Part shown: positions 1 through 64,000 of the stretch, in pieces
Numbering within the stretch: the stretch's first letter is position 1
Layout of the letters: every line of letters starts with the position of its first letter
Source: Austropuccinia psidii
Lineage: Eukaryota > Basidiomycota > Pucciniomycetes > Pucciniales > Sphaerophragmiaceae
Reading direction: 5' to 3'
Length of the DNA stretch: 64,000 bases
NCBI GenBank assembly: GCA_023105745.1
Contig: JALGQZ010000011.1
Span: 32,409,094 to 32,473,093, forward strand
Notes under the pieces: model-generated
The model's database searches: none
What the model saw: only the letters and a program-made list of their open reading frames with translations
Told to the model about the DNA's origin: nothing
Program-made: the position numbers and the translations under genes

Positions 1-1060
1 ACCTGTTCAGTAGAGTCCTGGTGGTCATATTCTTATTAATCCTTTTCTCTTTTCTGAACAGGTTGAAACAGTAATTCAAGATTATTTGTTGTTGGCTCTT
101 TGTTATTGCTTTCATTTTTTTCATGTCTTTTAATGCTCATTCTTTATCAGTAGGAATTTGATACTTTATCTTATTGCTCTTATACTTTGACTACTTCCTT
201 TGAGCCCTCCATAAGTAAGTCTGTTCACTGAGTGTCAGGCTGTCTTCATTTAGAAGAGCCCCTGTGACATTATTCTAATTAACTCATAATTGCTTCTTTT
301 CTTTCTTTCATTCTTATTGATTTCTCTAATTCTCAATTCTTATTTTTATCATCTTATGATTTTCTATGAGATCATTATCTCTCATAAATTTTAATCTCAT
401 TCATTTTATTCAAATGAAAATTGATTTTCTTTCTGATTTCTTAGATTTTGCTGACCATTTCCCTTTCTTCTTAATTCTAAATCAAATTTTATTTTGATTT
501 TCTGTCTGAATTCAGGTTCTTTCATCACATTTAATCAATCGGAATTTGGGGTTAATTGATTCATCCTTTCAGGAGCTTTTATTGAATTGTGGTTCTCATT
601 TGTTGATTTTGAAATTTCTCAAGAATTATTCATTGATTGATTTGATTGTTGAAGAAATTGACTTTACCTTAACATTATGATTTGATTTAATTTATTGATC
701 TGATTTGATTCCTCAAGATGGATGATTTATCCTCAAGATTGATTTGATTGATTGATTTTAAGTTGATTCCTCAAGAAATTGAATTGATTTTTGAATATAT
801 TTATTTGATTCTTCAAGACACAATTGATTTTATTTTGAATTAATTCGATTTATTGATTGAATTGATTTTACTTATTGATTTAAATTGATTATTAATAAGA
901 ATTTTACTTTGTCATTTTCATCCTTCAAGATTTATTCATATTGACTAACTTCATCACATTTGATTTATTTCTCAAGTTCATCAAGATCCGCATTTGATTG
1001 ATTTGGTCAAGCCTTGTTTTATTCTCAAGTATCATAAAATCTTATTTTATTTCTTCAATA
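1..1060 (+). other. AT-rich leader of Ty3 element C
   Basis: No credible gene lies here. The stretch is T-rich. From about 600 to 880 it has many imperfect TTGATT/GATTTGATT repeats. It lies directly upstream of a gag start, so I infer it is the untranslated leader (and possibly LTR tail) of the element whose gag begins near 1061. The left end runs out of the window, so no LTR boundary can be set. Confidence 0.35.
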
Positions 1061-1572
1061 ATTCCAGTTAAGCATAGCCCTCCAGTCAAGAATACAACAT
1101 CTCAAGAACATCAAGCTGTTCTCTCTCATACAGAGAGGGCTCCTCTTGACCACACACCATCAGTTTATCAACTGAGTGCAAATTTGGACACAGGAACACC
1201 AATGGAGGGAGCAGCACTCTCCAGAAGAGGAGGTGTGAAGTAAAGAAGATCAAGTTCATTCTCTGGCTTGTTGGGTGGCTATCCAAGCATTATTCAAGGG
1301 CCTAGAAAAAGATCAGGGGAAGCTGAAGATGAAAAGGGGAAGGAGTCTGTGGAAGAGGAGGATTCTAAAGAAACTGAAGTAGCAGATGCCTTGAAAGGTG
1401 CCCCTGAGGCTTCTGAAGCTCCAGATCTAGCCCCTTCTACCCAACCTCTTGTCTCTCAACCTGAACAAGATTATCTCAAAATGATGGAGCAGATGACTCA
1501 ATTCATGGGAAAACTAGCTCAACCAGTTGCCCCAAGGGACACTTCAAAAGCCCCAGAATTCAAGAGTCCATT
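1061..1572 (+). pseudogene. Ty3-type gag, N-terminal fragment (element C)
   Basis: One frame reads from IPVKHSPPVKN near 1061, through an acidic E/D-rich linker, to a QDYLKMMEQMTQFM segment near 1480. I recall this layout (SPP start, PMEGAA motif, RRSSSFSG, acidic linker, QMTQ helix) from an extremely abundant Ty3 gag of Austropuccinia psidii. The first codon of the block is ATT where an ATG would be expected. One in-frame TAA lies at 1241-1243. The frame stops at the boundary of the next LTR, so the capsid core and zinc knuckle are missing here and should lie beyond the 3' end of element A. Gag would form the capsid of a retrotransposon particle. Confidence 0.7.
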
Positions 1573-2987
1573 CGTGAGCCTGTGAGGTATTTATAACATA
1601 CCCATAAGGCAACAAAAGACTTTATATACAAGTGATTTAGTCTTCAACAGATTTTTCAATTGAATTTAAAATGAAAAATAATAAAAAATAAGTATAACCT
1701 TTTTTTGTATAAACAAAGTTATAAATTTTATGCCATTTTTGGAATCTACACCAAAAATGACCTAGGGTACACCCATGGGGTGTTATACCAAAAAGGCTTA
1801 TTCCTCATGTAATTGGAAGATTTAAGAATCTCACAGTACTAATGTAAATTTTTTAACATTTTTTTCAAATTGTTAAATTTAAGCTTAAATAAGCTTAAAT
1901 TTAAAGTTGCATAAGCTTTATGCAAACTTACCAACCTTTTAGTTAAAATTGAGGTGTTGTTTACATTTACTGAATACGCTGAGGATTTTCCATACAGAAT
2001 TTAAATCTTGCATCATCTCAATTTAAAAAGGTTTAAGGCCATAGTATGGCTTTAAATAAATGAAAGGGCGAAATCCACACAAAAAGGTGGGTCAAAGGAA
2101 AAAGACAAAACAGAGCTGGGGTACCCAGCTTTTTGGATCTGCAAGTATTCAATTAAGGTTTTCCACCTGTATTTGAGTATTTTCAACCTTATTTGTACTT
2201 TAAGATTAGACTTTGATCCAACCTTAAGGTTTAAACTGGCTTTAACCCAATTTGGACAGGAATCTCAAGTTGCAAAGGGTAAATCCCAATATTCAGGCTT
2301 GAAATTAATGTTTTGAGACCTTTCAAAGCTTAAATAAGCTTAAATCTTTCAGTTTAAAAGAATCAAAACCTTATCAAAAGTTAAGGTTTGGTGTGTATTG
2401 CTATTTTACCTGGAAAAGTAGTAATAACTTCAAAACTTCATTAAAAATCCAATTCTTAATGGATTTTCTTGAAAGTTTCACAAAGCTTAAACTTTAAAAC
2501 CACCTGTATATAAATTAAATTTGAAGTATCTTTTATAAATAGAATGCCTGGGTAGTTAGCCTGAAAATTTACTGTTTTACTTATTCTTAAAGAAAATTAG
2601 GATTTCTTTAAAAATTAATTGAAAATTGAGTTTAAGAGATTTCTGCTTGAAACTCTATTTTCAAGTTGTTCAGGTGATGAACTTTAATATAAATAAACTT
2701 ATTATATATTAAAGTTTAAAATAAATAACTTAAATATGGATTAAAGTTACTTGGAGTTGAGAATAAAACTGGTTACTTTAAAACAGAATTCAAAATAAGT
2801 TACCTTAAGTTAAGAACCTTATTTTTAAGCATGGTTTTTCAGTTTTGACCTGAGAACGCCCTCCACATCCATTATGAATGATGAGAGCTGCTTTTTAGAA
2901 ATGAAAAGAGTCTTTTAGTCACTGTTTTTGTCCATCATCAATTATCAATCCAATCATATTAGACATTTAAACAGGTAAAGGTTTATT
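1573..2987 (+). repeat. LTR of Ty3 element A, left part
   Basis: The segment starts with a CGTGAGCCTGTGAGG block that aligns with the TGTGAGCCTTGAGG start of the LTR at 52161, with the expected first T read as C. Further matches to that LTR include a 'TTTGGAATCTACACCAAAAA' block near 1738 and a 'GGGTACCCAGCTT' block near 2118. It ends at the ATT target duplication of the DNA transposon. The remaining 3' part resumes at 47010. The sequence on both sides of the split aligns with one continuous stretch of the LTR at 52161-53986 (around 53340-53490). Confidence 0.75.
2985..2987. other. Left target-site duplication ATT
   Basis: ATT lies immediately before the CACCA terminus and is repeated immediately after the right terminus (47007-47009). 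Three base pairs is the duplication length known for CACTA/EnSpm transposons. Confidence 0.8.
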
Positions 2988-3029
2988 CACCAGGGTGAAT
3001 CTTGCATCAATCGTCAGCAATTGACTTCA
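2988..3029 (+). repeat. Left terminal inverted repeat
   Basis: The first 15 nt are identical to the reverse complement of 46992-47006. The next 27 nt have 7 mismatches, six of them transitions. Downstream, 3029-3170 is rich in short GTCAC/TGTCA words, like the subterminal repeats of CACTA elements that bind transposase accessory protein. Confidence 0.85.
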
Positions 3030-3299
3030 CATCGCACCACAGTCAGTATAAAATCTTGCTTCAGTCGCGTTAGTGTCACTTTATAGTCACTGGATTTAGT
3101 GGGTCATGTCATGTCAGCATCAAGACAACATCAATTGTCACATGTGTCACATGAGAATGTCACTCAAAGCCCAAACCCATTTCAACACTATTCGCAATGT
3201 TTGGGTAATTTCACCTCATTGGCTTCCGCATCCCCGCCTAATCCTCCCTGACACTTTGCATGCTTATGCGCCTGCACTGCCCTCCAGATGAGACTCCAA

Positions 3300-3900
3300 C
3301 ACTTCCCCCCCATGTCCGCCCTCACCACTCCTTACGCTTTCACACCCCCGCCGTTACCATCTTTACGCTCACATGGTGCCCTCCTGACATGCCTCCGACA
3401 CTGCTAACCATCCTTATGCTTGTTTAGTGCCCTCCTGACATGCCTCCGTCACGACATAGAACCCTCAATCCTTATGCTTGTGGAGAGCCCTCCCAACATT
3501 CCTCCAACACCGCTAACCACCCTTAAGCTGGTGTAGAGCCCTCCTGACATGCCTCTGACACCGCTTACCATCCTTATGCTTGCGGAGTGCCCTCCCGACA
3601 TGGCTCTGACACTGCTTACCATCCTTATGCTTGTGTAGTGCCCTCCCGGCATGGCTCCAACACCGCCCTCACACTGGCCTAATCCTCAAAGCCACTTATG
3701 ATCCCTCAAGATGAGACTACGATGCCGCCCCCCATCTCCGCCCTCACAACTCCTTACGCTTCCGCCCCCCACCGCTTGCAATCCTTACGCTCCCGCGGTG
3801 CCCTCAAGATATGCCTCCGTGCCACTCTCCACCCTCCTCATGCCTCCGCACCCCCGCCACTTACCATCCTCATGCTTCCGTATTACATCCATAGTGAACG
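3300..3900. repeat. 51-bp minisatellite
   Basis: A CCTTATGCTT / GCCCTCCNGACATGCCTCC unit recurs with starts near 3360, 3411, 3469, 3520, 3571 and 3622. Most spacings are exactly 51 bp and one is 58. Degenerate GC-rich copies continue to about 3900. Because 51 is a multiple of 3, frames stay open through the array; the open frames here look like consequences of the repeat, not a gene. The array starts about 300 bp from the transposon end. Confidence 0.8.
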
Positions 3901-4603
3901 GTGGCTTGTTGGCATACATGATCAACGCAATCAAGGAAATATGCTGAGTGGCCTTCTCTTCCAACAGGACGTGAATGGAAATTTGTCAGTATATTCACAA
4001 TGTTGTGGTTAGGGTTTAAATCATGAGACTCACAAATTAAAACCTAATAAGTGGAAAATTTAAGACAAGAATTTTGTCTCCTGTTTCCCCAACAAAGCCA
4101 TTTTATTTCATATGATTCAAATGGAACACTTTGCTTAGTCCTTACCTCATGAGCATTGAATAGTTCAAAAGTTGACTTTAGTAGGTTTCTCACTAGTCAA
4201 CTTTATTCAATGTCTCACAGGGAAGTGATTTCATTTGCATGATATGAAATAATTTGCAAAACATTGCCTCCTTCAATTTCCCGACAAATCATATTTTGCA
4301 AATGCAATACAATTTCAATAGAAGGTTCCAAGGCTGTTGATGCGCAGGTTTATTTTGGTCAGCTTGTGGTTCTAAAATGTTTTTTTTCTAGGATATTCAA
4401 TAACTCTTAAACTGCTTTAAATTCATATTTAACTTCTTTCAGACTTGCAGAAATTCCCCAATATTACCTAAAAAAGAATGAATTATTTTAAACTTATTTT
4501 ACTTCCACCTTTTTTCTTCAATTTTGATCTTTTTATTCAAAATTTTCAAACAAATTATCAATCTACTTCTCACCATCTCTTTGCTTAATAAACTACCTCC
4601 ACT
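3901..4603. other. Spacer without a gene
   Basis: No supportable coding frame. A loose inverted repeat lies at about 4155-4213 (CATTGAAT...AAGTTGACT against AGTCAACTT...ATTCAATG). The 3' part is T-rich and leads to the ATG of gene X. Confidence 0.4.
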
Positions 4604-4766
4604 ATGGCCCAACCCCCAGGAAATTGAACTGAATTCAATGAGCTACCAACTTCAGCACCTGAGAGTGGAAGTGAAATCTCTTATATGGCCAGTAGCTGTG
4701 AATTGGGATTTGATGTAGAGAGCCAGTCACATGAAGATAATCAATATCCACCACTTCTTCCATAAT

Positions 4767-4837
4767 GTGAGTATGCATCCATCTTGAATATTTAAAATCT
4801 CTCAAAACCTGATATTGTGTCATAGCCTTTATTTCAG
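4767..4837 (+). other. Intron in gene X
   Basis: GTGAGT donor and a pyrimidine-rich TTTATTTCAG acceptor, 71 nt, typical of basidiomycete introns. An in-frame stop lies just before the donor, consistent with decay. Confidence 0.5.
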
Positions 4838-5101
4838 CTCAACCTCCAAGCTATCAGAAACTAAATTTTGAAAGCTATGAGAAGGAAAAGACTGTTGAAC
4901 CTTGTGCACTGACAGAAGATGCTGGGAAAGATGATGTAATTTTCAGTGGGGAGGTGAAAATTATATCCAAGGAACAATTTTTCTCAAAAATTGCTCAAAC
5001 AATGCCAATGCTTGAAAAAATTCAAAATGATACTAAAATTCGGGATTATGTGCATCAAAAGATTGCTGAAGCAATGAGCCTCCTTAAAATGGATTTGAAC
5101 C

Positions 5102-5162
5102 GTAAGTCCATTACTAATTCAATACAAAAACCCCAAAATGGCTGCTTACAATATATGGGCAG
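5102..5162 (+). other. Intron in gene X
   Basis: GTAAGT donor, TTACTAAT branch site and GGGCAG acceptor, 61 nt. The coding frame is coherent on both sides. Confidence 0.6.
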
Positions 5163-5380
5163 GTGTGAAGGTGGGAGAATCTCTACCTGAAGGATCTCGA
5201 GTGGTAATTGGAATTCCAATCAAAGGATTAGGAAAAAGACCAAATATACATGCCACCAAAAAAACCAACAAAAAACACCGTACCTTTGAAGTCGCAAAAT
5301 ATTCCTGGGATCAGGATGATGAAATGATAAATGTTGAAGTGGGCCATATTTATAATCAACGTCCGCATACTGAAAGCCCC

Positions 5381-5460
5381 CCCATACTCAATGAAACAAT
5401 CCATGATGAACCTCCACATACCAAAAGCCCCCCATACTCAATGAAACAATCCATGATGAA
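5381..5460 (+). repeat. 50-bp tandem duplication inside gene X
   Basis: The 30-nt block starting CCCATACTCAATGAAACAAT recurs at 5381 and 5431. A 50-bp unit changes frame; an original 51-bp unit that lost one C would explain the frame switch. Confidence 0.7.
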
Positions 5461-6128
5461 ACCCCTCCAGCCTCTCCTCAAAATATTCAAGCCTTTCAAG
5501 AAAGGGAGAAAATTAAACCTGATACAATGGGACAAGATATGACTGATATAATTCCCAACCCTGAGCCTGCAGTGTAATTCTCTGCTAATTTTCAAGGAAT
5601 ATTCTTATCCCACATGGAAGAGTTTGGAGAAATTTTGAATTATCATTCCAATATTACTCAGCAATCATGGAAAAGGGGGCTTGATAATATCAATAGGATT
5701 GACAAAAATTGATGGGACAATTTACCAACAAAGGATGCTCATACATTCGCGCCCATTGGTCTTAAGGTGATTGGTAACTGGGAGCTTAAAATGTTGGCCT
5801 GGCTTGAGGACCTTGAGATGGCAGGTGCATTTTATCTTTGTGCATGAAATGTGATTATTGGCTGTTGACTGGTGATATAAATTGCAATATACAAGGTTAG
5901 ATTTTTTTAAGCCAACAGAAACATAAGCCTTTTTTGATAACAACATTTGGAATCTCAAATTGATGAAGGAATCAGCTAAACCTCCAGATAATCTCCCAAA
6001 ATCTGAACACTCCTTCTTCAAAATGGTTCAGAGCCTTCTTGACCCTGCCAATCCAGTTAAACATTTTTGGGCAAATTTTATGTTTGAATCCATTAGTTTT
6101 GTCTCATACAATGTGATTGCACGCAAAC

Positions 6129-7956
6129 TGTGAGCCTTAGGGGTAATTTCATATACCCAAAAGACCACAAATACAAAATTAACATATAAATATAAATAAA
6201 AGAAATTTATTTATATTATTAAAATAAAAATTAAAATATAAATATAAAATTATATTCAAAATAAAAAATTTAATTAAAATTTAAAATTAAAATTACATTA
6301 AATTTTGGAATTATAAAATTACATTTATTCTTGAAAAAATTAAGTAAAAATGAATTTTTAACAAAATTGTAAAAAAATAAATAAATTTGGAAAAAAGTTA
6401 AATAAAAATTATTATAAATTTTTATCCAATAAATAAACATATAAAAATTATTTCACCATTGGATTCCTCATAAAAAATCAGGTGGGGTCACCTTTGAGTG
6501 AAATTCTTGTAACTCAACTCTAAATAAGCTTAAATTAACTTTTTAGTATTTTCAATAAAAAAGTTGAAAATCCTCAAAACTTTAATTTAATTCACACCAC
6601 ATGTGGTTTTAACCATCAATTTTTGTGTTCAAATTGAGGTGTTGTGTTTAGTTTAGAAGTTATGAGGAATTGAAGTATTTTCAATTGAATTCAATTGAAA
6701 TGTCAAAATGTGCGCGTGTATTACATAAGTGAACTTTGATTTACATATGAGGTGTCAATTATTACTGTATTGTACTGTACAATTGAATTGAATCACATAT
6801 GTAAATTACAAGTATAATACATGATGAGGAATTAAAGGAAAAATAAATTGGAAAGATTAAATTTGGGGGGGAAAAGGAACTCCAGCTCTAAGGGGGAGCT
6901 AGACCCCCAAAATCCTTGCTGACAGGCAGTTGGATGTCCAAATTTACGCAAAAGTTCATCACTTTTGGCCTGGAATTGAGTTACAGGGTCTGTGGACTCA
7001 ATTGATGATGAGGTTTTGATACCAGCTGGGGTAGTTTTAGCTGTTGCCAAGAGGGTAAAACTACCCTTAAGATAAAACAATCATAGTAAAAACAGCTTTA
7101 ACTGGTTTCTACGCCTCCGACACACATTCTGACGTGTTTTGAAGGCTCTAGGCCAGGTATTGCTATAGTAATGGCTGATTCAAAGGTCTAAAATGGCTAA
7201 AAATGGCTTAAACCAGCCCTTTTTGGTCTAAACCAGGGTTCAATGATGCCATAATTGACTTTTCTGTTGTCAGACTGTTTTTAACGACTGACAAGAGTAA
7301 ATTTTACTTTTGGAGTAAGAGAATTGATGGTTATAAAAGAATGTCTTCTTTGCCCCACTTTTCTCTTCATGTTAGAATCTTTTCCTTTTATAGTTAGTTT
7401 AAAAATTGTTAAACCAATCAATAAAAGATTCCAACCACCTCTATTAAATCATTTTAAACCTTTTAACCACGTGAAAAAATAATTATAATCATTGTTTGTA
7501 ACTTTTATAATCATTTTTACCCCTGAACCACCCCAAAAGTGAATTAAATCATCTTTCATCACTGTAAACTTTGTCACTTTGTTTCCAAATTCACTCTGGT
7601 CACTTTTGGGCGTGTTTTCTCTTTAATATTCTTTTCAAAGACTTTTTTCCTTAATTAATTGCTTGCAGTTCCTTGCTCAATTAATTCCAATTGAAATTGC
7701 TCTTGAAGAAATTTCTTTTGTAGCCTTAAAATATCTCTTGTAGAGTATTTTTTGGATAAATTTTTATTGTTGGTAAAACAATAAATTTTTATAATATTAT
7801 TGTTTTATACTAATAAAGCTATAAACAATAAAATTGGCGTGTTTTCTCTTAAAAATAATATTTTTTACTATTTTTAATTGATTTTTACCTTATACAAATT
7901 TTGAGGACAGGAAAAGTACTTGATTTTTACTCAAAGTTTCATATCCACACCTTACA
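6129..7956. mobile_element. Solo LTR, family F1, copy 1
   Basis: Runs from TGTGAGCCTTAGGGG to CACACCTTACA, 1,828 bp. It is flanked by a perfect 5-bp duplication CAAAC (6124-6128 and 7957-7961). The matching duplication on either side of a single LTR shows a solo LTR left by recombination. Removing it and one CAAAC joins gene X in frame (GCACGCAAAC to CATATGTGG). A second copy lies at 20541-22370. Start and end words resemble the LTRs of elements A and B, so the family is Ty3-like. An 82-codon minus-strand frame (6832-7080) is open in both copies. Confidence 0.9.
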
Positions 7957-7961
7957 CAAAC

Positions 7962-8669
7962 CATATGTGGCACTAACATCAAATTCAACCAATCCTCTTG
8001 GACTTGAACGGGGAGCAGTTAAATACTTTGCCTGCTGCTTGAGTAAATCAAAGCAACATGCAACCCAGCTTAGCATTGAAGGTGGTGGGGCTGACAATGA
8101 GATATCACAAAGCCACACAAGAACCTGGAGGATCTAATGGATACAGCTATCCATTTGATGATTGCATACAACATGGCATGTGCACATACAAAGCTTGAAG
8201 TCAATGGAATCAAAGGCAAACTCACGGGCTCCAAAAAAATGAGGCCATCAAAAATCTTTTGACGTGTCACAAGAATCTCCGAATAAATCAAATTTGCTAT
8301 GGTATATTAGCGGCTTTCTGTGCAGCGGGGGTTCATGGTTTGATGTTATGCTCAGATTACTGGAGAACAAGCTCAGTTAAAGGGGCTTTATCACTCATTG
8401 ACATTTCCGAAAAATGTTCAGAGGGTAAAACTAATAAGTATATATGTAATTTACTGAATAAAAGTTTCTTCTCATCAGAGTCTTTTAACCCCACTGTACC
8501 TTATAGATTTGAATTTGCACAATGCTTGGTATTAGACTTTGGTGATGCCTGGGTGGTGAAGCGCAGTCTTGATTCAAGTGATGATGTCACATTGACTGTA
8601 CCCAGGTCAGCTAAGCTTACAACCAGGATTGACCCGTTTTGGATTAGATTTGTACTAGATAGATTGTAA
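7962..8669 (+). pseudogene. Gene X, 3' part, unknown function
   Basis: Continues gene X after the solo LTR. Trace segments are PYVALTSNSTNPLGLERGAV, then NLEDLMDTAIHLMIAYNMAC in a second frame, then CYGILAAFCAAGVHGLMLCS in a third frame, ending FWIRFVLDRL before a TAA at 8667-8669. At least two frameshifts (near 8118 and 8250) break it. The hydrophobic GILAAFCAAGVHGLML segment could be buried or membrane-associated, but this is weak. Family not recognised. Confidence 0.5.
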
Positions 8670-8770
8670 TTGAGTTTTGCAAAGTTATTTATGAATTTAA
8701 TAATTGTAACTACCTATCCTACTACTGCGCAGATGCCACAGTATGAATACCAGTAATACTGTATAGAAGC

Positions 8771-10513
8771 ATGCTTCTGTATAACATTGAAAATACTCTG
8801 ACAAGATGCAAACTGAGTCAGGCAGTTGTGCCCACTATGAGCACACACGGGGCCATTGTGGAAAGTGGGTTCTGTTACTTCCTGCCAGCCCATAATAGGC
8901 CAAATGGCCCTGTTTGTTTCAAGAGGACTAGGATAATTAGGCATCTGCAGAAGGGTGCATATTTCATTCGCGCGTGCTTGCAATATTCCACATGGTTGGA
9001 TTGGAAAGTGATTGAATGGGAACATCAATATGTAAAATTGAATAATGCACTATCCATTGAATTTTTCTGGTTCAGGTACTTTATATCCCAAATTTGCCAA
9101 GGTCGGGTGTGATCTTTCATTTGTAGCCACAATTATAAAAGATTCATTGACCAAGATCAAATTTAGGTAATATTAACAATTCAGTAATCATTTGGTTTCA
9201 TTTTATTTTCTGCTGCAAGCATTCCATTCACAATAAAAGGAAAGGAGCATAAAATAGAACTTGTGGGAAAGCGTCGTGGTGAGGAAGGAAAGTGCAAGTG
9301 GCTCGCTTATTGTCAGCGTATATATATATATATATATATATATGCTTCCACATTTGTGTGGCACCCTCATTGGGCCCCATGGAAGAACATTGGATTTAGT
9401 TGGTTCAGATTGAGCCAATGTCATGTGGGCTCCAACAGGGAATAAAAGTATGTGTGCTGAATAAAGCTCCTTGGGCATTGGGCACCATTCTGGACTCAAA
9501 AATCCTTAGCTTCAAATGGCAGGAAGCAGTATGTGATATCTTGTCTGCTTCAACACAAAGTGATCCCTCAACCACTGAGGAATAGTGGGACATCCCAAAA
9601 GACAAATGAGGCCAGAATCGCCCAAAAGAATAGGTTTTTTTCCTCCTCTTGCCCAACAGCACAAATATCAATTCCAGTATCAGCAAATATGACCTCAAGT
9701 GAAATTCGGAGGCTTGTGGATGTCAATCAGATGAAACAGATTCACTTTGGCAGCATGGCAATTTTATCTTCAACCGGATTACTCATTGCCCTTGTCAAAT
9801 TCAGACCATTCACAACAATGAGTGAAATCAAGGTCAATCAATGGGATCAATTATCACAATTCTTATTTCGCAAAAGAAGACTCACTGACCCAATTGCAAA
9901 AAATGGGGCATTACTTGAGGGATTTATGTTCGTGATTGGGTGGCACAAATGCAGCACAAAGAATGAACAATTTGGTCTGTATGGAAGTCTTGGGAAAATT
10001 GAAAATGCAAAAGATGAATGACGTAACCGAGGTGCCAATCTTAGCTCGGTGGGTTGCATTCTAGGTCAATCCTTACAATATGTTGGGGATAATTTATTTG
10101 AGAAGGTTCAAAATTGATACAAGTCATTGGGGGTTCTGTCTTTTGATCAAGTTAGCTATGAAGCCAATATTCCCACAAATCAGGGTGCATTAGAGTTTGC
10201 TTCCGCACTCACTTTCACCATGAATAGATTCAAAAACGCACCTCATGTTGAGAAGGATGCATTTCTGTATGCTTTGGGATGGTGGTTTCAAGTTGATAAG
10301 TGGACTGGCCAAATTCAAAGAGATGTGTCAAAGCAGTGTACAGGGGGAAAATTGATTTTCCCAAATGAGCATTTTTGGATTTATCTATCCGGATTTCATG
10401 GGCTCATTCAGGTAGTGTGGGCCACTAGTACATTTGTTCATTATACTGATCTAGCACAGGACAATAAAAGCACAACACTAGTGGGTATGTCCGCGCAATT
10501 CTCAGGGAGGTGA
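8771..10513 (+). pseudogene. TET/JBP-like 2OG-Fe(II) oxygenase, degraded
   Basis: The best domain is one frame from 9533 to 10513, with TGA at 10019 and another near 10118. Its order is typical of the fungal TET/JBP family: a VKFRPFTTMSEIKVNQWDQL helix region, VIGWHK, then F(K)NAPH-x-E-K-D, an aromatic LGWWFQ strand, a GGKLIFP strand, GLIQVVW and a distal TFVHYTD histidine. TET/JBP enzymes oxidise 5-methylcytosine (or thymine) using Fe(II) and 2-oxoglutarate; in fungi they are expanded and linked to DNA transposons. The metal triad reads H(10244)-x-E(10250)...H(10439). The family usually has HxD, so the acidic ligand appears to be changed. Upstream blocks (8771-9112, 9263-9317, 9430-9585) look like N-terminal exons split by introns and frameshifts. 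Non-functional as it stands. Confidence 0.68.
9319..9343. repeat. (TA)n microsatellite
   Basis: About 12 TA units within the degraded TET-like gene. Confidence 0.9.
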
Positions 10514-10789
10514 GCCAAAAAAATGTGCCAAAAAAGCCACAGCTATTATGAGGTTGGTGAGGGAGAGTGCTATCAAATCAGGGATGGTAATAAAATCTCA
10601 TCCCGATTCAAAGAATGAGGATCTTTGCATGTGTGTTGGAATTTCAGTGTGATTTGTAAATAATCGTGGGGCAAGGCAGAGGACAATGAACACCAGGATT
10701 GGATGGTTTGGAGTGCGGGAGGTGGGGTGAGATGGATTGTGTACGGTGGCATGCCATTGTACATATGTCCTTGTTTGTTGCTCTTTTCC

Positions 10790-11545
10790 AGGATCCCAAT
10801 GCTTCACATGTGAATCCTTATGCTTGTGCAGGTTTCCAATACTTCAAACAATCACTTATGCCAGGGCAGGCTTCCAATGCTTCACACAAAAATCATTATG
10901 CTTGTACATGCTCCCAACAATTCAAACAACTCCCTACACCAGTGGAGGCTCCCAACTCCTCCCACACAAATCCTTATGTTGTGCAGGTTCCCCATTATTT
11001 AAAAATTCCTTATGCCTGTGCAGGCTTCCAACAATTCACACGTGAATCCTTATGCTTGTGCATGTTCCTGACTATTTAAAAATTCCTTATGCCTGTGCAG
11101 GCTTCCAACAATTCATATGAAAATCCTGACGCTTGTGCAGCTTCCCAACAATTCAAACAGTTCCTTACTCTGGGGCAGGCTTATGAAAATTCACACGCAA
11201 ATACTTACGCTTGGCAGGTTCCCACAATGCTAAAAATTCCTTACGCCTGTGCAGGCTTCTGAAAATTGACACGCGAATCCTTACGCTTGTGCAAGTTCGC
11301 GACTGTTTAAAAATTCTTTATGCCTGTGCAAGCTTCCAATGATTCACACACAAATCCTGACGCTTGTGCAGGTTCCCGACAATTAAAACAACTCCTTACG
11401 CCGGGGAAGGCTTCTGACAATTCACATGTGAATCCTTATGCTTGGAAGGTTCTGACAATGCTACAAATTCCTTACGCCTGTGCAGGCTTCCAAAAATTCA
11501 CACACAAATCCTTACGCTTGTGAAGGTTCCCAACAATTCAAAAAA
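10790..11545. repeat. 78-bp minisatellite of two ~39-bp half units
   Basis: Alternating half units, 'AATCCTTATGCTTGTGCAGG' and 'TTCCTTACGCCTGTGCAGGC', are separated by CTTCCAACAATTCA-like spacers. Starts of the first half unit fall near 10813, 10891, 10970, 11045, 11121, 11197, 11275, 11353, 11431 and 11508, so the period is about 75-79 bp, with nearly ten copies. Overlapping open frames in all three phases follow from the repeat and are not genes. The core ATCCTTATGCTTGTG is also in the minisatellite at 3300. Confidence 0.9.
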
Positions 11546-11935
11546 TTCAATACATGACTAATATTAATAGCGTGTGACCATAGGAAAGGCAATGTCTCAT
11601 GAATCTGAAGTGGATTGCTCACATGCAGCAAACACCCGCATTTTTACAGTTAAGATCTGATATGGTTGTCAACCATATCAGAAGAAAATGTAGGAGGCCG
11701 TAATGGTGACTATTTGCGCATTTTTGGAAAAAGAGGTGCTCACAAACAAATACTGACTCAAACATTTGGTGGGGCACTTACACAAATTATTCTCACACAA
11801 TCAGAGATTTTCTCTAAGGAGGAAATAAATAATTTTTACGTGAACAAAGAATGTAATACAAATTGAACATAACAATGATTGAATACAAACAATTTATATC
11901 AAAGAAAGTATTACAAAAGATAAAAAGTGGAAAGA
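11546..11935. other. Spacer with a 25-nt perfect palindrome
   Basis: No supported gene. A short frame at 11666-11866 has no recognisable motif. The palindrome is at 11657-11681 (arms CTGATATGGTTG / CAACCATATCAG, one-base centre). Confidence 0.5.
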
Positions 11936-11938
11936 ATG

Positions 11939-13237
11939 CTATTTTTTTCTCTCTAAGTATTTGGAGACTATCCTGGTGATGTCCTCCTTTGGATAAGCCT
12001 CCAGTTCTTGGCCAAGGAGGGAGTTTAGTTCCTCCTGAAATTCCCGGTGCATCTCATTTTGATGAGTTGCATCCAGAAAAGGAATCATGTGGTGCAAGCG
12101 GCGATGCTCCAACAAGATTTGGTTGATGGCTTGAGGAATCATTAGTGTTGGTTGCAGGTTGGTGAATTCCTGGCGAGTGTCATCTTAGGAATGAGAGGAG
12201 CTTGGCACCGGGGGGGAGGAGGCGGTTGGGTTCTCAGCGCCAATGGGAGGGAGATCCAGGGAAGAAACCGGGGTAGGAGTGGAAGGTGGCCGAGTCGGGG
12301 TAGGAGAAATGGGAGGGGGGGATCCAACAGGGGTAGCGTCAATGATGATGATTGAGCGGGGAGTAGCAGGATGAGCTGGAGATGGGCAAAGGAGGGGTGA
12401 GGAAAAGTTGGGAAGAATTAAGAAAGTGAAGCTGGGACTGACCAAATGGTTCCCCCATGGATTGTTTTGGAGACACCTCTGGTTCTGGCTCACAAGTTGC
12501 AACATCCTCAGGTGGTTTGGAGGATGGACTCGGGCCAGGAATAGGTGGCTCATTGTGTTGGGAGGGTTCTACAAAAGGAGGAAGAGTCAGTTAACTTGAG
12601 TCAAAAGTGGAAATTAAATGAAATTTGGCTGCTTACTGCGGAATAAGTCCTCCAACCATTGGGTGCCATTTGGGCCAGGAGTGGGTTGCCGTGGGGTTTG
12701 CTGGCGAGGCATACATTGAACGGGTGAGTCTTGTTGGGGGGGATTGGGTGGGTTTTGTTCTGTGTGTAATGGAAAAAAGTCAGTATGATTGCGTGAACAG
12801 AACTGAATTCAGGAGAGAAAAGAAAACTTACTTTGGCATTTGAATCCCATGGGTGACAAGACATGGTGCCGATTGGCCCAAGCTCAAGTTTCCTCTCACC
12901 ATTGCCATCCTTCATCGGCCAGATAATCACTTCACTCCAGTCAAGAAGTGAAGTGACCATTGGATGGTGGACATATCAATGCTTGAGGGGACAGGGCTAA
13001 TTGTCCTGAATTGTTTCTGTTGGGCTGTTTGAGGTCCTGGGGTCCATTCCCGCTTGGGAATACTTTCATCATTGTCACCCACAGAGGAGTCCTCGCAAGG
13101 GCCTTTTGGGCGGGAACTCCTCTGGCCGCATTGTTGGAAGGGTTGGACAACAAACAAGCATTTCGTGTGTGCTTGTCGGTCATTGTTGAGGAATGAATAC
13201 AGGGGATACCCTGCTTAGTGCATAATGTGCATGACAT
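11939..13237 (-). pseudogene. Gene Z, cysteine-containing repeat ORF, degraded
   Basis: Read on the minus strand: a Cys-rich start (SCTLCTKQGIPCIHSSTMTD), then after a frameshift FVVQPFQQCGQRSSRP and ESIPKREWTPGPQTAQQ, then a Trp-rich DEGWQW segment with stops. A Pro/Ser-rich linker follows (12185-12553), and the C-terminal helix block is FLDATHQNEMHREFQEELNS (near 12060). I recall this order from highly repeated hypothetical proteins of Austropuccinia psidii. The spaced cysteines could be a zinc-cluster-like DNA-binding unit, but the second half of such a motif is scrambled here. Introns with GTAAG/TTAG-like signals appear to separate blocks. Function unknown; cargo of the DNA transposon. 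Confidence 0.5.
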
Positions 13238-13674
13238 CTAAAAACAAAACAATTGGGGTTAGTAACTGAATAGAAAGTAAACAATCAAGAAAGAAAATGA
13301 AGACATATGATGAATTATAAATTTAAAACGGAATTAAAAAAAAGCGCTCTAGTTGCAAGGTTTGAAAATTCTGGAAGAGAGTTGTGAAGAAAAATAAGTA
13401 TTAATATTGGTACATAATGTGGACAAAAGTTTTAAATGGAGGAAAAGCATGAGGTGGATAGAAGGGGAATTCTGGATGTATAAGTGGGAAAAACAAAAAG
13501 CGAGGAGGAAGGGTAGTGGGGTCAGTGGAGTGCTATAGAAAAAAGTGGAAAGGCAGGAAGACAAGGGGAAATATGCACAAAATTAAGAAGAGCGGGTGAG
13601 AAAAAAAGTAGATGGCTTGTTGGGCAAAGATGGTCTTTTATACCATGGGGAAGCTGAGACGACTGCAGCAGTCA
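13238..13674. other. Spacer, no gene seen
   Basis: Lies upstream (minus sense) of gene Z and could contain its promoter. It is purine-rich from 13430 to 13620 on the plus strand. No motif is strong enough to annotate. Confidence 0.3.
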
Positions 13675-13805
13675 CAGCACCCAACAAAGGCTCATCTTCA
13701 AGCTGTGTAGGCAAAATTGAAGCTCAGTCGCAGCACCCAACAAGGGCTCAGCTTCAAGGCATGTCAGAGAAATTGAAGCTCAGTTGCAGCATTCGCTGCG
13801 ACTGA
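13675..13805. repeat. 56-bp tandem repeat, ~2.3 copies
   Basis: CAGCACCCAACAA starts at 13675 and 13731, with a third partial copy (CAGCATTCG) at 13787, so the period is 56 bp. GGCTCANCTTCAAG and TTGAAGCTCAG blocks lie within each unit. Confidence 0.85.
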
Positions 13806-15517
13806 GAAGGGAAATTCTTGCATGAGGCAGAGGAAAACGGGGTTCTGGGTGAATATTGCAATTGATTGAATTGTCAGACTCAGTCAAATCCCCGTTGTTT
13901 CCTTAAATAGCCACCCAATCTCCTGGGAGGGCTTTTGTGAGGGCATTGTTGAATGTGCATGGTGGGTGCAATCCACAAATTCCCCATTCAGAAAAGCATT
14001 TGGTGGATTTGGTCACAGGTGACCACGGCGAGCATACTGGCCTTATGGCTGGGTGATAGTGTTTGAACAAAGGGTCGGGCAGCTGTATGACAAGTGAATA
14101 CAGCATGAGTTTGGGTCAACCCATTTCTCAGGTTTGCTTTGGGGTCATAATTGAAATTCTCAGTGGCTGAACATTTGAAATGCACAGTTATTGAGCTATT
14201 GATATAACAATATCAAATGCACCATGCTGAGCAATTGCTAGGTCATTTTTGTAAGCATGCAATCTGAGCATTTTGCACAATGTCGGAAGAAATTTTGGCA
14301 AGGTTGAGCATTTCACACACTTTGGTGAAGTGCTCCAAATTGAGCCTTCCAATGAACTATTGCAAAAAGTGTTCCAATCAAGGCTCCACCAGAAACTTCC
14401 ACACTGAGCTTTTGACCATGACATGCTCAGCTTACATGTGAAAATTGGGTGAAACGCAATGCTGAGCATGTGGCACATGAGCCACATGTATGTAAACAAT
14501 CAGAAGGTGGATCCCAATTGGTAATATGCATGCAGGTGGGAGTAGTACTACATCCTAATTTGTACATCCGACGTTGTAGTACGTAGTACACCTTTGTACG
14601 TACTACAATGTTGGGGCAGAGCAAAAGATGTACAACAATGTAACATGCAATCACATCAAGCCATTGAGTCAAATTTCTCAAATGCATCCCTTTGATGCAG
14701 CTTTTTGGAGAGCTCAGCCTAACTACCACACAGATGCAGGTGTAATCCAAGTTAATGTAAGGGGTGGTTCCATTATCAGGGCAAATAATGACTGTCCCCA
14801 CTTGTTTATCGTGCCCCCTCATTGTCAGGCAGCCACACGCTTTCATACGCACCCCCAATGGGTCATACACAGGTGACTTTCACATGCCTGGAAGACCTTT
14901 TACCGCCAGTCTTCTGACCAACTATTTGGTTGGTTGGGTAGTCAGCTTGACTGCAGACGCTCAACTGCTTGTGCACGGAAACCTGACGCCAATCAGTGTG
15001 GATTTGTTCAGCCTCATCCACATTAACATAATCCCGGCCTATGATTGCTGAGGCTTGTTATGTTTGTGTGGGGATCTGCCACCGCGGGTCATTTGCTGCA
15101 CATTCTCACGCGCCTCGCGCAAGTTGTGGAGCCTGGCTTGCATCCAAAAAAATACCTTGGGCGAATGGCCTCTTTTGCTGGAGTTTTGTAAATGCATGAG
15201 GGAGATACCCTGATGCCAATCTCGGTGGATTAGTAACCGCCTCAAACGCAATAGGGGTGAATTTATATGTGGATCACGGCTCATGGCTGGCGCCCCCTTT
15301 GATCATGTCACAAATTCCCCCCTGGAATCCCAGTAGGCATCAGTCAGCACAAAACTCTGGGCAAAACCAAACTCATGTCTGGTGGCATGCCACCAAACAT
15401 ATCTCACCCGCCCATACACAAACATCACCACAGTGAGATTGCCCTTTGAAACCCCCAAAATTGACCAGTAGGTCCCTATATGACAATTAACCTGGGGAAG
15501 ATACGCTTATTGTTTGC
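13806..15517. other. Spacer with short repeats and a hairpin
   Basis: I see no gene that can be supported. Frames of 80-147 codons exist on both strands (for example around 14427-14870) but overlap each other and carry no recognisable domain. From 14200 to 14490 the word TGAGC(A/T) recurs about every 40-60 bp. A hairpin lies at 14574-14608. The segment is interrupted after 15517 by a solo LTR. Confidence 0.35.
14574..14608. repeat. Inverted repeat (hairpin)
   Basis: Perfect 12-nt arms TTGTAGTACGTA (14574-14585) and TACGTACTACAA (14597-14608) around an 11-nt loop. An AGTAGTACTAC palindrome lies just upstream near 14540. Confidence 0.75.
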
Positions 15518-17907
15518 TGTGGGAACTCCTTTTGGTGTGGGATGAAATAAGGCAGTACCTTGAGGGGGAAATTATTGGTAAGTCTGTTTTGAATTTCAGA
15601 ATTGTCCAATAACCATGGGTGCTAAGGTGTATTAGCTGCCCCTCTAAATAATACTGAATAGTCAGCCTACAGATAATCACAAAATAAAATAAGATTTGTG
15701 GCTTTAACAGATAGAGAATCCTTATCAGCACTCTCTAAATCAGACCTATCAATAACACTACAGTAAAGACTCTGATCTACAATTTCTGATAAAATAAACA
15801 CTAGATTTTTTTTTATTTTTTTTTAATAAAAGTGATGATAATATATATATATGTATGTTTTGGGTTTCTGTTATCTTAATAAAACTAATAAGAATGTTTT
15901 TTTGTTTTTTTTAAAAGGAATGATAAAAATTTTTTTTTTTTTATGGTTTTAGGCTGATTATAATGATTTTTTTTTGATATGAGTACTAATAATAAGACTA
16001 CTGGATTTGATTCTTTTAGGATTTTTTTTAATACTGAGTTTATATCACTACTACTTCTCTTTGTTAATAACACTAAGCTTTTGAGCAAACGGTTATACTA
16101 CTATTCTTTACTAATACTAAGCTACTGAGCAAGGCTACTGAGCTTTTACTACAGTTATACTACTATTCTTCACTAATATCAAGCTACTGAGCAAGGCTAC
16201 TGAGCTTTTCACTACTAAAACACTACTACTATTCTAGATATCCTGCTAGTTCAGGGATGGTGGTGATCCTGGATAGTGGGAGCTTGTTCCATGATGATGG
16301 GGAAAATGAGGGAGAGAGGACCTCTATTTATAGCTTTTGGGCCTCCATAGAGCTTCTCAAAACAGGGTACTTAGAAAAAATCATAGTTGAGAGGTTTTAG
16401 CTAGTGAGACGTGTAGTTTTTGGTGTAGCAAAGTGTTTGCTGAGACAATTATGCTGGTGGTGCTTTTTCTTATCAAAATCATGTGATGTATTTGAGATAA
16501 TTTGGCTGGTGAGATTTTCTTTTTTGCCAAGAAAGTGGAGAAAATACAGCTCCTGACAATTGAACTTTCTTCTAGTCATATGATATATATGAGAAAATTA
16601 TGCTGGTGTTTCTGTTTCTTATCAAAATCATGTGATGTCTTTGAGATAATTTTGCAAAATCATGTGATGTCTTTGAGATAATTTTGCTGGTGAGACTTTC
16701 TTTTTTGCCAAGAAAGTGGAGAAAATACAGCTCCTGACAATTGAACTTTCTTCTAGTCATATGATATATATGAGAAAATTATGCTGGTGTTTCTGTTTCT
16801 TATCAAAATCATGTGATGTCTTTGACATAATTTTGCTGGTGAGATTTTCTTTTTATCAGAGTTATGTGAGGTCATTGAGATAATATAGCTGGTGATGTTT
16901 TCTTGAAGGTGGGAAAAGTATCTTTTGTTTCTATTTTTACGTATGTTATGAGAGAATTATGCTGGTGTTTCTGTTTTAGTATTGTATCATTTAATATGGA
17001 GATTGCATCATTTCTATCAAGTTTGATGCGTGTCATTATTAATAAGAAAACATTTGTTCTTGGAAAATAAATTGTATTTTATGCATAGCCTTGACGTATT
17101 TCTTTTTTCAAATGAATCAAGGTGGGGAAAATATTTTTGTTTATATTTTTTACTTATGTTATGAGAGAATTATGCTGGTGGTGCTTTTTCTTATCCAAAT
17201 CATGTGATGTATTTGAGATAACTTGGCTGGTGAGATTTTCTTTTTTTGCCAAGAAAGTGGAGAAAATACAGCTCCTGACAATTGAACTTCCTTCTAGTCA
17301 TATGATATCTATGAGAAAATTATGCTGGTGTTTCTGTTTCTTATCAAAATAATGTGATGTCTTTGAGATAATTTTGCAAAATCATGTGATGTCTTTGAGA
17401 TAATCTTGCTGGTGAGATTTTATTTTTTGGTGAATTTGTTACGTATTTTCTGAGAGAATTATGCTGGTGTTTCTGCTTTAGTATTGTATTATTTCATATG
17501 GAGATTGCATCATTTCTATCAAGCTCGATGTGTGTCATTATTACTAAGAAAACATTTGCTCTTGGAAAATATATTGTAATTTTATGCATAGCCTTGAGGT
17601 ATTTCTTCTTTCAATTGAATCAAGGTGGGGAAAATACAGCGCTGATTCTGTGGTCCGTCTACATATACCTTTATTTAGATTAACTGCTTTTAATTGCATA
17701 ATTTGCTATTTATGATGCAATAAGGTGGATAAATCCTTTGATACTATACTGTTTCAATAATATCTTGAGGCTGTCTATTGTATATTTCTGTTTGAAATCT
17801 GTAGTTGTAATGTGTAGATATGTTTTGCATACTTTGTTTTATTATCATTTTTTCCCTTTGTTTTATTGCTAAGTTTGAAATTAGTACTAATGGTATGGAA
17901 TATCACA
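15518..17907. mobile_element. Solo LTR, family G (diverged copy)
   Basis: Starts TGTGGGAACTCCTTTTGGTG and ends GGTATGGAATATCACA, 2,390 bp. These ends and the first 250 bp match the 1,841-bp LTRs of the 17.1-kb element at 22506-39635. Flanked by a perfect 4-bp duplication TTGC (15514-15517 and 17908-17911), the same duplication length as that element. It is longer because of internal tandem repeats. It lies between the spacer and the helicase gene. Confidence 0.85.
16390..17650. repeat. Tandem repeats within the family G solo LTR
   Basis: A block containing AATCATGTGATGT, GCCAAGAAAGTGGAG and CTCCTGACAATTGAACTT recurs near 16478, 16650-16690 and 17201. A second block, GAGATTGCATCATTTCTATC, recurs near 16999 and 17500, about 501 bp apart. 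The repeats explain the extra ~550 bp compared with the other family G LTRs. Confidence 0.75.
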
Positions 17908-18296
17908 TTGCTGTCACACCAGCGAACATGGCTGCATGCCTCTAATATGCCCCTCCACATTAAGTTGTGACAACCCACCCAATTTTGGATATGCTAATGT
18001 TAACCTTGGTCCACCAAAAGTTGCATAACTTGCTGCAGATCCAGCAGTCATATTGGTGCACCCACATTTTTGCAACCTTGCCTTGATATATCCCCCAAAT
18101 TGGATATGAAAATTATGAGCCCAAGAGGCCCATCTTCCTAAAGACCATTCACGTAACCACAGGCCATCCCCCTTTGAGAAAATTGCTGCCTCTCATATAA
18201 GTTCCCCACCTGTGCTTGTTGGTCTTCATTCCCTTTAGCTACCCCTTCCTGATAATATAATTTCCAACTGTCCCCAAATAATTCATAATAGCCATC

Positions 18297-20540
18297 ATGT
18301 CAACCCCTTCACAACCACTTTGCATTGTGATGATTAATATTCATATTCAAATAAATTGTGATATAACCTTAAATCCTGATAATTACAACTTAGCTTCTTG
18401 GATTATCCTATGGGACAATCAACACAGAATATTTGTATATCTCCCCAATCACCAGCATGCTATTGGCTCTCTCCCTGGAGCCCTTTCCAAAATGTTGATA
18501 ACATTCCTTGGGGCACCACAAACGTTCATGCACTGTAGTCCTGGTGGCGCATGGATTGAAAATTGCCAATCCAATCCTACTAAAACATTACTTTTTGAGG
18601 AAGTATTTATGACTGATGCAAATGATCCCTCCTTATCTCAGAAATCCAATCTAGCGTCAATGTTCTTCACATGGTATTCGAACATTCTATTCATAATTGA
18701 AAGCTTTCGAAAACAAGATTTCAAGATTAAAATGCCCAAAGAATATGACTGTAATACTCATAGTCAATGTGAAGTCTTTACTCCCACATTTCCTGCTTCA
18801 AACTCGATGCCAGCTTCATATCCTGCTGTTTTATCATTGAATTCCAAGCAAAAACTGATAAAATTACCCAGTGGATCAGACCTCTTCATGATGAGTCTGC
18901 CCCATTCCATTATTCAAACCCCCTCCTCCCTCATCAAAAGACTGGACTAGCTTTTCTCTGGGATTGAGAAATCCCCAATGGCCAATCAGCCCGTAACCTT
19001 TGGGCCACCTCACCCCCAGGATCCACTTTTAATGCCAGGCACATCATTACAAACAAGGTCTTTAGCTCATTTGAATCCCTTTCAACCAATACCCCTGTTG
19101 GAGGACTGCTCGCGGATGATATGGGATTAGGTAAAACCATTCGGGCCATTGCTCTAATTGGTACCTCCAAGGAGCTGTTGATTCCCAACCCCCATTGCTC
19201 CATGCCCACCATGATCATCTGCCCCCTCGCTAAATTACCAACTGGCAATCAGAAATATCCAAGCATGCTCAGGCTGGAGAGCTTCAAACCAAAATCTACC
19301 ATGGTCCCACTTGTTGCTCATTATCTGAGGCTGACATCTTAAAATTTGTTATCATCATCACTTCTTACAATACTATCACCCAAGAATTTAAGCAAACCAA
19401 TACCTCTACATCATTCATTTTAAAATCAAATGGCATCATATAATTTTGGATGAAGCACAGTGAGTGTCCGATCTTTAAATGATTTGAATTACCTTTCATA
19501 TCCAATAACCCTTCCCCCATCTTATAGCTATATTTGCTCTCAATACACTGCCACTCACCATGCCATTAATAGCCTCATTTCATCCCGTCAAATATGTTTA
19601 ACAGGCACACCTATTCACAACACCATTTATGACCTTTTGGGCATGATATCATTCATCACCCAACCCCAGAGCTCAGATCAAGATAACTGGTCACCATTCA
19701 TACTGAGTAGTCTTTCCAAAGTTAGCAATGATATTCTACATTTGGCATTGCTGCATTTAATTTTGCGCCGCACCAAAACGACACATCTCAAATCCCTCCC
19801 CACTATTAGCCATCATTATGAGCTACTCCCACTCAACCCAACCATGCAGCAAGAATATTCCACATTATAAAAAGAATTCCTATCATCCAAAAGAAAAGGA
19901 CCAGGAGAATTTTTCAGAAATATTAATAAGCTGCGAATATGTTGTAACCATCATATCATGCTTAACACAATTGCGGATGCCAATTTGGAAGACCACAAGG
20001 GCAGGAGCACTCAGGATAACTCCTCAACAATCACACAAACTATTGTGGATGTGGAAGAATCCATGATGAGTAGTAAAATTGCACACCTCCTACAAAGCTT
20101 AATGAAGAACAAACAATCAAAGTGTGGTCCACCCAAATCTGTGGTTTCTACCCAATGGACCCAGTTTCTTGATTTGTGAGTTAATTCTAATATGCATCAA
20201 TTACCAATTAAATCCATCTGAACCTTTTTTTATGGTAGAATTGGTATTGCACTTGCCCATCACTCTATCCGTTCAGCACAAATTGATGGAACAATTACAG
20301 CAAGAGTGCAGGAGAAGGCAGTGAAGAATTTCTCCAATAATCCTGAATGTGAAGTACTGATTCAATCCACTGCTGCAGCTGGACCTGGCCTCAATATAAC
20401 TTGTGCTAATATTGTCTATTTGATGGTGAGGGGACCTGCAAATTTCTACCCTGATTTTTGGACACTGACATCCACATTTCAAGGAGCCCAATTGGAACCC
20501 AGCCATTGAGGCTCAGGCTGTTGATCGACTCCATCGTATT
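18297..20540 (+). pseudogene. SNF2 family helicase (Rad5/Rad16-like), main part
   Basis: The motif order is that of SNF2 ATPases: HQKTGLAFLW followed by an in-frame TGA (18965), then GGLLADDMGLGKT (Walker A, about 19100-19138), a DEAQ-type box near 19450 followed by an intron-like GTGAGT, ICLTGTPIHNT (motif III, near 19600), LRRTKT, RICCNHH, TQWTQFLDL near 20155, AGPGLNIT (motif V) and AVDRLHRI (motif VI start) cut at 20540. SNF2 enzymes use ATP to translocate on DNA and remodel chromatin. Several frameshifts and stops separate the motifs. A solo LTR and then a 17.1-kb element split the 3' end. The upstream 18297-18950 frame (217 codons) is probably the N-terminal region. Confidence 0.8.
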
Positions 20541-22370
20541 TGTGAGCCTTAGAGGTAATTTCATATACCCAAAAGACGACAAATACAAAAAATAACATAT
20601 TAATATAAATAAAATAAATTTATTTATATTATTAAAATAAAAATCAAAATATAAATATAAAAAATTATATTGAAAATAAAAAATTAATTACAATTTAAAA
20701 ATAAAAATACATTAAATTTTTTAAGTATAAAATTACATTTATACTTGAAAAAATTAAGTAAAAATGAAATTTTAAAAAAATTGTGAAAAAATAAATAAAT
20801 TTGGAAAAAAGTTAAATAAAATTTATTATAACTTTTTATTCAATAAATAAACACATAAAAATTATTTCACCATTGGATTCCTCATAAAAAATCAGGTGGG
20901 GTCACCTCTGAGTGAAATTCTTGTAACTCAACTCTAAATAAGCTTAAATTAAGTTTTTAGTATTTTCAATACAAAAGTTGAAAATCCTCAAAACCTTAAT
21001 TTAATTCACACCACATGTGGTGTTAACCATCAATTTTTGTGTTAAAATTGAGGGGTTGTGTTTAGTTTAGAAGTTATGAGGAATTGAAGTATTTTCAATT
21101 GAATTCAATTGAAATGTCAAAATGTGTGCGTGTATTACATAAGTGAACTTTGATTTACATATGAGGTGTCAATTATTACTGTATTTTACTGTACAATTGA
21201 ATTGAATTACATATGTAAATTATAAGTATAATACATGATGAGGAATTAAAGGAAAAATAAATTGGAAAGATTAAATTTGGGGGGGAAAAGGAACTCCAGC
21301 TCTAAGGGGGAGCTAGACCCCCAAAATCCTTGCTGACAGGCAGTTGGATGTCCAAATTTACGCAAAAGTTCATCACTTTTGGCCTGGAATTGAGCTACAG
21401 GGTCTGTGGACTCAATTGATGATGAGGTTTTGATACCAACTGGGGTAGTTTTAGCTGTTGCCAAGAGGGTAAAACTACCCTTAAGATAAAACAATCATAG
21501 TAAAAACAGCTTTAACTGGTTTCTTCGCCTCCGACACACATTCTGGCGTGTTTTGAAGGCTCTAGGCCAGGTATTGCTATAGTAATGGCTGATTCAAAGG
21601 TCTAAAATGGCTAAAAATGGCTTAAACCAGCCCTTTTTGGTCTAAACCAGGGTTCAATGATGCCATAATTGGCTTTTCTGTTGTCAGGATGTTTTCACGA
21701 CTGACAAGAGTAAATTTTACTTTTGGAGTAAGAGAATTGATGGCTATAAAAGAATGTCTTCTTTGCCCCACTTTTCTCTTCATGTTAGAATCTTTTCCTT
21801 TTATAATTAGTTTAAACATTGTTAAACCAATCAATAAGAGATTCCAACCACCTCTATTAAATCATTTTAAAACTTTTAACCACGTGAAAAAATCATTATA
21901 ATCATTGTTTGTAACTTTTATAATCATTTTTACCCCTGAACCACCCCAAAAGTGAATTAAATCATCTTTCATCACTGTAAACTTTGTCACTTTGTTTCCA
22001 AATTCACTCTGGTCACTTTTGGGCGTTTTTTCTCTTTAATATTCTTTTCAAAGACTTTGTTCTTTAATTAATTGCTTGCAGTTCTTTGCTCAATTAATTC
22101 CAATTGAAATTGCTCTTGAAGAAATTTCTTTTGTAGCCTGAAAATATCTCTTGTAGAGTATTTTTTGGATAAATTTTTTTTGTTGGTAAAACAATAAATT
22201 TTTATAATATTATTGTTTTATACTAATAAAGCTATAAACAATAAAATTGGCATGTTTTCTCTTAAAAATAATATTCTTTACTTATTTTAATTGATTTTTT
22301 ACCTTATACAAATTTTGAGGACAGCAAAAGTACTTGATTTTTAACCAAAGTTTCATATCCACACCTTACA
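20541..22370. mobile_element. Solo LTR, family F1, copy 2
   Basis: Runs from TGTGAGCCTTAGAGG to CACACCTTACA, 1,830 bp, closely similar over its whole length to 6129-7956. It has its own perfect 5-bp duplication GTATT (20536-20540 and 22371-22375). Removing it restores helicase motif VI in frame (DRLHRI then GPKQPVKFIHYIT). Confidence 0.9.
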
Positions 22371-22375
22371 GTATT

Positions 22376-22505
22376 GGCCCAAAACAACCTGTAAAGTTCA
22401 TCCACTATATCACTCATCATTCAGTTGAGGTCAACATGCAGAAGGTACCTTTCAAGCTCATCTTTGACCCTGATTGTATTGCTATTCTGAAATCATTATT
22501 TATGG
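22376..22505 (+). pseudogene. SNF2 helicase, C-terminal piece
   Basis: GPKQPVKFIHYITHHSVEVN continues motif VI of the helicase after the solo LTR; the spacing DR-HRIG...V...SVE is diagnostic. The frame runs to codon ATG at 22502, where the 17.1-kb element has inserted. Confidence 0.8.
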
Positions 22506-24346
22506 TGTGGAACTCCTTTTAGTGTGGGATTGGATGAGGCGGTCCTTTAGGGGGAAATCACAGGTAAACAGTTTTTAATTGCTGAAATAATCCTGTTACC
22601 AAGGGTGCTAATGGTGTTTTAGCTGCCCCTCTGAATATACTAAACAATCTCCCTACAGAGCTCACAAATCAATATTTAAGATTGTGGCTTTACAACTAAA
22701 GAAGACTTTTAGCAGTCTCTATCAAACCTATTCAATAATCAGGTAAGTAACTTATAAGTTAAAAAAATATAAAATATAGTTTTCAATTAATAATATAAGA
22801 TGATTTTAAGGGTAAAACCTTAATAGTATAAGAGGTTGATCTAATATAATAGTAATGATATATATTTTAAGGGGTAAGTTCAAATTTATGTTATATATGT
22901 TATAACTCTTAATGGTTTGAGAGGGTAATTGTTAGTATAATATAATAATAAGACCTTTAATAATTTATTGGTAAGATATTGTTCAATATATAGAGGATGT
23001 TTGTTAGATATATAAAAGATATAATATAATATAAGGGTAAGTTTTTTTTATATATAATAATATATAGTTGTAAGGTTGTTTTTTTTTAATATGAAGAGAA
23101 TAATAAGACTGTTTTTCCTTTATAATGTGAATGTTATGGGGATAAACTCAATATTATGAGTATTATTGATAGTATTCTAATTATAAGACTAATAATTTAA
23201 ACATAGGGTGGATTAATAATATTAAGTAGACCTTCTGTTAACTACTATTAATTAGGAATCACTATGAATTAAACTTATAAGTCTATAATACTGTAATAAA
23301 ATAACTAGATTAACCTACTAGTAAGGGATGAATAATTATTCTCCTTCTTGGTATATAACTAATTGGATTCATGGGGAAAAGAGGAAGAAATGAGGGAGAG
23401 AGGACCTTTATTTATATTCTTTGGGCTCTCCATAGAGGCACTCAAAAACATTCTTTTGGCTGGGAAAATTTCTTTATAGTGGTGAGATAGCATTTGTTTG
23501 GTTTTTTGCACCAATTTATGTATGATTATGTAATCTGAGATGTTTTAGCTGGTGAGGAATTTTGAGATGGTGTCATTTGATCAAGATATTGCACCATATG
23601 TTTGGTATATTGCACCATTTCTGAAGCTTCTTTTATATTTTAATTAAACTTTAAAATTATTATGCACAGCCTTTAGGGAATTGAGCTGATGAGTAATTTT
23701 GAGATGGTTCCATTTGATTAAGATATTGCACCATATGTTTGGTTTGTTGTTTGAACTTTAGGTTGAGAATGCTGTGTATTGTGGGGATTCTGTTTGTCCT
23801 GTATGAGATTTAATTTTTCTTTATCTAACTTAATTCTGTTTTTAATTTCTATTTAATGGCTTATCAGGTGGCTGTTCTTGTATTTCCACAGATATGCTGT
23901 GTAATTTAAGGTTTTTTGATGGATTTTCCTTGCATAAATTAATTGATTTTATTCTTTCTGTCTTGTGACTGTTGATTAATACAGTTTTAATTTATTCCTT
24001 ATTGAACTGTCCTCAGTTTAATAACTGCATTGCTGAGTAATCCAATGGTTGAGCAGAGCTTGGGTAACTTGAGTGTTACATTACCCCTTTCACTGGTAAC
24101 TTTAACATTCTTGCCAGTTTGTCTTTTTCTTTTCCTTATTTTATTGTTATTCTTGTAATCAAATGGTCCATCCTTCCAGGATTTGATTATGGGATTGTAC
24201 ATTTTTATGAATTTAAATCCATTTTATTGCTGAATTCCTCTATTATAGTTGATTAATTATTGATTTTTCTTTGTTATTTCTTCAAATTATAGTCCTATAA
24301 ATGAAATTCCACTTGAACCTGGGCCATTAAGGTATGGAATACCACA
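22506..24346 (-). repeat. 3' LTR of the 17.1-kb element
   Basis: TGTGGAACTCC...GGTATGGAATACCACA with 5-bp inverted ends TGTGG/CCACA. Aligns end to end with 37795-39635. Part of a frame on the minus strand (23999-24202) is also open in the other LTR (39291-39491) but has no known motif. Confidence 0.9.
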
Positions 24347-24359
24347 TCCCCCTCTCCAT
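24347..24359 (-). promoter_or_regulatory. Polypurine tract
   Basis: TCCCCCTCTCCAT on the plus strand, read as ATGGAGAGGGGGA on the minus strand, is directly adjacent to the 3' LTR. This is the expected plus-strand primer for a minus-oriented element. Confidence 0.75.
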
Positions 24360-26586
24360 TTAATGCTGTCCCCAGCATTCCAGTTTCAAGAGGAATATTC
24401 TTGGTTCATTCATCAAAACTTCATTTATTTGAATTTCTATTTTAATAACTTCACTTGATATTTTCTGTTTTCAGCTCTTTATATTGATTTTGAATCTCCA
24501 TAGCTTCTTATTTCTGTGTTGTCTTCTTGACTTTGTTTTGAAATATAACTATATTTGATCATTTTCATCTTGATATATTTGATTTTGTTTTATTGGTTTA
24601 TTTTAATCTTTTATTTTATTTATTGATTTATTTGTTAAAGAGGATCTTGATAATAACAGAAAATTATTTTATTTTGTTTTATTTTGATGACTAATAATGC
24701 AGTTTAAGGTCATACTCAGGACCCTCACTTGAGTTATTTGAAGTAATAATTGATAAAAAATAATAAATAATTTATTCAGAGAGTTTAAGGTCTTGTCAAG
24801 GACCTATTCTTGAGGTAAGTTTGTTGGAAAAATATAAAAAAAATATATTTGGACAGTTTAAGGTCTTATCTAGGACCTCTCTTCTTTTATTTTGTTTTTC
24901 TGGTTGGGTTGTTCTTTCTTCTTGTTTTTTTTTTGTTTTTTTTTTTTTGTTTTTTTTTTTGTTTTTTTCTGAAATTAAACTTCAACGGGTGGGCCATCTC
25001 CTCTCCATTTAATAATTGTACCATCATTTCTAATTTTTTATAATAATTAAAATAAATATAATTTGATGTAAATATATGATATGGTTTGTTTGTTTTTTCT
25101 TTTTTTTTTCTTTTTTATTTGTTATAATTTATTGGAGAAATAATAATATAATAATAGTCAAAGAGTAATAAATAAAAATTATGATAATATAATCAAGTAA
25201 GAAAATAACTAATAATAAAATTAATATCCAGTAATATAAATGATAACAAGGATAATAATAAGGTATATTATAAAATTACTTCTGAGAATAAACTACTTTA
25301 AGGTCATGGTAAACCACTTGTAGGACTTTTTTTTTTTAGAATATTACTTATTATTAATGGTGAGTGGCCTTTTATATGGTTATTGTCATTGCTGGTTGAC
25401 ACCCCCCTCTCCATTTAATAATTGTAACCTATTTTTTATTTTTATTTTTATTTTTTTTATATTTTTTTTTTTTGTAATAATAGATTTAATTTAATATAAA
25501 TAATAATAATAAAACTAATTTAATATAAATGATAATATATCTAATTTAATATCAATAATAATAATATTTATTTATATTTATATTTTTTTTATTTTTTATT
25601 TTTTTCTAATAATAAATTTTAATTTATTTCAATAATAATACTATTTAGTTTAATATGAATAATAATAATAAATTTTAATATAATACAAATGATAATAATA
25701 AATTATAATTTAACATAAATGATAATAATAAATCTAATATAATATAAATAATAATAATATTTATTTTTTTATTTTATTTTTATTTTTTCTTTAAATATAA
25801 ATAATAATAATAAGTTTAATTTAATTTAAATAACAATAATGAATCTAATTCAATTTATATGTTAATAATAATCTTAATATAATAGAAATAATAATAATAT
25901 TATTTTTTATTTTTATTTTTATTTTTTTTATTTTTATTTTTTTTTTGAAGTAGCTGGATGTGGATACTTCATAATTAAACAGCTGTACCTCTTATCTAGA
26001 ACAAATACAAACAAAAACTAATAATTAAAGTTTTTTTTTTTCCTTTTTACAGTACAGTGCAGTACGGTACTGCAGCATGGTAGTCCTTCTTTTTAGTCGC
26101 GATCAATATTCTTTCTCTTTTTTTTATTTTTTTTGATTGTTTTTTTTTTTTTGTTTTTTTTTCCTTTTTTTTAATTACTTTCTGTTTTGCATTGTTATGA
26201 TGTTTGGTTTTTTTTTTAAAAAAAAACAAAAAATAAAAAAAAACAAAATTGATAGGGTTTGTTTTTTTCACAGTACAGTTGAACTGTTTTTTTTTCTACT
26301 GTGATTGATTGGTTTTTTTTTTTTATTTTTTTTTTTTGTTTTTTGTGTTTTTTGCTGTTTTTGCATCGTTCCCATGCTTTTTTTTTTATTGGTTTTGCAT
26401 CGTTCCAAGGCCTTTTTTTTATACTATTATTATTTTGTTTTTTTATTATTTTTTTTTGTTTAGAAAAAAATAAAACTAAAAAGTTAATAATTTTTTTTTT
26501 TTTGTTTTTGAAACAAAATAAAATAAAATCAAATAAAATAACAAGTATTATATATATATATATATAATGTTATATTTTTTTTAAGT
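24360..26586. other. Non-coding internal region of the 17.1-kb element
   Basis: No gene. Four copies of TTTAAGGTC (24703, 24784, 24857, 25297), each followed by an AGGAC(C) word, and two more CTCTCCATTTAATAATTGTA blocks (25001, 25407) that echo the polypurine tract. From 25430 to 25960 the sequence is imperfect TTTAATATAAATAATAATAA repeats and T runs. 26040-26586 has long T/A homopolymers. The apparent F/K-rich frames here come from the base composition. Confidence 0.6.
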
Positions 26587-26908
26587 TGTTGAGGAATCGA
26601 ATCAAAAGCACGCCTCAGAGAGAAAAGCTAGTGCTTTGTATAAAAGGAAGCTTTTAAAAAGAAAAGCACTTTTGTTTATTACTCCTAATATTGTAAAAAG
26701 ACAAAAGAAAAGTAAAGTACTTTTCTATCGTCGCATTAGGTATTGGGAGCGTGATGGAACAACGTTCCATCTACGACGACCAATCTATAAATAGACCGTT
26801 GTCTAGTAGCTTGTAAATAGATTAATTATATCATTATCATCTTGTATCTCTTATCTCTTATCATTATTTTTATCTCTTCTAATTAAAAAACACATTAACA
26901 TCTTAACA
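26587..26908 (+). repeat. 5' LTR of Copia element
   Basis: TGTTGAGGAATCGAATC...CATCTTAACA, 322 bp. It contains CTATAAATAGACC near 26783 as a likely TATA box. Longer than the 3' copy by a 15-bp insertion near 26648. Confidence 0.88.
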
Positions 26909-26940
26909 CATTATCAGTACGGTGCTCTAACCAAGCTGAG
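26909..26940 (+). promoter_or_regulatory. Primer-binding site resembling a tRNA 5' half
   Basis: The reverse complement reads CTCAG..TTGGTTAGAGCACCG followed by an anticodon-loop-like CTGATAA. That is the D-arm consensus and anticodon arm of a tRNA, not its 3' CCA end. Half-tRNA priming is known for several Copia elements. It lies directly after the LTR. Confidence 0.6.
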
Positions 26941-26963
26941 AAGAACTGAATCACTTACCAGAA

Positions 26964-28870
26964 ATGGATCGAAGCGAAATCACAAAGCGTGTCGTCCTCA
27001 ACAAGCGTAACTATATTGCCTGGACTTTGGCAATGAAGGCTGAATTATGTTTTATTAATTGCCTGAAGTATGTCGAAGGCACTGAACCAGATGTTTCAGG
27101 GGACAAAAAGGAGAAATCCTTTTGTCTACTCATCCGATGCCTAGACGACAATACACTATCTTTTGTTAGCAACAAGATGGGGACGGAAAAGCGTTGTGGG
27201 ACTTACTTAAGGAGAAGTTTGTGGGGAGTGGCGTACAAGCTCGAGGAGCTGCTTTGGATCAATTCTTTGATCTTAAGTTTCGAACGGTGGAGCAATGGGT
27301 TGAAGACTTACGCTAATCCACTAGGAAGATCCAGTTGTCTGGTGTTTCCATCGACAACAATATTATATCAAGATTTGCAATTAGGTCATTACCATCTAAG
27401 TTTGAATCACTTATCAGGGTGTTGACACACTCTGATAGGTATCCTGACATTGAGGCGATCATTGATTGTGTTGAATCCGATCAAGCACAATTCTCAAAGG
27501 CCTTCATCAAGAGTGAAGTGGCTCTGCCCGCAGAAAGACAACCGATCAAAGAGAAAAGAAAGTGCCACTTCTGCAAGAAAGTTGGACACTTAGAAAAAGA
27601 CTGTTGGAAAAAGAAAGGAGTAAAGACATTGACTCACCACGGTAAAATAGCTGAAGAAAAAGAAAGCCATGACAAGATCATAGGTTTTGTTGCAGCAATG
27701 CAAGAACAATCAAGTCCTATCGCTCTGATGCAAGAAGACAAAGTGCGTTCGATCATCGACTCCGGTGCAAACAGGCATATGTTTGCAAGTCGAAAGGACT
27801 TCATACAGTACAAACCATGTGATGGCCAGTTACAAATCGGTAAACAAGGAAGTAAAGTCAGCTTAATTGGTCAAGGAAATATTTTAAAGAAATTCCATGG
27901 AAAAAGAATCCTATTCAAAAATGCTTTGCACGTACCGGAAATACCATATAATTTGATTTCACTAAACGAGCTTTGGGAAAACGATGGTATATTAAAAAAG
28001 AAGAATAATCAAAAATTTTCAATTTGCAAAGGAAAGGAAGAGATTTTCAGTGGAAATATAAGAAATGGCTTACTCGAAGTGGACTTTGATGACGAAGAAA
28101 TTGATGGTCAGGTTTCAAAGCATGAGAGATTGGGTCACATCGGTCGAACAGGAAATTGTGAAGCTTGCAGAATTGGAAAAACAACTAGATCATCTTTTAA
28201 GAAAAATCTAGAAAGAACAAAAGTTCCACTTGAAGAATTATCAGTAGATCTAATGGGACCAATCACTCCAGCGTCAATAGGAGGGTCTAATTTTGTACTA
28301 GTAGTTGTTGACACAGCTACTAGATTTTCTTGGGTCAGATTTTTGAAATCTAAAGACGAAGCTAAGGAAAAACTGGTTGAAATAATCAATAAAGCAGAAA
28401 ACAGATTGGAAAAATCTGTAGAAAGGATACTTACCAATGGGGGAAACGAATTTGTAAATAAGTTCATTTCAAACTTTTGTGTAAAGAGGGGAATAGAAAA
28501 CATAACGACTACCCCCTATACTCCGCAACATAATGGCATTGTTGAGCATCTCAACCGTACTCTCCTAGATAAAGCTAGAGCTATGAGGATAGAAACAGGA
28601 GTCCCGAAAGAACTCTGGGCTGAACTTATTAACACAGCTAACTATTTAAGAGTCAGAACAATGGAAGGAGGAATCAGTCCTTGGGAAAAAAATTTCGATA
28701 TAAAGCCAAACCTCAAGAGAATAAAAAGATTTGGATGTCAAGCATGGGTAGCTACAAATAGCTACAAAAAGAAGTTCGACAATAGAGCTGAGAAAGGTAT
28801 CCTGGTCGGATATGAGCCCGAATGGGGTGTCTACAGAGTATTCTTGGAAGAAAAACAAGTTGTCATTTGA
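26964..28870 (+). pseudogene. Copia gag-protease-integrase, broken
   Basis: Gag starts MDRSEITKRVVLNKRNYIAW at 26964. A frameshift near 27190 and a TAA at 27314 interrupt it before the second frame continues to 28870. Domains in order: gag helices, CCHC knuckle CHFCKKVGHLEKDC (27563-27604), protease IIDSGAN near 27757, GAG-pre-integrase HERLGHIG near 28120, and integrase with D in VDLMGP, a substituted second position (TNGGNEF, Asn codon 28436-28438 where Asp is expected) and E in the NGIVEHLNRT block. A TGA at 28868 ends the frame, but homologous coding continues in the same phase. Some frame starts are not ATG, so 27335 is not a real start. Confidence 0.85.
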
Positions 28871-30876
28871 TCAAGAGATGTAAGATTCGATGAAGACAAA
28901 CTGCCGCTAATAAATAAAGCTATTGATAATACTAAACAGATCGAATATAGAATCTTCAAGAGGATAGAACCTGAAGACAAAACAGTCATATCAGCTCTTG
29001 AAGACACACAAGAAAACCAAATCAATATCCCAGTATCGCCTTTAGAGACTACACCTCAAATAGAAGAAAGAGATTCGTCGCATCAAGAAATTGGTGAAAC
29101 TAATGAGGGGGTGATAGTTACAAATAAAAGATCTAATAAGCCTGGTTGGGATTGGAAAATTCAACCAAAAGCACCTCATGACATTAGTTCCAAAATTTTG
29201 ACAAATTGACGAAGACATCAAGCTCAAATTGCAGAAGATATAAATAAGCTCCTAGAAGAAGATAACAACGATCGGATATCTGTTGCACTAACCGTGAAAG
29301 AAACTGACAATAAAAGATACCCAGCTACCTACAAAGCAGCCAAGAGAAGTCCTGAAGCCGTTAAATGGAAAGAAGCAGCCTTTTCAGAACTTGACTCAAT
29401 TGTCGATAGGGGAGTTTTTGAGCTCATAAGAAGGAAAAACGTGCCCAACGAAAAAAGTATAATAAATACTAGATGGGTATTTACAAAAAAATGTGATGAA
29501 AAGGGACAAATAAAAAAGTATGAAGGAAGATGTGTTGCTAGAGGATTTAAACAAAAAGAAGGAATAGATTACACAGAAACATTTTCACCAACAGGAAGAC
29601 TTACCACGATGAGATTCCTTCTAAGCCATGCAGCTATAACAAATCAACAAGACAAGCCGACTTTGTGACAGCTTACCTTAACTCTAAACTACCCGAAGAT
29701 GAATTAGTTTATATTGAATTACCAGATGGATTTGTAGACTGGCTAAAAGAAACAAAACCGACGACATACATTGAAGACATCGGAATGGAATTAATCAATA
29801 ATCCAAAAACATTTGTAATAAAATTAAAAAAGGCCTTGTATGGACTTAAACAAGCTGCCAGAAGCTGGTATGAAACCTTGGGAAGCTGGCTCATCAATAA
29901 CGGTTTTGTCAAAAGCATGGCGGATGCATGTCTTTTCATTGGTATAGATGTAATCTTGTTTGCTTGGGTAGATGATATTATACTAATTGGCAAAGAAGCC
30001 GATAATATACTCAAGAGACTCGAAAAAGACTTCAAAGTCAAGGATCTTGGCTTGGCAAGACATATATTAGGAATAAAAATATCACAATCTAGCGATATGA
30101 TAGCTCTAAGACAACAACATTACATAGAAGAATTAATAAGTCAATATGGTCTGGAGGATAGCAAATTAAGTATGACACCAATGCAGAGTAACATCAAACT
30201 TGAAACTGCAACAGACAAAGAACATGAAGAATTCAAGAAACTCAATATTAATTATAGAGCAGCTATTGGCTCTTTGAATCACTTATCACAGTGTACAAGA
30301 CCCGACTTGGCTTATACTGTGGGAACACTATCACAGTTCCTTGAAAAGCCAAGTCTGAGTCACTGGTCGGCATTCAAAAGAGCATTGAAGTATCTGAGAA
30401 AAACCAAAGATCTAGGACTAACTTAAAATATGAATGGTAGTTCTGATATTATAGGATACTCTGATTTGCGCTGGGCTGAGGAAAACAACAGGAAATCATG
30501 TTGTGGATATGTTTTTACTTATGGTGGAGCAGCTATAAGTTGGAGAAGCAAGAGATTAAACGCTGTCAGTGTCTTGTCGACAGAATCAGAATTTCGTGCA
30601 CTACTTGGAACATTTCAAGAAGGGAAATGGCTCCTTCAAATACATAGTGATATTACAAGCACTGATCCAAAACAGATGCTCATATATTGTGACAATCAGG
30701 GGGCAATAAACAGAGCCAAGAATGAGGTTTATCATTCTAGAACAAAACATATTGATATACACTATAACTTTATTATAGATTATATCAAGAACAACTTCAT
30801 CCGTCTCGAATACATCACTACAAATGAGATGGTTGCTGACTGCATGACTAAAGCCTTAGATCGTGTAAAACATTAA
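28871..30876 (+). pseudogene. Copia reverse transcriptase and RNase H, broken
   Basis: Linker sequence in the same frame up to a TGA at 29207, then the RT N-terminus (ATYKAAKRSPEAVKWKEAAF near 29320, NTRWVFTKK, ARGFKQKEGIDYTETFSP). A frameshift near 29655 precedes ADFVTAYLN. Catalytic WVDDIILIG near 29970 keeps VDD. RNase H follows a TAA at 30424: GYSD, RKSCCGYVF, LSTESEF, YCDNQGAI and HSRTKHIDIHYNFI, ending at a TAA at 30874. RT copies the RNA genome and RNase H removes the template; both are interrupted here. Confidence 0.87.
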
Positions 30877-30950
30877 TCATTCAATAACTACATGGGATTG
30901 AATGACATTGAATCCTACGTTGCAAACATTTCATTATGCGTGCTTGGATC

Positions 30951-30957
30951 GAGGGGG
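30951..30957 (+). promoter_or_regulatory. Copia polypurine tract
   Basis: GAGGGGG lies 2 nt before the 3' LTR, the usual place for plus-strand priming. Confidence 0.7.
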
Positions 30958-30959
30958 TG

Positions 30960-31266
30960 TGTTGAGGAATCAAATCAAAAGCACACCTCAGAGAGAAAAG
31001 CTAGTGCTTTGTATAAAAGAAAAGCTCTTTTGTATATTACTCCTAATATTGTAAAAAGACAAAAGAAAAGTAAAGTACTTTTCTATCGTTGCATTAGGTA
31101 TTGGGACCATGATGGAACAACGTTCCATCTACGACAACCAATCTATAAATAGACCGTTGTCTAGTAGCTTGTAAATAGATTAATTATATCATTATCATCT
31201 TGTATCTCTTATCTCTTATCATTATTTTTATCTCTTATAATTAAAAAACACATTAACATCTTAACA
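30960..31266 (+). repeat. 3' LTR of Copia element
   Basis: TGTTGAGGAATCAAATC...CATCTTAACA, 307 bp. Five of its differences from the 5' copy change CpG to TpG or CpA. Confidence 0.88.
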
Positions 31267-32845
31267 TAGGTTGTTTTTTTTTTTTTTAGTTGAGTGGAGT
31301 TAACAACTAATTTGACAAAATAAAGTAAGATTAAATTAATTAAGATTTTTTTTTAAATTAAATTAAAGTGTAATTGATTTTAATGTAGTGTTTGTGTTAA
31401 TTAAGTGAATTAAGAATTAATTTAATAAAATAATATAAGATTAAATTAATTAATATATTCTTTTTTTTTAAAAAATTAAATTGAAGTTTTAATTCAATCT
31501 TGAAAATAAATCAATATAAGGTTGATTTAATTTGTTTATTATTATTATTATCAAATTTGAAGTGGGGTTAAGCTTTAATTTGACCAAACAATATAAGATC
31601 AAATTAATTAAGATTTTTGTTTCAAAATTAAAATTAATGTTTTATTTTAATTTAAAATTCGTTTTAGTTGTGTGGAGTTAAGAATTAATTTAACCAAATA
31701 ATTATAAGAAAGAAATTAATTAAACTTCTTAAAATTAAATTAAAGTTTTGATTAATCTTGAAACTCAATCAATATAAAATTGATGAAATTTGTACAAAAC
31801 ATTTTTAATTAATTAAATTTGAAATGGAGTTAAACTTTAATTTGACCAAATAATATAAGATCAAATTAATTAAGATTATGAATTTTTAAATTGAAGATTA
31901 ATTTGTTTGGTTAATCCAATCAATATATTATTGATTTAATATATGAAACTTATTTATTTGTTTATTTTTTAAATTGAATTCTAACTGGGGTTAAATGGTT
32001 GATAAGCTTATATTTAGAGTTTGCATAGCCTTTGATATATGAAAGGTTTATAGGGCAAAACTGTGGGTAGAAGAAGATTTCCCCATCTTTAATATAAAAG
32101 GAGATCTTTTTCTCCCTTATCCCCCCCAAAAATAAATCTTTGTGCCTTTTATGATAAGACATTTTTGAATATCCAAAAAGAATTAATAAGAAAAAAGAAT
32201 TAATTGTATAAGAACACATTTTCATTTGGATTTAACCTGGCCAGTTATCCCTTTGATTATATATTCTTTATTTATTTTTATTTTATTTATTATGATAGAA
32301 TTATTATTTAAATAAATTAAAACTAAGAAGATTTCTTGAGATATCTTATTGATTTTTCTGGTTTCCTTTGATCTTCTTAATGCTTGTCTTTATAAACTGT
32401 TATTGTTATTGTTGTTCAATCTTGCCTTATTATCTTATTTAATTTGATATTATTAATTATGATATTCAATATTGATGAGGGTTAAATTATAGAATAAAAT
32501 TGAAATTCCCCAGAATTTCATCCCAAAAACTTAAATCATAAAGGATGGATTTAAGAAATAGACACCCACCCTAATCTTTTTAGTTGAGTTATTTTTTTAT
32601 ACTAATACATGAGAAAACATGGAATAATGATACTGATACACTTGAAACATTTTTTTTTATTTTGATGTTTGATATTTTTTTTATATATTTTTTATATATT
32701 TTTTATACTAAAATAAAACTAAAATTCATGATATAAGAAAAAGAAACTATGTTATTATAATAAAAAAGAATCATTGATAATGTGAAGATTTGTTGTCAAG
32801 CCTATTCTTGAATTTGGCCTTCTTAGCTGTAAGCTCATTTCCTCT
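31267..32845. other. Non-coding internal region of the 17.1-kb element
   Basis: AT-rich. From 31300 to 31980 it contains imperfect repeats of about 150-250 bp around 'ATAAGATCAAATTAATTAAG' and TTGAAGTTTTAATT words. No RT or integrase motif in any frame that I can see. It lies 3' of the Gag-protease frame on the minus strand. Confidence 0.55.
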
Positions 32846-34222
32846 TTATTCATTGAGATATTGATCTTGCAACTTTTCTTCATTACTCTCACTGTAATCC
32901 TGGATAAGTTTTCCATTTCTATCATTATTTTCTTTCCAATCCTCTTTTTGTGTTGATGCCTTATATTGCCTTGCCAAATGGGCCTGCAAGCTTGGGCATA
33001 TCTTTTTATTCTGAGTAATCCAAAAATATTCCTTTTCTTCCTTAGTATTCTTCTTATTTTTGCTTCTTTTGTCTTTGATTTTATTTGATTCATTCTTCTT
33101 CATGGTACTAATATCTTCCAACCACTTGGCATGTTAGTTTGCACATTCAAAGTTGTCCTTAGAATTATTTTTATTGTGATCCTCAAGGTTGGAACTTCTG
33201 AGAGGTTGCCAATTTGTATAACCTTCCCAAGGGAATTCTTCTTCAGTAAGTATAAATTTCTGTTCATCTTTAATTTCTTCTTGCATGTCCATTTGACAGA
33301 ATAATCCTGCTTCATTCTCATATTCTGATTCAGAAAGATGTTTTTCTAAGATAATTGGTGAGTGTATTGTATTTTTTATGTATTCATTTCTGGCATTGTT
33401 TCTAATAGATGAAAGTTTTTTGAATCTTGAATTAATTTCTTTTTCAATATTAAAGTTATTATGAGCTTCCCCAGAGGATTTGTCTTCAGGGGGTAAGGCT
33501 TTTTTCTGATTTAATTCCTGTTGTATGTCAACTTGTGACAGTGAATTAATTGGATTTTCATATGTTGACTCATCAGTGTTAGCTGCATTGATATTCTGAA
33601 CTGTACTGAAACTACATTCTATATCTTTTCTTTTTGACTCAAAACAAGGGAATTCCAATTTTAAAAGTTCTTCTATACAAAAAGGTATATCTTTTATTTG
33701 ATTTTGGTCATTTCCTTCTTCATTTGAAACCTCTTCTTTGGATGATATGTTATTCTCTGAGCTATCCTCTTCTTCTGGGAAGTTACTTTTAACTGAAGTG
33801 ATCTGAGAGTTGATATTGGAAATATTTATGATACTTCTATCTTCTAAGATTGAGAGTGGGCTTACAACCTTCTTTGTGTGATCACTTGAATTGGGTTTAC
33901 TGAATATACTAGGTATTACTAAAGATTCTGTATTCTTTTCTTTAAGTTTATTATGGTTTTTTGAATTGGAGTGATTCACCTTAATCTTCTTAATTGAATT
34001 GATGATCATATTGTTAATTAAAAATTTTACTTCAAAGTGCTTGGCCTTTTCACTTTTGTAAGTATCTTTCTTTAATGAGCCTTTTTCTTCATTTTCAATC
34101 TCAGAATTTGACTCTGAAATAAACTTTTCTTTCTTTTTAGGTTCCAATAAATTCTCCAATGATTTTGATTTTTTTGTGAATGATTTTTTCATACTCTTGA
34201 TTCCTTTTGAAATTGAGTTCAA
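32846..34222 (-). pseudogene. C-terminal low-complexity region of Gag-Pro polyprotein (17.1-kb element)
   Basis: Same minus-strand frame as the upstream protease, entered through an in-frame TAA at 34223 and crossed by another TAA at 33134, ending at a TAA at 32846. The sequence is rich in Glu, Lys, Asn and Ser, with no domain I recognise. Recurrent motifs are Q(V/M)D(I/M)Q(Q/E)E. Where an autonomous Ty3 element would enter RT, this frame carries this charged tail instead. It may be a linker or an accessory domain. Confidence 0.55.
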
Positions 34223-35380
34223 TTATTTTAAGGGTGTGAATTTCTTTGAGAACTTCTCATAAAAAACATTTTCCTTGGGATTAAAACTACAGTTGTTACT
34301 TTCAATATGAGTTTCTTCCTTGGCAGTCTGTTTTGATTCCCTAAAAATTTCACTATGAACTTCCATTTTCTTGGTCTCATTAATGTCAGAAATAAGTAAA
34401 TTTTCTTCTGTATAAGTCATATCAAATTCTTTCAATTCAGGTTTGTCAGATAAACTATGTGATCTTAATTTTTCTTTATTCATGGTATTATCAGTTTTTC
34501 TTATTTCCTTTTGATACTCCTGAGAATTTATCTCTTGTGAATGTGTTCTTTCTTGAAGAATTTGTTCATTTTTTATTGAAAATTCCTCCTTTATTTCCAT
34601 TTTGTTTTTGGATTCTTTCATTTCTTCACTATCAAAACTTTGATGACAACTTTTCTGTGAATGTGCTTGATTTTTGGATGCTGACTCTTTATCTATTGGT
34701 ATTTCTTTCCAATCTTCCAATTTAGAAACTGCATATGTTTCCATTCCTGCTGGTGGTTCTTCTCTCCATCCTACTTTCTGTGGTGAACATATTGGTAAGC
34801 AAAGTCTTCCTCCATCTGGCTCTATATAACTGAATATTTCCCCTTTCTGTTGAGAGAAGTCTAATCTTATATTATTATCTGCAAGGAAAGGCCTTCCCAA
34901 TACTGTGTGAACTGCTCCTCTTGCTACAAAAAGATTTATATTTCTTTCTTCCCCAGTGACTAAAGTGATTGGGGTAAATTCTGCTAATCCAACTATTGAG
35001 GTACAATGCCCACCAATTCCCCTTAAATTAATGTTGAGGCCTCTTGTGGTAAGTCCTGCTTTGATTGCTGAATCTTCTGGTATTATATTTAATTCTGATC
35101 CTGTATCAACTAATGCCATTATTTCATGTCCTTCTTCTCCTAAATATACTTGCATAGATCCCAATGGACAGGCATAATGTAATTTTGGCTGTTCATAATT
35201 ACCCAAAGGATGATTTATGAGTTTGGTTTGAATTTCCTTTGTATCAATTGAGTTAATAGAGTTCTTCTCTTCCTCTGACAGGTTCTTTAATTGATTAAAA
35301 AACTTTGGTGACATGACTAAAATTTTTTCCAAGGTAAGATGTATTTTCTCATCCAATACCTTTTTGATAATTTGTGCCAT
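34223..35380 (-). pseudogene. Retropepsin-type protease of the 17.1-kb element
   Basis: Begins MAQIIKKVLDEKIHLTLEKI after an in-frame TAG (35384). The protease core is clear: LHYACPLGSMQVYLGEEGHE, catalytic ALVDTGSELNIIPE, a glycine-rich RGIGGHCTSIVGLAEF flap region and VLGRPFLADNNIRLDF as the hydrophobic-Gly motif. Retropepsins cut the Gag polyprotein and work as dimers. The DTG triad is intact. A long acidic, repetitive region follows from about residue 220. Frame and order place it directly downstream of Gag. Confidence 0.85.
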
Positions 35381-35383
35381 AAT

Positions 35384-37393
35384 CTATTGAATATCTAATT
35401 TCTCCTCTTTAATGATTTTCCTTTCATTGACTTTCTTCATTGGTTCTTGAGTATTTTCAGTTTGATCACTTTTAGGTTCCTGTGGAAGTATTTCCTTTTC
35501 ATTTTTCACCAATTGAGGCTTCTTGTATTTAGTTGGAATAATTGTTTTCTCTTCTTCTTTTTTCTCATCTTCAATATAAGCTCCAGGTATATTTGGTCTT
35601 TTGTTTAATGGTGTTTTCACTTTTGAATGTGATCTTAAAGCATCTTGATTGGTATTTTCTACTCTTGAGTTTCTTTCTTTGGTATTTCTTAATCCATAAT
35701 TATTTGAAAGTGGCTCATTGGCCGATGAAATTGTTTGTGGTTGCCAGCTTCCCCAGTTTGCAACTTTAGCTATAGCAGTTGCACTATCATCTTTCTTTAA
35801 TTGTATTATGTTCATTGGACTAGGTTTGGGTAGTGCTTCTTTAGCTTCATCTTCTTTCATTTTCTTTTTTAGTTCTTCTAGGTCTTTTGCGAAGTCTTCA
35901 ACTAACTTCTTTGGAGCTATTTTACCATCAGTTGGAAGTCTTTGCCAATTGGGAAATAAAAATCCACCTCCTTGTCTGCTGACCCATTTCTTATTTTGAT
36001 CTTCAAAGAGGTAGCTGCATCTATTCACTTAATGTCCTTACTCCAAACAATAATAGCATTTGAGATATGGTTTTGGTGTGTTTTATGCTGGTTCATAAGG
36101 AATATGCCTTTGTGAAAAGGGTGGTAAGCTATCTTTTGGGTACCTTGTTTGATTTCCCTGCTTGATTACCTGACCTGTTTTACTTTGAGGTAGTACTGCT
36201 TCTGTTAATTCCTTAATTTGCTGAATGAAATCCTTCATTTCCTTTTTTTCTTCTTGATCCTGGCTTCTGTGTTTTTTTTGTTCTTTAATTTTCTTATTAA
36301 GATCCTTCAATTTATTCAAGGCATTTTCCATTGTTTCATCTTCAAATTTAACTTTCTTTTCTTGTGCCTTATCTAAATAATTATAGTTGAGTTCATCCTG
36401 AGAAATTTTATCTTCTACTCTATCCCTTGATATGATCACAGTTTCTAGTTCTTGCTCTATATAGCTCTTCAACATCTTCATTTCTGGTACAATATATCCA
36501 CCATCCCTTGCTTGGATCATGACCTTATCTCTTCTCATCTCCTTAATTATGGAAGTCCTAATTTGTGGTGAAAGACTTGCATAGAGCTCTTCATTGTGCT
36601 CAACTTCCCTTCTAATATATCCATATTTGTACAGATAATTTGTGATCTTTTCATATTCTCCAACAAATCACTTGTATTTAGCTAACTTTCTGATTCCTCC
36701 TCCTCTTTTGGTATTATTGAAAAGCTTGTCCAAAGATTCTGGACTATATCTTCTGTCTGGCTCTACTCTTCCCCATTCTGTAGTAAGTTCTTCTTTGAGT
36801 TTTGTCCAGTTCTTCTCTTCATAACCTTGCATTGCTTCAATTTTCTCCTTAACTTCTTCAGATGCTGACATAAAAATGACTTGTCTTGCTATATCTTCTC
36901 CACTAGCTCCTTCAATTTCAGCTTCTGCTTCCACTCTTTTTATGAATTTTTCTACTTCATTACCATCAAAAACAAGATTATAATCTTTAGCTCTTATCTT
37001 AACAATAGGAGATGTTACCTTAGGAATTTACTTTTGTAATGGACTTGGATGGTTTGGTGTAGTTAAAAATACCTACTTTGGGAGACTTTGACTTCTTGGT
37101 TCTGTTACTGGAGTAGAGGTTGCTCTAGGACCAGGTGTAGGTGATATTGGTGAGTCTTCAGGCCTAACATGCCTTGGTAATGTTTGCTCACTTGGACTGG
37201 CTCCAGGTGTGTAAGATTTTTGTTCCCTTCTTTTTCCTTTCTTTTTACTTTGTGGTAATAATAAATCTGGCATTTGCTTCATAAGACTTTGGATCTGTAC
37301 TGTTTGATCTTCCTCTTCACTTTCTTCTGCATACTGTCCTTCTACAGTATCTTCAGGTAATGGTGGTAAGTCAGATGTTGATTGTTGATTCAT
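35384..37393 (-). pseudogene. Gag of the 17.1-kb element
   Basis: One minus-strand frame, broken by stops at 37073, 37028, 36668, 36083, 36038 and 36029 but by no frameshift. Order: a Pro/Ser/acidic N-terminus; a capsid-like block (YNLVFDGNEVEKFIKRVE, then IEGASGEDIARQVIFMSA and MQGYEEKNWTKLKEELTTEW near 36780-36960); a coiled, charged region (36100-36450); a CCHC knuckle at about 36020-36061 (C-Y-Y-C..GH..C, containing two of the stops); and YLFEDQNKKWVSRQGGGFLF just after it. I recall this arrangement from rust-fungus gag-like proteins (DUF4100 type). It would form the capsid. Confidence 0.8.
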
Positions 37394-37773
37394 TTCTACT
37401 TGATAAACTGATCCTTTAAATTCTTTTTTACTTCTCTTGTTTTTCCTTGCTTCTTGAATTAACTTGAAGAAAAATATCCTTAATTCTTCCTTTTCCTTCT
37501 GTTCTGTTCTTGGTTTTGCAATGAGTAAATCAATATCCTTGGGTGTTTGGTTTTCTGGTGTTCCTTCTTTTACTGGATAATAAAAATGATATGATTGATT
37601 TTAGGATTGTGATGGTGATGATGATTGGGAATGGGATTTGTTTCCACATTCCATATTGTATGAGAGTGTTTATTGTTAATTCTTGATAATGAGAATTATT
37701 TTTGTGAGCTATGTTGATTTGGGTTTCTTCTTTTATTGATGATTGACTGATTATTGAATGTTGAAGTTGAATT
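37394..37773 (-). other. Leader between primer site and gag
   Basis: The 5' untranslated leader in minus orientation. An open frame starting inside the LTR (37530-37850) lacks any motif and is probably chance. Confidence 0.5.
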
Positions 37774-37792
37774 GGCCACTGTTGAGACACCA
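37774..37792 (-). promoter_or_regulatory. Primer-binding site of the 17.1-kb element
   Basis: On the minus strand TGGTGTCTCAACAGTGGCC begins 2 nt after the LTR end. The plus strand therefore reads like a tRNA 3' terminus ending in CCA (37790-37792). I did not identify the tRNA. Confidence 0.6.
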
Positions 37793-37794
37793 GA

Positions 37795-39635
37795 TGTGGA
37801 ACTCCTTTTAGTGTGGGATTGGATAAGGAAGTCCTTGAGGGGGAAATCACAGGTAAACAGTTTTGAATTGCTGAAATAATCCTGTAACCAAGGGTGCTAA
37901 TGGTGTTTTAGCTGCCCCTCTGAATATACTAAAAAATCTCCCTACAGAGCTCACAAATCAATATTTAAGATTGTGGCTTTACAACAAGAGAAGACTTTTA
38001 GCAGTCTCTATCAAGCCTATTCAATAATCAGGTAAGTAACTTATAATTTAAAAAAATATAAAATATAGTTTTCAAATAATAATATAAGATGATTTTAAGG
38101 GTAAAACCTTAATAGTATAAGAGGTAGATTTGATATAATAGTAATGATATATATTTTAAGGGTTAAGTTCAAATTGATGTTATATATGTTATAATTCTTA
38201 ATGGTTTGAGAGGGTAATTGTTAATATAATATAATAATAAGACCTTTAATAATTTATTGGTAAGATATTGTTCAATATATAGAGGATGTTTGTTAAATAT
38301 ATAAAAGATATAATATAATATAAGGGTAAGTTTTTTTTATATATAATAATATATAGCTGTAAGGTTGGTTTTTTTTCATATGAAGAGAATAATAAGACTG
38401 TTTTTCCTTTATAATGTAAATGTTATGGGGATAAACTCAATATTATGAGTATTATTGATAGTATTATAATTATAAGACTAATAATTTAAACATAGGGTGG
38501 ATTAATACTATTAAGTAGACCTTCTGTTAACTACTATTAATTAGAAATCACTATGAGATAAACTTATAAGTCTATAATACTGTAATAAAATAACTAGATT
38601 AACCTACTAGTAAGGGATGAATAGTTATTCTCCTTCTTGATATATAACTAATTGGATTCATGGGGAAAAGAGGAAGAAATGAGGGAGAGAGGACTGTTAT
38701 TTATATTCTTTGGGCTCTCCATAGAGGCACTCAAAAACATTCTTTTGGCTGGGATAATTTCTTTATAGTGTTGAGATAGCATTTGTTTGGTTTTTTGCAC
38801 CAATTTATGTATGATTATGTAATCTGAGATGTTTTAGCTGGTGAGGAATTTTGAGATGGTGTCATTTGATCAAGATATTGCACCATATGTTTGGTATATT
38901 GCACCATTTCTGAGACTTCTTTTATATTTTAATTAAACTCTAAAGTTATTATGCACAGCCTTGAGGGAATGGAGCTGGTGAGTAATTTTGAGATGGTGCC
39001 ATTTGATTAAGATATTGCACCATATGTTTGGTTTGTTGTTTGAACTTTAGTTTGAGAATGCTGTGTATTGTGGGGATTCTGTTTGTCCTGTATGAGATTT
39101 AATTTTTCTTTATCTAACTTAATTCTGTTTTTAATTTCTACTTACTGGCTGATCAGGTGGCTGTGCTTGTATTTCCACAGATATGCTGTGTAATTTAAGG
39201 TTTTTTGATGGATTTTCCTTGCATAAATTAATTGATTTTATTCTTTCTGTCTTGTGACTGCTGATTCATACAGTTTTAATTTATTCCTTATTAAACTGTC
39301 CTCAGTTTAATAACTGCATTGCTGAGTAATCCAATGGTTGAGCAGAGCTTGGGTAACTTGAGTGTTACATTACCCCTTTCACTGGTAACTTTAACATTCT
39401 TGCTAGTTTGTCTTTTTCTTTTCCTTATTTTATTGTTACTCTTGTAATCAAATGGTCCATTCTTCCAGGATTTGATTATGGGATTGTACATTTTTATGAA
39501 TTTAAATCCATTTTATTGCTGAATTCCTCTATTATAGTTGATTAATTATTGATTTTTCTTTGTTATTTCTTCAAATTATAGTCCTATAAATGAAATTCCA
39601 CTTGAAACTGGGCCATTAAGGTATGGAATACCACA
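37795..39635 (-). repeat. 5' LTR of the 17.1-kb element
   Basis: Same length, orientation and ends as 22506-24346. The two copies differ by scattered substitutions, indicating that insertion is not very recent. Confidence 0.9.
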
Positions 39636-39639
39636 ATGG

Positions 39640-39665
39640 GAATTCCATATTCCAATCACCAATAA
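39640..39665 (+). pseudogene. SNF2 helicase, last codons
   Basis: After removing the 17.1-kb element and one ATGG, the helicase frame reads ...SLFMGIPYSNHQ and stops at TAA 39663-39665. The true C-terminus of the ancestral protein may have differed. Confidence 0.45.
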
Positions 39666-39966
39666 GTCCAAGAAAAGAACAACTCATTAACTGCGTGAGC
39701 CTTACTGATATTATATAATTTGTGTTTGACAAATTTGATAACTCCTTTTCACCACGGCACAGGTCCACAATTATGAACACCATGAGCTGGATCAAACTCC
39801 TTCAATATTTCCTCAATGAAAATGAGCAATAGAGTCTTATTTCTAAGGGAGACGGTGATACATTCCAATGCATATTGTCTATATTCTGACATATATAGCA
39901 AGCTGTTGCATCTTTAAGAAATAATAATCAGATTGTATTACACCTGCACAAATAATTCACAAAATG

Positions 39967-42061
39967 TTAATTTGCAACAGTGCTATAGATTCTTATTACT
40001 AAGTTATTGAAGAGAATCACCATTTGGCCTAATAACTGGCATGTCAAGTATTTTGAGGGCGATAGTCTGCATCTTAATACAGCTCTTGAGCCAATCTTGA
40101 TCAAATACCTGAAATGATAGGCCTTCCAGAATATCACCATCATCTGTTGATCATATTTCTGGCAATGTATCAATAGATTTTTCACCCTTTTTTTAATCCA
40201 TTTACAAAACTCTATGTCTCTATCCATTTTAAATACCAATTCATTAAATAGCTGGGAGCGCCAGTGTAATCCCACTTTGCGGTAAACTTGACGTCCATTT
40301 TCCAGTACCTCCTCAGTATCTGAGCATACTCAAGGCTCATTTAATTGTCATGCTAGAATGGGAAATTTAGGGGTATCACACCATCCATGATGGCGCTCAC
40401 AGGTCTGCACATAATCAAGTAGATTATCATCAGACTTTGTTCACAATGAAGAAGAGATACAGTAACTAACCCTTTGACAAATAGTTGCGAGCTTTAGATT
40501 CCCCTTCTTTTTACCAAATACTGCGTATCATTTTGAATAGACTTCCATCCTCTTTTCAAATAAGTGAAATATTGCTCCATTAAAGCTGCCACAACCCCAT
40601 AGTTATCATGATCCTTGCTCAAACAGTAATGATGATACTTGGTGCTGACAAGTGTGAGACGGAATGTACAGTAAAACACCATAGACATCAACTTGTTGAA
40701 CGGATGTTGCCATGAGCTCTCCCAGTCCCAAGTGAATTGCTTTAGTCCTAGCTTGTGGAGCTCATTTTTGCAGTAGCTTTGGAAGCCCTGAGACTGAACC
40801 TGCTTTGATTGCTGATTGAAAACATCTTCGGGGACATATCTGAGATGACCAGCCACTTGAATTGAAATTTCATTCTTTTCTGTGCTGCGTGGTGCTGGTA
40901 GTGAGGAAAAATCGTTATCTTTAAGTTTGAGTAGTAACAGGAATTGTGCATGTACTTCTGATCTCATTCCATGGACATTCTTTGGAATTTCTGCTCTCAG
41001 CCATTTCTGTTGCTCCTTCTGGCTTGCAAATTTTGCCAAATTGTGAGATTTATAAGCCTGGTTCCTTTGCTGTCTGAGCTCAGATTGTTCAAGCATACTC
41101 TGGGTAAGGCCCATTTGAGGATGGGTGAACTCACTAATTTACTGGGTGCCTTGCTCATGGGCTGTTAACTTGTCCCTCCTTGGTTCATCATTTATTTCAC
41201 TTTGAGTCAGAGACATGTTCTCATCCTCATCATCCACAATTTTCCCTCTTGATGAACTGGCATGACCTGTTCTTGGTTTGGAGGCATATGGATGATGATG
41301 TCCAGTGACCTTCTCATTATGGACCAGAGGTGAAGATGCATAAAGTTTATCACCTGCCATGCAAATCATCAGTTAACACATCAAAACATTAATAAAGACG
41401 GGTCATACTCACAATCTTCAATTGGCTCCTGAGAGCGGACTGACTTTCCTTTAGTTGCCATATCTAACCCATGAAACAAAGAGATCAAATTGTGAAAAAG
41501 TTTATACTCCAACATCAAAATGACTTACTTTGGTGAAGCGTCAATCCTGGATTTTCCTCCAACAGACCACTCCAAGTTACCTTTTCCAATGGTCTTTTTC
41601 ATCTCCCACCATCAATGTGCTTTTCATTTCCAACATGAACCTGAGATCCTGATGGAATATTGAGGGTTGGCTGTTTATTTTGTCCAAAGGGATCCTGGGC
41701 TGTGACTGGATTCCAACCAAGATTAAGGAGGAACTCACGCGGTAGTTTTGATTGAAGATTAGTGTTTGATGAGATTTGAGGTGTTCCTTCTGGCCCCTCA
41801 GACACATGAATTTGTGTATTAGTGGGATTCGGGGAATTGAAGTGACAGAAATATTTGGATTGACCAAGTGCTTGAGGTTGGAGCCTTTGGATTCCCCACA
41901 TCATTGTTAAGACCTGATACATTCATTGAGGATGCAATAGGGGTTGTGAGAGGAATGTTGGGACTCAATTGTGACTGTGTTTGAACATATTCTATGCTAG
42001 ATTCACTATCTGAGTCATGAACAGAACCTGAACAGGATTTATGTGGCTTGGGAGATGACAT
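39967..42061 (-). pseudogene. Gene W, unknown, carried by the DNA transposon
   Basis: Minus-strand coding blocks in order: SSPKPHKSCSGSVHDSDSES near 42050 (Ser/Asp-rich), then FLLNLGWNPVTAQDPFGQ near 41700, DDEDENMSLTQSEINDE near 41200, and an uninterrupted 206-codon frame (41114-40494, MGLTQSMLEQSEL, then KFASQKEQQKWLRAEIPKNV, FTWDWESSWQHPFNKLMS and MEQYFTYLKRGWKSIQND). A C-terminal block WIKKRVKNLLIHCQKYDQ lies near 40180. Frameshifts and probable introns separate them. I recall this order from repeated hypothetical proteins of Austropuccinia psidii but know no function. It is divergent from the adjacent transposase gene, as the second gene of a CACTA element often is. Confidence 0.55.
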
Positions 42062-43008
42062 AAGGTCTAAAAAAGTACAGTAATTTTTTTAACATGATAA
42101 AACAGCTCAGTATTGTGATAAAATAGAGTGGATTCAAATGTATAATAGAGAAATTTTATGAAAAGTGGGAACCAAGCCTCTTGTGAAAGTCTAATAAGAC
42201 TGTTTTTAGGAGAATTATCCCTGCCTCCTCTTGAGCTCCTCTGCTTTTGTTGAAAACCACCCTACCCGGCCTACCAGCATATAATGTGGTATTTTCTTGA
42301 TCTCAAAGGGGACCCATCATCCATAAGTAATCAGATCCAACAAGCATTTCACCCTCCCCATTGTCAAATTGTGTCAATTATCCAAACTGCCAATATATTC
42401 ATCAAAATTACACAGCATTCTACATCTGTATAAGGGTATATTAATGAAGGATTTACCCACAAAAGAGACATCACCTTTTCAAGAAAGGCAAGAAAATCCA
42501 AATCAAATTCCAACCAATTAAAAGCCCACTGCACTTAAACCAAACAATAAGACTTGAGCTCCACTTCAAACACTTATGTAATCGTGTTATATTGTTATGT
42601 CTGTAATAAGGTTTAAGCCATGTACAATGACATGCTAGTGTACATGGTTTGAATTTTAATCCCCTCAATTTAATGTTGACACATCCCTAATGGAATGTCC
42701 ATCAAGGGTCAAAACCGCAGTATCACCATGTGTAAATAAAAGAGAATATGTATGAGAATTGAGCAGCATGGAATTTTACCCAATTAAACTCCTAACCAAT
42801 TCCACCATCCAGATGAGACATGTTACACTTTATCCCCTGCAGCTAAGCCACCATTACAAATGGGATAAAATCCTCAGCTGGCTCAAATCATCTCCCCCTC
42901 CATAAATAATCACCCAATTTTTTTCCCAATGAATAAAACTCCAAAACACTTTCACATCAACCATAGATATTTATACACAAACCAACCTTACTCATTATTC
43001 CTGCAACA
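42062..43008. promoter_or_regulatory. Divergent intergenic region between gene W and transposase
   Basis: No gene. It lies between the 5' ends of gene W (-) and the transposase (+), so it probably holds both promoters. A CCATAAATAATC word near 42900 and AGATATTTATACAC near 42965 are TATA-like sites before the transposase start. Confidence 0.4.
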
Positions 43009-46000
43009 ATGACAATCCGCCACTATTCCTCAATGCGTATATGCATGTTTCAACGCTGCTCAACCCAAACAAACTCTTCCACTGAGGGTGATAGGCAGAG
43101 AGTTGCCTTCACACCTTTCCAATATAAACAGCACATTAAAAATCTCAATTCAACCATTTCACCCAAATCTCTTCCAAACATCCCTACTTCTGCAACCAGA
43201 TCTGAGTGCCCACAAATTCTATTGGATCAAATTTTCCCAGATGATTATTCACGATTGACCCAAAGCACTCTCTCCACTCCAGAGGGTCTCAATTCAACTG
43301 CACAGAAACAATGCAGTTGTAGTCAAAACCTTCCCCCAAAAGACCTTGGAATTAAAATATCTGCCATTCTATCATTAGGGTATAATATACCCTGCAGGGC
43401 TTCACACATTCTCAACCCCACCCTGAACCTGCTGATCAAGTCCAGTATCTCAAGCTCAGGTGGTTCCCCCACTCCTGCATTCCATATATCTCAAGATCTC
43501 AGTACCATATTTGAACATCTCAAATTGAAGCCAGTGATTCAAAACTATATATGTTGTCCTCAATGTTTCTTTCTTATGGCCTTAGTTAATCAGTCACAAC
43601 TGACCAAGCCCACTGTCAACTCCATAATGACCCAAATGATCCTGATCCCCATGTACACAATCATGAGGCAAATTCATCTATTCATTTGAACCCCGCATCC
43701 AAATTACAACCAACATGAAGCAAAAATTTATACCAACAAAACATTTCATTTATCAATCATTCAAAAATTGGCTTGCCAGACGTCTCCAGCGGGCTGGAAT
43801 TATGAAAATTCTGCATGAACATCAAAAATCCCAACCTCCCAAAGGTTCCCCAAAATGTGACATCTTGGATGGATTGGTCTGGAGATGATTCACTGGCACT
43901 AGAAATATTCACGACCACCCATTCATGTCCATTCTTGGTGCATTGGCCTTCTCCATTTATGTGGACTGGTTTAATGCACATGGAAAGTCAACCCAGTTGG
44001 CCAGAATTGGACCTATCATGCTCATTTGTATTAATCTCCCCCCAAGTGAAAGATTGAAGCCAGGGAATTTCTATGTTGCAGGAATCATCCCAGGTCCAAA
44101 GGAGCCAACTGCCCTTCAATTGAATTACCTATGAATGCCACTCATCAAGGAGCTCAAAGAGCTATGGAAAGGTTACCATTTTTCACCCACCTCAACAGGT
44201 TCTTCAGGATCCTTTATCCGTGTTGCCATTCTCACAGCCATTGCAGATGTGGTTGCAATGCGCAAGCTTACTGGATTTATTTCTCATTCAGGAAACCACT
44301 TTTGTAATTTTTGCCCTATTCACAAAGCTCAAATTGAAGAAATTGGTCCTCAATTTCACTACACGCACTCATACCAAAATCATCAATCAACCATTTCAAA
44401 ATGGCTTTGGGAATCCCGACAACAAAGAAAAGAAATTTCTTCTGAGTATGGAGTCCGATATTCAATTTTGGAAGACCTTCAGTATTGGGATGCAATTAGA
44501 ATGGTTAATCTTGACATAATGCATAATTTAATAATTGGAATTTTGAAGGATCATGAAGCTTTCAAATTGTGAATTTCAGAGTCCAAATAAAAAATTCCCT
44601 TCAGGTCACGCAGGAAATCCAATGACATCAGGACTTCAAACTCCATTTCCATGACCTTCAAAAGCTCTCTTGATAAAATCACATTGAGAGAGGCCTGCTC
44701 CCTGAGAAGAGATGCAGGAAAAATAATAAATAAGTCACTCCCCACTACTTCCACCCAGATAAACTACCTCCCAATGCCCACCCCTCACCCCCAACATCCA
44801 TCTAGTGGTTCTGCAGAGATTCCTTCATTTGATGCCAATTACATCCGCACTTCTGAAATACCCTCTGAATTGAATATCAGTGCACTGAGTGATCACCAGA
44901 TCAAGGGTGAGGCTCTGAAGCATCTCCGAAAAATCATATCTGATGCCATAATTCCCTTGTCATGGACAAGAGTACCCCACAAAATAGGTTCCCCCTCTCA
45001 TGGTAGTTTGAGAGCTGCTGAATGGGCTCTCTTATACAAGGTCTGAATTTCATTTTTAATTCTCAGTGAACAGATGTCATTAGATGAACACAAATCCACC
45101 AACACACAAAGAAACATGGGTCAATCAGAAGAACTTGCAAATGAACTAACCAAGAATACATTCCATTTGATTAGTCATATCAACATTGCCACAAGTTGGA
45201 CTGTTTCAACGGATGATGCAAATGCATTTTCTGAACATTAGAAAATATTCCGCCTTTGCAATCAACACCTGTTCCCAAAACAGAAAACTAAACCAAATCA
45301 TCATTTTGCCAATCATATTCCCAAACTCTTCCAATGTTGGGACCCAGCACAAGCCTCAGCCACATGGGGTTATGAGTGCTTGATTGGAGTATTTGCAAAG
45401 ATTCCAACAAATAACAAATTATGTACGTCAATTAATAAGATCAATATATTCACATTGATTAAACACATGAACTGAATAAGACTAACTTCTTGCAACTCTG
45501 AATAGATGATTTAGATAAAACCTTACTTCAACATATCAGTCGATGTTCCAACCTTTCTGTTCTCCTGAAATCCTGTTCCGTCCCATGTGAAATAAAGCAA
45601 CTTTTCAAATCACAGAAGCCTTCCCTGTTCAATCACCAAAAACATAACAAACCATCCTGCCATGACCAATAAAATTATGATTTCCTGGTTGAGTACTTAC
45701 AGAATTTTCATTCCACAAGGGAAATAGTTGAATGGATCAGCTTAGACACTACCATACAATCCACAAGTCATCCCACTTCCATTATTGTCTCACCTTGGTA
45801 TTTTCCAGTTTCAAACATTAATATTGGGAACAATGTATTTTTAACTGAATCCAAAAATGTCAGAAACAGTGTGATATGTTTTCTAAGGGGCAACTCACAA
45901 AGTTTTGGTGTTATTAATAGCATTTTTATAGTCTCTGAGCCATATTGCATGCTGAACAATATATTCCTGATCTTAAAACCTTTGAATATTGATGTGACTT

Positions 46001-46440
46001 GCTTACTAGATTGGCTGAATCTCAATAATTATAAAGCTGTTGGTTTTGATAATGGACACTTTAGTATATCTGAAGAAGAAATAGAAGGCAATTGTGTATT
46101 TTATGGTAACAAAGTTATGTCATGTGGACTGCTTGTAATGATAAAACCATTATTTCATGATACTTAGTCTAGAAAAATGCAAATCTCTCAGATTCATTAG
46201 CAATTTTGGTAGTGAAAGAACTGCGTCAAAATTTGGTGACAGAGACATGCCATTGTGACAAGCAAAGCCCATTATTTCACATTGCCACAAAGAAATGAAT
46301 ATTTTGACATTGGGTACAGTGTGGATAAGCCAATTTCAGTGATCAAATTTCCCACACACTCACCAATCACAGCATCCAAAATGTCCAACTGTGCCATCAT
46401 CAGGTTGGAAGGGGAATTGGCCCTTATGCACCCTCCCTGA
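43009..46440 (+). pseudogene. TNP2/CACTA-type transposase, degraded
   Basis: ATG at 43009 (MTIRHYSSMRICMFQR) opens a 226-codon frame ending near a zinc-binding-like CCPQCFF. A frameshift and stops follow. The catalytic core reads YVDWFNAHGKS (D codon 43964), then PGPKEPTALQLNY, a TGA at 44132, IADVVAMRKLTGFISHSGNH (D codon 44246) with CNFC, and LDIMHNLIIGIL (D codon 44513). This matches the spacing of TNP2/EnSpm transposases (DWFNP.., LP.A.R..GF.SH, D.MH). Later blocks are LRKIISDAIIPLSWTRVPH, KTKPNHHFANHI and a C-terminal CFLRGNSQSFGVINSIFI. The enzyme would cut at the CACCA ends. KDZ motifs are absent. The start at 43009 fits the family N-terminus I recall. Confidence 0.82.
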
Positions 46441-46610
46441 ACAAGCAGACGCACATGCACCTGCCCTCGCGCATGCACACACTCACGCACCCGCCGCCGC
46501 CCATGCACATGCACATGCTCAGGCACCTGCCCCCACACATGCACAAGCACACGCTCAGGCACCTGCCCCTGCGCATGCACACGCAAACGCACCCCCACAC
46601 CACACCTGCA
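46440..46610 (+). repeat. GC-rich Ala/His-coding repeat
   Basis: Repeats of GCACATGCAC/GCGCATGCACAC encode (A/H)-rich peptide such as HAHTHAPAAAHAHAHAQAPA in the frame 46391-46624. It is much more GC-rich than the surroundings, with long alternating purine-pyrimidine runs. The coding frame may be the start of another cargo ORF, but only the repeat is certain. Confidence 0.7.
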
Positions 46611-46964
46611 GTATTCTGCAGTGAGCTCTACCAGTGTCATCCGCAAAATTACAATCCCACGGAGGTGGAGTCCTTTCATGGATGACCTGGTGAGGTGAAA
46701 CCTCCCCTCTACATCAAGACTTGCTGAAGGACCTCTTTGATGTGTGCATGTGGAAACAGGCGGGTCTTGTGTAATTTTTCCCAACTTTTGGATGGTTGAG
46801 GGAGGATCCGGTGGTGAGGAATCTCAGTTGAAGGCACAGGGGAACCAATATTGGTGGATGTAACAGGATTTGGTGTAAGACCAGAGTGTGAAGTGTGCTC
46901 TATGTTTGCTTTATTTTTGCTTGATGTGAGCCTGACTTTTATCCTGCTTGACGTTTGCTTGACA
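46611..46964. other. Subterminal region of the DNA transposon, right side
   Basis: No convincing gene. A coding trace (PPTSVIRKITIP-like, ending at stops) follows the Ala/His repeat. From 46915 to 46965 the word TGCTTGA (TCAAGCA on the other strand) recurs three times, resembling subterminal repeats. Confidence 0.45.
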
Positions 46965-47006
46965 TGAACTCAATTGCCAACAATTGACACGAGATTCACC
47001 CTGGTG
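46965..47006 (-). repeat. Right terminal inverted repeat
   Basis: Ends AGATTCACCCTGGTG, the exact inverse of the left terminus. ATT follows immediately (47007-47009). Confidence 0.85.
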
Positions 47007-47759
47007 ATTATATATAAAATCTTATTATTAAAATATTTCTTAAGTATTTTATTCTTTATAAATCTTAAATTGAAAAATTGAAATCCTAGGAATTAGATTA
47101 TTGTTTTAATCACCTATAATATATTTTATTTTAGAAAATTATTGTCTTTAAAATATCTTTTAAAGTCCACAAATTCCTCTCAAAAACTCTTTAATCAGAA
47201 TTTTTATTATAAAAAGTTGTTTTATCTTTAAAATTATTAATTTTTGGCGTGTATTAAACTTATAAGTAATATTCAATATAATAACTGTTGTTGTTTGACT
47301 TGTTGTATTGAATAAATATTATAAGTTGGTTTAGTCTAAAATTCTATATTTTTCTTTATCTATTATTGGTTTTTTATATAGAATTTTTATATAAGAATAA
47401 TTTCTGCACTGTGTGTGTCTTTATTATTTTATAAATAATACTTATATATTATTTATAAGTGGTTAAATATTTATATTTTCCATGTGTAATTGTCTCATTA
47501 AGAGCTTTACACTTCTTATTGTTTTAATTGTCACTGACTATAACAATAATAGAATAATTCTAATCTATTATAATTATTATATTTTTTATTACTATTTCAT
47601 ATAATGATAATTAAATTTATTTTTTTGATATAACTTCTTAACAGTTATATTTAAATTTGTGGTTATAATGTTTTATTATATCATATTTTTCTACTGAGGA
47701 CAGTCATAGTACTCTTGATATTGTTACTATTATCAAGGGTTTCATAGACAAACCATACA
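47007..47759 (+). repeat. LTR of Ty3 element A, right part (with TSD copy)
   Basis: Continues the LTR interrupted at 2987. The end block GAGGACAGTCATAGTACTCT...CATACA aligns with the end of LTR B (53930-53986). TATA-like ATATATAAAATC lies at the junction. Confidence 0.75.
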
Positions 47760-47780
47760 TTTGGGGACCTGGCCATGATT
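47760..47780 (+). promoter_or_regulatory. Primer-binding site of element A
   Basis: TTTGGGGACCTGGCC directly follows the LTR end CATACA. The equivalent site follows LTR B (TTTGGGAGCCTG). TGG begins 2 nt inside, as usual for tRNA-primed Ty3 elements. The tRNA is not identified. Confidence 0.5.
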
Positions 47781-48433
47781 TTAACCAATTTTTGGGAGAT
47801 AAATCATTTGCTAGACCTTATTTTACTGTTTTTTGACGTAAAACTGCCATATTTACTTTAATATTGGCTTTTTTGGGGTTTATCCCTTATAAATAATCTT
47901 TATAATATTAATAAAGTTATTTTCTCTTAATAATATTGTTTGAAAAAATATCTTATTGAGTGACTTGGAATAAATTTATTCTGTCTACCCAGTGGCTTTT
48001 TCACATCACAGACTTGAAATTTATTCTTTGATTATTCTAGTGTAAAGTGAACAATAATACAATTTTGATTAATAACTTCTCAAATGCATAATTATTATTT
48101 CTTTAAAGAGAATATAAAATCATATAAAAAATTAAAATTAAAAATCTTTACTAAAAACATTTTTTCTTTCATTTTGGACATAAATTACATTAGAAACAAC
48201 ATTATCCAATAAGTTGAGTTTATAAGTTATTTTTTTTGATAAAATAACTTATATTTGTTTTTTCCCCAGTGTCATCCATCAGAGAAAGCTCTTCAGACTT
48301 TGAAGCCTCAGAGTCTAGTGTTGAAATTCAAACTAGCCCAGCACCAAGGGTTTAATTACCAAAGAACCCTTTAAAGGTCAAGCAGGTGAATTCAATCCAT
48401 TTCTTAGTCTTAATTGCTCTATATTGCTGTGAA

Positions 48434-49111
48434 ATGACTCATACTAGAAGTGGAAGGAACTACTCCATGCAATCAAATGGATCTGGACCAGGACATTCCA
48501 GTCATTAATCAAAAAGAAAAGAATGTCAGCCCAGAGGAGAGGCACAAATGGAGGATGCCAGAACTTCCACCAGTTCCCAAAGGTTAGCCAGCACCTTTGA
48601 CACTATTAGTGAGATTCCAGAAGCTCACATCACTGCTATTGCTGTTGTTAGAAATCAATAACTTTCAACAGGAAACAATAGAGATATACCAGTCTCAGTA
48701 CAAGAACTGGTTTATGCCAGCAAAGCAACAATAGTGGGAACTTCACCCAAGTCTTTGGATAGGAATCATGTGCTCATATATTCAAGTGAAGAAGTTCATG
48801 GGGCCAGAAAAGGCAGAAGAACTTCTGAAGGGTTGGAAACCCATGTCTTGCAAAGGACAATTCCAACAGATAAAAGATTGGTTGAAAAACCAAAGCATGT
48901 TATCAGAGGACCAGAAGAAGAAGTTGGCCCAAGGGAAGGAAAAAAGTCCAGTGGAAGCTCCCCAAGCCTCCACAAGCAAAAATACGCCTCAACAAGTGCC
49001 AAAAAAGCCCAAGCAAACCCCAAATACCAACAAGAACGGAAAGAAAAACGCAAAGGGAAAGGCAAATCCCAAGTGGAACAAGCCTTACCCACAGAATTAC
49101 AGGACTACTAA
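48434..49111 (+). pseudogene. Gag N-terminal frame, element A
   Basis: ATG at 48434 gives MTHTRSGRNYSMQSNGSGPG. A frameshift and stops follow, and the same phase reopens at 48734-49111 (SPKSLDRNHVLIYSSEEVHG...QVEQALPTELQDY). This basic, Arg/Lys/Gln-rich N-terminal region precedes the capsid. Most of 48768-49111 is also read in the +1 phase by a second open frame. Confidence 0.6.
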
Positions 49112-49217
49112 GAAAGAGAAGACAGCCATGGACAATGTGTTCAATATGGCAAGAACTCTGATGGAATTCAAAAACAAGGAAGAGGAAAGATTGAGTCAAT
49201 CTTTTTCAAAGAAGTAG
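48768..49217 (+). CDS. Overlapping ORF within gag, element A (149 aa)
   Basis: A complete ATG-to-stop frame, MCSYIQVKKFMGPEKAEELL to the C-terminus SQSFSKK, in the +1 phase relative to gag. Three regions: an ordered N-terminus with FKGW/WLKNQSMLS; a Lys/Pro/Gly-rich basic middle; and a C-terminal helix VFNMARTLMEFKNKEEERL. Element B has the same frame with the same ATG, length (150 aa) and stop position. In B this frame is intact although the overlapped gag frame has stops. The basic middle suggests nucleic-acid binding. I recall free-standing proteins like this from Austropuccinia psidii but no assigned function. It could instead be the true continuation of gag after a programmed +1 shift. 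Confidence 0.55.
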   Translation: MCSYIQVKKFMGPEKAEELLKGWKPMSCKGQFQQIKDWLKNQSMLSEDQKKKLAQGKEKSPVEAPQASTSKNTPQQVPKKPKQTPNTNKNGKKNAKGKANPKWNKPYPQNYRTTKKEKTAMDNVFNMARTLMEFKNKEEERLSQSFSKK

Positions 49218-49386
49218 ATCTTGTAAAGATTATAAACCAAATTGAAACTTGTAATAAAGAAATTATAACAAAGCTTAAAAAATTTGAGTATATCCGACAA
49301 AAGTTGGGTAATGAAATACTGCAAGTAAAAGAGTCACCCAAGACCATTATTGGCCTTGAAAATTTTAATAAAGACAATTTTTTTAT

Positions 49387-50538
49387 TTGACACAAATTTG
49401 TGCAAGAATTGAGTGTAAGGTTACATTACTCAATCAACCAGATGACAATTATATTTCTTTTACAACCAAACAGCTAAAAGATGAACTGGGAACAATGCAG
49501 CTCTTTTCCAAGAACAATTGGAAAAAAGTGATAAAGCAAGACTTGAATTTAAAGAAGATATTCAATAAAGTATAAAGAATATATCACTGAAGGATGATTT
49601 TCCAAGAAATTCTACACCAATTCTTGACAGAAATGTGCTAAACTTGAATAATTACTTACATCATACAATTTCAAGTAATGCAGAAGTCAAAACTTCTTTC
49701 AATTTTAGAGACATTCCAAGATTAGAGGAATGGCCAACCTTCAGTGGTGAAGGGGAATATAATCATATGGAATTTATGAAAACAATTGATATGTTTAAAG
49801 AAGGCTTTAAAATACCAGATGAATACATAAGTGCAACATTGGACTCATTGTTTACCAAATCACCAAAGAAATGATATTACAAAATGAGACAAGACCATGG
49901 TAAACATTCTTGGCCTTGGTGGAAAGAACAAATTATTTCCAAATGGGAAAATGATTCCTAGAGATTTAAAATAGAGAATTCTTTTGAACAAGCCATTTTT
50001 GATATTGAGAAGGACAGGCCAATGTCTTTGTTTCTTAAAAAAAAGGACAGATTAACTACCCTTCATCCTTCTATGTCTGAAACAATGGTACATAAAAGGA
50101 TATTAAGAAAGTGTGGTGGTGACCTTGAGCATGCTATAAGAAGCAGATGTATTGAGCCTTTCTCTATAGAATATTATATTAATGCTATGAAGGACATCAC
50201 TAATAGAACAAAAATTGGTAGAAATTGGTAGAGATCCCCAATGGACAACCAGACCAGTGGGAAACCACTTCCAAAGCCCAATAAACCACATGACAAAGCT
50301 CCTTTGAAATGTCATAAGTGTGGAAGTACATCTCATTTTGCTAATACTTGTCCCCAAAAGACAAGAGTGAATATGATTGAAATTGAAAAAGATGACACAA
50401 AAGAAACACATGATGTCTCTGTACATGAAAGTCATTCTGAGCCTTCTGAAGAGGAGGAATTTCCAGATGAACTTAGTATAGAAAATGTTAATGTTTCCTT
50501 TGAAGTCACAGATGTACATACTCACTTACCACAGTAAA
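49387..50538 (+). pseudogene. Gag capsid and zinc knuckle, element A
   Basis: Coding traces start in another phase (CARIECKV near 49400) and settle in one frame from 49635. Capsid signature: RLEEWPTFSGEGEYNHMEFM near 49715; YYKMRQDHGKHSWPWWKEQI after a TGA at 49872; LHPSMSETMVHKRILRKCGG near 50060. CCHC knuckle CHKCGSTSHFANTC near 50310-50350, then an acidic stretch and EVTDVHTHLPQ before a TAA at 50535. Confidence 0.8.
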
Positions 50539-50549
50539 GTGATGAATGT

Positions 50550-51368
50550 ATGGATCTCATACATGTTCAAGATGCTAAAATGCAGAAAACCAAACCAGCC
50601 AGAGGTAAAGGTTATACAGCTGGATCATCTTGTATCACTCATATTGTGATAAACAACCGAGAAGCCAAGATACATCTTTACTCAGGTGCTTTTTTTACTT
50701 GTGTTGGAAAGGATTATCTTGACAAGACTTATACCAATTGGCAAGACAAGTTAATGACAATTGAAGGTATAAAATTCAGAAGTGCCAGCCAAAATATGCA
50801 CCCCCTGGGTATATTTGAAGCAGCAATGATATTACCTCATCCTACAGGAAATATCAGATTAAAAGTTGATTTTTTTGTTATGAATAATTGTACTTCACAA
50901 CACTTTATACTTGGAAATGATTCTCTCAATATCTATGGAATTGATATCAAGAATCATAAAGACAGATATTTCACTATAGGGGAAAATAAAAGGCAACAAT
51001 TTGCTTTTCCTCCAGAAAACAGAGAAATAACTGTCATTAGACAAGTAAAAAATGTTCATAAAGAAAAATTTGTGTCAGATCAATCAATTGGAGCACAAAT
51101 TAGTCCTGAATTCACACTAGAAATGAAGGAAGAACTTATTGAACTTTTATTTAAATACAGGGAAGCCTTTGCTTCTGATAATGAACCACTTGAGGCTATC
51201 AAAGTCCATGAAGTGGACATTATGTTTAATGTGGAAAGACCTTACCCTCCACTTTTAAGAAGAACAGATTACCCAGCTAGCCCTATGTCCAGAGAACCAT
51301 TAGAAAGTCATACTAATGAACTATTAAACTTGGAGTTCTTAGAAACATTGGACACAATGAAGAAGTAG
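50550..51368 (+). pseudogene. Protease and RT N-terminus, element A
   Basis: 272 open codons. The protease region reads IHLYSGAFFTCVGKDYL where the B copy reads VNLDTGAFCTCVGKDYL, so the catalytic Asp is replaced by Tyr (codon TAC) and Thr by Ser. IYGIDIKNHKDRYFTIGENK follows, then the RT entry NVERPYPPLLRRTDYPASPM. A frameshift near 51340 breaks it before NIGHNEEVEVTTPVI. Confidence 0.85.
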
Positions 51369-52160
51369 AAGTCACAACTCCTGTAATCAATACTTGGCAT
51401 AATGATAAATCAAATATGGTTGGTGAATTTAGAGCATTGAATACCTACACTATTCTGGATAGGTATCCAATTCCTAGAATTCATGGGACTTTGACTCAAT
51501 TACCCAAAGCAAGATTTATTACCTCTATGGATGCTCTTGAAGGCTTCCATCAGAATTTTTTAAGACCTCATGCTGGGAAATTATTGAGGATTATTGATCA
51601 TTGTGGTATTTATGAATACTTGAGGATGCCTTTTGGTATTAAAAATGCACCCTCTCACTATCAAAGAATGATGAATACCATATTCCCAGATGAATTATAA
51701 AAGGGATGGTTAATCATTTCTATTGATGACATTATCATGTGTTCAGAAACCTGGCAATCACATTTAGAGCGACTTGCATTGGTACTTGAGAAAATTATTC
51801 AAGTGAACATGAAAATATCTCTTAAAAAATGTAATTTTGGGTTTCATGAGCTGAAGGCTCTAGGACATGTAGTCTCAGGACTGAGCCTTGGTGTTGATGA
51901 AAACAAAGTGGCTGCAGTGTTACTGAAACAAATTCCCCAGGAAAAAAAGAAATGATGTCTTTCTTAGGGTTTTCCAGTTATTACAGGCAAAACCTTAAAG
52001 ATTTTGAAATCCATGCCAGATCATTGTGCAGAATTTGTGATCAAAAAACTGTCTTTGAAATGACACAGGAGAGGATTCAAACATATGAGAAGATCAGATA
52101 TGCCTTAACCAATTCACCATTACTACTCATGCCAGACTGGAAGCATCCTTTCAAGCTGTA
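51369..52160 (+). pseudogene. Reverse transcriptase, element A (truncated)
   Basis: [40 protein letters not shown], a TAA at 51698, then IISIDDIIMC (aspartates kept, usual Tyr read as Ser), LKKCNFGFHELKALGHVVSG, and after a frameshift near 51947 MMSFLGFSSYYRQNL and LLLMPDWKHPFKLY. It ends abruptly at 52160 at the LTR of element B, where the RNase H start (IDACG in B) would follow. Confidence 0.85.
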
Positions 52161-53986
52161 TGTGAGCCTTGAGGTACATCAGTCATGCATATATTCAACA
52201 TTACTCATTTTTGATTTCAGAAAAGATGAATACCTTTTTTCAGTAAGTAAATCCATGGATTTGAGGCAAGATTTGGATTCTACACAAAAATTCACCTGGG
52301 GTAGCTCCATAGAGTGAAGAAGCTCAAATCAACTCTTTGAGATGGTAATATGGAAAATTCTTGAATACCACATCATCAATACCGCGTAAAAGATCTGTGA
52401 AAAGTTTTGTTTTTCTCTATTTCACGCCAAAATAATGGGAATGTGAGAAATCCCATGTTACATACACACTAAGAATAGTGACATGCATGTTTTGAGCAAT
52501 TAATATTATGGTATTCTTACATGCAACTTTGGTACACCCATAGTGGATATCTCACTTGAAGCTTAAAATTCTATTTTGATGTAAAAAATAGGCATGGGGG
52601 AAAAAAGACATCAAAGGAGCCAGGGTACCCAACTTCTGAGGCCTGTGAGGGGTGGACAGCTCCAAAGCTTGGATCCAAGGCTTATCTTGGCCCAATTAGT
52701 AAGCCAAAGCCTTTTGGCAACTTGGTTACCGTGTTACAACTACAGTAAATTATAAGAAAATAGCAAATAACCTGCTATTTTGATGTGCCAAGGAGGTAAA
52801 GAAAAACTTAGACTGCTGTAACCATGTCAATTATTAATGACTTACCATGTATAAACCCGAAAAGAGTAATTAAAACCATTTTTGGACCAGTATACATTGA
52901 TTTACCTCATAGCAACCAGCCATACACTGCTATTTGCAATTCTACATCATTAAAAATACAATTCTTGATTAATCTTTCTGAAACGTTCAGGACCAATTGA
53001 AAACTGTATAAATCATATAAAAAACAAAAATAATTATACCTTTATATGTAAAATTAAAAGTTTTACTTACAGTCCATCTTTGATGATTCCACATCAAACA
53101 CAGTATCCTGAAAAATTCACAGAAAATACATTCTGTGATGAAATTTCAAATAACATTGATAACTTTGATAAATAAATGATTATTTTGTAATAAAAGAAGA
53201 TTTAAAGTTGTTACTCCTTTTATTCTTAACCATAAATGGGTTAGTAGTCACATAAAAGCCTCAATCAAGTAATTATGATAATCTCACGTGACAACAAATG
53301 ATGAAATCAATAATCCAAAAAGGTTTATTGTTTTCTCACTCACTGGTCTTTCAGTTTTCTCCATGGCATGGCTCTGTGAGCTGTCTTAGACTTAAAAGAG
53401 GCCTCCTCTTGCTGTTTTTTCCACATCATCACATTATCCAATTATACCTTTATTACCAACAAGTAAGTATTAATTAAATCTTTTGTTCAGTGTTTCAATT
53501 GTTTCTGAATCAATCAGAAGGACGTTAAATCATAGAAATAAAATATATATTGTTTTAATACAGTTATAAATAATTTTGATCCCTTAAATCCACAATTCTA
53601 CATCGAATTCCTCTACTTCTATCTTTCAATAAGTTCTTTGGAGTATTAGTGAGTAATTTTTCTTAATTATTAAATTTTTTCTCTAGTAATAGTTTTTTTC
53701 AAAAATTATCATTATAATTCTTCTTTTAAAAGATAATTATATGTTAAAATGATTTCATTATTTCAATAAAGAAGTCTTTATTATTCAGTTCTTCTTGTAA
53801 TTGATTCTAGTAGACAATTACTGCTTAATGTTATAATCACTGGTAGTGTATAAAACCTAAAAGAAAAAATTCTTTAATTATTTAATTGTGGTTATAATAA
53901 CTTTTTATTATTATATTGCATAAGAACAGTCATAGTACTGTTGATTAATAGTAATATTATCAACAGTTTCCTAGACACATCTTACA
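52161..53986 (+). repeat. 5' LTR of Ty3 element B
   Basis: TGTGAGCCTTGAGGTAC...CACATCTTACA, 1,826 bp, inserted in the RT of element A after CTGTA (52156-52160). No CTGTA follows the LTR, so it is not solo; a full element continues to the right. Homologous along its length to LTR A. Confidence 0.8.
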
Positions 53987-54110
53987 TTTGGGAGCCTGAT
54001 TGGGAATTTATCCATAGACTTGGCTTTAATCATATTCTAGACTTCATTTTTGTGTTCTAAAAAACCACCATACCTACCACATCTTACATTTGGGGGCCTG
54101 CCCGTGTTTT
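53987..54110 (+). promoter_or_regulatory. Primer-binding site of element B, present twice
   Basis: TTTGGGAGCCTGATTGGG begins directly after the LTR. A near copy, CATCTTACATTTGGGGGCCTG, lies 102 bp downstream with its own LTR-end-like CATCTTACA. The first copy fits the LTR A end by alignment. Confidence 0.5.
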
Positions 54111-54647
54111 TTGAACCTTGTACCATGAATCAATCTATTTTTAAGTACTAAAATATATCAAGTTAATAATTTTTTTCTCTTTCAATTTGAAGTCAAATGA
54201 TTGTTATTTTTGAAATTTTCTTAAAATCATTCTTCATTGAGGAATTCGGTTTAATTTTATATTGTCCTACATGTGGCTTTTTCTCATCCAAAAACTTATA
54301 AAATTATTCTTTGAGTTACTCTGGATTATATTTTCATTTAAAATCTTAAATTTTAATTTTTTTTGATATTAAAAAAATATAAAAACTTATAAAAAATCTT
54401 TGAAAATATTTTAAAAATAAAAAATGATTTCTTTTATCCATTCCTTCCTAGTGTCTTGAATCAAATACTGTGCAGCTGGTAATAGACTCAGTAAGAGATA
54501 TATTACCAGTCCAGAATCTGAAGAGAGTATTGAAGTGCAAATTGCTAAAAGAGGCACCTTATTCAGCTCTGAAAAATCTAAATTACCATGAAAAGGTGTG
54601 TGTTTTATCTTTGTATTTTCACTCTTTATCTTAAAATTGACATGATA

Positions 54648-56460
54648 ATGGTGCATACCAGCAATGGAAGCAACTATTCAGTACAGCCAGATGGATGTGG
54701 ACAAGGAAGAGGCAAGACCAAATCCAGAAGTGTCAAATATTCCTCAAGAAAGACACATATGTAGGATGCCCGAGTTGCGCCCCATTCCTCAAGGTCTGTA
54801 CCCACAAAGTTTGATGTGAATTCTGAATCTGAGCTGGTTCATGATAGCATTTTAAAGGCTGAACCACTTCCAAGTGGCAGCAATAGAAATTTATTAATGC
54901 CAATACAAAAATTGGTTTGAGCAGCAAAAGAAGAGGAGTGGGAAATATGCGCAAGCCTTTGGCAGGGGGCCATGAACTCCTACTTACACATCAAGAGCTT
55001 TCTGGGTCAGGATAAGACCATAGAACTCTCAGGAGGTTGGATCCCATTGTATTGCAAAGAAAAGGTCAAAAAGATAAATGATTGGTCAAAGAACCAAAGT
55101 CTTTTATCCATAGACCAGAAGAAGGAACTGGGAATGACTCCAGCTTTGGAAACTGAAGGCCCAGTGGCGTTTACTAGCTCCAAACCAGCTCCAGAAGTGT
55201 CCAAGGACAAGCCCAAAAGACCTCAGAAAAATGGGAAAGGTCCCAAGAAGCATCAAGGCAAGGGAAAAGCCAAAGCCAATTGGCACAGACCTTACCCACA
55301 AGGGTACGGGATTCCCAAATTAGAGCCTTCAGCAGTGGACAGTATCTTCAATATGGCCAGAACTTTTATGAAATTCACAGCCAAAGAGCAGGAAAGGATG
55401 AACAGAATCTTTCCACACAAATAATAGATCAAATACACTTTGTTAAATCTAGTATTGATGTAGAACTTGGCAAATTTAATGCAAAGTTCAATAAAATCAT
55501 ATTAGACACAAGTGAATTGAAGAGAAATGACAAGAAGTATACTGGATGGTATCAATTGAAAAATGTCAGACTTGATTCAATTATCAATACATGTGACAGA
55601 ATTGAGAGTAAATGCCAAGTTCAAAATGATGAAATGGAAGATATTTCCATTTTAAACATTCATGGTCAACTTACAATTCTGAAAGATCATGTCTTGGAAA
55701 TATCTAAAAATACCAATCAGTTTGCCACAAATTTGGAAAAAAGTGACAGTCAAAGGCAAAAGTTAAAGAATGAGACCATTGCAAATGTAGAACAAATCCA
55801 GAAGAATTATCAACCACATATGCCAAGACATTCTACACCTTTGACTGAAGAAAAACTTTCTGTTAAAGGAAGTTTGACCCCATTCTTAGGAGAAAATGTT
55901 ATCTCTGAAAAATATATCCCCAAATTGGAAGAACGGCCAACATTCTCTGGTGAAGGAGAATATAACCATATTGAGTTCATCTGAACTATTGATATGTTGC
56001 AAGAAGATTTTCACATACCTGATGAAATTATAGTGGGAAAATTACACTCTCTGTTTACCAGAACTGCAAATAAATGGTATTACAATATGAGACAAGATCA
56101 TGGAAAACATGATTGGTCTTGGTGGAAATCTGAAATTATTAACAAATGGGCCAATAATTCTTGGAGGTTGAAAATGGAAAGTGCTTTTGAAGGTGCCATT
56201 TTAAACTCAGAAAAGGATAAACCACTTACTTGGTTCATCAAAAAGAAAGACAGATTATCTGCTTTACACCCAGATATGTCTGACACCATTATTAATATGA
56301 AAATATGAAGAAAATGTGGAGGAGAGCTGGAACATGCTATCAAGCCCAGATATGTAGAACCCTGTTCAACAGAGGACTACATCAATGCAATGGAAGATAT
56401 CATTACTAGAACAAGAATTGGTAAAACTTGGACTAAAATCCCTATGGAGTCCAAAAATGG
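54648..56460 (+). pseudogene. Gag, element B
   Basis: ATG at 54648 (MVHTSNGSNYSVQPDGCGQG) followed by a frameshift and stops. The main phase is open from 55280 to 55984 and 55994 to 56308. Features: a coiled-coil-like segment IDVELGKFNAKFNKIILDTS near 55455; the capsid block KLEERPTFSGEGEYNHIEFI followed by a TGA (55982) and TIDMLQEDFHIPDEIIVGKL; MRQDHGKHDWSWWKSEIINK; and KCGGELEHAI after a TGA at 56306. A frameshift near 56458 leads into the zinc-knuckle frame. Confidence 0.8.
54972..55424 (+). CDS. Overlapping ORF within gag, element B (150 aa)
   Basis: ATG-to-stop frame MNSYLHIKSFLGQDKTIELS ... FNMARTFMKFTAKEQERM ... IFPHK, homologous over its full length to 48768-49217: same start, same three-part layout, same end, length 150 versus 149. 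The gag phase beneath it carries several stops (for example in the GSG*DHRT and QKDK*LVKE regions), yet this frame is unbroken. That suggests either selection on this frame or later decay of gag. The middle is basic (KGPKKHQGKGKAKANWHRPY). Confidence 0.6.
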   Translation: MNSYLHIKSFLGQDKTIELSGGWIPLYCKEKVKKINDWSKNQSLLSIDQKKELGMTPALETEGPVAFTSSKPAPEVSKDKPKRPQKNGKGPKKHQGKGKAKANWHRPYPQGYGIPKLEPSAVDSIFNMARTFMKFTAKEQERMNRIFPHK

Positions 56461-57386
56461 TCCCAAAGATTTCCAGAGAGGACGGAAAATCTGAAAGACC
56501 TGTCTTGAAGTGTCGTAAATGTGGAAGAACTTCAAATTTAGCCATCAATTGCACCAAAAAGAGAAAAATCAAAGAAGTTCAAGTTGTTGAAGAAGTTCAG
56601 TGCACTGAAGAGAAAGAAGACTCTGACCTAGATTCTGCAGTCTCTGAGGATACACCAGTAGAGGACTATCCCATTGAAAACATTACAGCTTTCTTTGAGG
56701 TCACAGAAGTCCATACTCACTTGCCACAGTATAGTGAGGACTGTCATAACCTGATCAATATACAGAATGCCAGAATGTGTAAAACCAAATCTGCTAGAGG
56801 CAAGGAATACACTTCTGCAGTGTCTTGTATCACATCAGTTCTGGTGAATGATATTGAAGCCAAAGTAAATTTGGATACAGGGGCATTTTGTACTTGTGTA
56901 GGAAAAGATTATCTTCCAACCATACTTCCTGGATGGAAAAATCATCTATTACAAATAGATGGTGTGCAATTTAGTAGTGCCAGCAATAATATGTACCCTA
57001 TGGGTATATTAGACACTAATCCTATATTTTCACACCTAGAAGGAAGTATTAGAATGAAGACTGTGATTTTAGTGATGGAAAATTGCAAATATCAGCACAT
57101 TATTCTTGTAAATGACTACTTGAATATTTATGGTATTTACATCAATAACCATAAAGATAGATATTTCACAATTGGAGAAAACAAGAGACAAAAATTTTCT
57201 TTTTCCAATATGGCAAAACAAATATCACTAGTATCTTATACAAAAGATACTTATAAGGAAATATTTGTTACTAATAAACTTGCTGAAGCACAAATTAATC
57301 CATCATTGTCACCAAAGATGAGAAATGAACTTATTTATGTGTTATACACATATAATAATGCCTTTCACTCTGATAATGAACCATGA
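56385..57386 (+). pseudogene. Zinc knuckle and protease, element B
   Basis: Knuckle CRKCGRTSNLAINC keeps three Cys but has Asn where the CCHC His should be (element A keeps His). An acidic linker and EVTEVHTHLPQYSEDC follow. The protease triad VNLDTGAFCTCVGKDYL is intact, followed by IYGIYINNHKDRYFTIGENK. The frame ends at TGA 57384 in SDNEP but continues in phase. Confidence 0.85.
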
Positions 57387-58595
57387 GGTGCTATAAAAGG
57401 ACATGACGTTGGTATTACTCTTAACATTGACAGACCATATCCTCCAGTACTTAAAAGACCATCTTATCCAGCCATTCCCAGAGCTAGAGAAGCCTTGGAA
57501 AAACATATCCAAGAGTTGATCCAAATTGATTTAATTAGGAAAGTAGGCCATAATGAAGAGGTTTAAGCGGCAACACCTGTTATTATGGGTTGGCATAATG
57601 ATAAATCAAGGATGGTTGGAGATTTTAGAGCATTGAATACCTACATACTTCCAGATAGGTATCCAATTCCTAGAATTCAGGAAACATTGACCCAATTATC
57701 TAAAGCCAAGTATATAACATCAATGGATGCACTGAAAGGCTTTCACCAAATTTTTTTGATGCCTAAAGCTAAGAAATTACTTAGAATTATCACTCACTGT
57801 GGTATTTATGAATATCTTAGAATGCCATTTGGTATTAAAAATGCACCATCTCATGATCTAAGAATGATTAATACCATCTTACCCACAGAGTTATCTGAAG
57901 GATGTCTTATCATTTATATCGATGATATTATCATATGTTCTGATTCATGGTCTTTGCACCTTGAAATAATTGCAAGAGTACTTCACAAAGTGGCAGAAGC
58001 TAATATGAAGATTTCACTCAAGAAATGCAACTTTGGTTCTGAACAGCTCAAAGCATTAGGACATATTGTTTCTGGTTTAAGCTTGGGTATTGATAAAAAT
58101 AAAGTGGCAGCAGTGTTACTTAAGCCAATACCCCAGAATAAGAAAGAAATGATGTCTTTTCTAGGATTTGCCAGTTATTATAGGCAGCACTTGAAAGACG
58201 TTGCAATTCTAGCCAAGTCACTCTACAGAATCTGTGATCAACAGACAGTATTTGAGATGACACAAGAGAGAATTAAAGCTTATGAGAAGATAAGGAAAGC
58301 TCTTCCAGAAGAACCTTTACTCCTCATGCCTAACTGGAATATACCTTTTAAATTGTACATTGATGCATGTGGATATGGATTAGGGGCAGCCCTACATCAA
58401 GTCCAAATTATTGATGACAAAGCTACAGAAGGATCAGTTTTATACATCTCAAGACAAATCAAACCAACAGAAGCCATATATGGTGCAAGCCAAAGGGAGT
58501 GCTTATGTTTGGTATGGGCACTTGAGAAATGACACTATTATCTTGATGGCAGTGTTTTTGAAGTGATAACTGACTGTAATGCCGTGAAGTCACTT
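57387..58595 (+). pseudogene. Reverse transcriptase and partial RNase H, element B
   Basis: INIDRPYPPVLKRPSYPA-type RT entry; TAA near 57565; then an open 315-codon frame (57585-58532) with [39 protein letters not shown], catalytic [37 protein letters not shown], and RNase [15 protein letters not shown] and [15 protein letters not shown] at 58530 precedes HYYLDGSVFEVITDCNAVKS. The RNase H is cut at about 58595, where sequence of element D begins in the same frame. Integrase of B is missing. Confidence 0.87.
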
Positions 58596-59607
58596 TGTCT
58601 GGATCAAGACATAAACAAACTGTTTAATGTCTACCATAACTTGAAGCCCCATCCACAAGGCCAAGTTATGACTAATCCATATAAACCAGATGACATCAAA
58701 CCAGATGCCATGTTGATGAATAAGGCAAGATCTCCATCACAATACCAGGATGGAGATGGCATGTCGTATTCAGAGAAGGAAGCCTTGAAACAGCTTCCTG
58801 AGGCCTGAAACTGGCCCAAATTCTCTGGATCAGGAGAATATGATCATATGGAACTCATAGATTATATTGATGGACTCTTTATTGATGTACCGAGCATACC
58901 AGATTACTGGATCACTGCTAGATTAAATACAGTATTTAAAGGTAATGCTAGTATATGGTACACTGAAATGAAAGAAATGCATGGCAGAAGAAAATGGCCA
59001 TGGTGGAAGAGTCAAATCATCCAAAAGTACAGTAATGGAACTTGGATATGGCAGAAGACCAAGTCATTTGAAAATTACAAATACTCAGTGGACAAAGATC
59101 CATATGAATGGTGTCTTAGATGGTTTAAAAGACTTAAAGCCATTGATCCTCATATTGACATCCAAATGTGGAATCACAAGCTTCTGACACAACTGCCAGG
59201 AGAACTAGAGCATGCAGTAAAATTCAGATTCAACCAAAATTGCACTCTAGATGAAATTGCCAATACCTTACAAGACATAAGTAAAAGGACTAATATAGGA
59301 AATTCACCCCATATAAGAGCAGTGGTTTCAAAGAGAAACAAATTTTCAGGGCCCAGAGATTAAAGACAAAACCAAAGAAAGAGTGGCAGAAGTGGCAAAG
59401 AAGAGAAATTATTGTCACAATTGTGGTTCAACAGAGCACTATGCCAACAACTGTTCAGAGGCAAAGAAAAACGTCTATGCCATTGAGAAAGTCCCAAGGG
59501 AAGAATCCCCAACAGAGGATTCTGAATCAGACTCTATGGGTGATTCCATCAGAGAACAATCTGATGATGAACAGGACCCAAGAGTAGAATTTCTGGTGGA
59601 GTACTAA
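58596..59607 (+). pseudogene. Gag and zinc knuckle, element D
   Basis: ARSPSQYQDGDGMSYSEKEA, TGA at 58806, then the capsid block WPKFSGSGEYDHMELIDYID, MHGRRKWPWWKSQIIQKYSN and LLTQLPGELEHAVKFRFNQN (58848-59345). A frameshift near 59345 leads into the frame with CCHC knuckle CHNCGSTEHYANNC and an acidic C-terminus, ending at TAA 59605. The frame beginning at 59383 starts with GTG and is not a true start. Confidence 0.85.
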
Positions 59608-60159
59608 GGGGAAACCCCACGGGAAATTCAGGACATACAGTTGGAAGCAGGCATGCAATAAGATACTGCCAACAAAGACTTGTGCAAACATACACAAGAT
59701 GCCCAAACATTCCTGGTTACACCAACTAAAGGAATGGCATATATACATGAAACAGCCACAAAGATGACTGTCTGTATTGACAATGCTCAGCATCCACTGA
59801 TCATTGATAGTGGAGCACACTGCTCCATAGTGGCCAGAAATTATCTGGATAACGACTTCCCAAATTGGGAAAAACAGCTCTTGCCCACTAAAGCAAAGAA
59901 CCTTAAAATTACATCAGGGAAGATGACCGCCATTGGGACAATTATTAAAGAAATAATTATACCCCACAGGAAGGGTAATATCAGACTCAACCTAGAGTTT
60001 GCAGTGCTTGATGATGCCCACATCCAAGGGTTTTTACTGGGAACAGATTACCAGAGGATTTATGGCATAGAAATTTACAACAGTAAAAATAGGCACATCA
60101 CCATCGGTACTAACAAGGAAAAGAAATTTTCACTTGATATATACCAGATATCTCCCTAA
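59608..60159 (+). pseudogene. Protease, element D
   Basis: In phase with gag across TAA at 59605 and about 59659. The retropepsin core has PLIIDSGAHCSIVARNYL (DSG triad), IRLNLEFAVL and FLLGTDYQRIYGIEIYNSKN as the hydrophobic-Gly region. It ends at a TAA at 60157. Confidence 0.85.
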
Positions 60160-61590
60160 GATCCACAAGAAGACCTTATGAAGGAATTCAGAGAGGGACA
60201 GTTTAGCAATACCCTCACCAGTAAACAGAAACCAAGTTTACTCAATACACTGAGAAAGACCAGACCAGCATTTGCCATTCATTAAGAACCATTAGGCAAG
60301 ATCAAAGGCCATGATATAGTACTATATCTGGATGTGGAAAGACCTTATCCACCTATGCTGAGGAGACCTCCTTATCCAGCAAGCCTGGAAACCAGGAGAG
60401 AAATTGAGAAACATATCAATGAACTCCTTGACATGGATGTCATCAGGAAGATTGGACATAATGAAATAGTGGAAATCACCACCCCTGACCTAATCACCTG
60501 GCATGATGGCAAGTCTAGACTGTATGGAGACTTCAGATCTCTGAATAACTACACAAAAGCATACAGGTACCCTATACCCAGGATACCTCATGCCTGGTAT
60601 AAACTGGCAAGAGCCAAATACATAACCAAAATTGATTGTATGAAAGGCTTCCACCTAAATGGAGCCACACCAAACTCCATGAAATTACTCAGAATAATAT
60701 GCCATATGAGCATATATGTGTATACAAGGATGCCATTTGGCATCAAAAATGCACCAGCCCATTTCCAAAGGATGGTGGACACAATATTTCAAGAAGAAAT
60801 ACTGGAAGCCTGGATGGTGGTATATATTGATGATATCATTATATACTGAGAGACATGGGAAGACCATGTGCAATCCATAGACAGACTACTAAGTCAATGC
60901 ACACCCATAAATCTGAAAATTTCACTTAAAAAGTGCAATTTGGGCCAACAAGAGTTACTGGCTCTAGGACATAAAGTCTCAGGTCTTAGTCTGGCAATTG
61001 ACCAGAATAAAGTAGAAGCGGCACTGCAAAAGCCAGTACCAAAGAGCATCAAAGAGATGCAATCTTTCCTTGGGTTTGCTAGCTGCTATAGAAACCACAT
61101 CAAGACCTTTGCACACATAACTAGTAGGTTATACAAGTTATGTTCAAAAGATGTAGTTTTTGAAATAACCAAGGAAAGGAGGGATGCATATGAGAGGATC
61201 AAACATGAACTCACAAATGAACCTGTGCTCATCTTGCCTGACTTTGAACTACCATTCAAGTTATACATAGATGCAGCATGTAGCCAAGGCTTCAGAGAAG
61301 CCCTTCACCAAAGACAAATTGTGGATGGTGAACCAAGAGAGGGTGTAATATGTTACATCTCTAGGCAACTGAAAAATTCAGAAGCCAGGTATGGGGCCAC
61401 CCAGACCGAATGTCTATTTCTAGTCTCAGCTCTAGAGAAACTCCATTATTATTTGGAGGGTGCAGTCTTTGAAGTCTACACAGACTTCACAGCCTTGAAG
61501 TCTTTACTAAACATGAAGACTACAAATAGACACATGCTGAGATGGCAAATATCTATCAAGGAGTATAGAGCTAACATGACCATTATATAA
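60160..61590 (+). pseudogene. Reverse transcriptase and RNase H, element D
   Basis: Same phase. DVERPYPPMLRRPPYPASLE entry, KSRLYGDFRSLNNYTKAYRY, GINKCM-type [23 protein letters not shown], intact VVYIDDIIIY followed by a TGA at 60847, [29 protein letters not shown], RNase [47 protein letters not shown] and MLRWQ. TAA codons at about 60283 and 61588 are the other breaks. Confidence 0.87.
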
Positions 61591-63180
61591 AAAGAAGGTA
61601 AAAGTCATATCAATGCAGATGGCCTCAGAAGATGGCCACTGGACAATGTCAAAAGCAATCCAGCCTATGACCCTGAAGTTGCAGCCAACATCCCTATCCA
61701 TTTCATGGAAATAGATAGAAGGAAGAACTTCAGATTTTCTGAATGGGCACTAGAACATGGTACCCTTGACAGTGAGAACATTTCTTTAGAGGGAACAGAA
61801 ACTCCCATACTGGGGATAAGCTCCTCAGAACTGCACAATGAATTTTTCAATGCAGTACTGAAGTCTTATGCCAAACAAAAACAATGTGGCATATTACTAC
61901 AACTCCTTCAACAAAAGTACAGGAGTCCAGAACTGGAATACCACCTGGAAGAACCCTGGTTGAGGGCCTATAAGGATAACAAGTTCTTCCTTATGGATGG
62001 CCTGCTCTACCACAGAGAAAAACACACAAGTGCACTCACAGTGGTAGACAGAGACCACATCTCTCTGATCCTACAGGAATTTCATGACTGCCCCTATATG
62101 GGACACATGAGTGAAGACAGGACCAAAGAAAGGGTAGCAAGAACAGCTTGGTGGCCCAAGTGGGAACAAGAGTTGGGAAAATACATCAACACTTGTGAAA
62201 GATGCCAAAAGGCAAATAGTAAACATGGGAAGAAGTATGGATTACCTCAACATATAGAAGAACCCAAACACCCATGGGAAACCATTAACATGGACTGGGT
62301 TACAGGACTTGTCCCAGGAGGCAAGGAAAACTACAATGCCTTCTCGATCATAGTTGATAGGTTCAGCAAGAGCATGAGGTGTCTAACATGCCACAAAGAG
62401 GACACAGCCATGGATACTGCCCCATTATTTTGGAATAACATCATATCTACCTGTGGAGTCCCTAAGATCATCATTAGTGATAGGGACCCAAAATTCACAC
62501 CTGAATTTTGGACCAACTTGTATGAAATGCTTGGAACCAAGCTTGCGTTTTCCACAGGTTACCATCCTCAAACAGATGTCCTAGCTGAGAGGATGATCCA
62601 GACTATAGAAGACATCCTTAGAAGTTTCTGTGCCTATGGGATGGAATACAAGGACCATGAAGTATACACCCATGACTGGTTTACCCTTCTACCAGCTGTC
62701 CAACTGGCTTATAATACAAGTCAGCACTCTACCACAGGAAAAACACCTGCAGTGGTAGAGAAAGGCTGGAATCCCCTGTTGCCTGTGGATCACTTAAAGA
62801 AAAATCTTCTGACCATCCAGCCGACAGCCAAAGTCTTCCATGATATGTGGAAGAGGGCTTGTGACACAGCTGCCAAATGCATAGCGGAGGCAAAAGAATA
62901 TAATAAACAGAGGTTGGACAAGACACACATGGAACCTGACTTTAAGGAAGGGGACCAGGTGCTAGTGTCTACACTAAACTTTAATGATCTTAAAGCACCC
63001 AAGAAGATGAGGGAGTCATTTTTAGGGCCTTTCACTATCATTAGGTTCATAGGAAAGAATGCAGTGGAATTCAAACTTACAGAGGAATTTTCCAGGAAGC
63101 ACCCAGTCATCCCAGTAAGCTTGGTCAAACCATACTTCCAAACAGAGCAGGATAAATTCCCTTCTGGTGTCAGCCTGTGA
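61591..63180 (+). pseudogene. Integrase, element D (491-codon open region)
   Basis: Zinc-binding [39 protein letters not shown]. Catalytic core: [12 protein letters not shown] (D), [15 protein letters not shown] (D), [15 protein letters not shown] (E) - all three acidic residues present. The C-terminal GPY-like module [20 protein letters not shown] and [20 protein letters not shown] follows. The frame ends SGVSL-TGA at the junction with unrelated sequence; I recall relatives with a chromodomain beyond this point. Integrase inserts the cDNA into the genome. This is the longest uninterrupted coding stretch among the Ty3 copies here. Confidence 0.88.
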
Positions 63181-64000
63181 CTCAAAACCAGAGCACAAGC
63201 ATGTCAGCCAAAATACCATAAACCAATGGTATAGCCAAGATACCACCAAAACATGGAGCTGAGCCAAATCAGCTCAAAAGGTATCAAGAGAAAGAGGAAA
63301 CTCACCTCTTCCTGAAAATATAAGTCCCATCACCATAGGACTAAGAATAACAAAGTTATTCCTGCTCAAAGTTATTGCTGAGCATAAACCTTAATTTTCA
63401 CCTCTCATCTAAAATCTAGAAGGAGAGGCTTAACCCCATTGAATGGGTACTCAAAATGAAGCTCTAAGCCAGGGCTATCCAATGGTACAAGCCAAACTGA
63501 GCTAGCACAAATATTACTGGAGTTATGGTCAATTTCAGGCCAAAGAAGGGTGAAAAAAACATTCACCTCTCACCTAACTTCTACAGTTTCAGTGTGGGAT
63601 ACCTGAAATGGGGTCTTTTTGGAAAGAGCACAATCAGAGATATCTGATGGTGTCATCCACTTCCTCATATCTCAACTACTGCAGAAGTTATGGGGCAAAC
63701 AAGCTCAATACAGCTTTTTGCCTAAAACACGCAAATGTACAAAACTCTTGTACATGGGATACCTTCTCCAAATTGAATGATACCCATATGAAATGAGGTA
63801 CCATTGTGTAGATCACATACAGGGCTACACACTGAACCAATTTTGAGGTTGATATCTCAAGAATTGACCAAGTTATGGCTTTTTCAAGGTTAAAATCCCA
63901 CCTGCTGTCATATACAGCCTTACCATGGGATAATATCCCATAATCATGAATATGAGGTGTCAAATAGACAAAGAAGCATGTTTTTACTTCAATACCTCAT
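63175..64000. other. Unassigned sequence, possible start of another LTR
   Basis: No coding frame with a recognisable domain. The segment starts TGTGACTCAAAACCAG exactly where the D integrase loses homology, and LTRs in this window begin TGTG, so it may be the 5' end of an LTR inserted in D. The rest runs out of the window, so this cannot be tested here. Confidence 0.35.

What the first reader, a model, noticed from the sequence alone, without database searches (positions are those of the whole stretch)
2988..47006. 44-kb CACTA-type DNA transposon with defined ends
CACCAGGGTGAATCT and its exact inverse stand 44 kb apart, each bordered by ATT. The match extends to 35/42 nt with mostly transition differences. 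A TNP2-type transposase lies near the right end. Three-bp duplications and CAC-ends are the known hallmarks of the class. After subtracting four top-level insertions the element is about 21 kb, far larger than typical autonomous CACTA elements, and carries five non-transposase genes.
Basis: partly seen in the sequence, partly recalled or inferred. Interest (0 to 1): 0.92.

Follow-up and report, generated by a model that had tools for sequence, protein, structure and literature searches.

The report
Giant CACTA transposon carrying epigenetic genes
This is a 21-kb jumping gene of a rust fungus, present in the genome in hundreds of copies, that carries, beside the enzyme that moves it, genes resembling a DNA-demethylating enzyme and a chromatin-opening motor, probably to avoid being silenced.

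Summary
The finding is real. The window holds a CACTA/EnSpm-type DNA transposon with ends at 2988 and 47006 and an ATT duplication. Four retroelement insertions, each with its own duplication, swell it from 20.8 kb to 44 kb. End patterns occur 1,275 times (left) and 1,599 times (right). On contig C1, 55 of 76 left ends have a facing right end within 80 kb, 37 of them at 20-23 kb (wrong-side control 4 of 76). Duplications are perfect in 6 of 6 copies, and an unoccupied site has a single ATT. The cargo is stable: a tnp2/Plavaka-like transposase, a TET/JBP-like dioxygenase, a Rad5-like SNF2 ATPase, a Cys-rich protein and two unknown genes. TET and SNF2 were at the expected place in 16 of 16 copies looked at. 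TET-bearing EnSpm elements of rusts are published (Kojima 2025) and 20-kb CACTAs are known. New, as far as I could find, are the SNF2 partner and CpG-containing CGTCA repeats at the ends. The likeliest function is an anti-silencing module; that part is inferred. The window copy itself is a decayed fossil.

The parts
2985..2987 (.). [quoted passage not shown]
2988..3029 (+). left terminal inverted repeat, CACCAGGGTGAATCT...
   Evidence: left-end pattern found 1,275 times in the genome
2988..3187 (+). left subterminal region with CGTCA-type repeats, mostly decayed to TGTCA/CATCA in this copy
   Evidence: CGTCA 5-7 times in the first 200 bp of five other copies, 1 in the window copy
4813..8666 (+). 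gene 1 region, unknown protein, interrupted by a solo LTR; ORF pieces 4813-5187, 5099-5539, 8199-8666 (limits approximate)
   Evidence: no Pfam family above its cut-off in the two ORFs of a relative that were tested
6129..7956 (.). inserted solo LTR, 5-bp duplication CAAAC
   Evidence: absent from 5 of 5 fetched copies
9689..10510 (+). TET/JBP-like 2OG-Fe(II) dioxygenase gene (PF20515), two in-frame stops and HVE in place of HxD in this copy (start approximate)
10789..11548 (+). 77-bp minisatellite downstream of the TET gene
12145..13237 (-). Cys-rich, possibly Zn-cluster DNA-binding protein gene, decayed
   Evidence: (PF00172 E 0.044, below its cut-off)
15518..17907 (.). inserted solo LTR, 4-bp duplication TTGC
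   Evidence: absent from 5 of 5 fetched copies
18297..20540 (+). SNF2-family (Rad5-like) ATPase gene, first part
20541..22370 (.). inserted solo LTR, 5-bp duplication GTATT, inside the SNF2 gene
22371..22505 (+). SNF2 gene, continuation
22506..39635 (.). inserted LTR retrotransposon (LTRs 22506-24346 and 37795-39635), duplication ATGG, itself holding a copia element at 26587-31266
39970..42061 (-). gene 5, unknown protein (limits approximate)
42967..46164 (+). transposase gene, tnp2/Plavaka-like, with stops in this copy
46807..47006 (-). right subterminal region with CGTCA-type repeats in inward orientation
46965..47006 (-). right terminal inverted repeat
   Evidence: right-end pattern 1,599 times in the genome
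47007..47009 (.). right copy of the target site duplication (ATT)

Best explanation
Shown by sequence: an old copy of a high-copy CACTA/EnSpm-type cut-and-paste transposon of a rust fungus, 20.8 kb long before four retroelements landed in it, inserted in a Gypsy LTR with a 3-bp duplication. The family moves as one unit of about 20.7 kb that encodes a tnp2/Plavaka-like transposase plus a TET/JBP-like dioxygenase, a Rad5-like SNF2 ATPase, a Cys-rich protein and two unknown proteins. Inferred: the transposase cuts at the CACC ends. A helper DNA-binding protein (perhaps the Cys-rich one) recognises the inward-facing CGTCA repeats near both ends, as TNPA does its own repeats in En/Spm. The CpG in each repeat makes the ends sensitive to the host's CpG methylation and deamination. 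SNF2 opens silenced chromatin and TET oxidises 5-methylcytosine there, keeping the ends and promoters usable. The window copy is dead and CpG-decayed. The confidence below is for the shown part; I put the anti-silencing part at about 0.35 (see the section on the most novel reading).
For: Ends, duplication and score control. End patterns 1,275 and 1,599 times, 0 for the reversed control. 55 of 76 left ends with a facing right end within 80 kb, 37 at 20-23 kb; wrong side 4 of 76. Perfect 3-bp duplications in 6 of 6 copies: ATT, TGT, TTT, AGA, TGT, AAA. Empty site with one ATT. Five fetched copies colinear with the window outside its inserts, apart from local gaps. Pfam in relatives: PF20515 2e-24, PF00176 2.8e-31, tnp2 3.3e-15. 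TET and SNF2 at the expected offset in 10 of 10 further C1 elements chosen by end spacing alone. CGTCA 5-7 times in the first 200 bp and 2-4 in the last 200 of five copies, none in the opposite orientation, against 0.06-0.08 per 200 bp in the body (motif chosen after looking at the ends). SNF2 substitutions shared by two or more copies fall on codon positions 21/17/40, private ones 64/73/70 (summed over SNFa and SNFb), as expected if the source copies were under selection. HxD in 70 of 74 TET proteins that carry the local motif, of 120 scanned. TEs are hypermethylated and CpG-depleted in A. psidii (PMC12774611, passages).
Against: No functional data. The TET codon-position test shows no clear signal (shared 29/26/34), and with six copies only the first SNF2 part (shared 9/10/10) and the all-pairs counts of the first SNF2 and transposase parts showed no third-position excess. 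The sequence search of solved structures finds no relative of the TET protein and no structure could be predicted, so its catalysis rests on Pfam and two short motifs. The Cys-rich protein is below the Zn-cluster cut-off. CGTCA binding is not tested. The termini are CACC, not CACTA, and transposase similarity is split between tnp2 and Plavaka.
Confidence: 0.9

Rival explanations
1. TET and SNF2 are passengers: captured host genes carried along by a successful CACTA element, with no role in its life.
For: The TET codon-position pattern is nearly flat; several copies have stops in these genes; CACTA elements are known to pick up genes (recalled).
Against: Both genes are in 16 of 16 copies looked at; shared SNF2 substitutions favour third positions; HxD and GLGKT motifs are mostly kept; rust TET genes sit in seven transposon lineages (PMC12730594, abstract and text), which suggests repeated selection.
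Confidence: 0.25
2. The TET or SNF2 gene belongs to a separate DNA transposon nested in the CACTA, not to the CACTA itself.
For: TET genes are found in other rust transposons such as PHISTA with TA duplications (PMC12730594).
Against: No second inverted pair stands out above chance in this part of the window; 16 of 16 copies looked at carry both genes at the same offset.
Confidence: 0.03
3. The 44-kb inverted pair is a chance match between unrelated repeats.
For: The genome is about 89% repeats (PMC12774611, passage).
Against: Score control, 37 end pairs at 20-23 kb on one contig, 6 of 6 duplications, empty site.
Confidence: 0.01
4. It is a Plavaka element rather than CACTA/EnSpm.
For: The transposase matches PF18759 Plavaka.
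Against: Ends are CACC...GGTG with 3-bp duplications; Plavaka families end in TGT..ACA or CATCA..TGATG (PMC12730594); tnp2 scores higher; Kojima filed similar rust elements as EnSpm.
Confidence: 0.1

Closest known systems
TET+ EnSpm families of rust fungi (Kojima 2025, PMC12730594; parts 1-5 of 7 of the text read; passages)
   Same: CAC..GTG ends, 3-bp duplication, Plavaka-like EnSpm transposase, TET gene inside the element; related EnSpm families stated for A. psidii
   Different: TET+ EnSpm named there from P. striiformis; SNF2 does not occur in the main text; its Table S1 could not be read, so an A. psidii TET+ family may already be listed there
Tgmt*, 20.5-kb soybean CACTA (PMC2613891, passages)
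   Same: length, 3-bp duplication, tnp2 transposase, subterminal repeats
   Different: plant; one large gene for transposase and binding protein; no TET or SNF2 named in the passages seen
Enlarged EnSpm of the red alga Chondrus crispus (cited in PMC6431247, one passage)
   Same: 16-20 kb, 4-5 ORFs
   Different: nature of the ORFs not given in the passage seen
JBP2 of trypanosomatids (PMC10057400, passages)
   Same: couples a TET/JBP dioxygenase with a SWI2/SNF2 ATPase that gives access to condensed chromatin
   Different: one fused host protein acting on thymine; here two separate genes in a transposon
En/Spm TNPA system (as described in PMC2613891)
   Same: element-encoded binding protein acting on repeats near the ends; methylation there suggested to hinder it
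   Different: here the repeat is CGTCA and the binder is unknown
VANDAL/VANC anti-silencing in Arabidopsis (start of the abstract of PMC10398659 in the listing; also named in PMC12730594)
   Same: transposon-encoded protein that counteracts silencing of its own family
   Different: VANC is a sequence-specific anti-silencing protein; no TET or SNF2 mentioned in what I saw

Membership tests
CACTA/EnSpm | 3-bp target site duplication | tested here: met
   6 of 6 copies; empty site has one ATT
CACTA/EnSpm | terminal inverted repeats beginning CAC | tested here: met
   CACC...; starts CAC but not CACTA
CACTA/EnSpm | tnp2-type transposase | tested here: met
   PF02992 3.3e-15, above its cut-off, in a relative's ORF; window fragment 6e-4, below it
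CACTA/EnSpm | repeated motif in the subterminal regions | tested here: met
   CGTCA enrichment, inward orientation
CACTA/EnSpm | DDE triad with C(2)C and H(3-4)H between second D and E | tested here: inconclusive
   CNFC and MHN seen in the frame but no alignment to characterised transposases was made
Plavaka | termini TGT..ACA or CATCA..TGATG | tested here: not met
   ends are CACC..GGTG
Plavaka | transposase matching PF18759 | tested here: met
   2.9e-6, just above cut-off, weaker than tnp2
KDZ (Kyakuja, Dileera, Zisupton) | KDZ transposase, 7-8 bp duplications | tested here: not met
   no KDZ family among Pfam matches to E 1 of the 598-aa transposase ORF; duplications are 3 bp
TET+ transposon | TET/JBP gene inside defined ends | tested here: met
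   PF20515; inside the ends in 16 of 16 copies looked at
TET+ transposon | catalytic HxD and distal His | tested here: met
   HxD in 70 of 74 proteins with the local motif, of 120; HxD in C3, C8, C9, C5 and in C1 (ORF 4819-5265; the script missed it); window copy HVE; distal His in 53 of 60 proteins with that motif, of 120
TET+ transposon | 5-methylcytosine oxidation | not testable with these tools
   needs an enzyme assay
SNF2 ATPase (Rad5-like) | SNF2 domain, Walker A and helicase C | tested here: met
   PF00176 and PF00271; best solved chain by sequence is Rad5; GLGKT in the window and 4 of 5 copies, GLGKN in C1

The most novel reading that the evidence does not exclude
The element carries a two-gene anti-silencing machine, a split counterpart of JBP2. 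Its own SNF2 opens methylated chromatin and its own TET erases methylation at the CpG-containing CGTCA sites that its DNA-binding protein must read. This let a 21-kb CACTA become one of the dominant DNA transposons of a gigabase, CpG-methylating rust genome.
Probability: 0.35. Interest if true: 0.8.

Novelty: new variant of a known kind. Interest (0 to 1): 0.55.

Why it matters
TET genes in fungal transposons are known, but what they do for the transposon is not experimentally validated (PMC12730594). This family offers a clean case: complete ends, hundreds of comparable copies, a chromatin remodeller paired with the TET gene, and CpG-containing candidate target sites at both ends. Whether a transposon can protect its own ends from methylation then becomes a question that long-read methylation data could answer. 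It may also help explain why CACTA elements are the second most abundant transposon group in the Austropuccinia psidii genome (PMC12774611, passage).

Tried and rejected
Rejected: that 6129-22370 is one LTR element with TET and SNF2 inside it. The two direct copies each have their own 5-bp duplication (CAAAC, GTATT), so they are independent solo LTRs. Rejected: that the Cys-rich ORF at 12-13.2 kb is a retroelement fragment; it is in the relatives at the same place. Rejected: nested DNA transposons around TET or SNF2.

Led nowhere: same-contig linkage of TET, SNF2 and transposase through MF-1 locus tags (tags typed). Only one pair, SNF2 and transposase, shared a contig length (2,923 bases), which I judge compatible with chance; the contigs are too short. 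No family above its cut-off was found for gene 1 and gene 5. The codon-position test on six copies was too weak. Whole-genome counts of the SNF2, TET and transposase 30-mers did not complete.
Full report
Observation. The two 15-nt ends stand at 2988-3002 and 46992-47006 with ATT on the outside of each. The arms match at 35 of 42 (by eye, strings). Among inverted pairs in the part of the window that is not retroelement, this one scores 26, the next 15.5, and the maximum over 20 order-1 Markov sequences is 18.

What swells it. Two 1.83-kb direct copies (6129-7956, 20541-22370; 96% alike) look like the LTRs of one element, but each has its own 5-bp duplication, CAAAC and GTATT, so they are separate solo LTRs. 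A further solo LTR lies at 15518-17907 with TTGC, and a complete LTR element at 22506-39635 with ATGG holds a copia element at 26587-31266. The LTR pairs of the last two differ by K2P 0.031 and 0.030. Subtracting the four top-level inserts and one copy of each duplication leaves 20,823 bp.

Organism. The TET fragment gave 339 protein hits at E <= 0.001; the 120 listed are all Austropuccinia psidii MF-1, up to 85% identical. The transposase gave 217; the 120 listed are all A. psidii, up to 87% over the part covered (80% for the best-scoring hit). For SNF2, 38 of the 120 listed are A. psidii (my count); the rest are other organisms or unnamed, at 40% identity or less. The window's genome has 1,015,390,075 bases in 84 contigs.

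Family in the same genome. A 31-nt left-end pattern occurs 1,275 times and a right-end pattern 1,599 times, the reversed controls 0. Each call lists 100 places. I used 76 left ends on contig C1 up to 77.6 Mb, where the right-end list stopped, and dropped the other 24 listed left ends (further along C1, and C2). Of the 76, 55 have a facing right end within 80 kb and 37 lie at 20-23 kb; two left ends can share one right end. On the wrong side the count is 4. I fetched five copies, chosen as best matches to the left end. All five are colinear with the window outside its inserts, apart from local gaps such as window 8405-9317, which has no match in C5. The element spans 20.7-21.2 kb in C3, C8 and C9; C5 and C1 hold further inserts and span 21.8 and 31.1 kb. 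All five have perfect 3-bp duplications (TGT in C3, TTT in C8, AGA in C1, TGT in C9, AAA in C5). The C1 copy contains a Gypsy element in which window positions up to 2987 run straight on into 47007 and beyond with one ATT, twice: the empty site of the window's insertion, which lies in a Gypsy LTR.

Genes. Conserved ORFs in the copies give, left to right: gene 1 (unknown), TET-like (PF20515 2e-24), a Cys-rich minus-strand protein (Zn cluster E 0.044, below cut-off), SNF2 (PF00176 2.8e-31), gene 5 on the minus strand (unknown), and transposase (tnp2 3.3e-15, Plavaka 2.9e-6). The best solved chain by sequence for an A. psidii SNF2 protein of this family is Rad5. To test whether TET and SNF2 are constant cargo I fetched the expected positions in ten more C1 elements, chosen only by end spacing of 20.4-21.2 kb. 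TET matched in 10 of 10 and SNF2 in 10 of 10; in L047 and L048 the match runs off the fetched stretch, and in L042 SNF2 is broken into pieces. With the window and the five copies that is 16 of 16, a small sample of the family.

State of the window copy. Its TET gene has two in-frame stops and HVE where the other five copies have HxD. Its SNF2 gene is split by two insertions, and its transposase has 6 stops in the first part, read in the frame of another copy. Of 90 CpG bases identical in the five other copies, 30 have become TpG or CpA here, against 406 changes at 6,966 other fixed bases. It is a methylation-decayed fossil; that the decay is by methylation is inferred from the CpG bias.

Ends. 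CGTCA occurs 5-7 times in the first 200 bp and 2-4 times in the last 200 of the five other copies, all pointing inward, none reversed, against 0.06-0.08 per 200 bp in the body; the window copy keeps one on each side. I chose the motif after looking at the ends. Repeats near the ends read by an element-encoded binding protein are known for CACTA elements, and methylation there has been suggested to hinder binding (PMC2613891, passages).

Selection. Over 15-16 copies, SNF2 substitutions shared by at least two copies fall 21/17/40 on codon positions 1/2/3, while private ones fall 64/73/70 (sums of SNFa and SNFb). By my own chi-square against equal thirds the first is about 11.6 with 2 degrees of freedom; it is one of several such looks. 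For TET the figures are 29/26/34 and 40/50/47, no clear signal. With six copies only, the first SNF2 part was flat (9/10/10). So selection on the source lineage is indicated for SNF2 and open for TET.

Mechanism. The transposition machinery follows from the anatomy. The anti-silencing role is inferred. A. psidii TEs are hypermethylated, younger families more so, and CpG depletion by deamination is reported (PMC12774611, passages). TET enzymes oxidise 5mC (PMC12730594). In JBP2 a SWI2/SNF2 domain gives a TET/JBP dioxygenase access to chromatin (PMC10057400, passages). Pairing the two in one transposon suggests the same division of labour.

Novelty. Kojima 2025 (PMC12730594; text parts 1-5 of 7 read, and passages) already describes TET+ EnSpm in rusts with CAC..GTG ends and 3-bp duplications, and related EnSpm in A. 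psidii. SNF2 does not occur in its main text; its supplement could not be read. Three literature searches with SNF2 among the terms listed no paper whose title or abstract start reports a transposon with TET and SNF2; the held library lacks most subscription papers, and Iyer et al. 2014, the first report of fungal TET transposons (recalled), is not held. I therefore file it as a new variant of a known kind.

Noticed in passing
1574-2987 and 47007-47759: The CACTA sits inside an LTR of a Gypsy element; Gypsy-type coding pieces follow at 48.6-63.2 kb, with related stretches repeated among them.
   Followed up: partly
3376-3666 and 10789-11548: Two minisatellites in the element share the motif TTAYGCYTGTG (11 copies on the + strand of the window, 0 on the - strand).
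   Followed up: no
4309-4493: A 185-bp AT-rich stretch present in the window copy; the match to the rest of the element runs on without it in the four or more fetched copies where the junction could be read; no clear duplication.
   Followed up: partly
P0150, P0152, P0160, P0162, P0163, P0165-P0167: SNF2 proteins of related type occur in several copies in Puccinia species at about 24-30% identity; whether they too lie in transposons was not tested.
   Followed up: no
L017-L020 (contig C1 copy): Another copy of the family, in opposite orientation, begins with its right end about 2.9 kb beyond the right end of the C1 copy.
   Followed up: no
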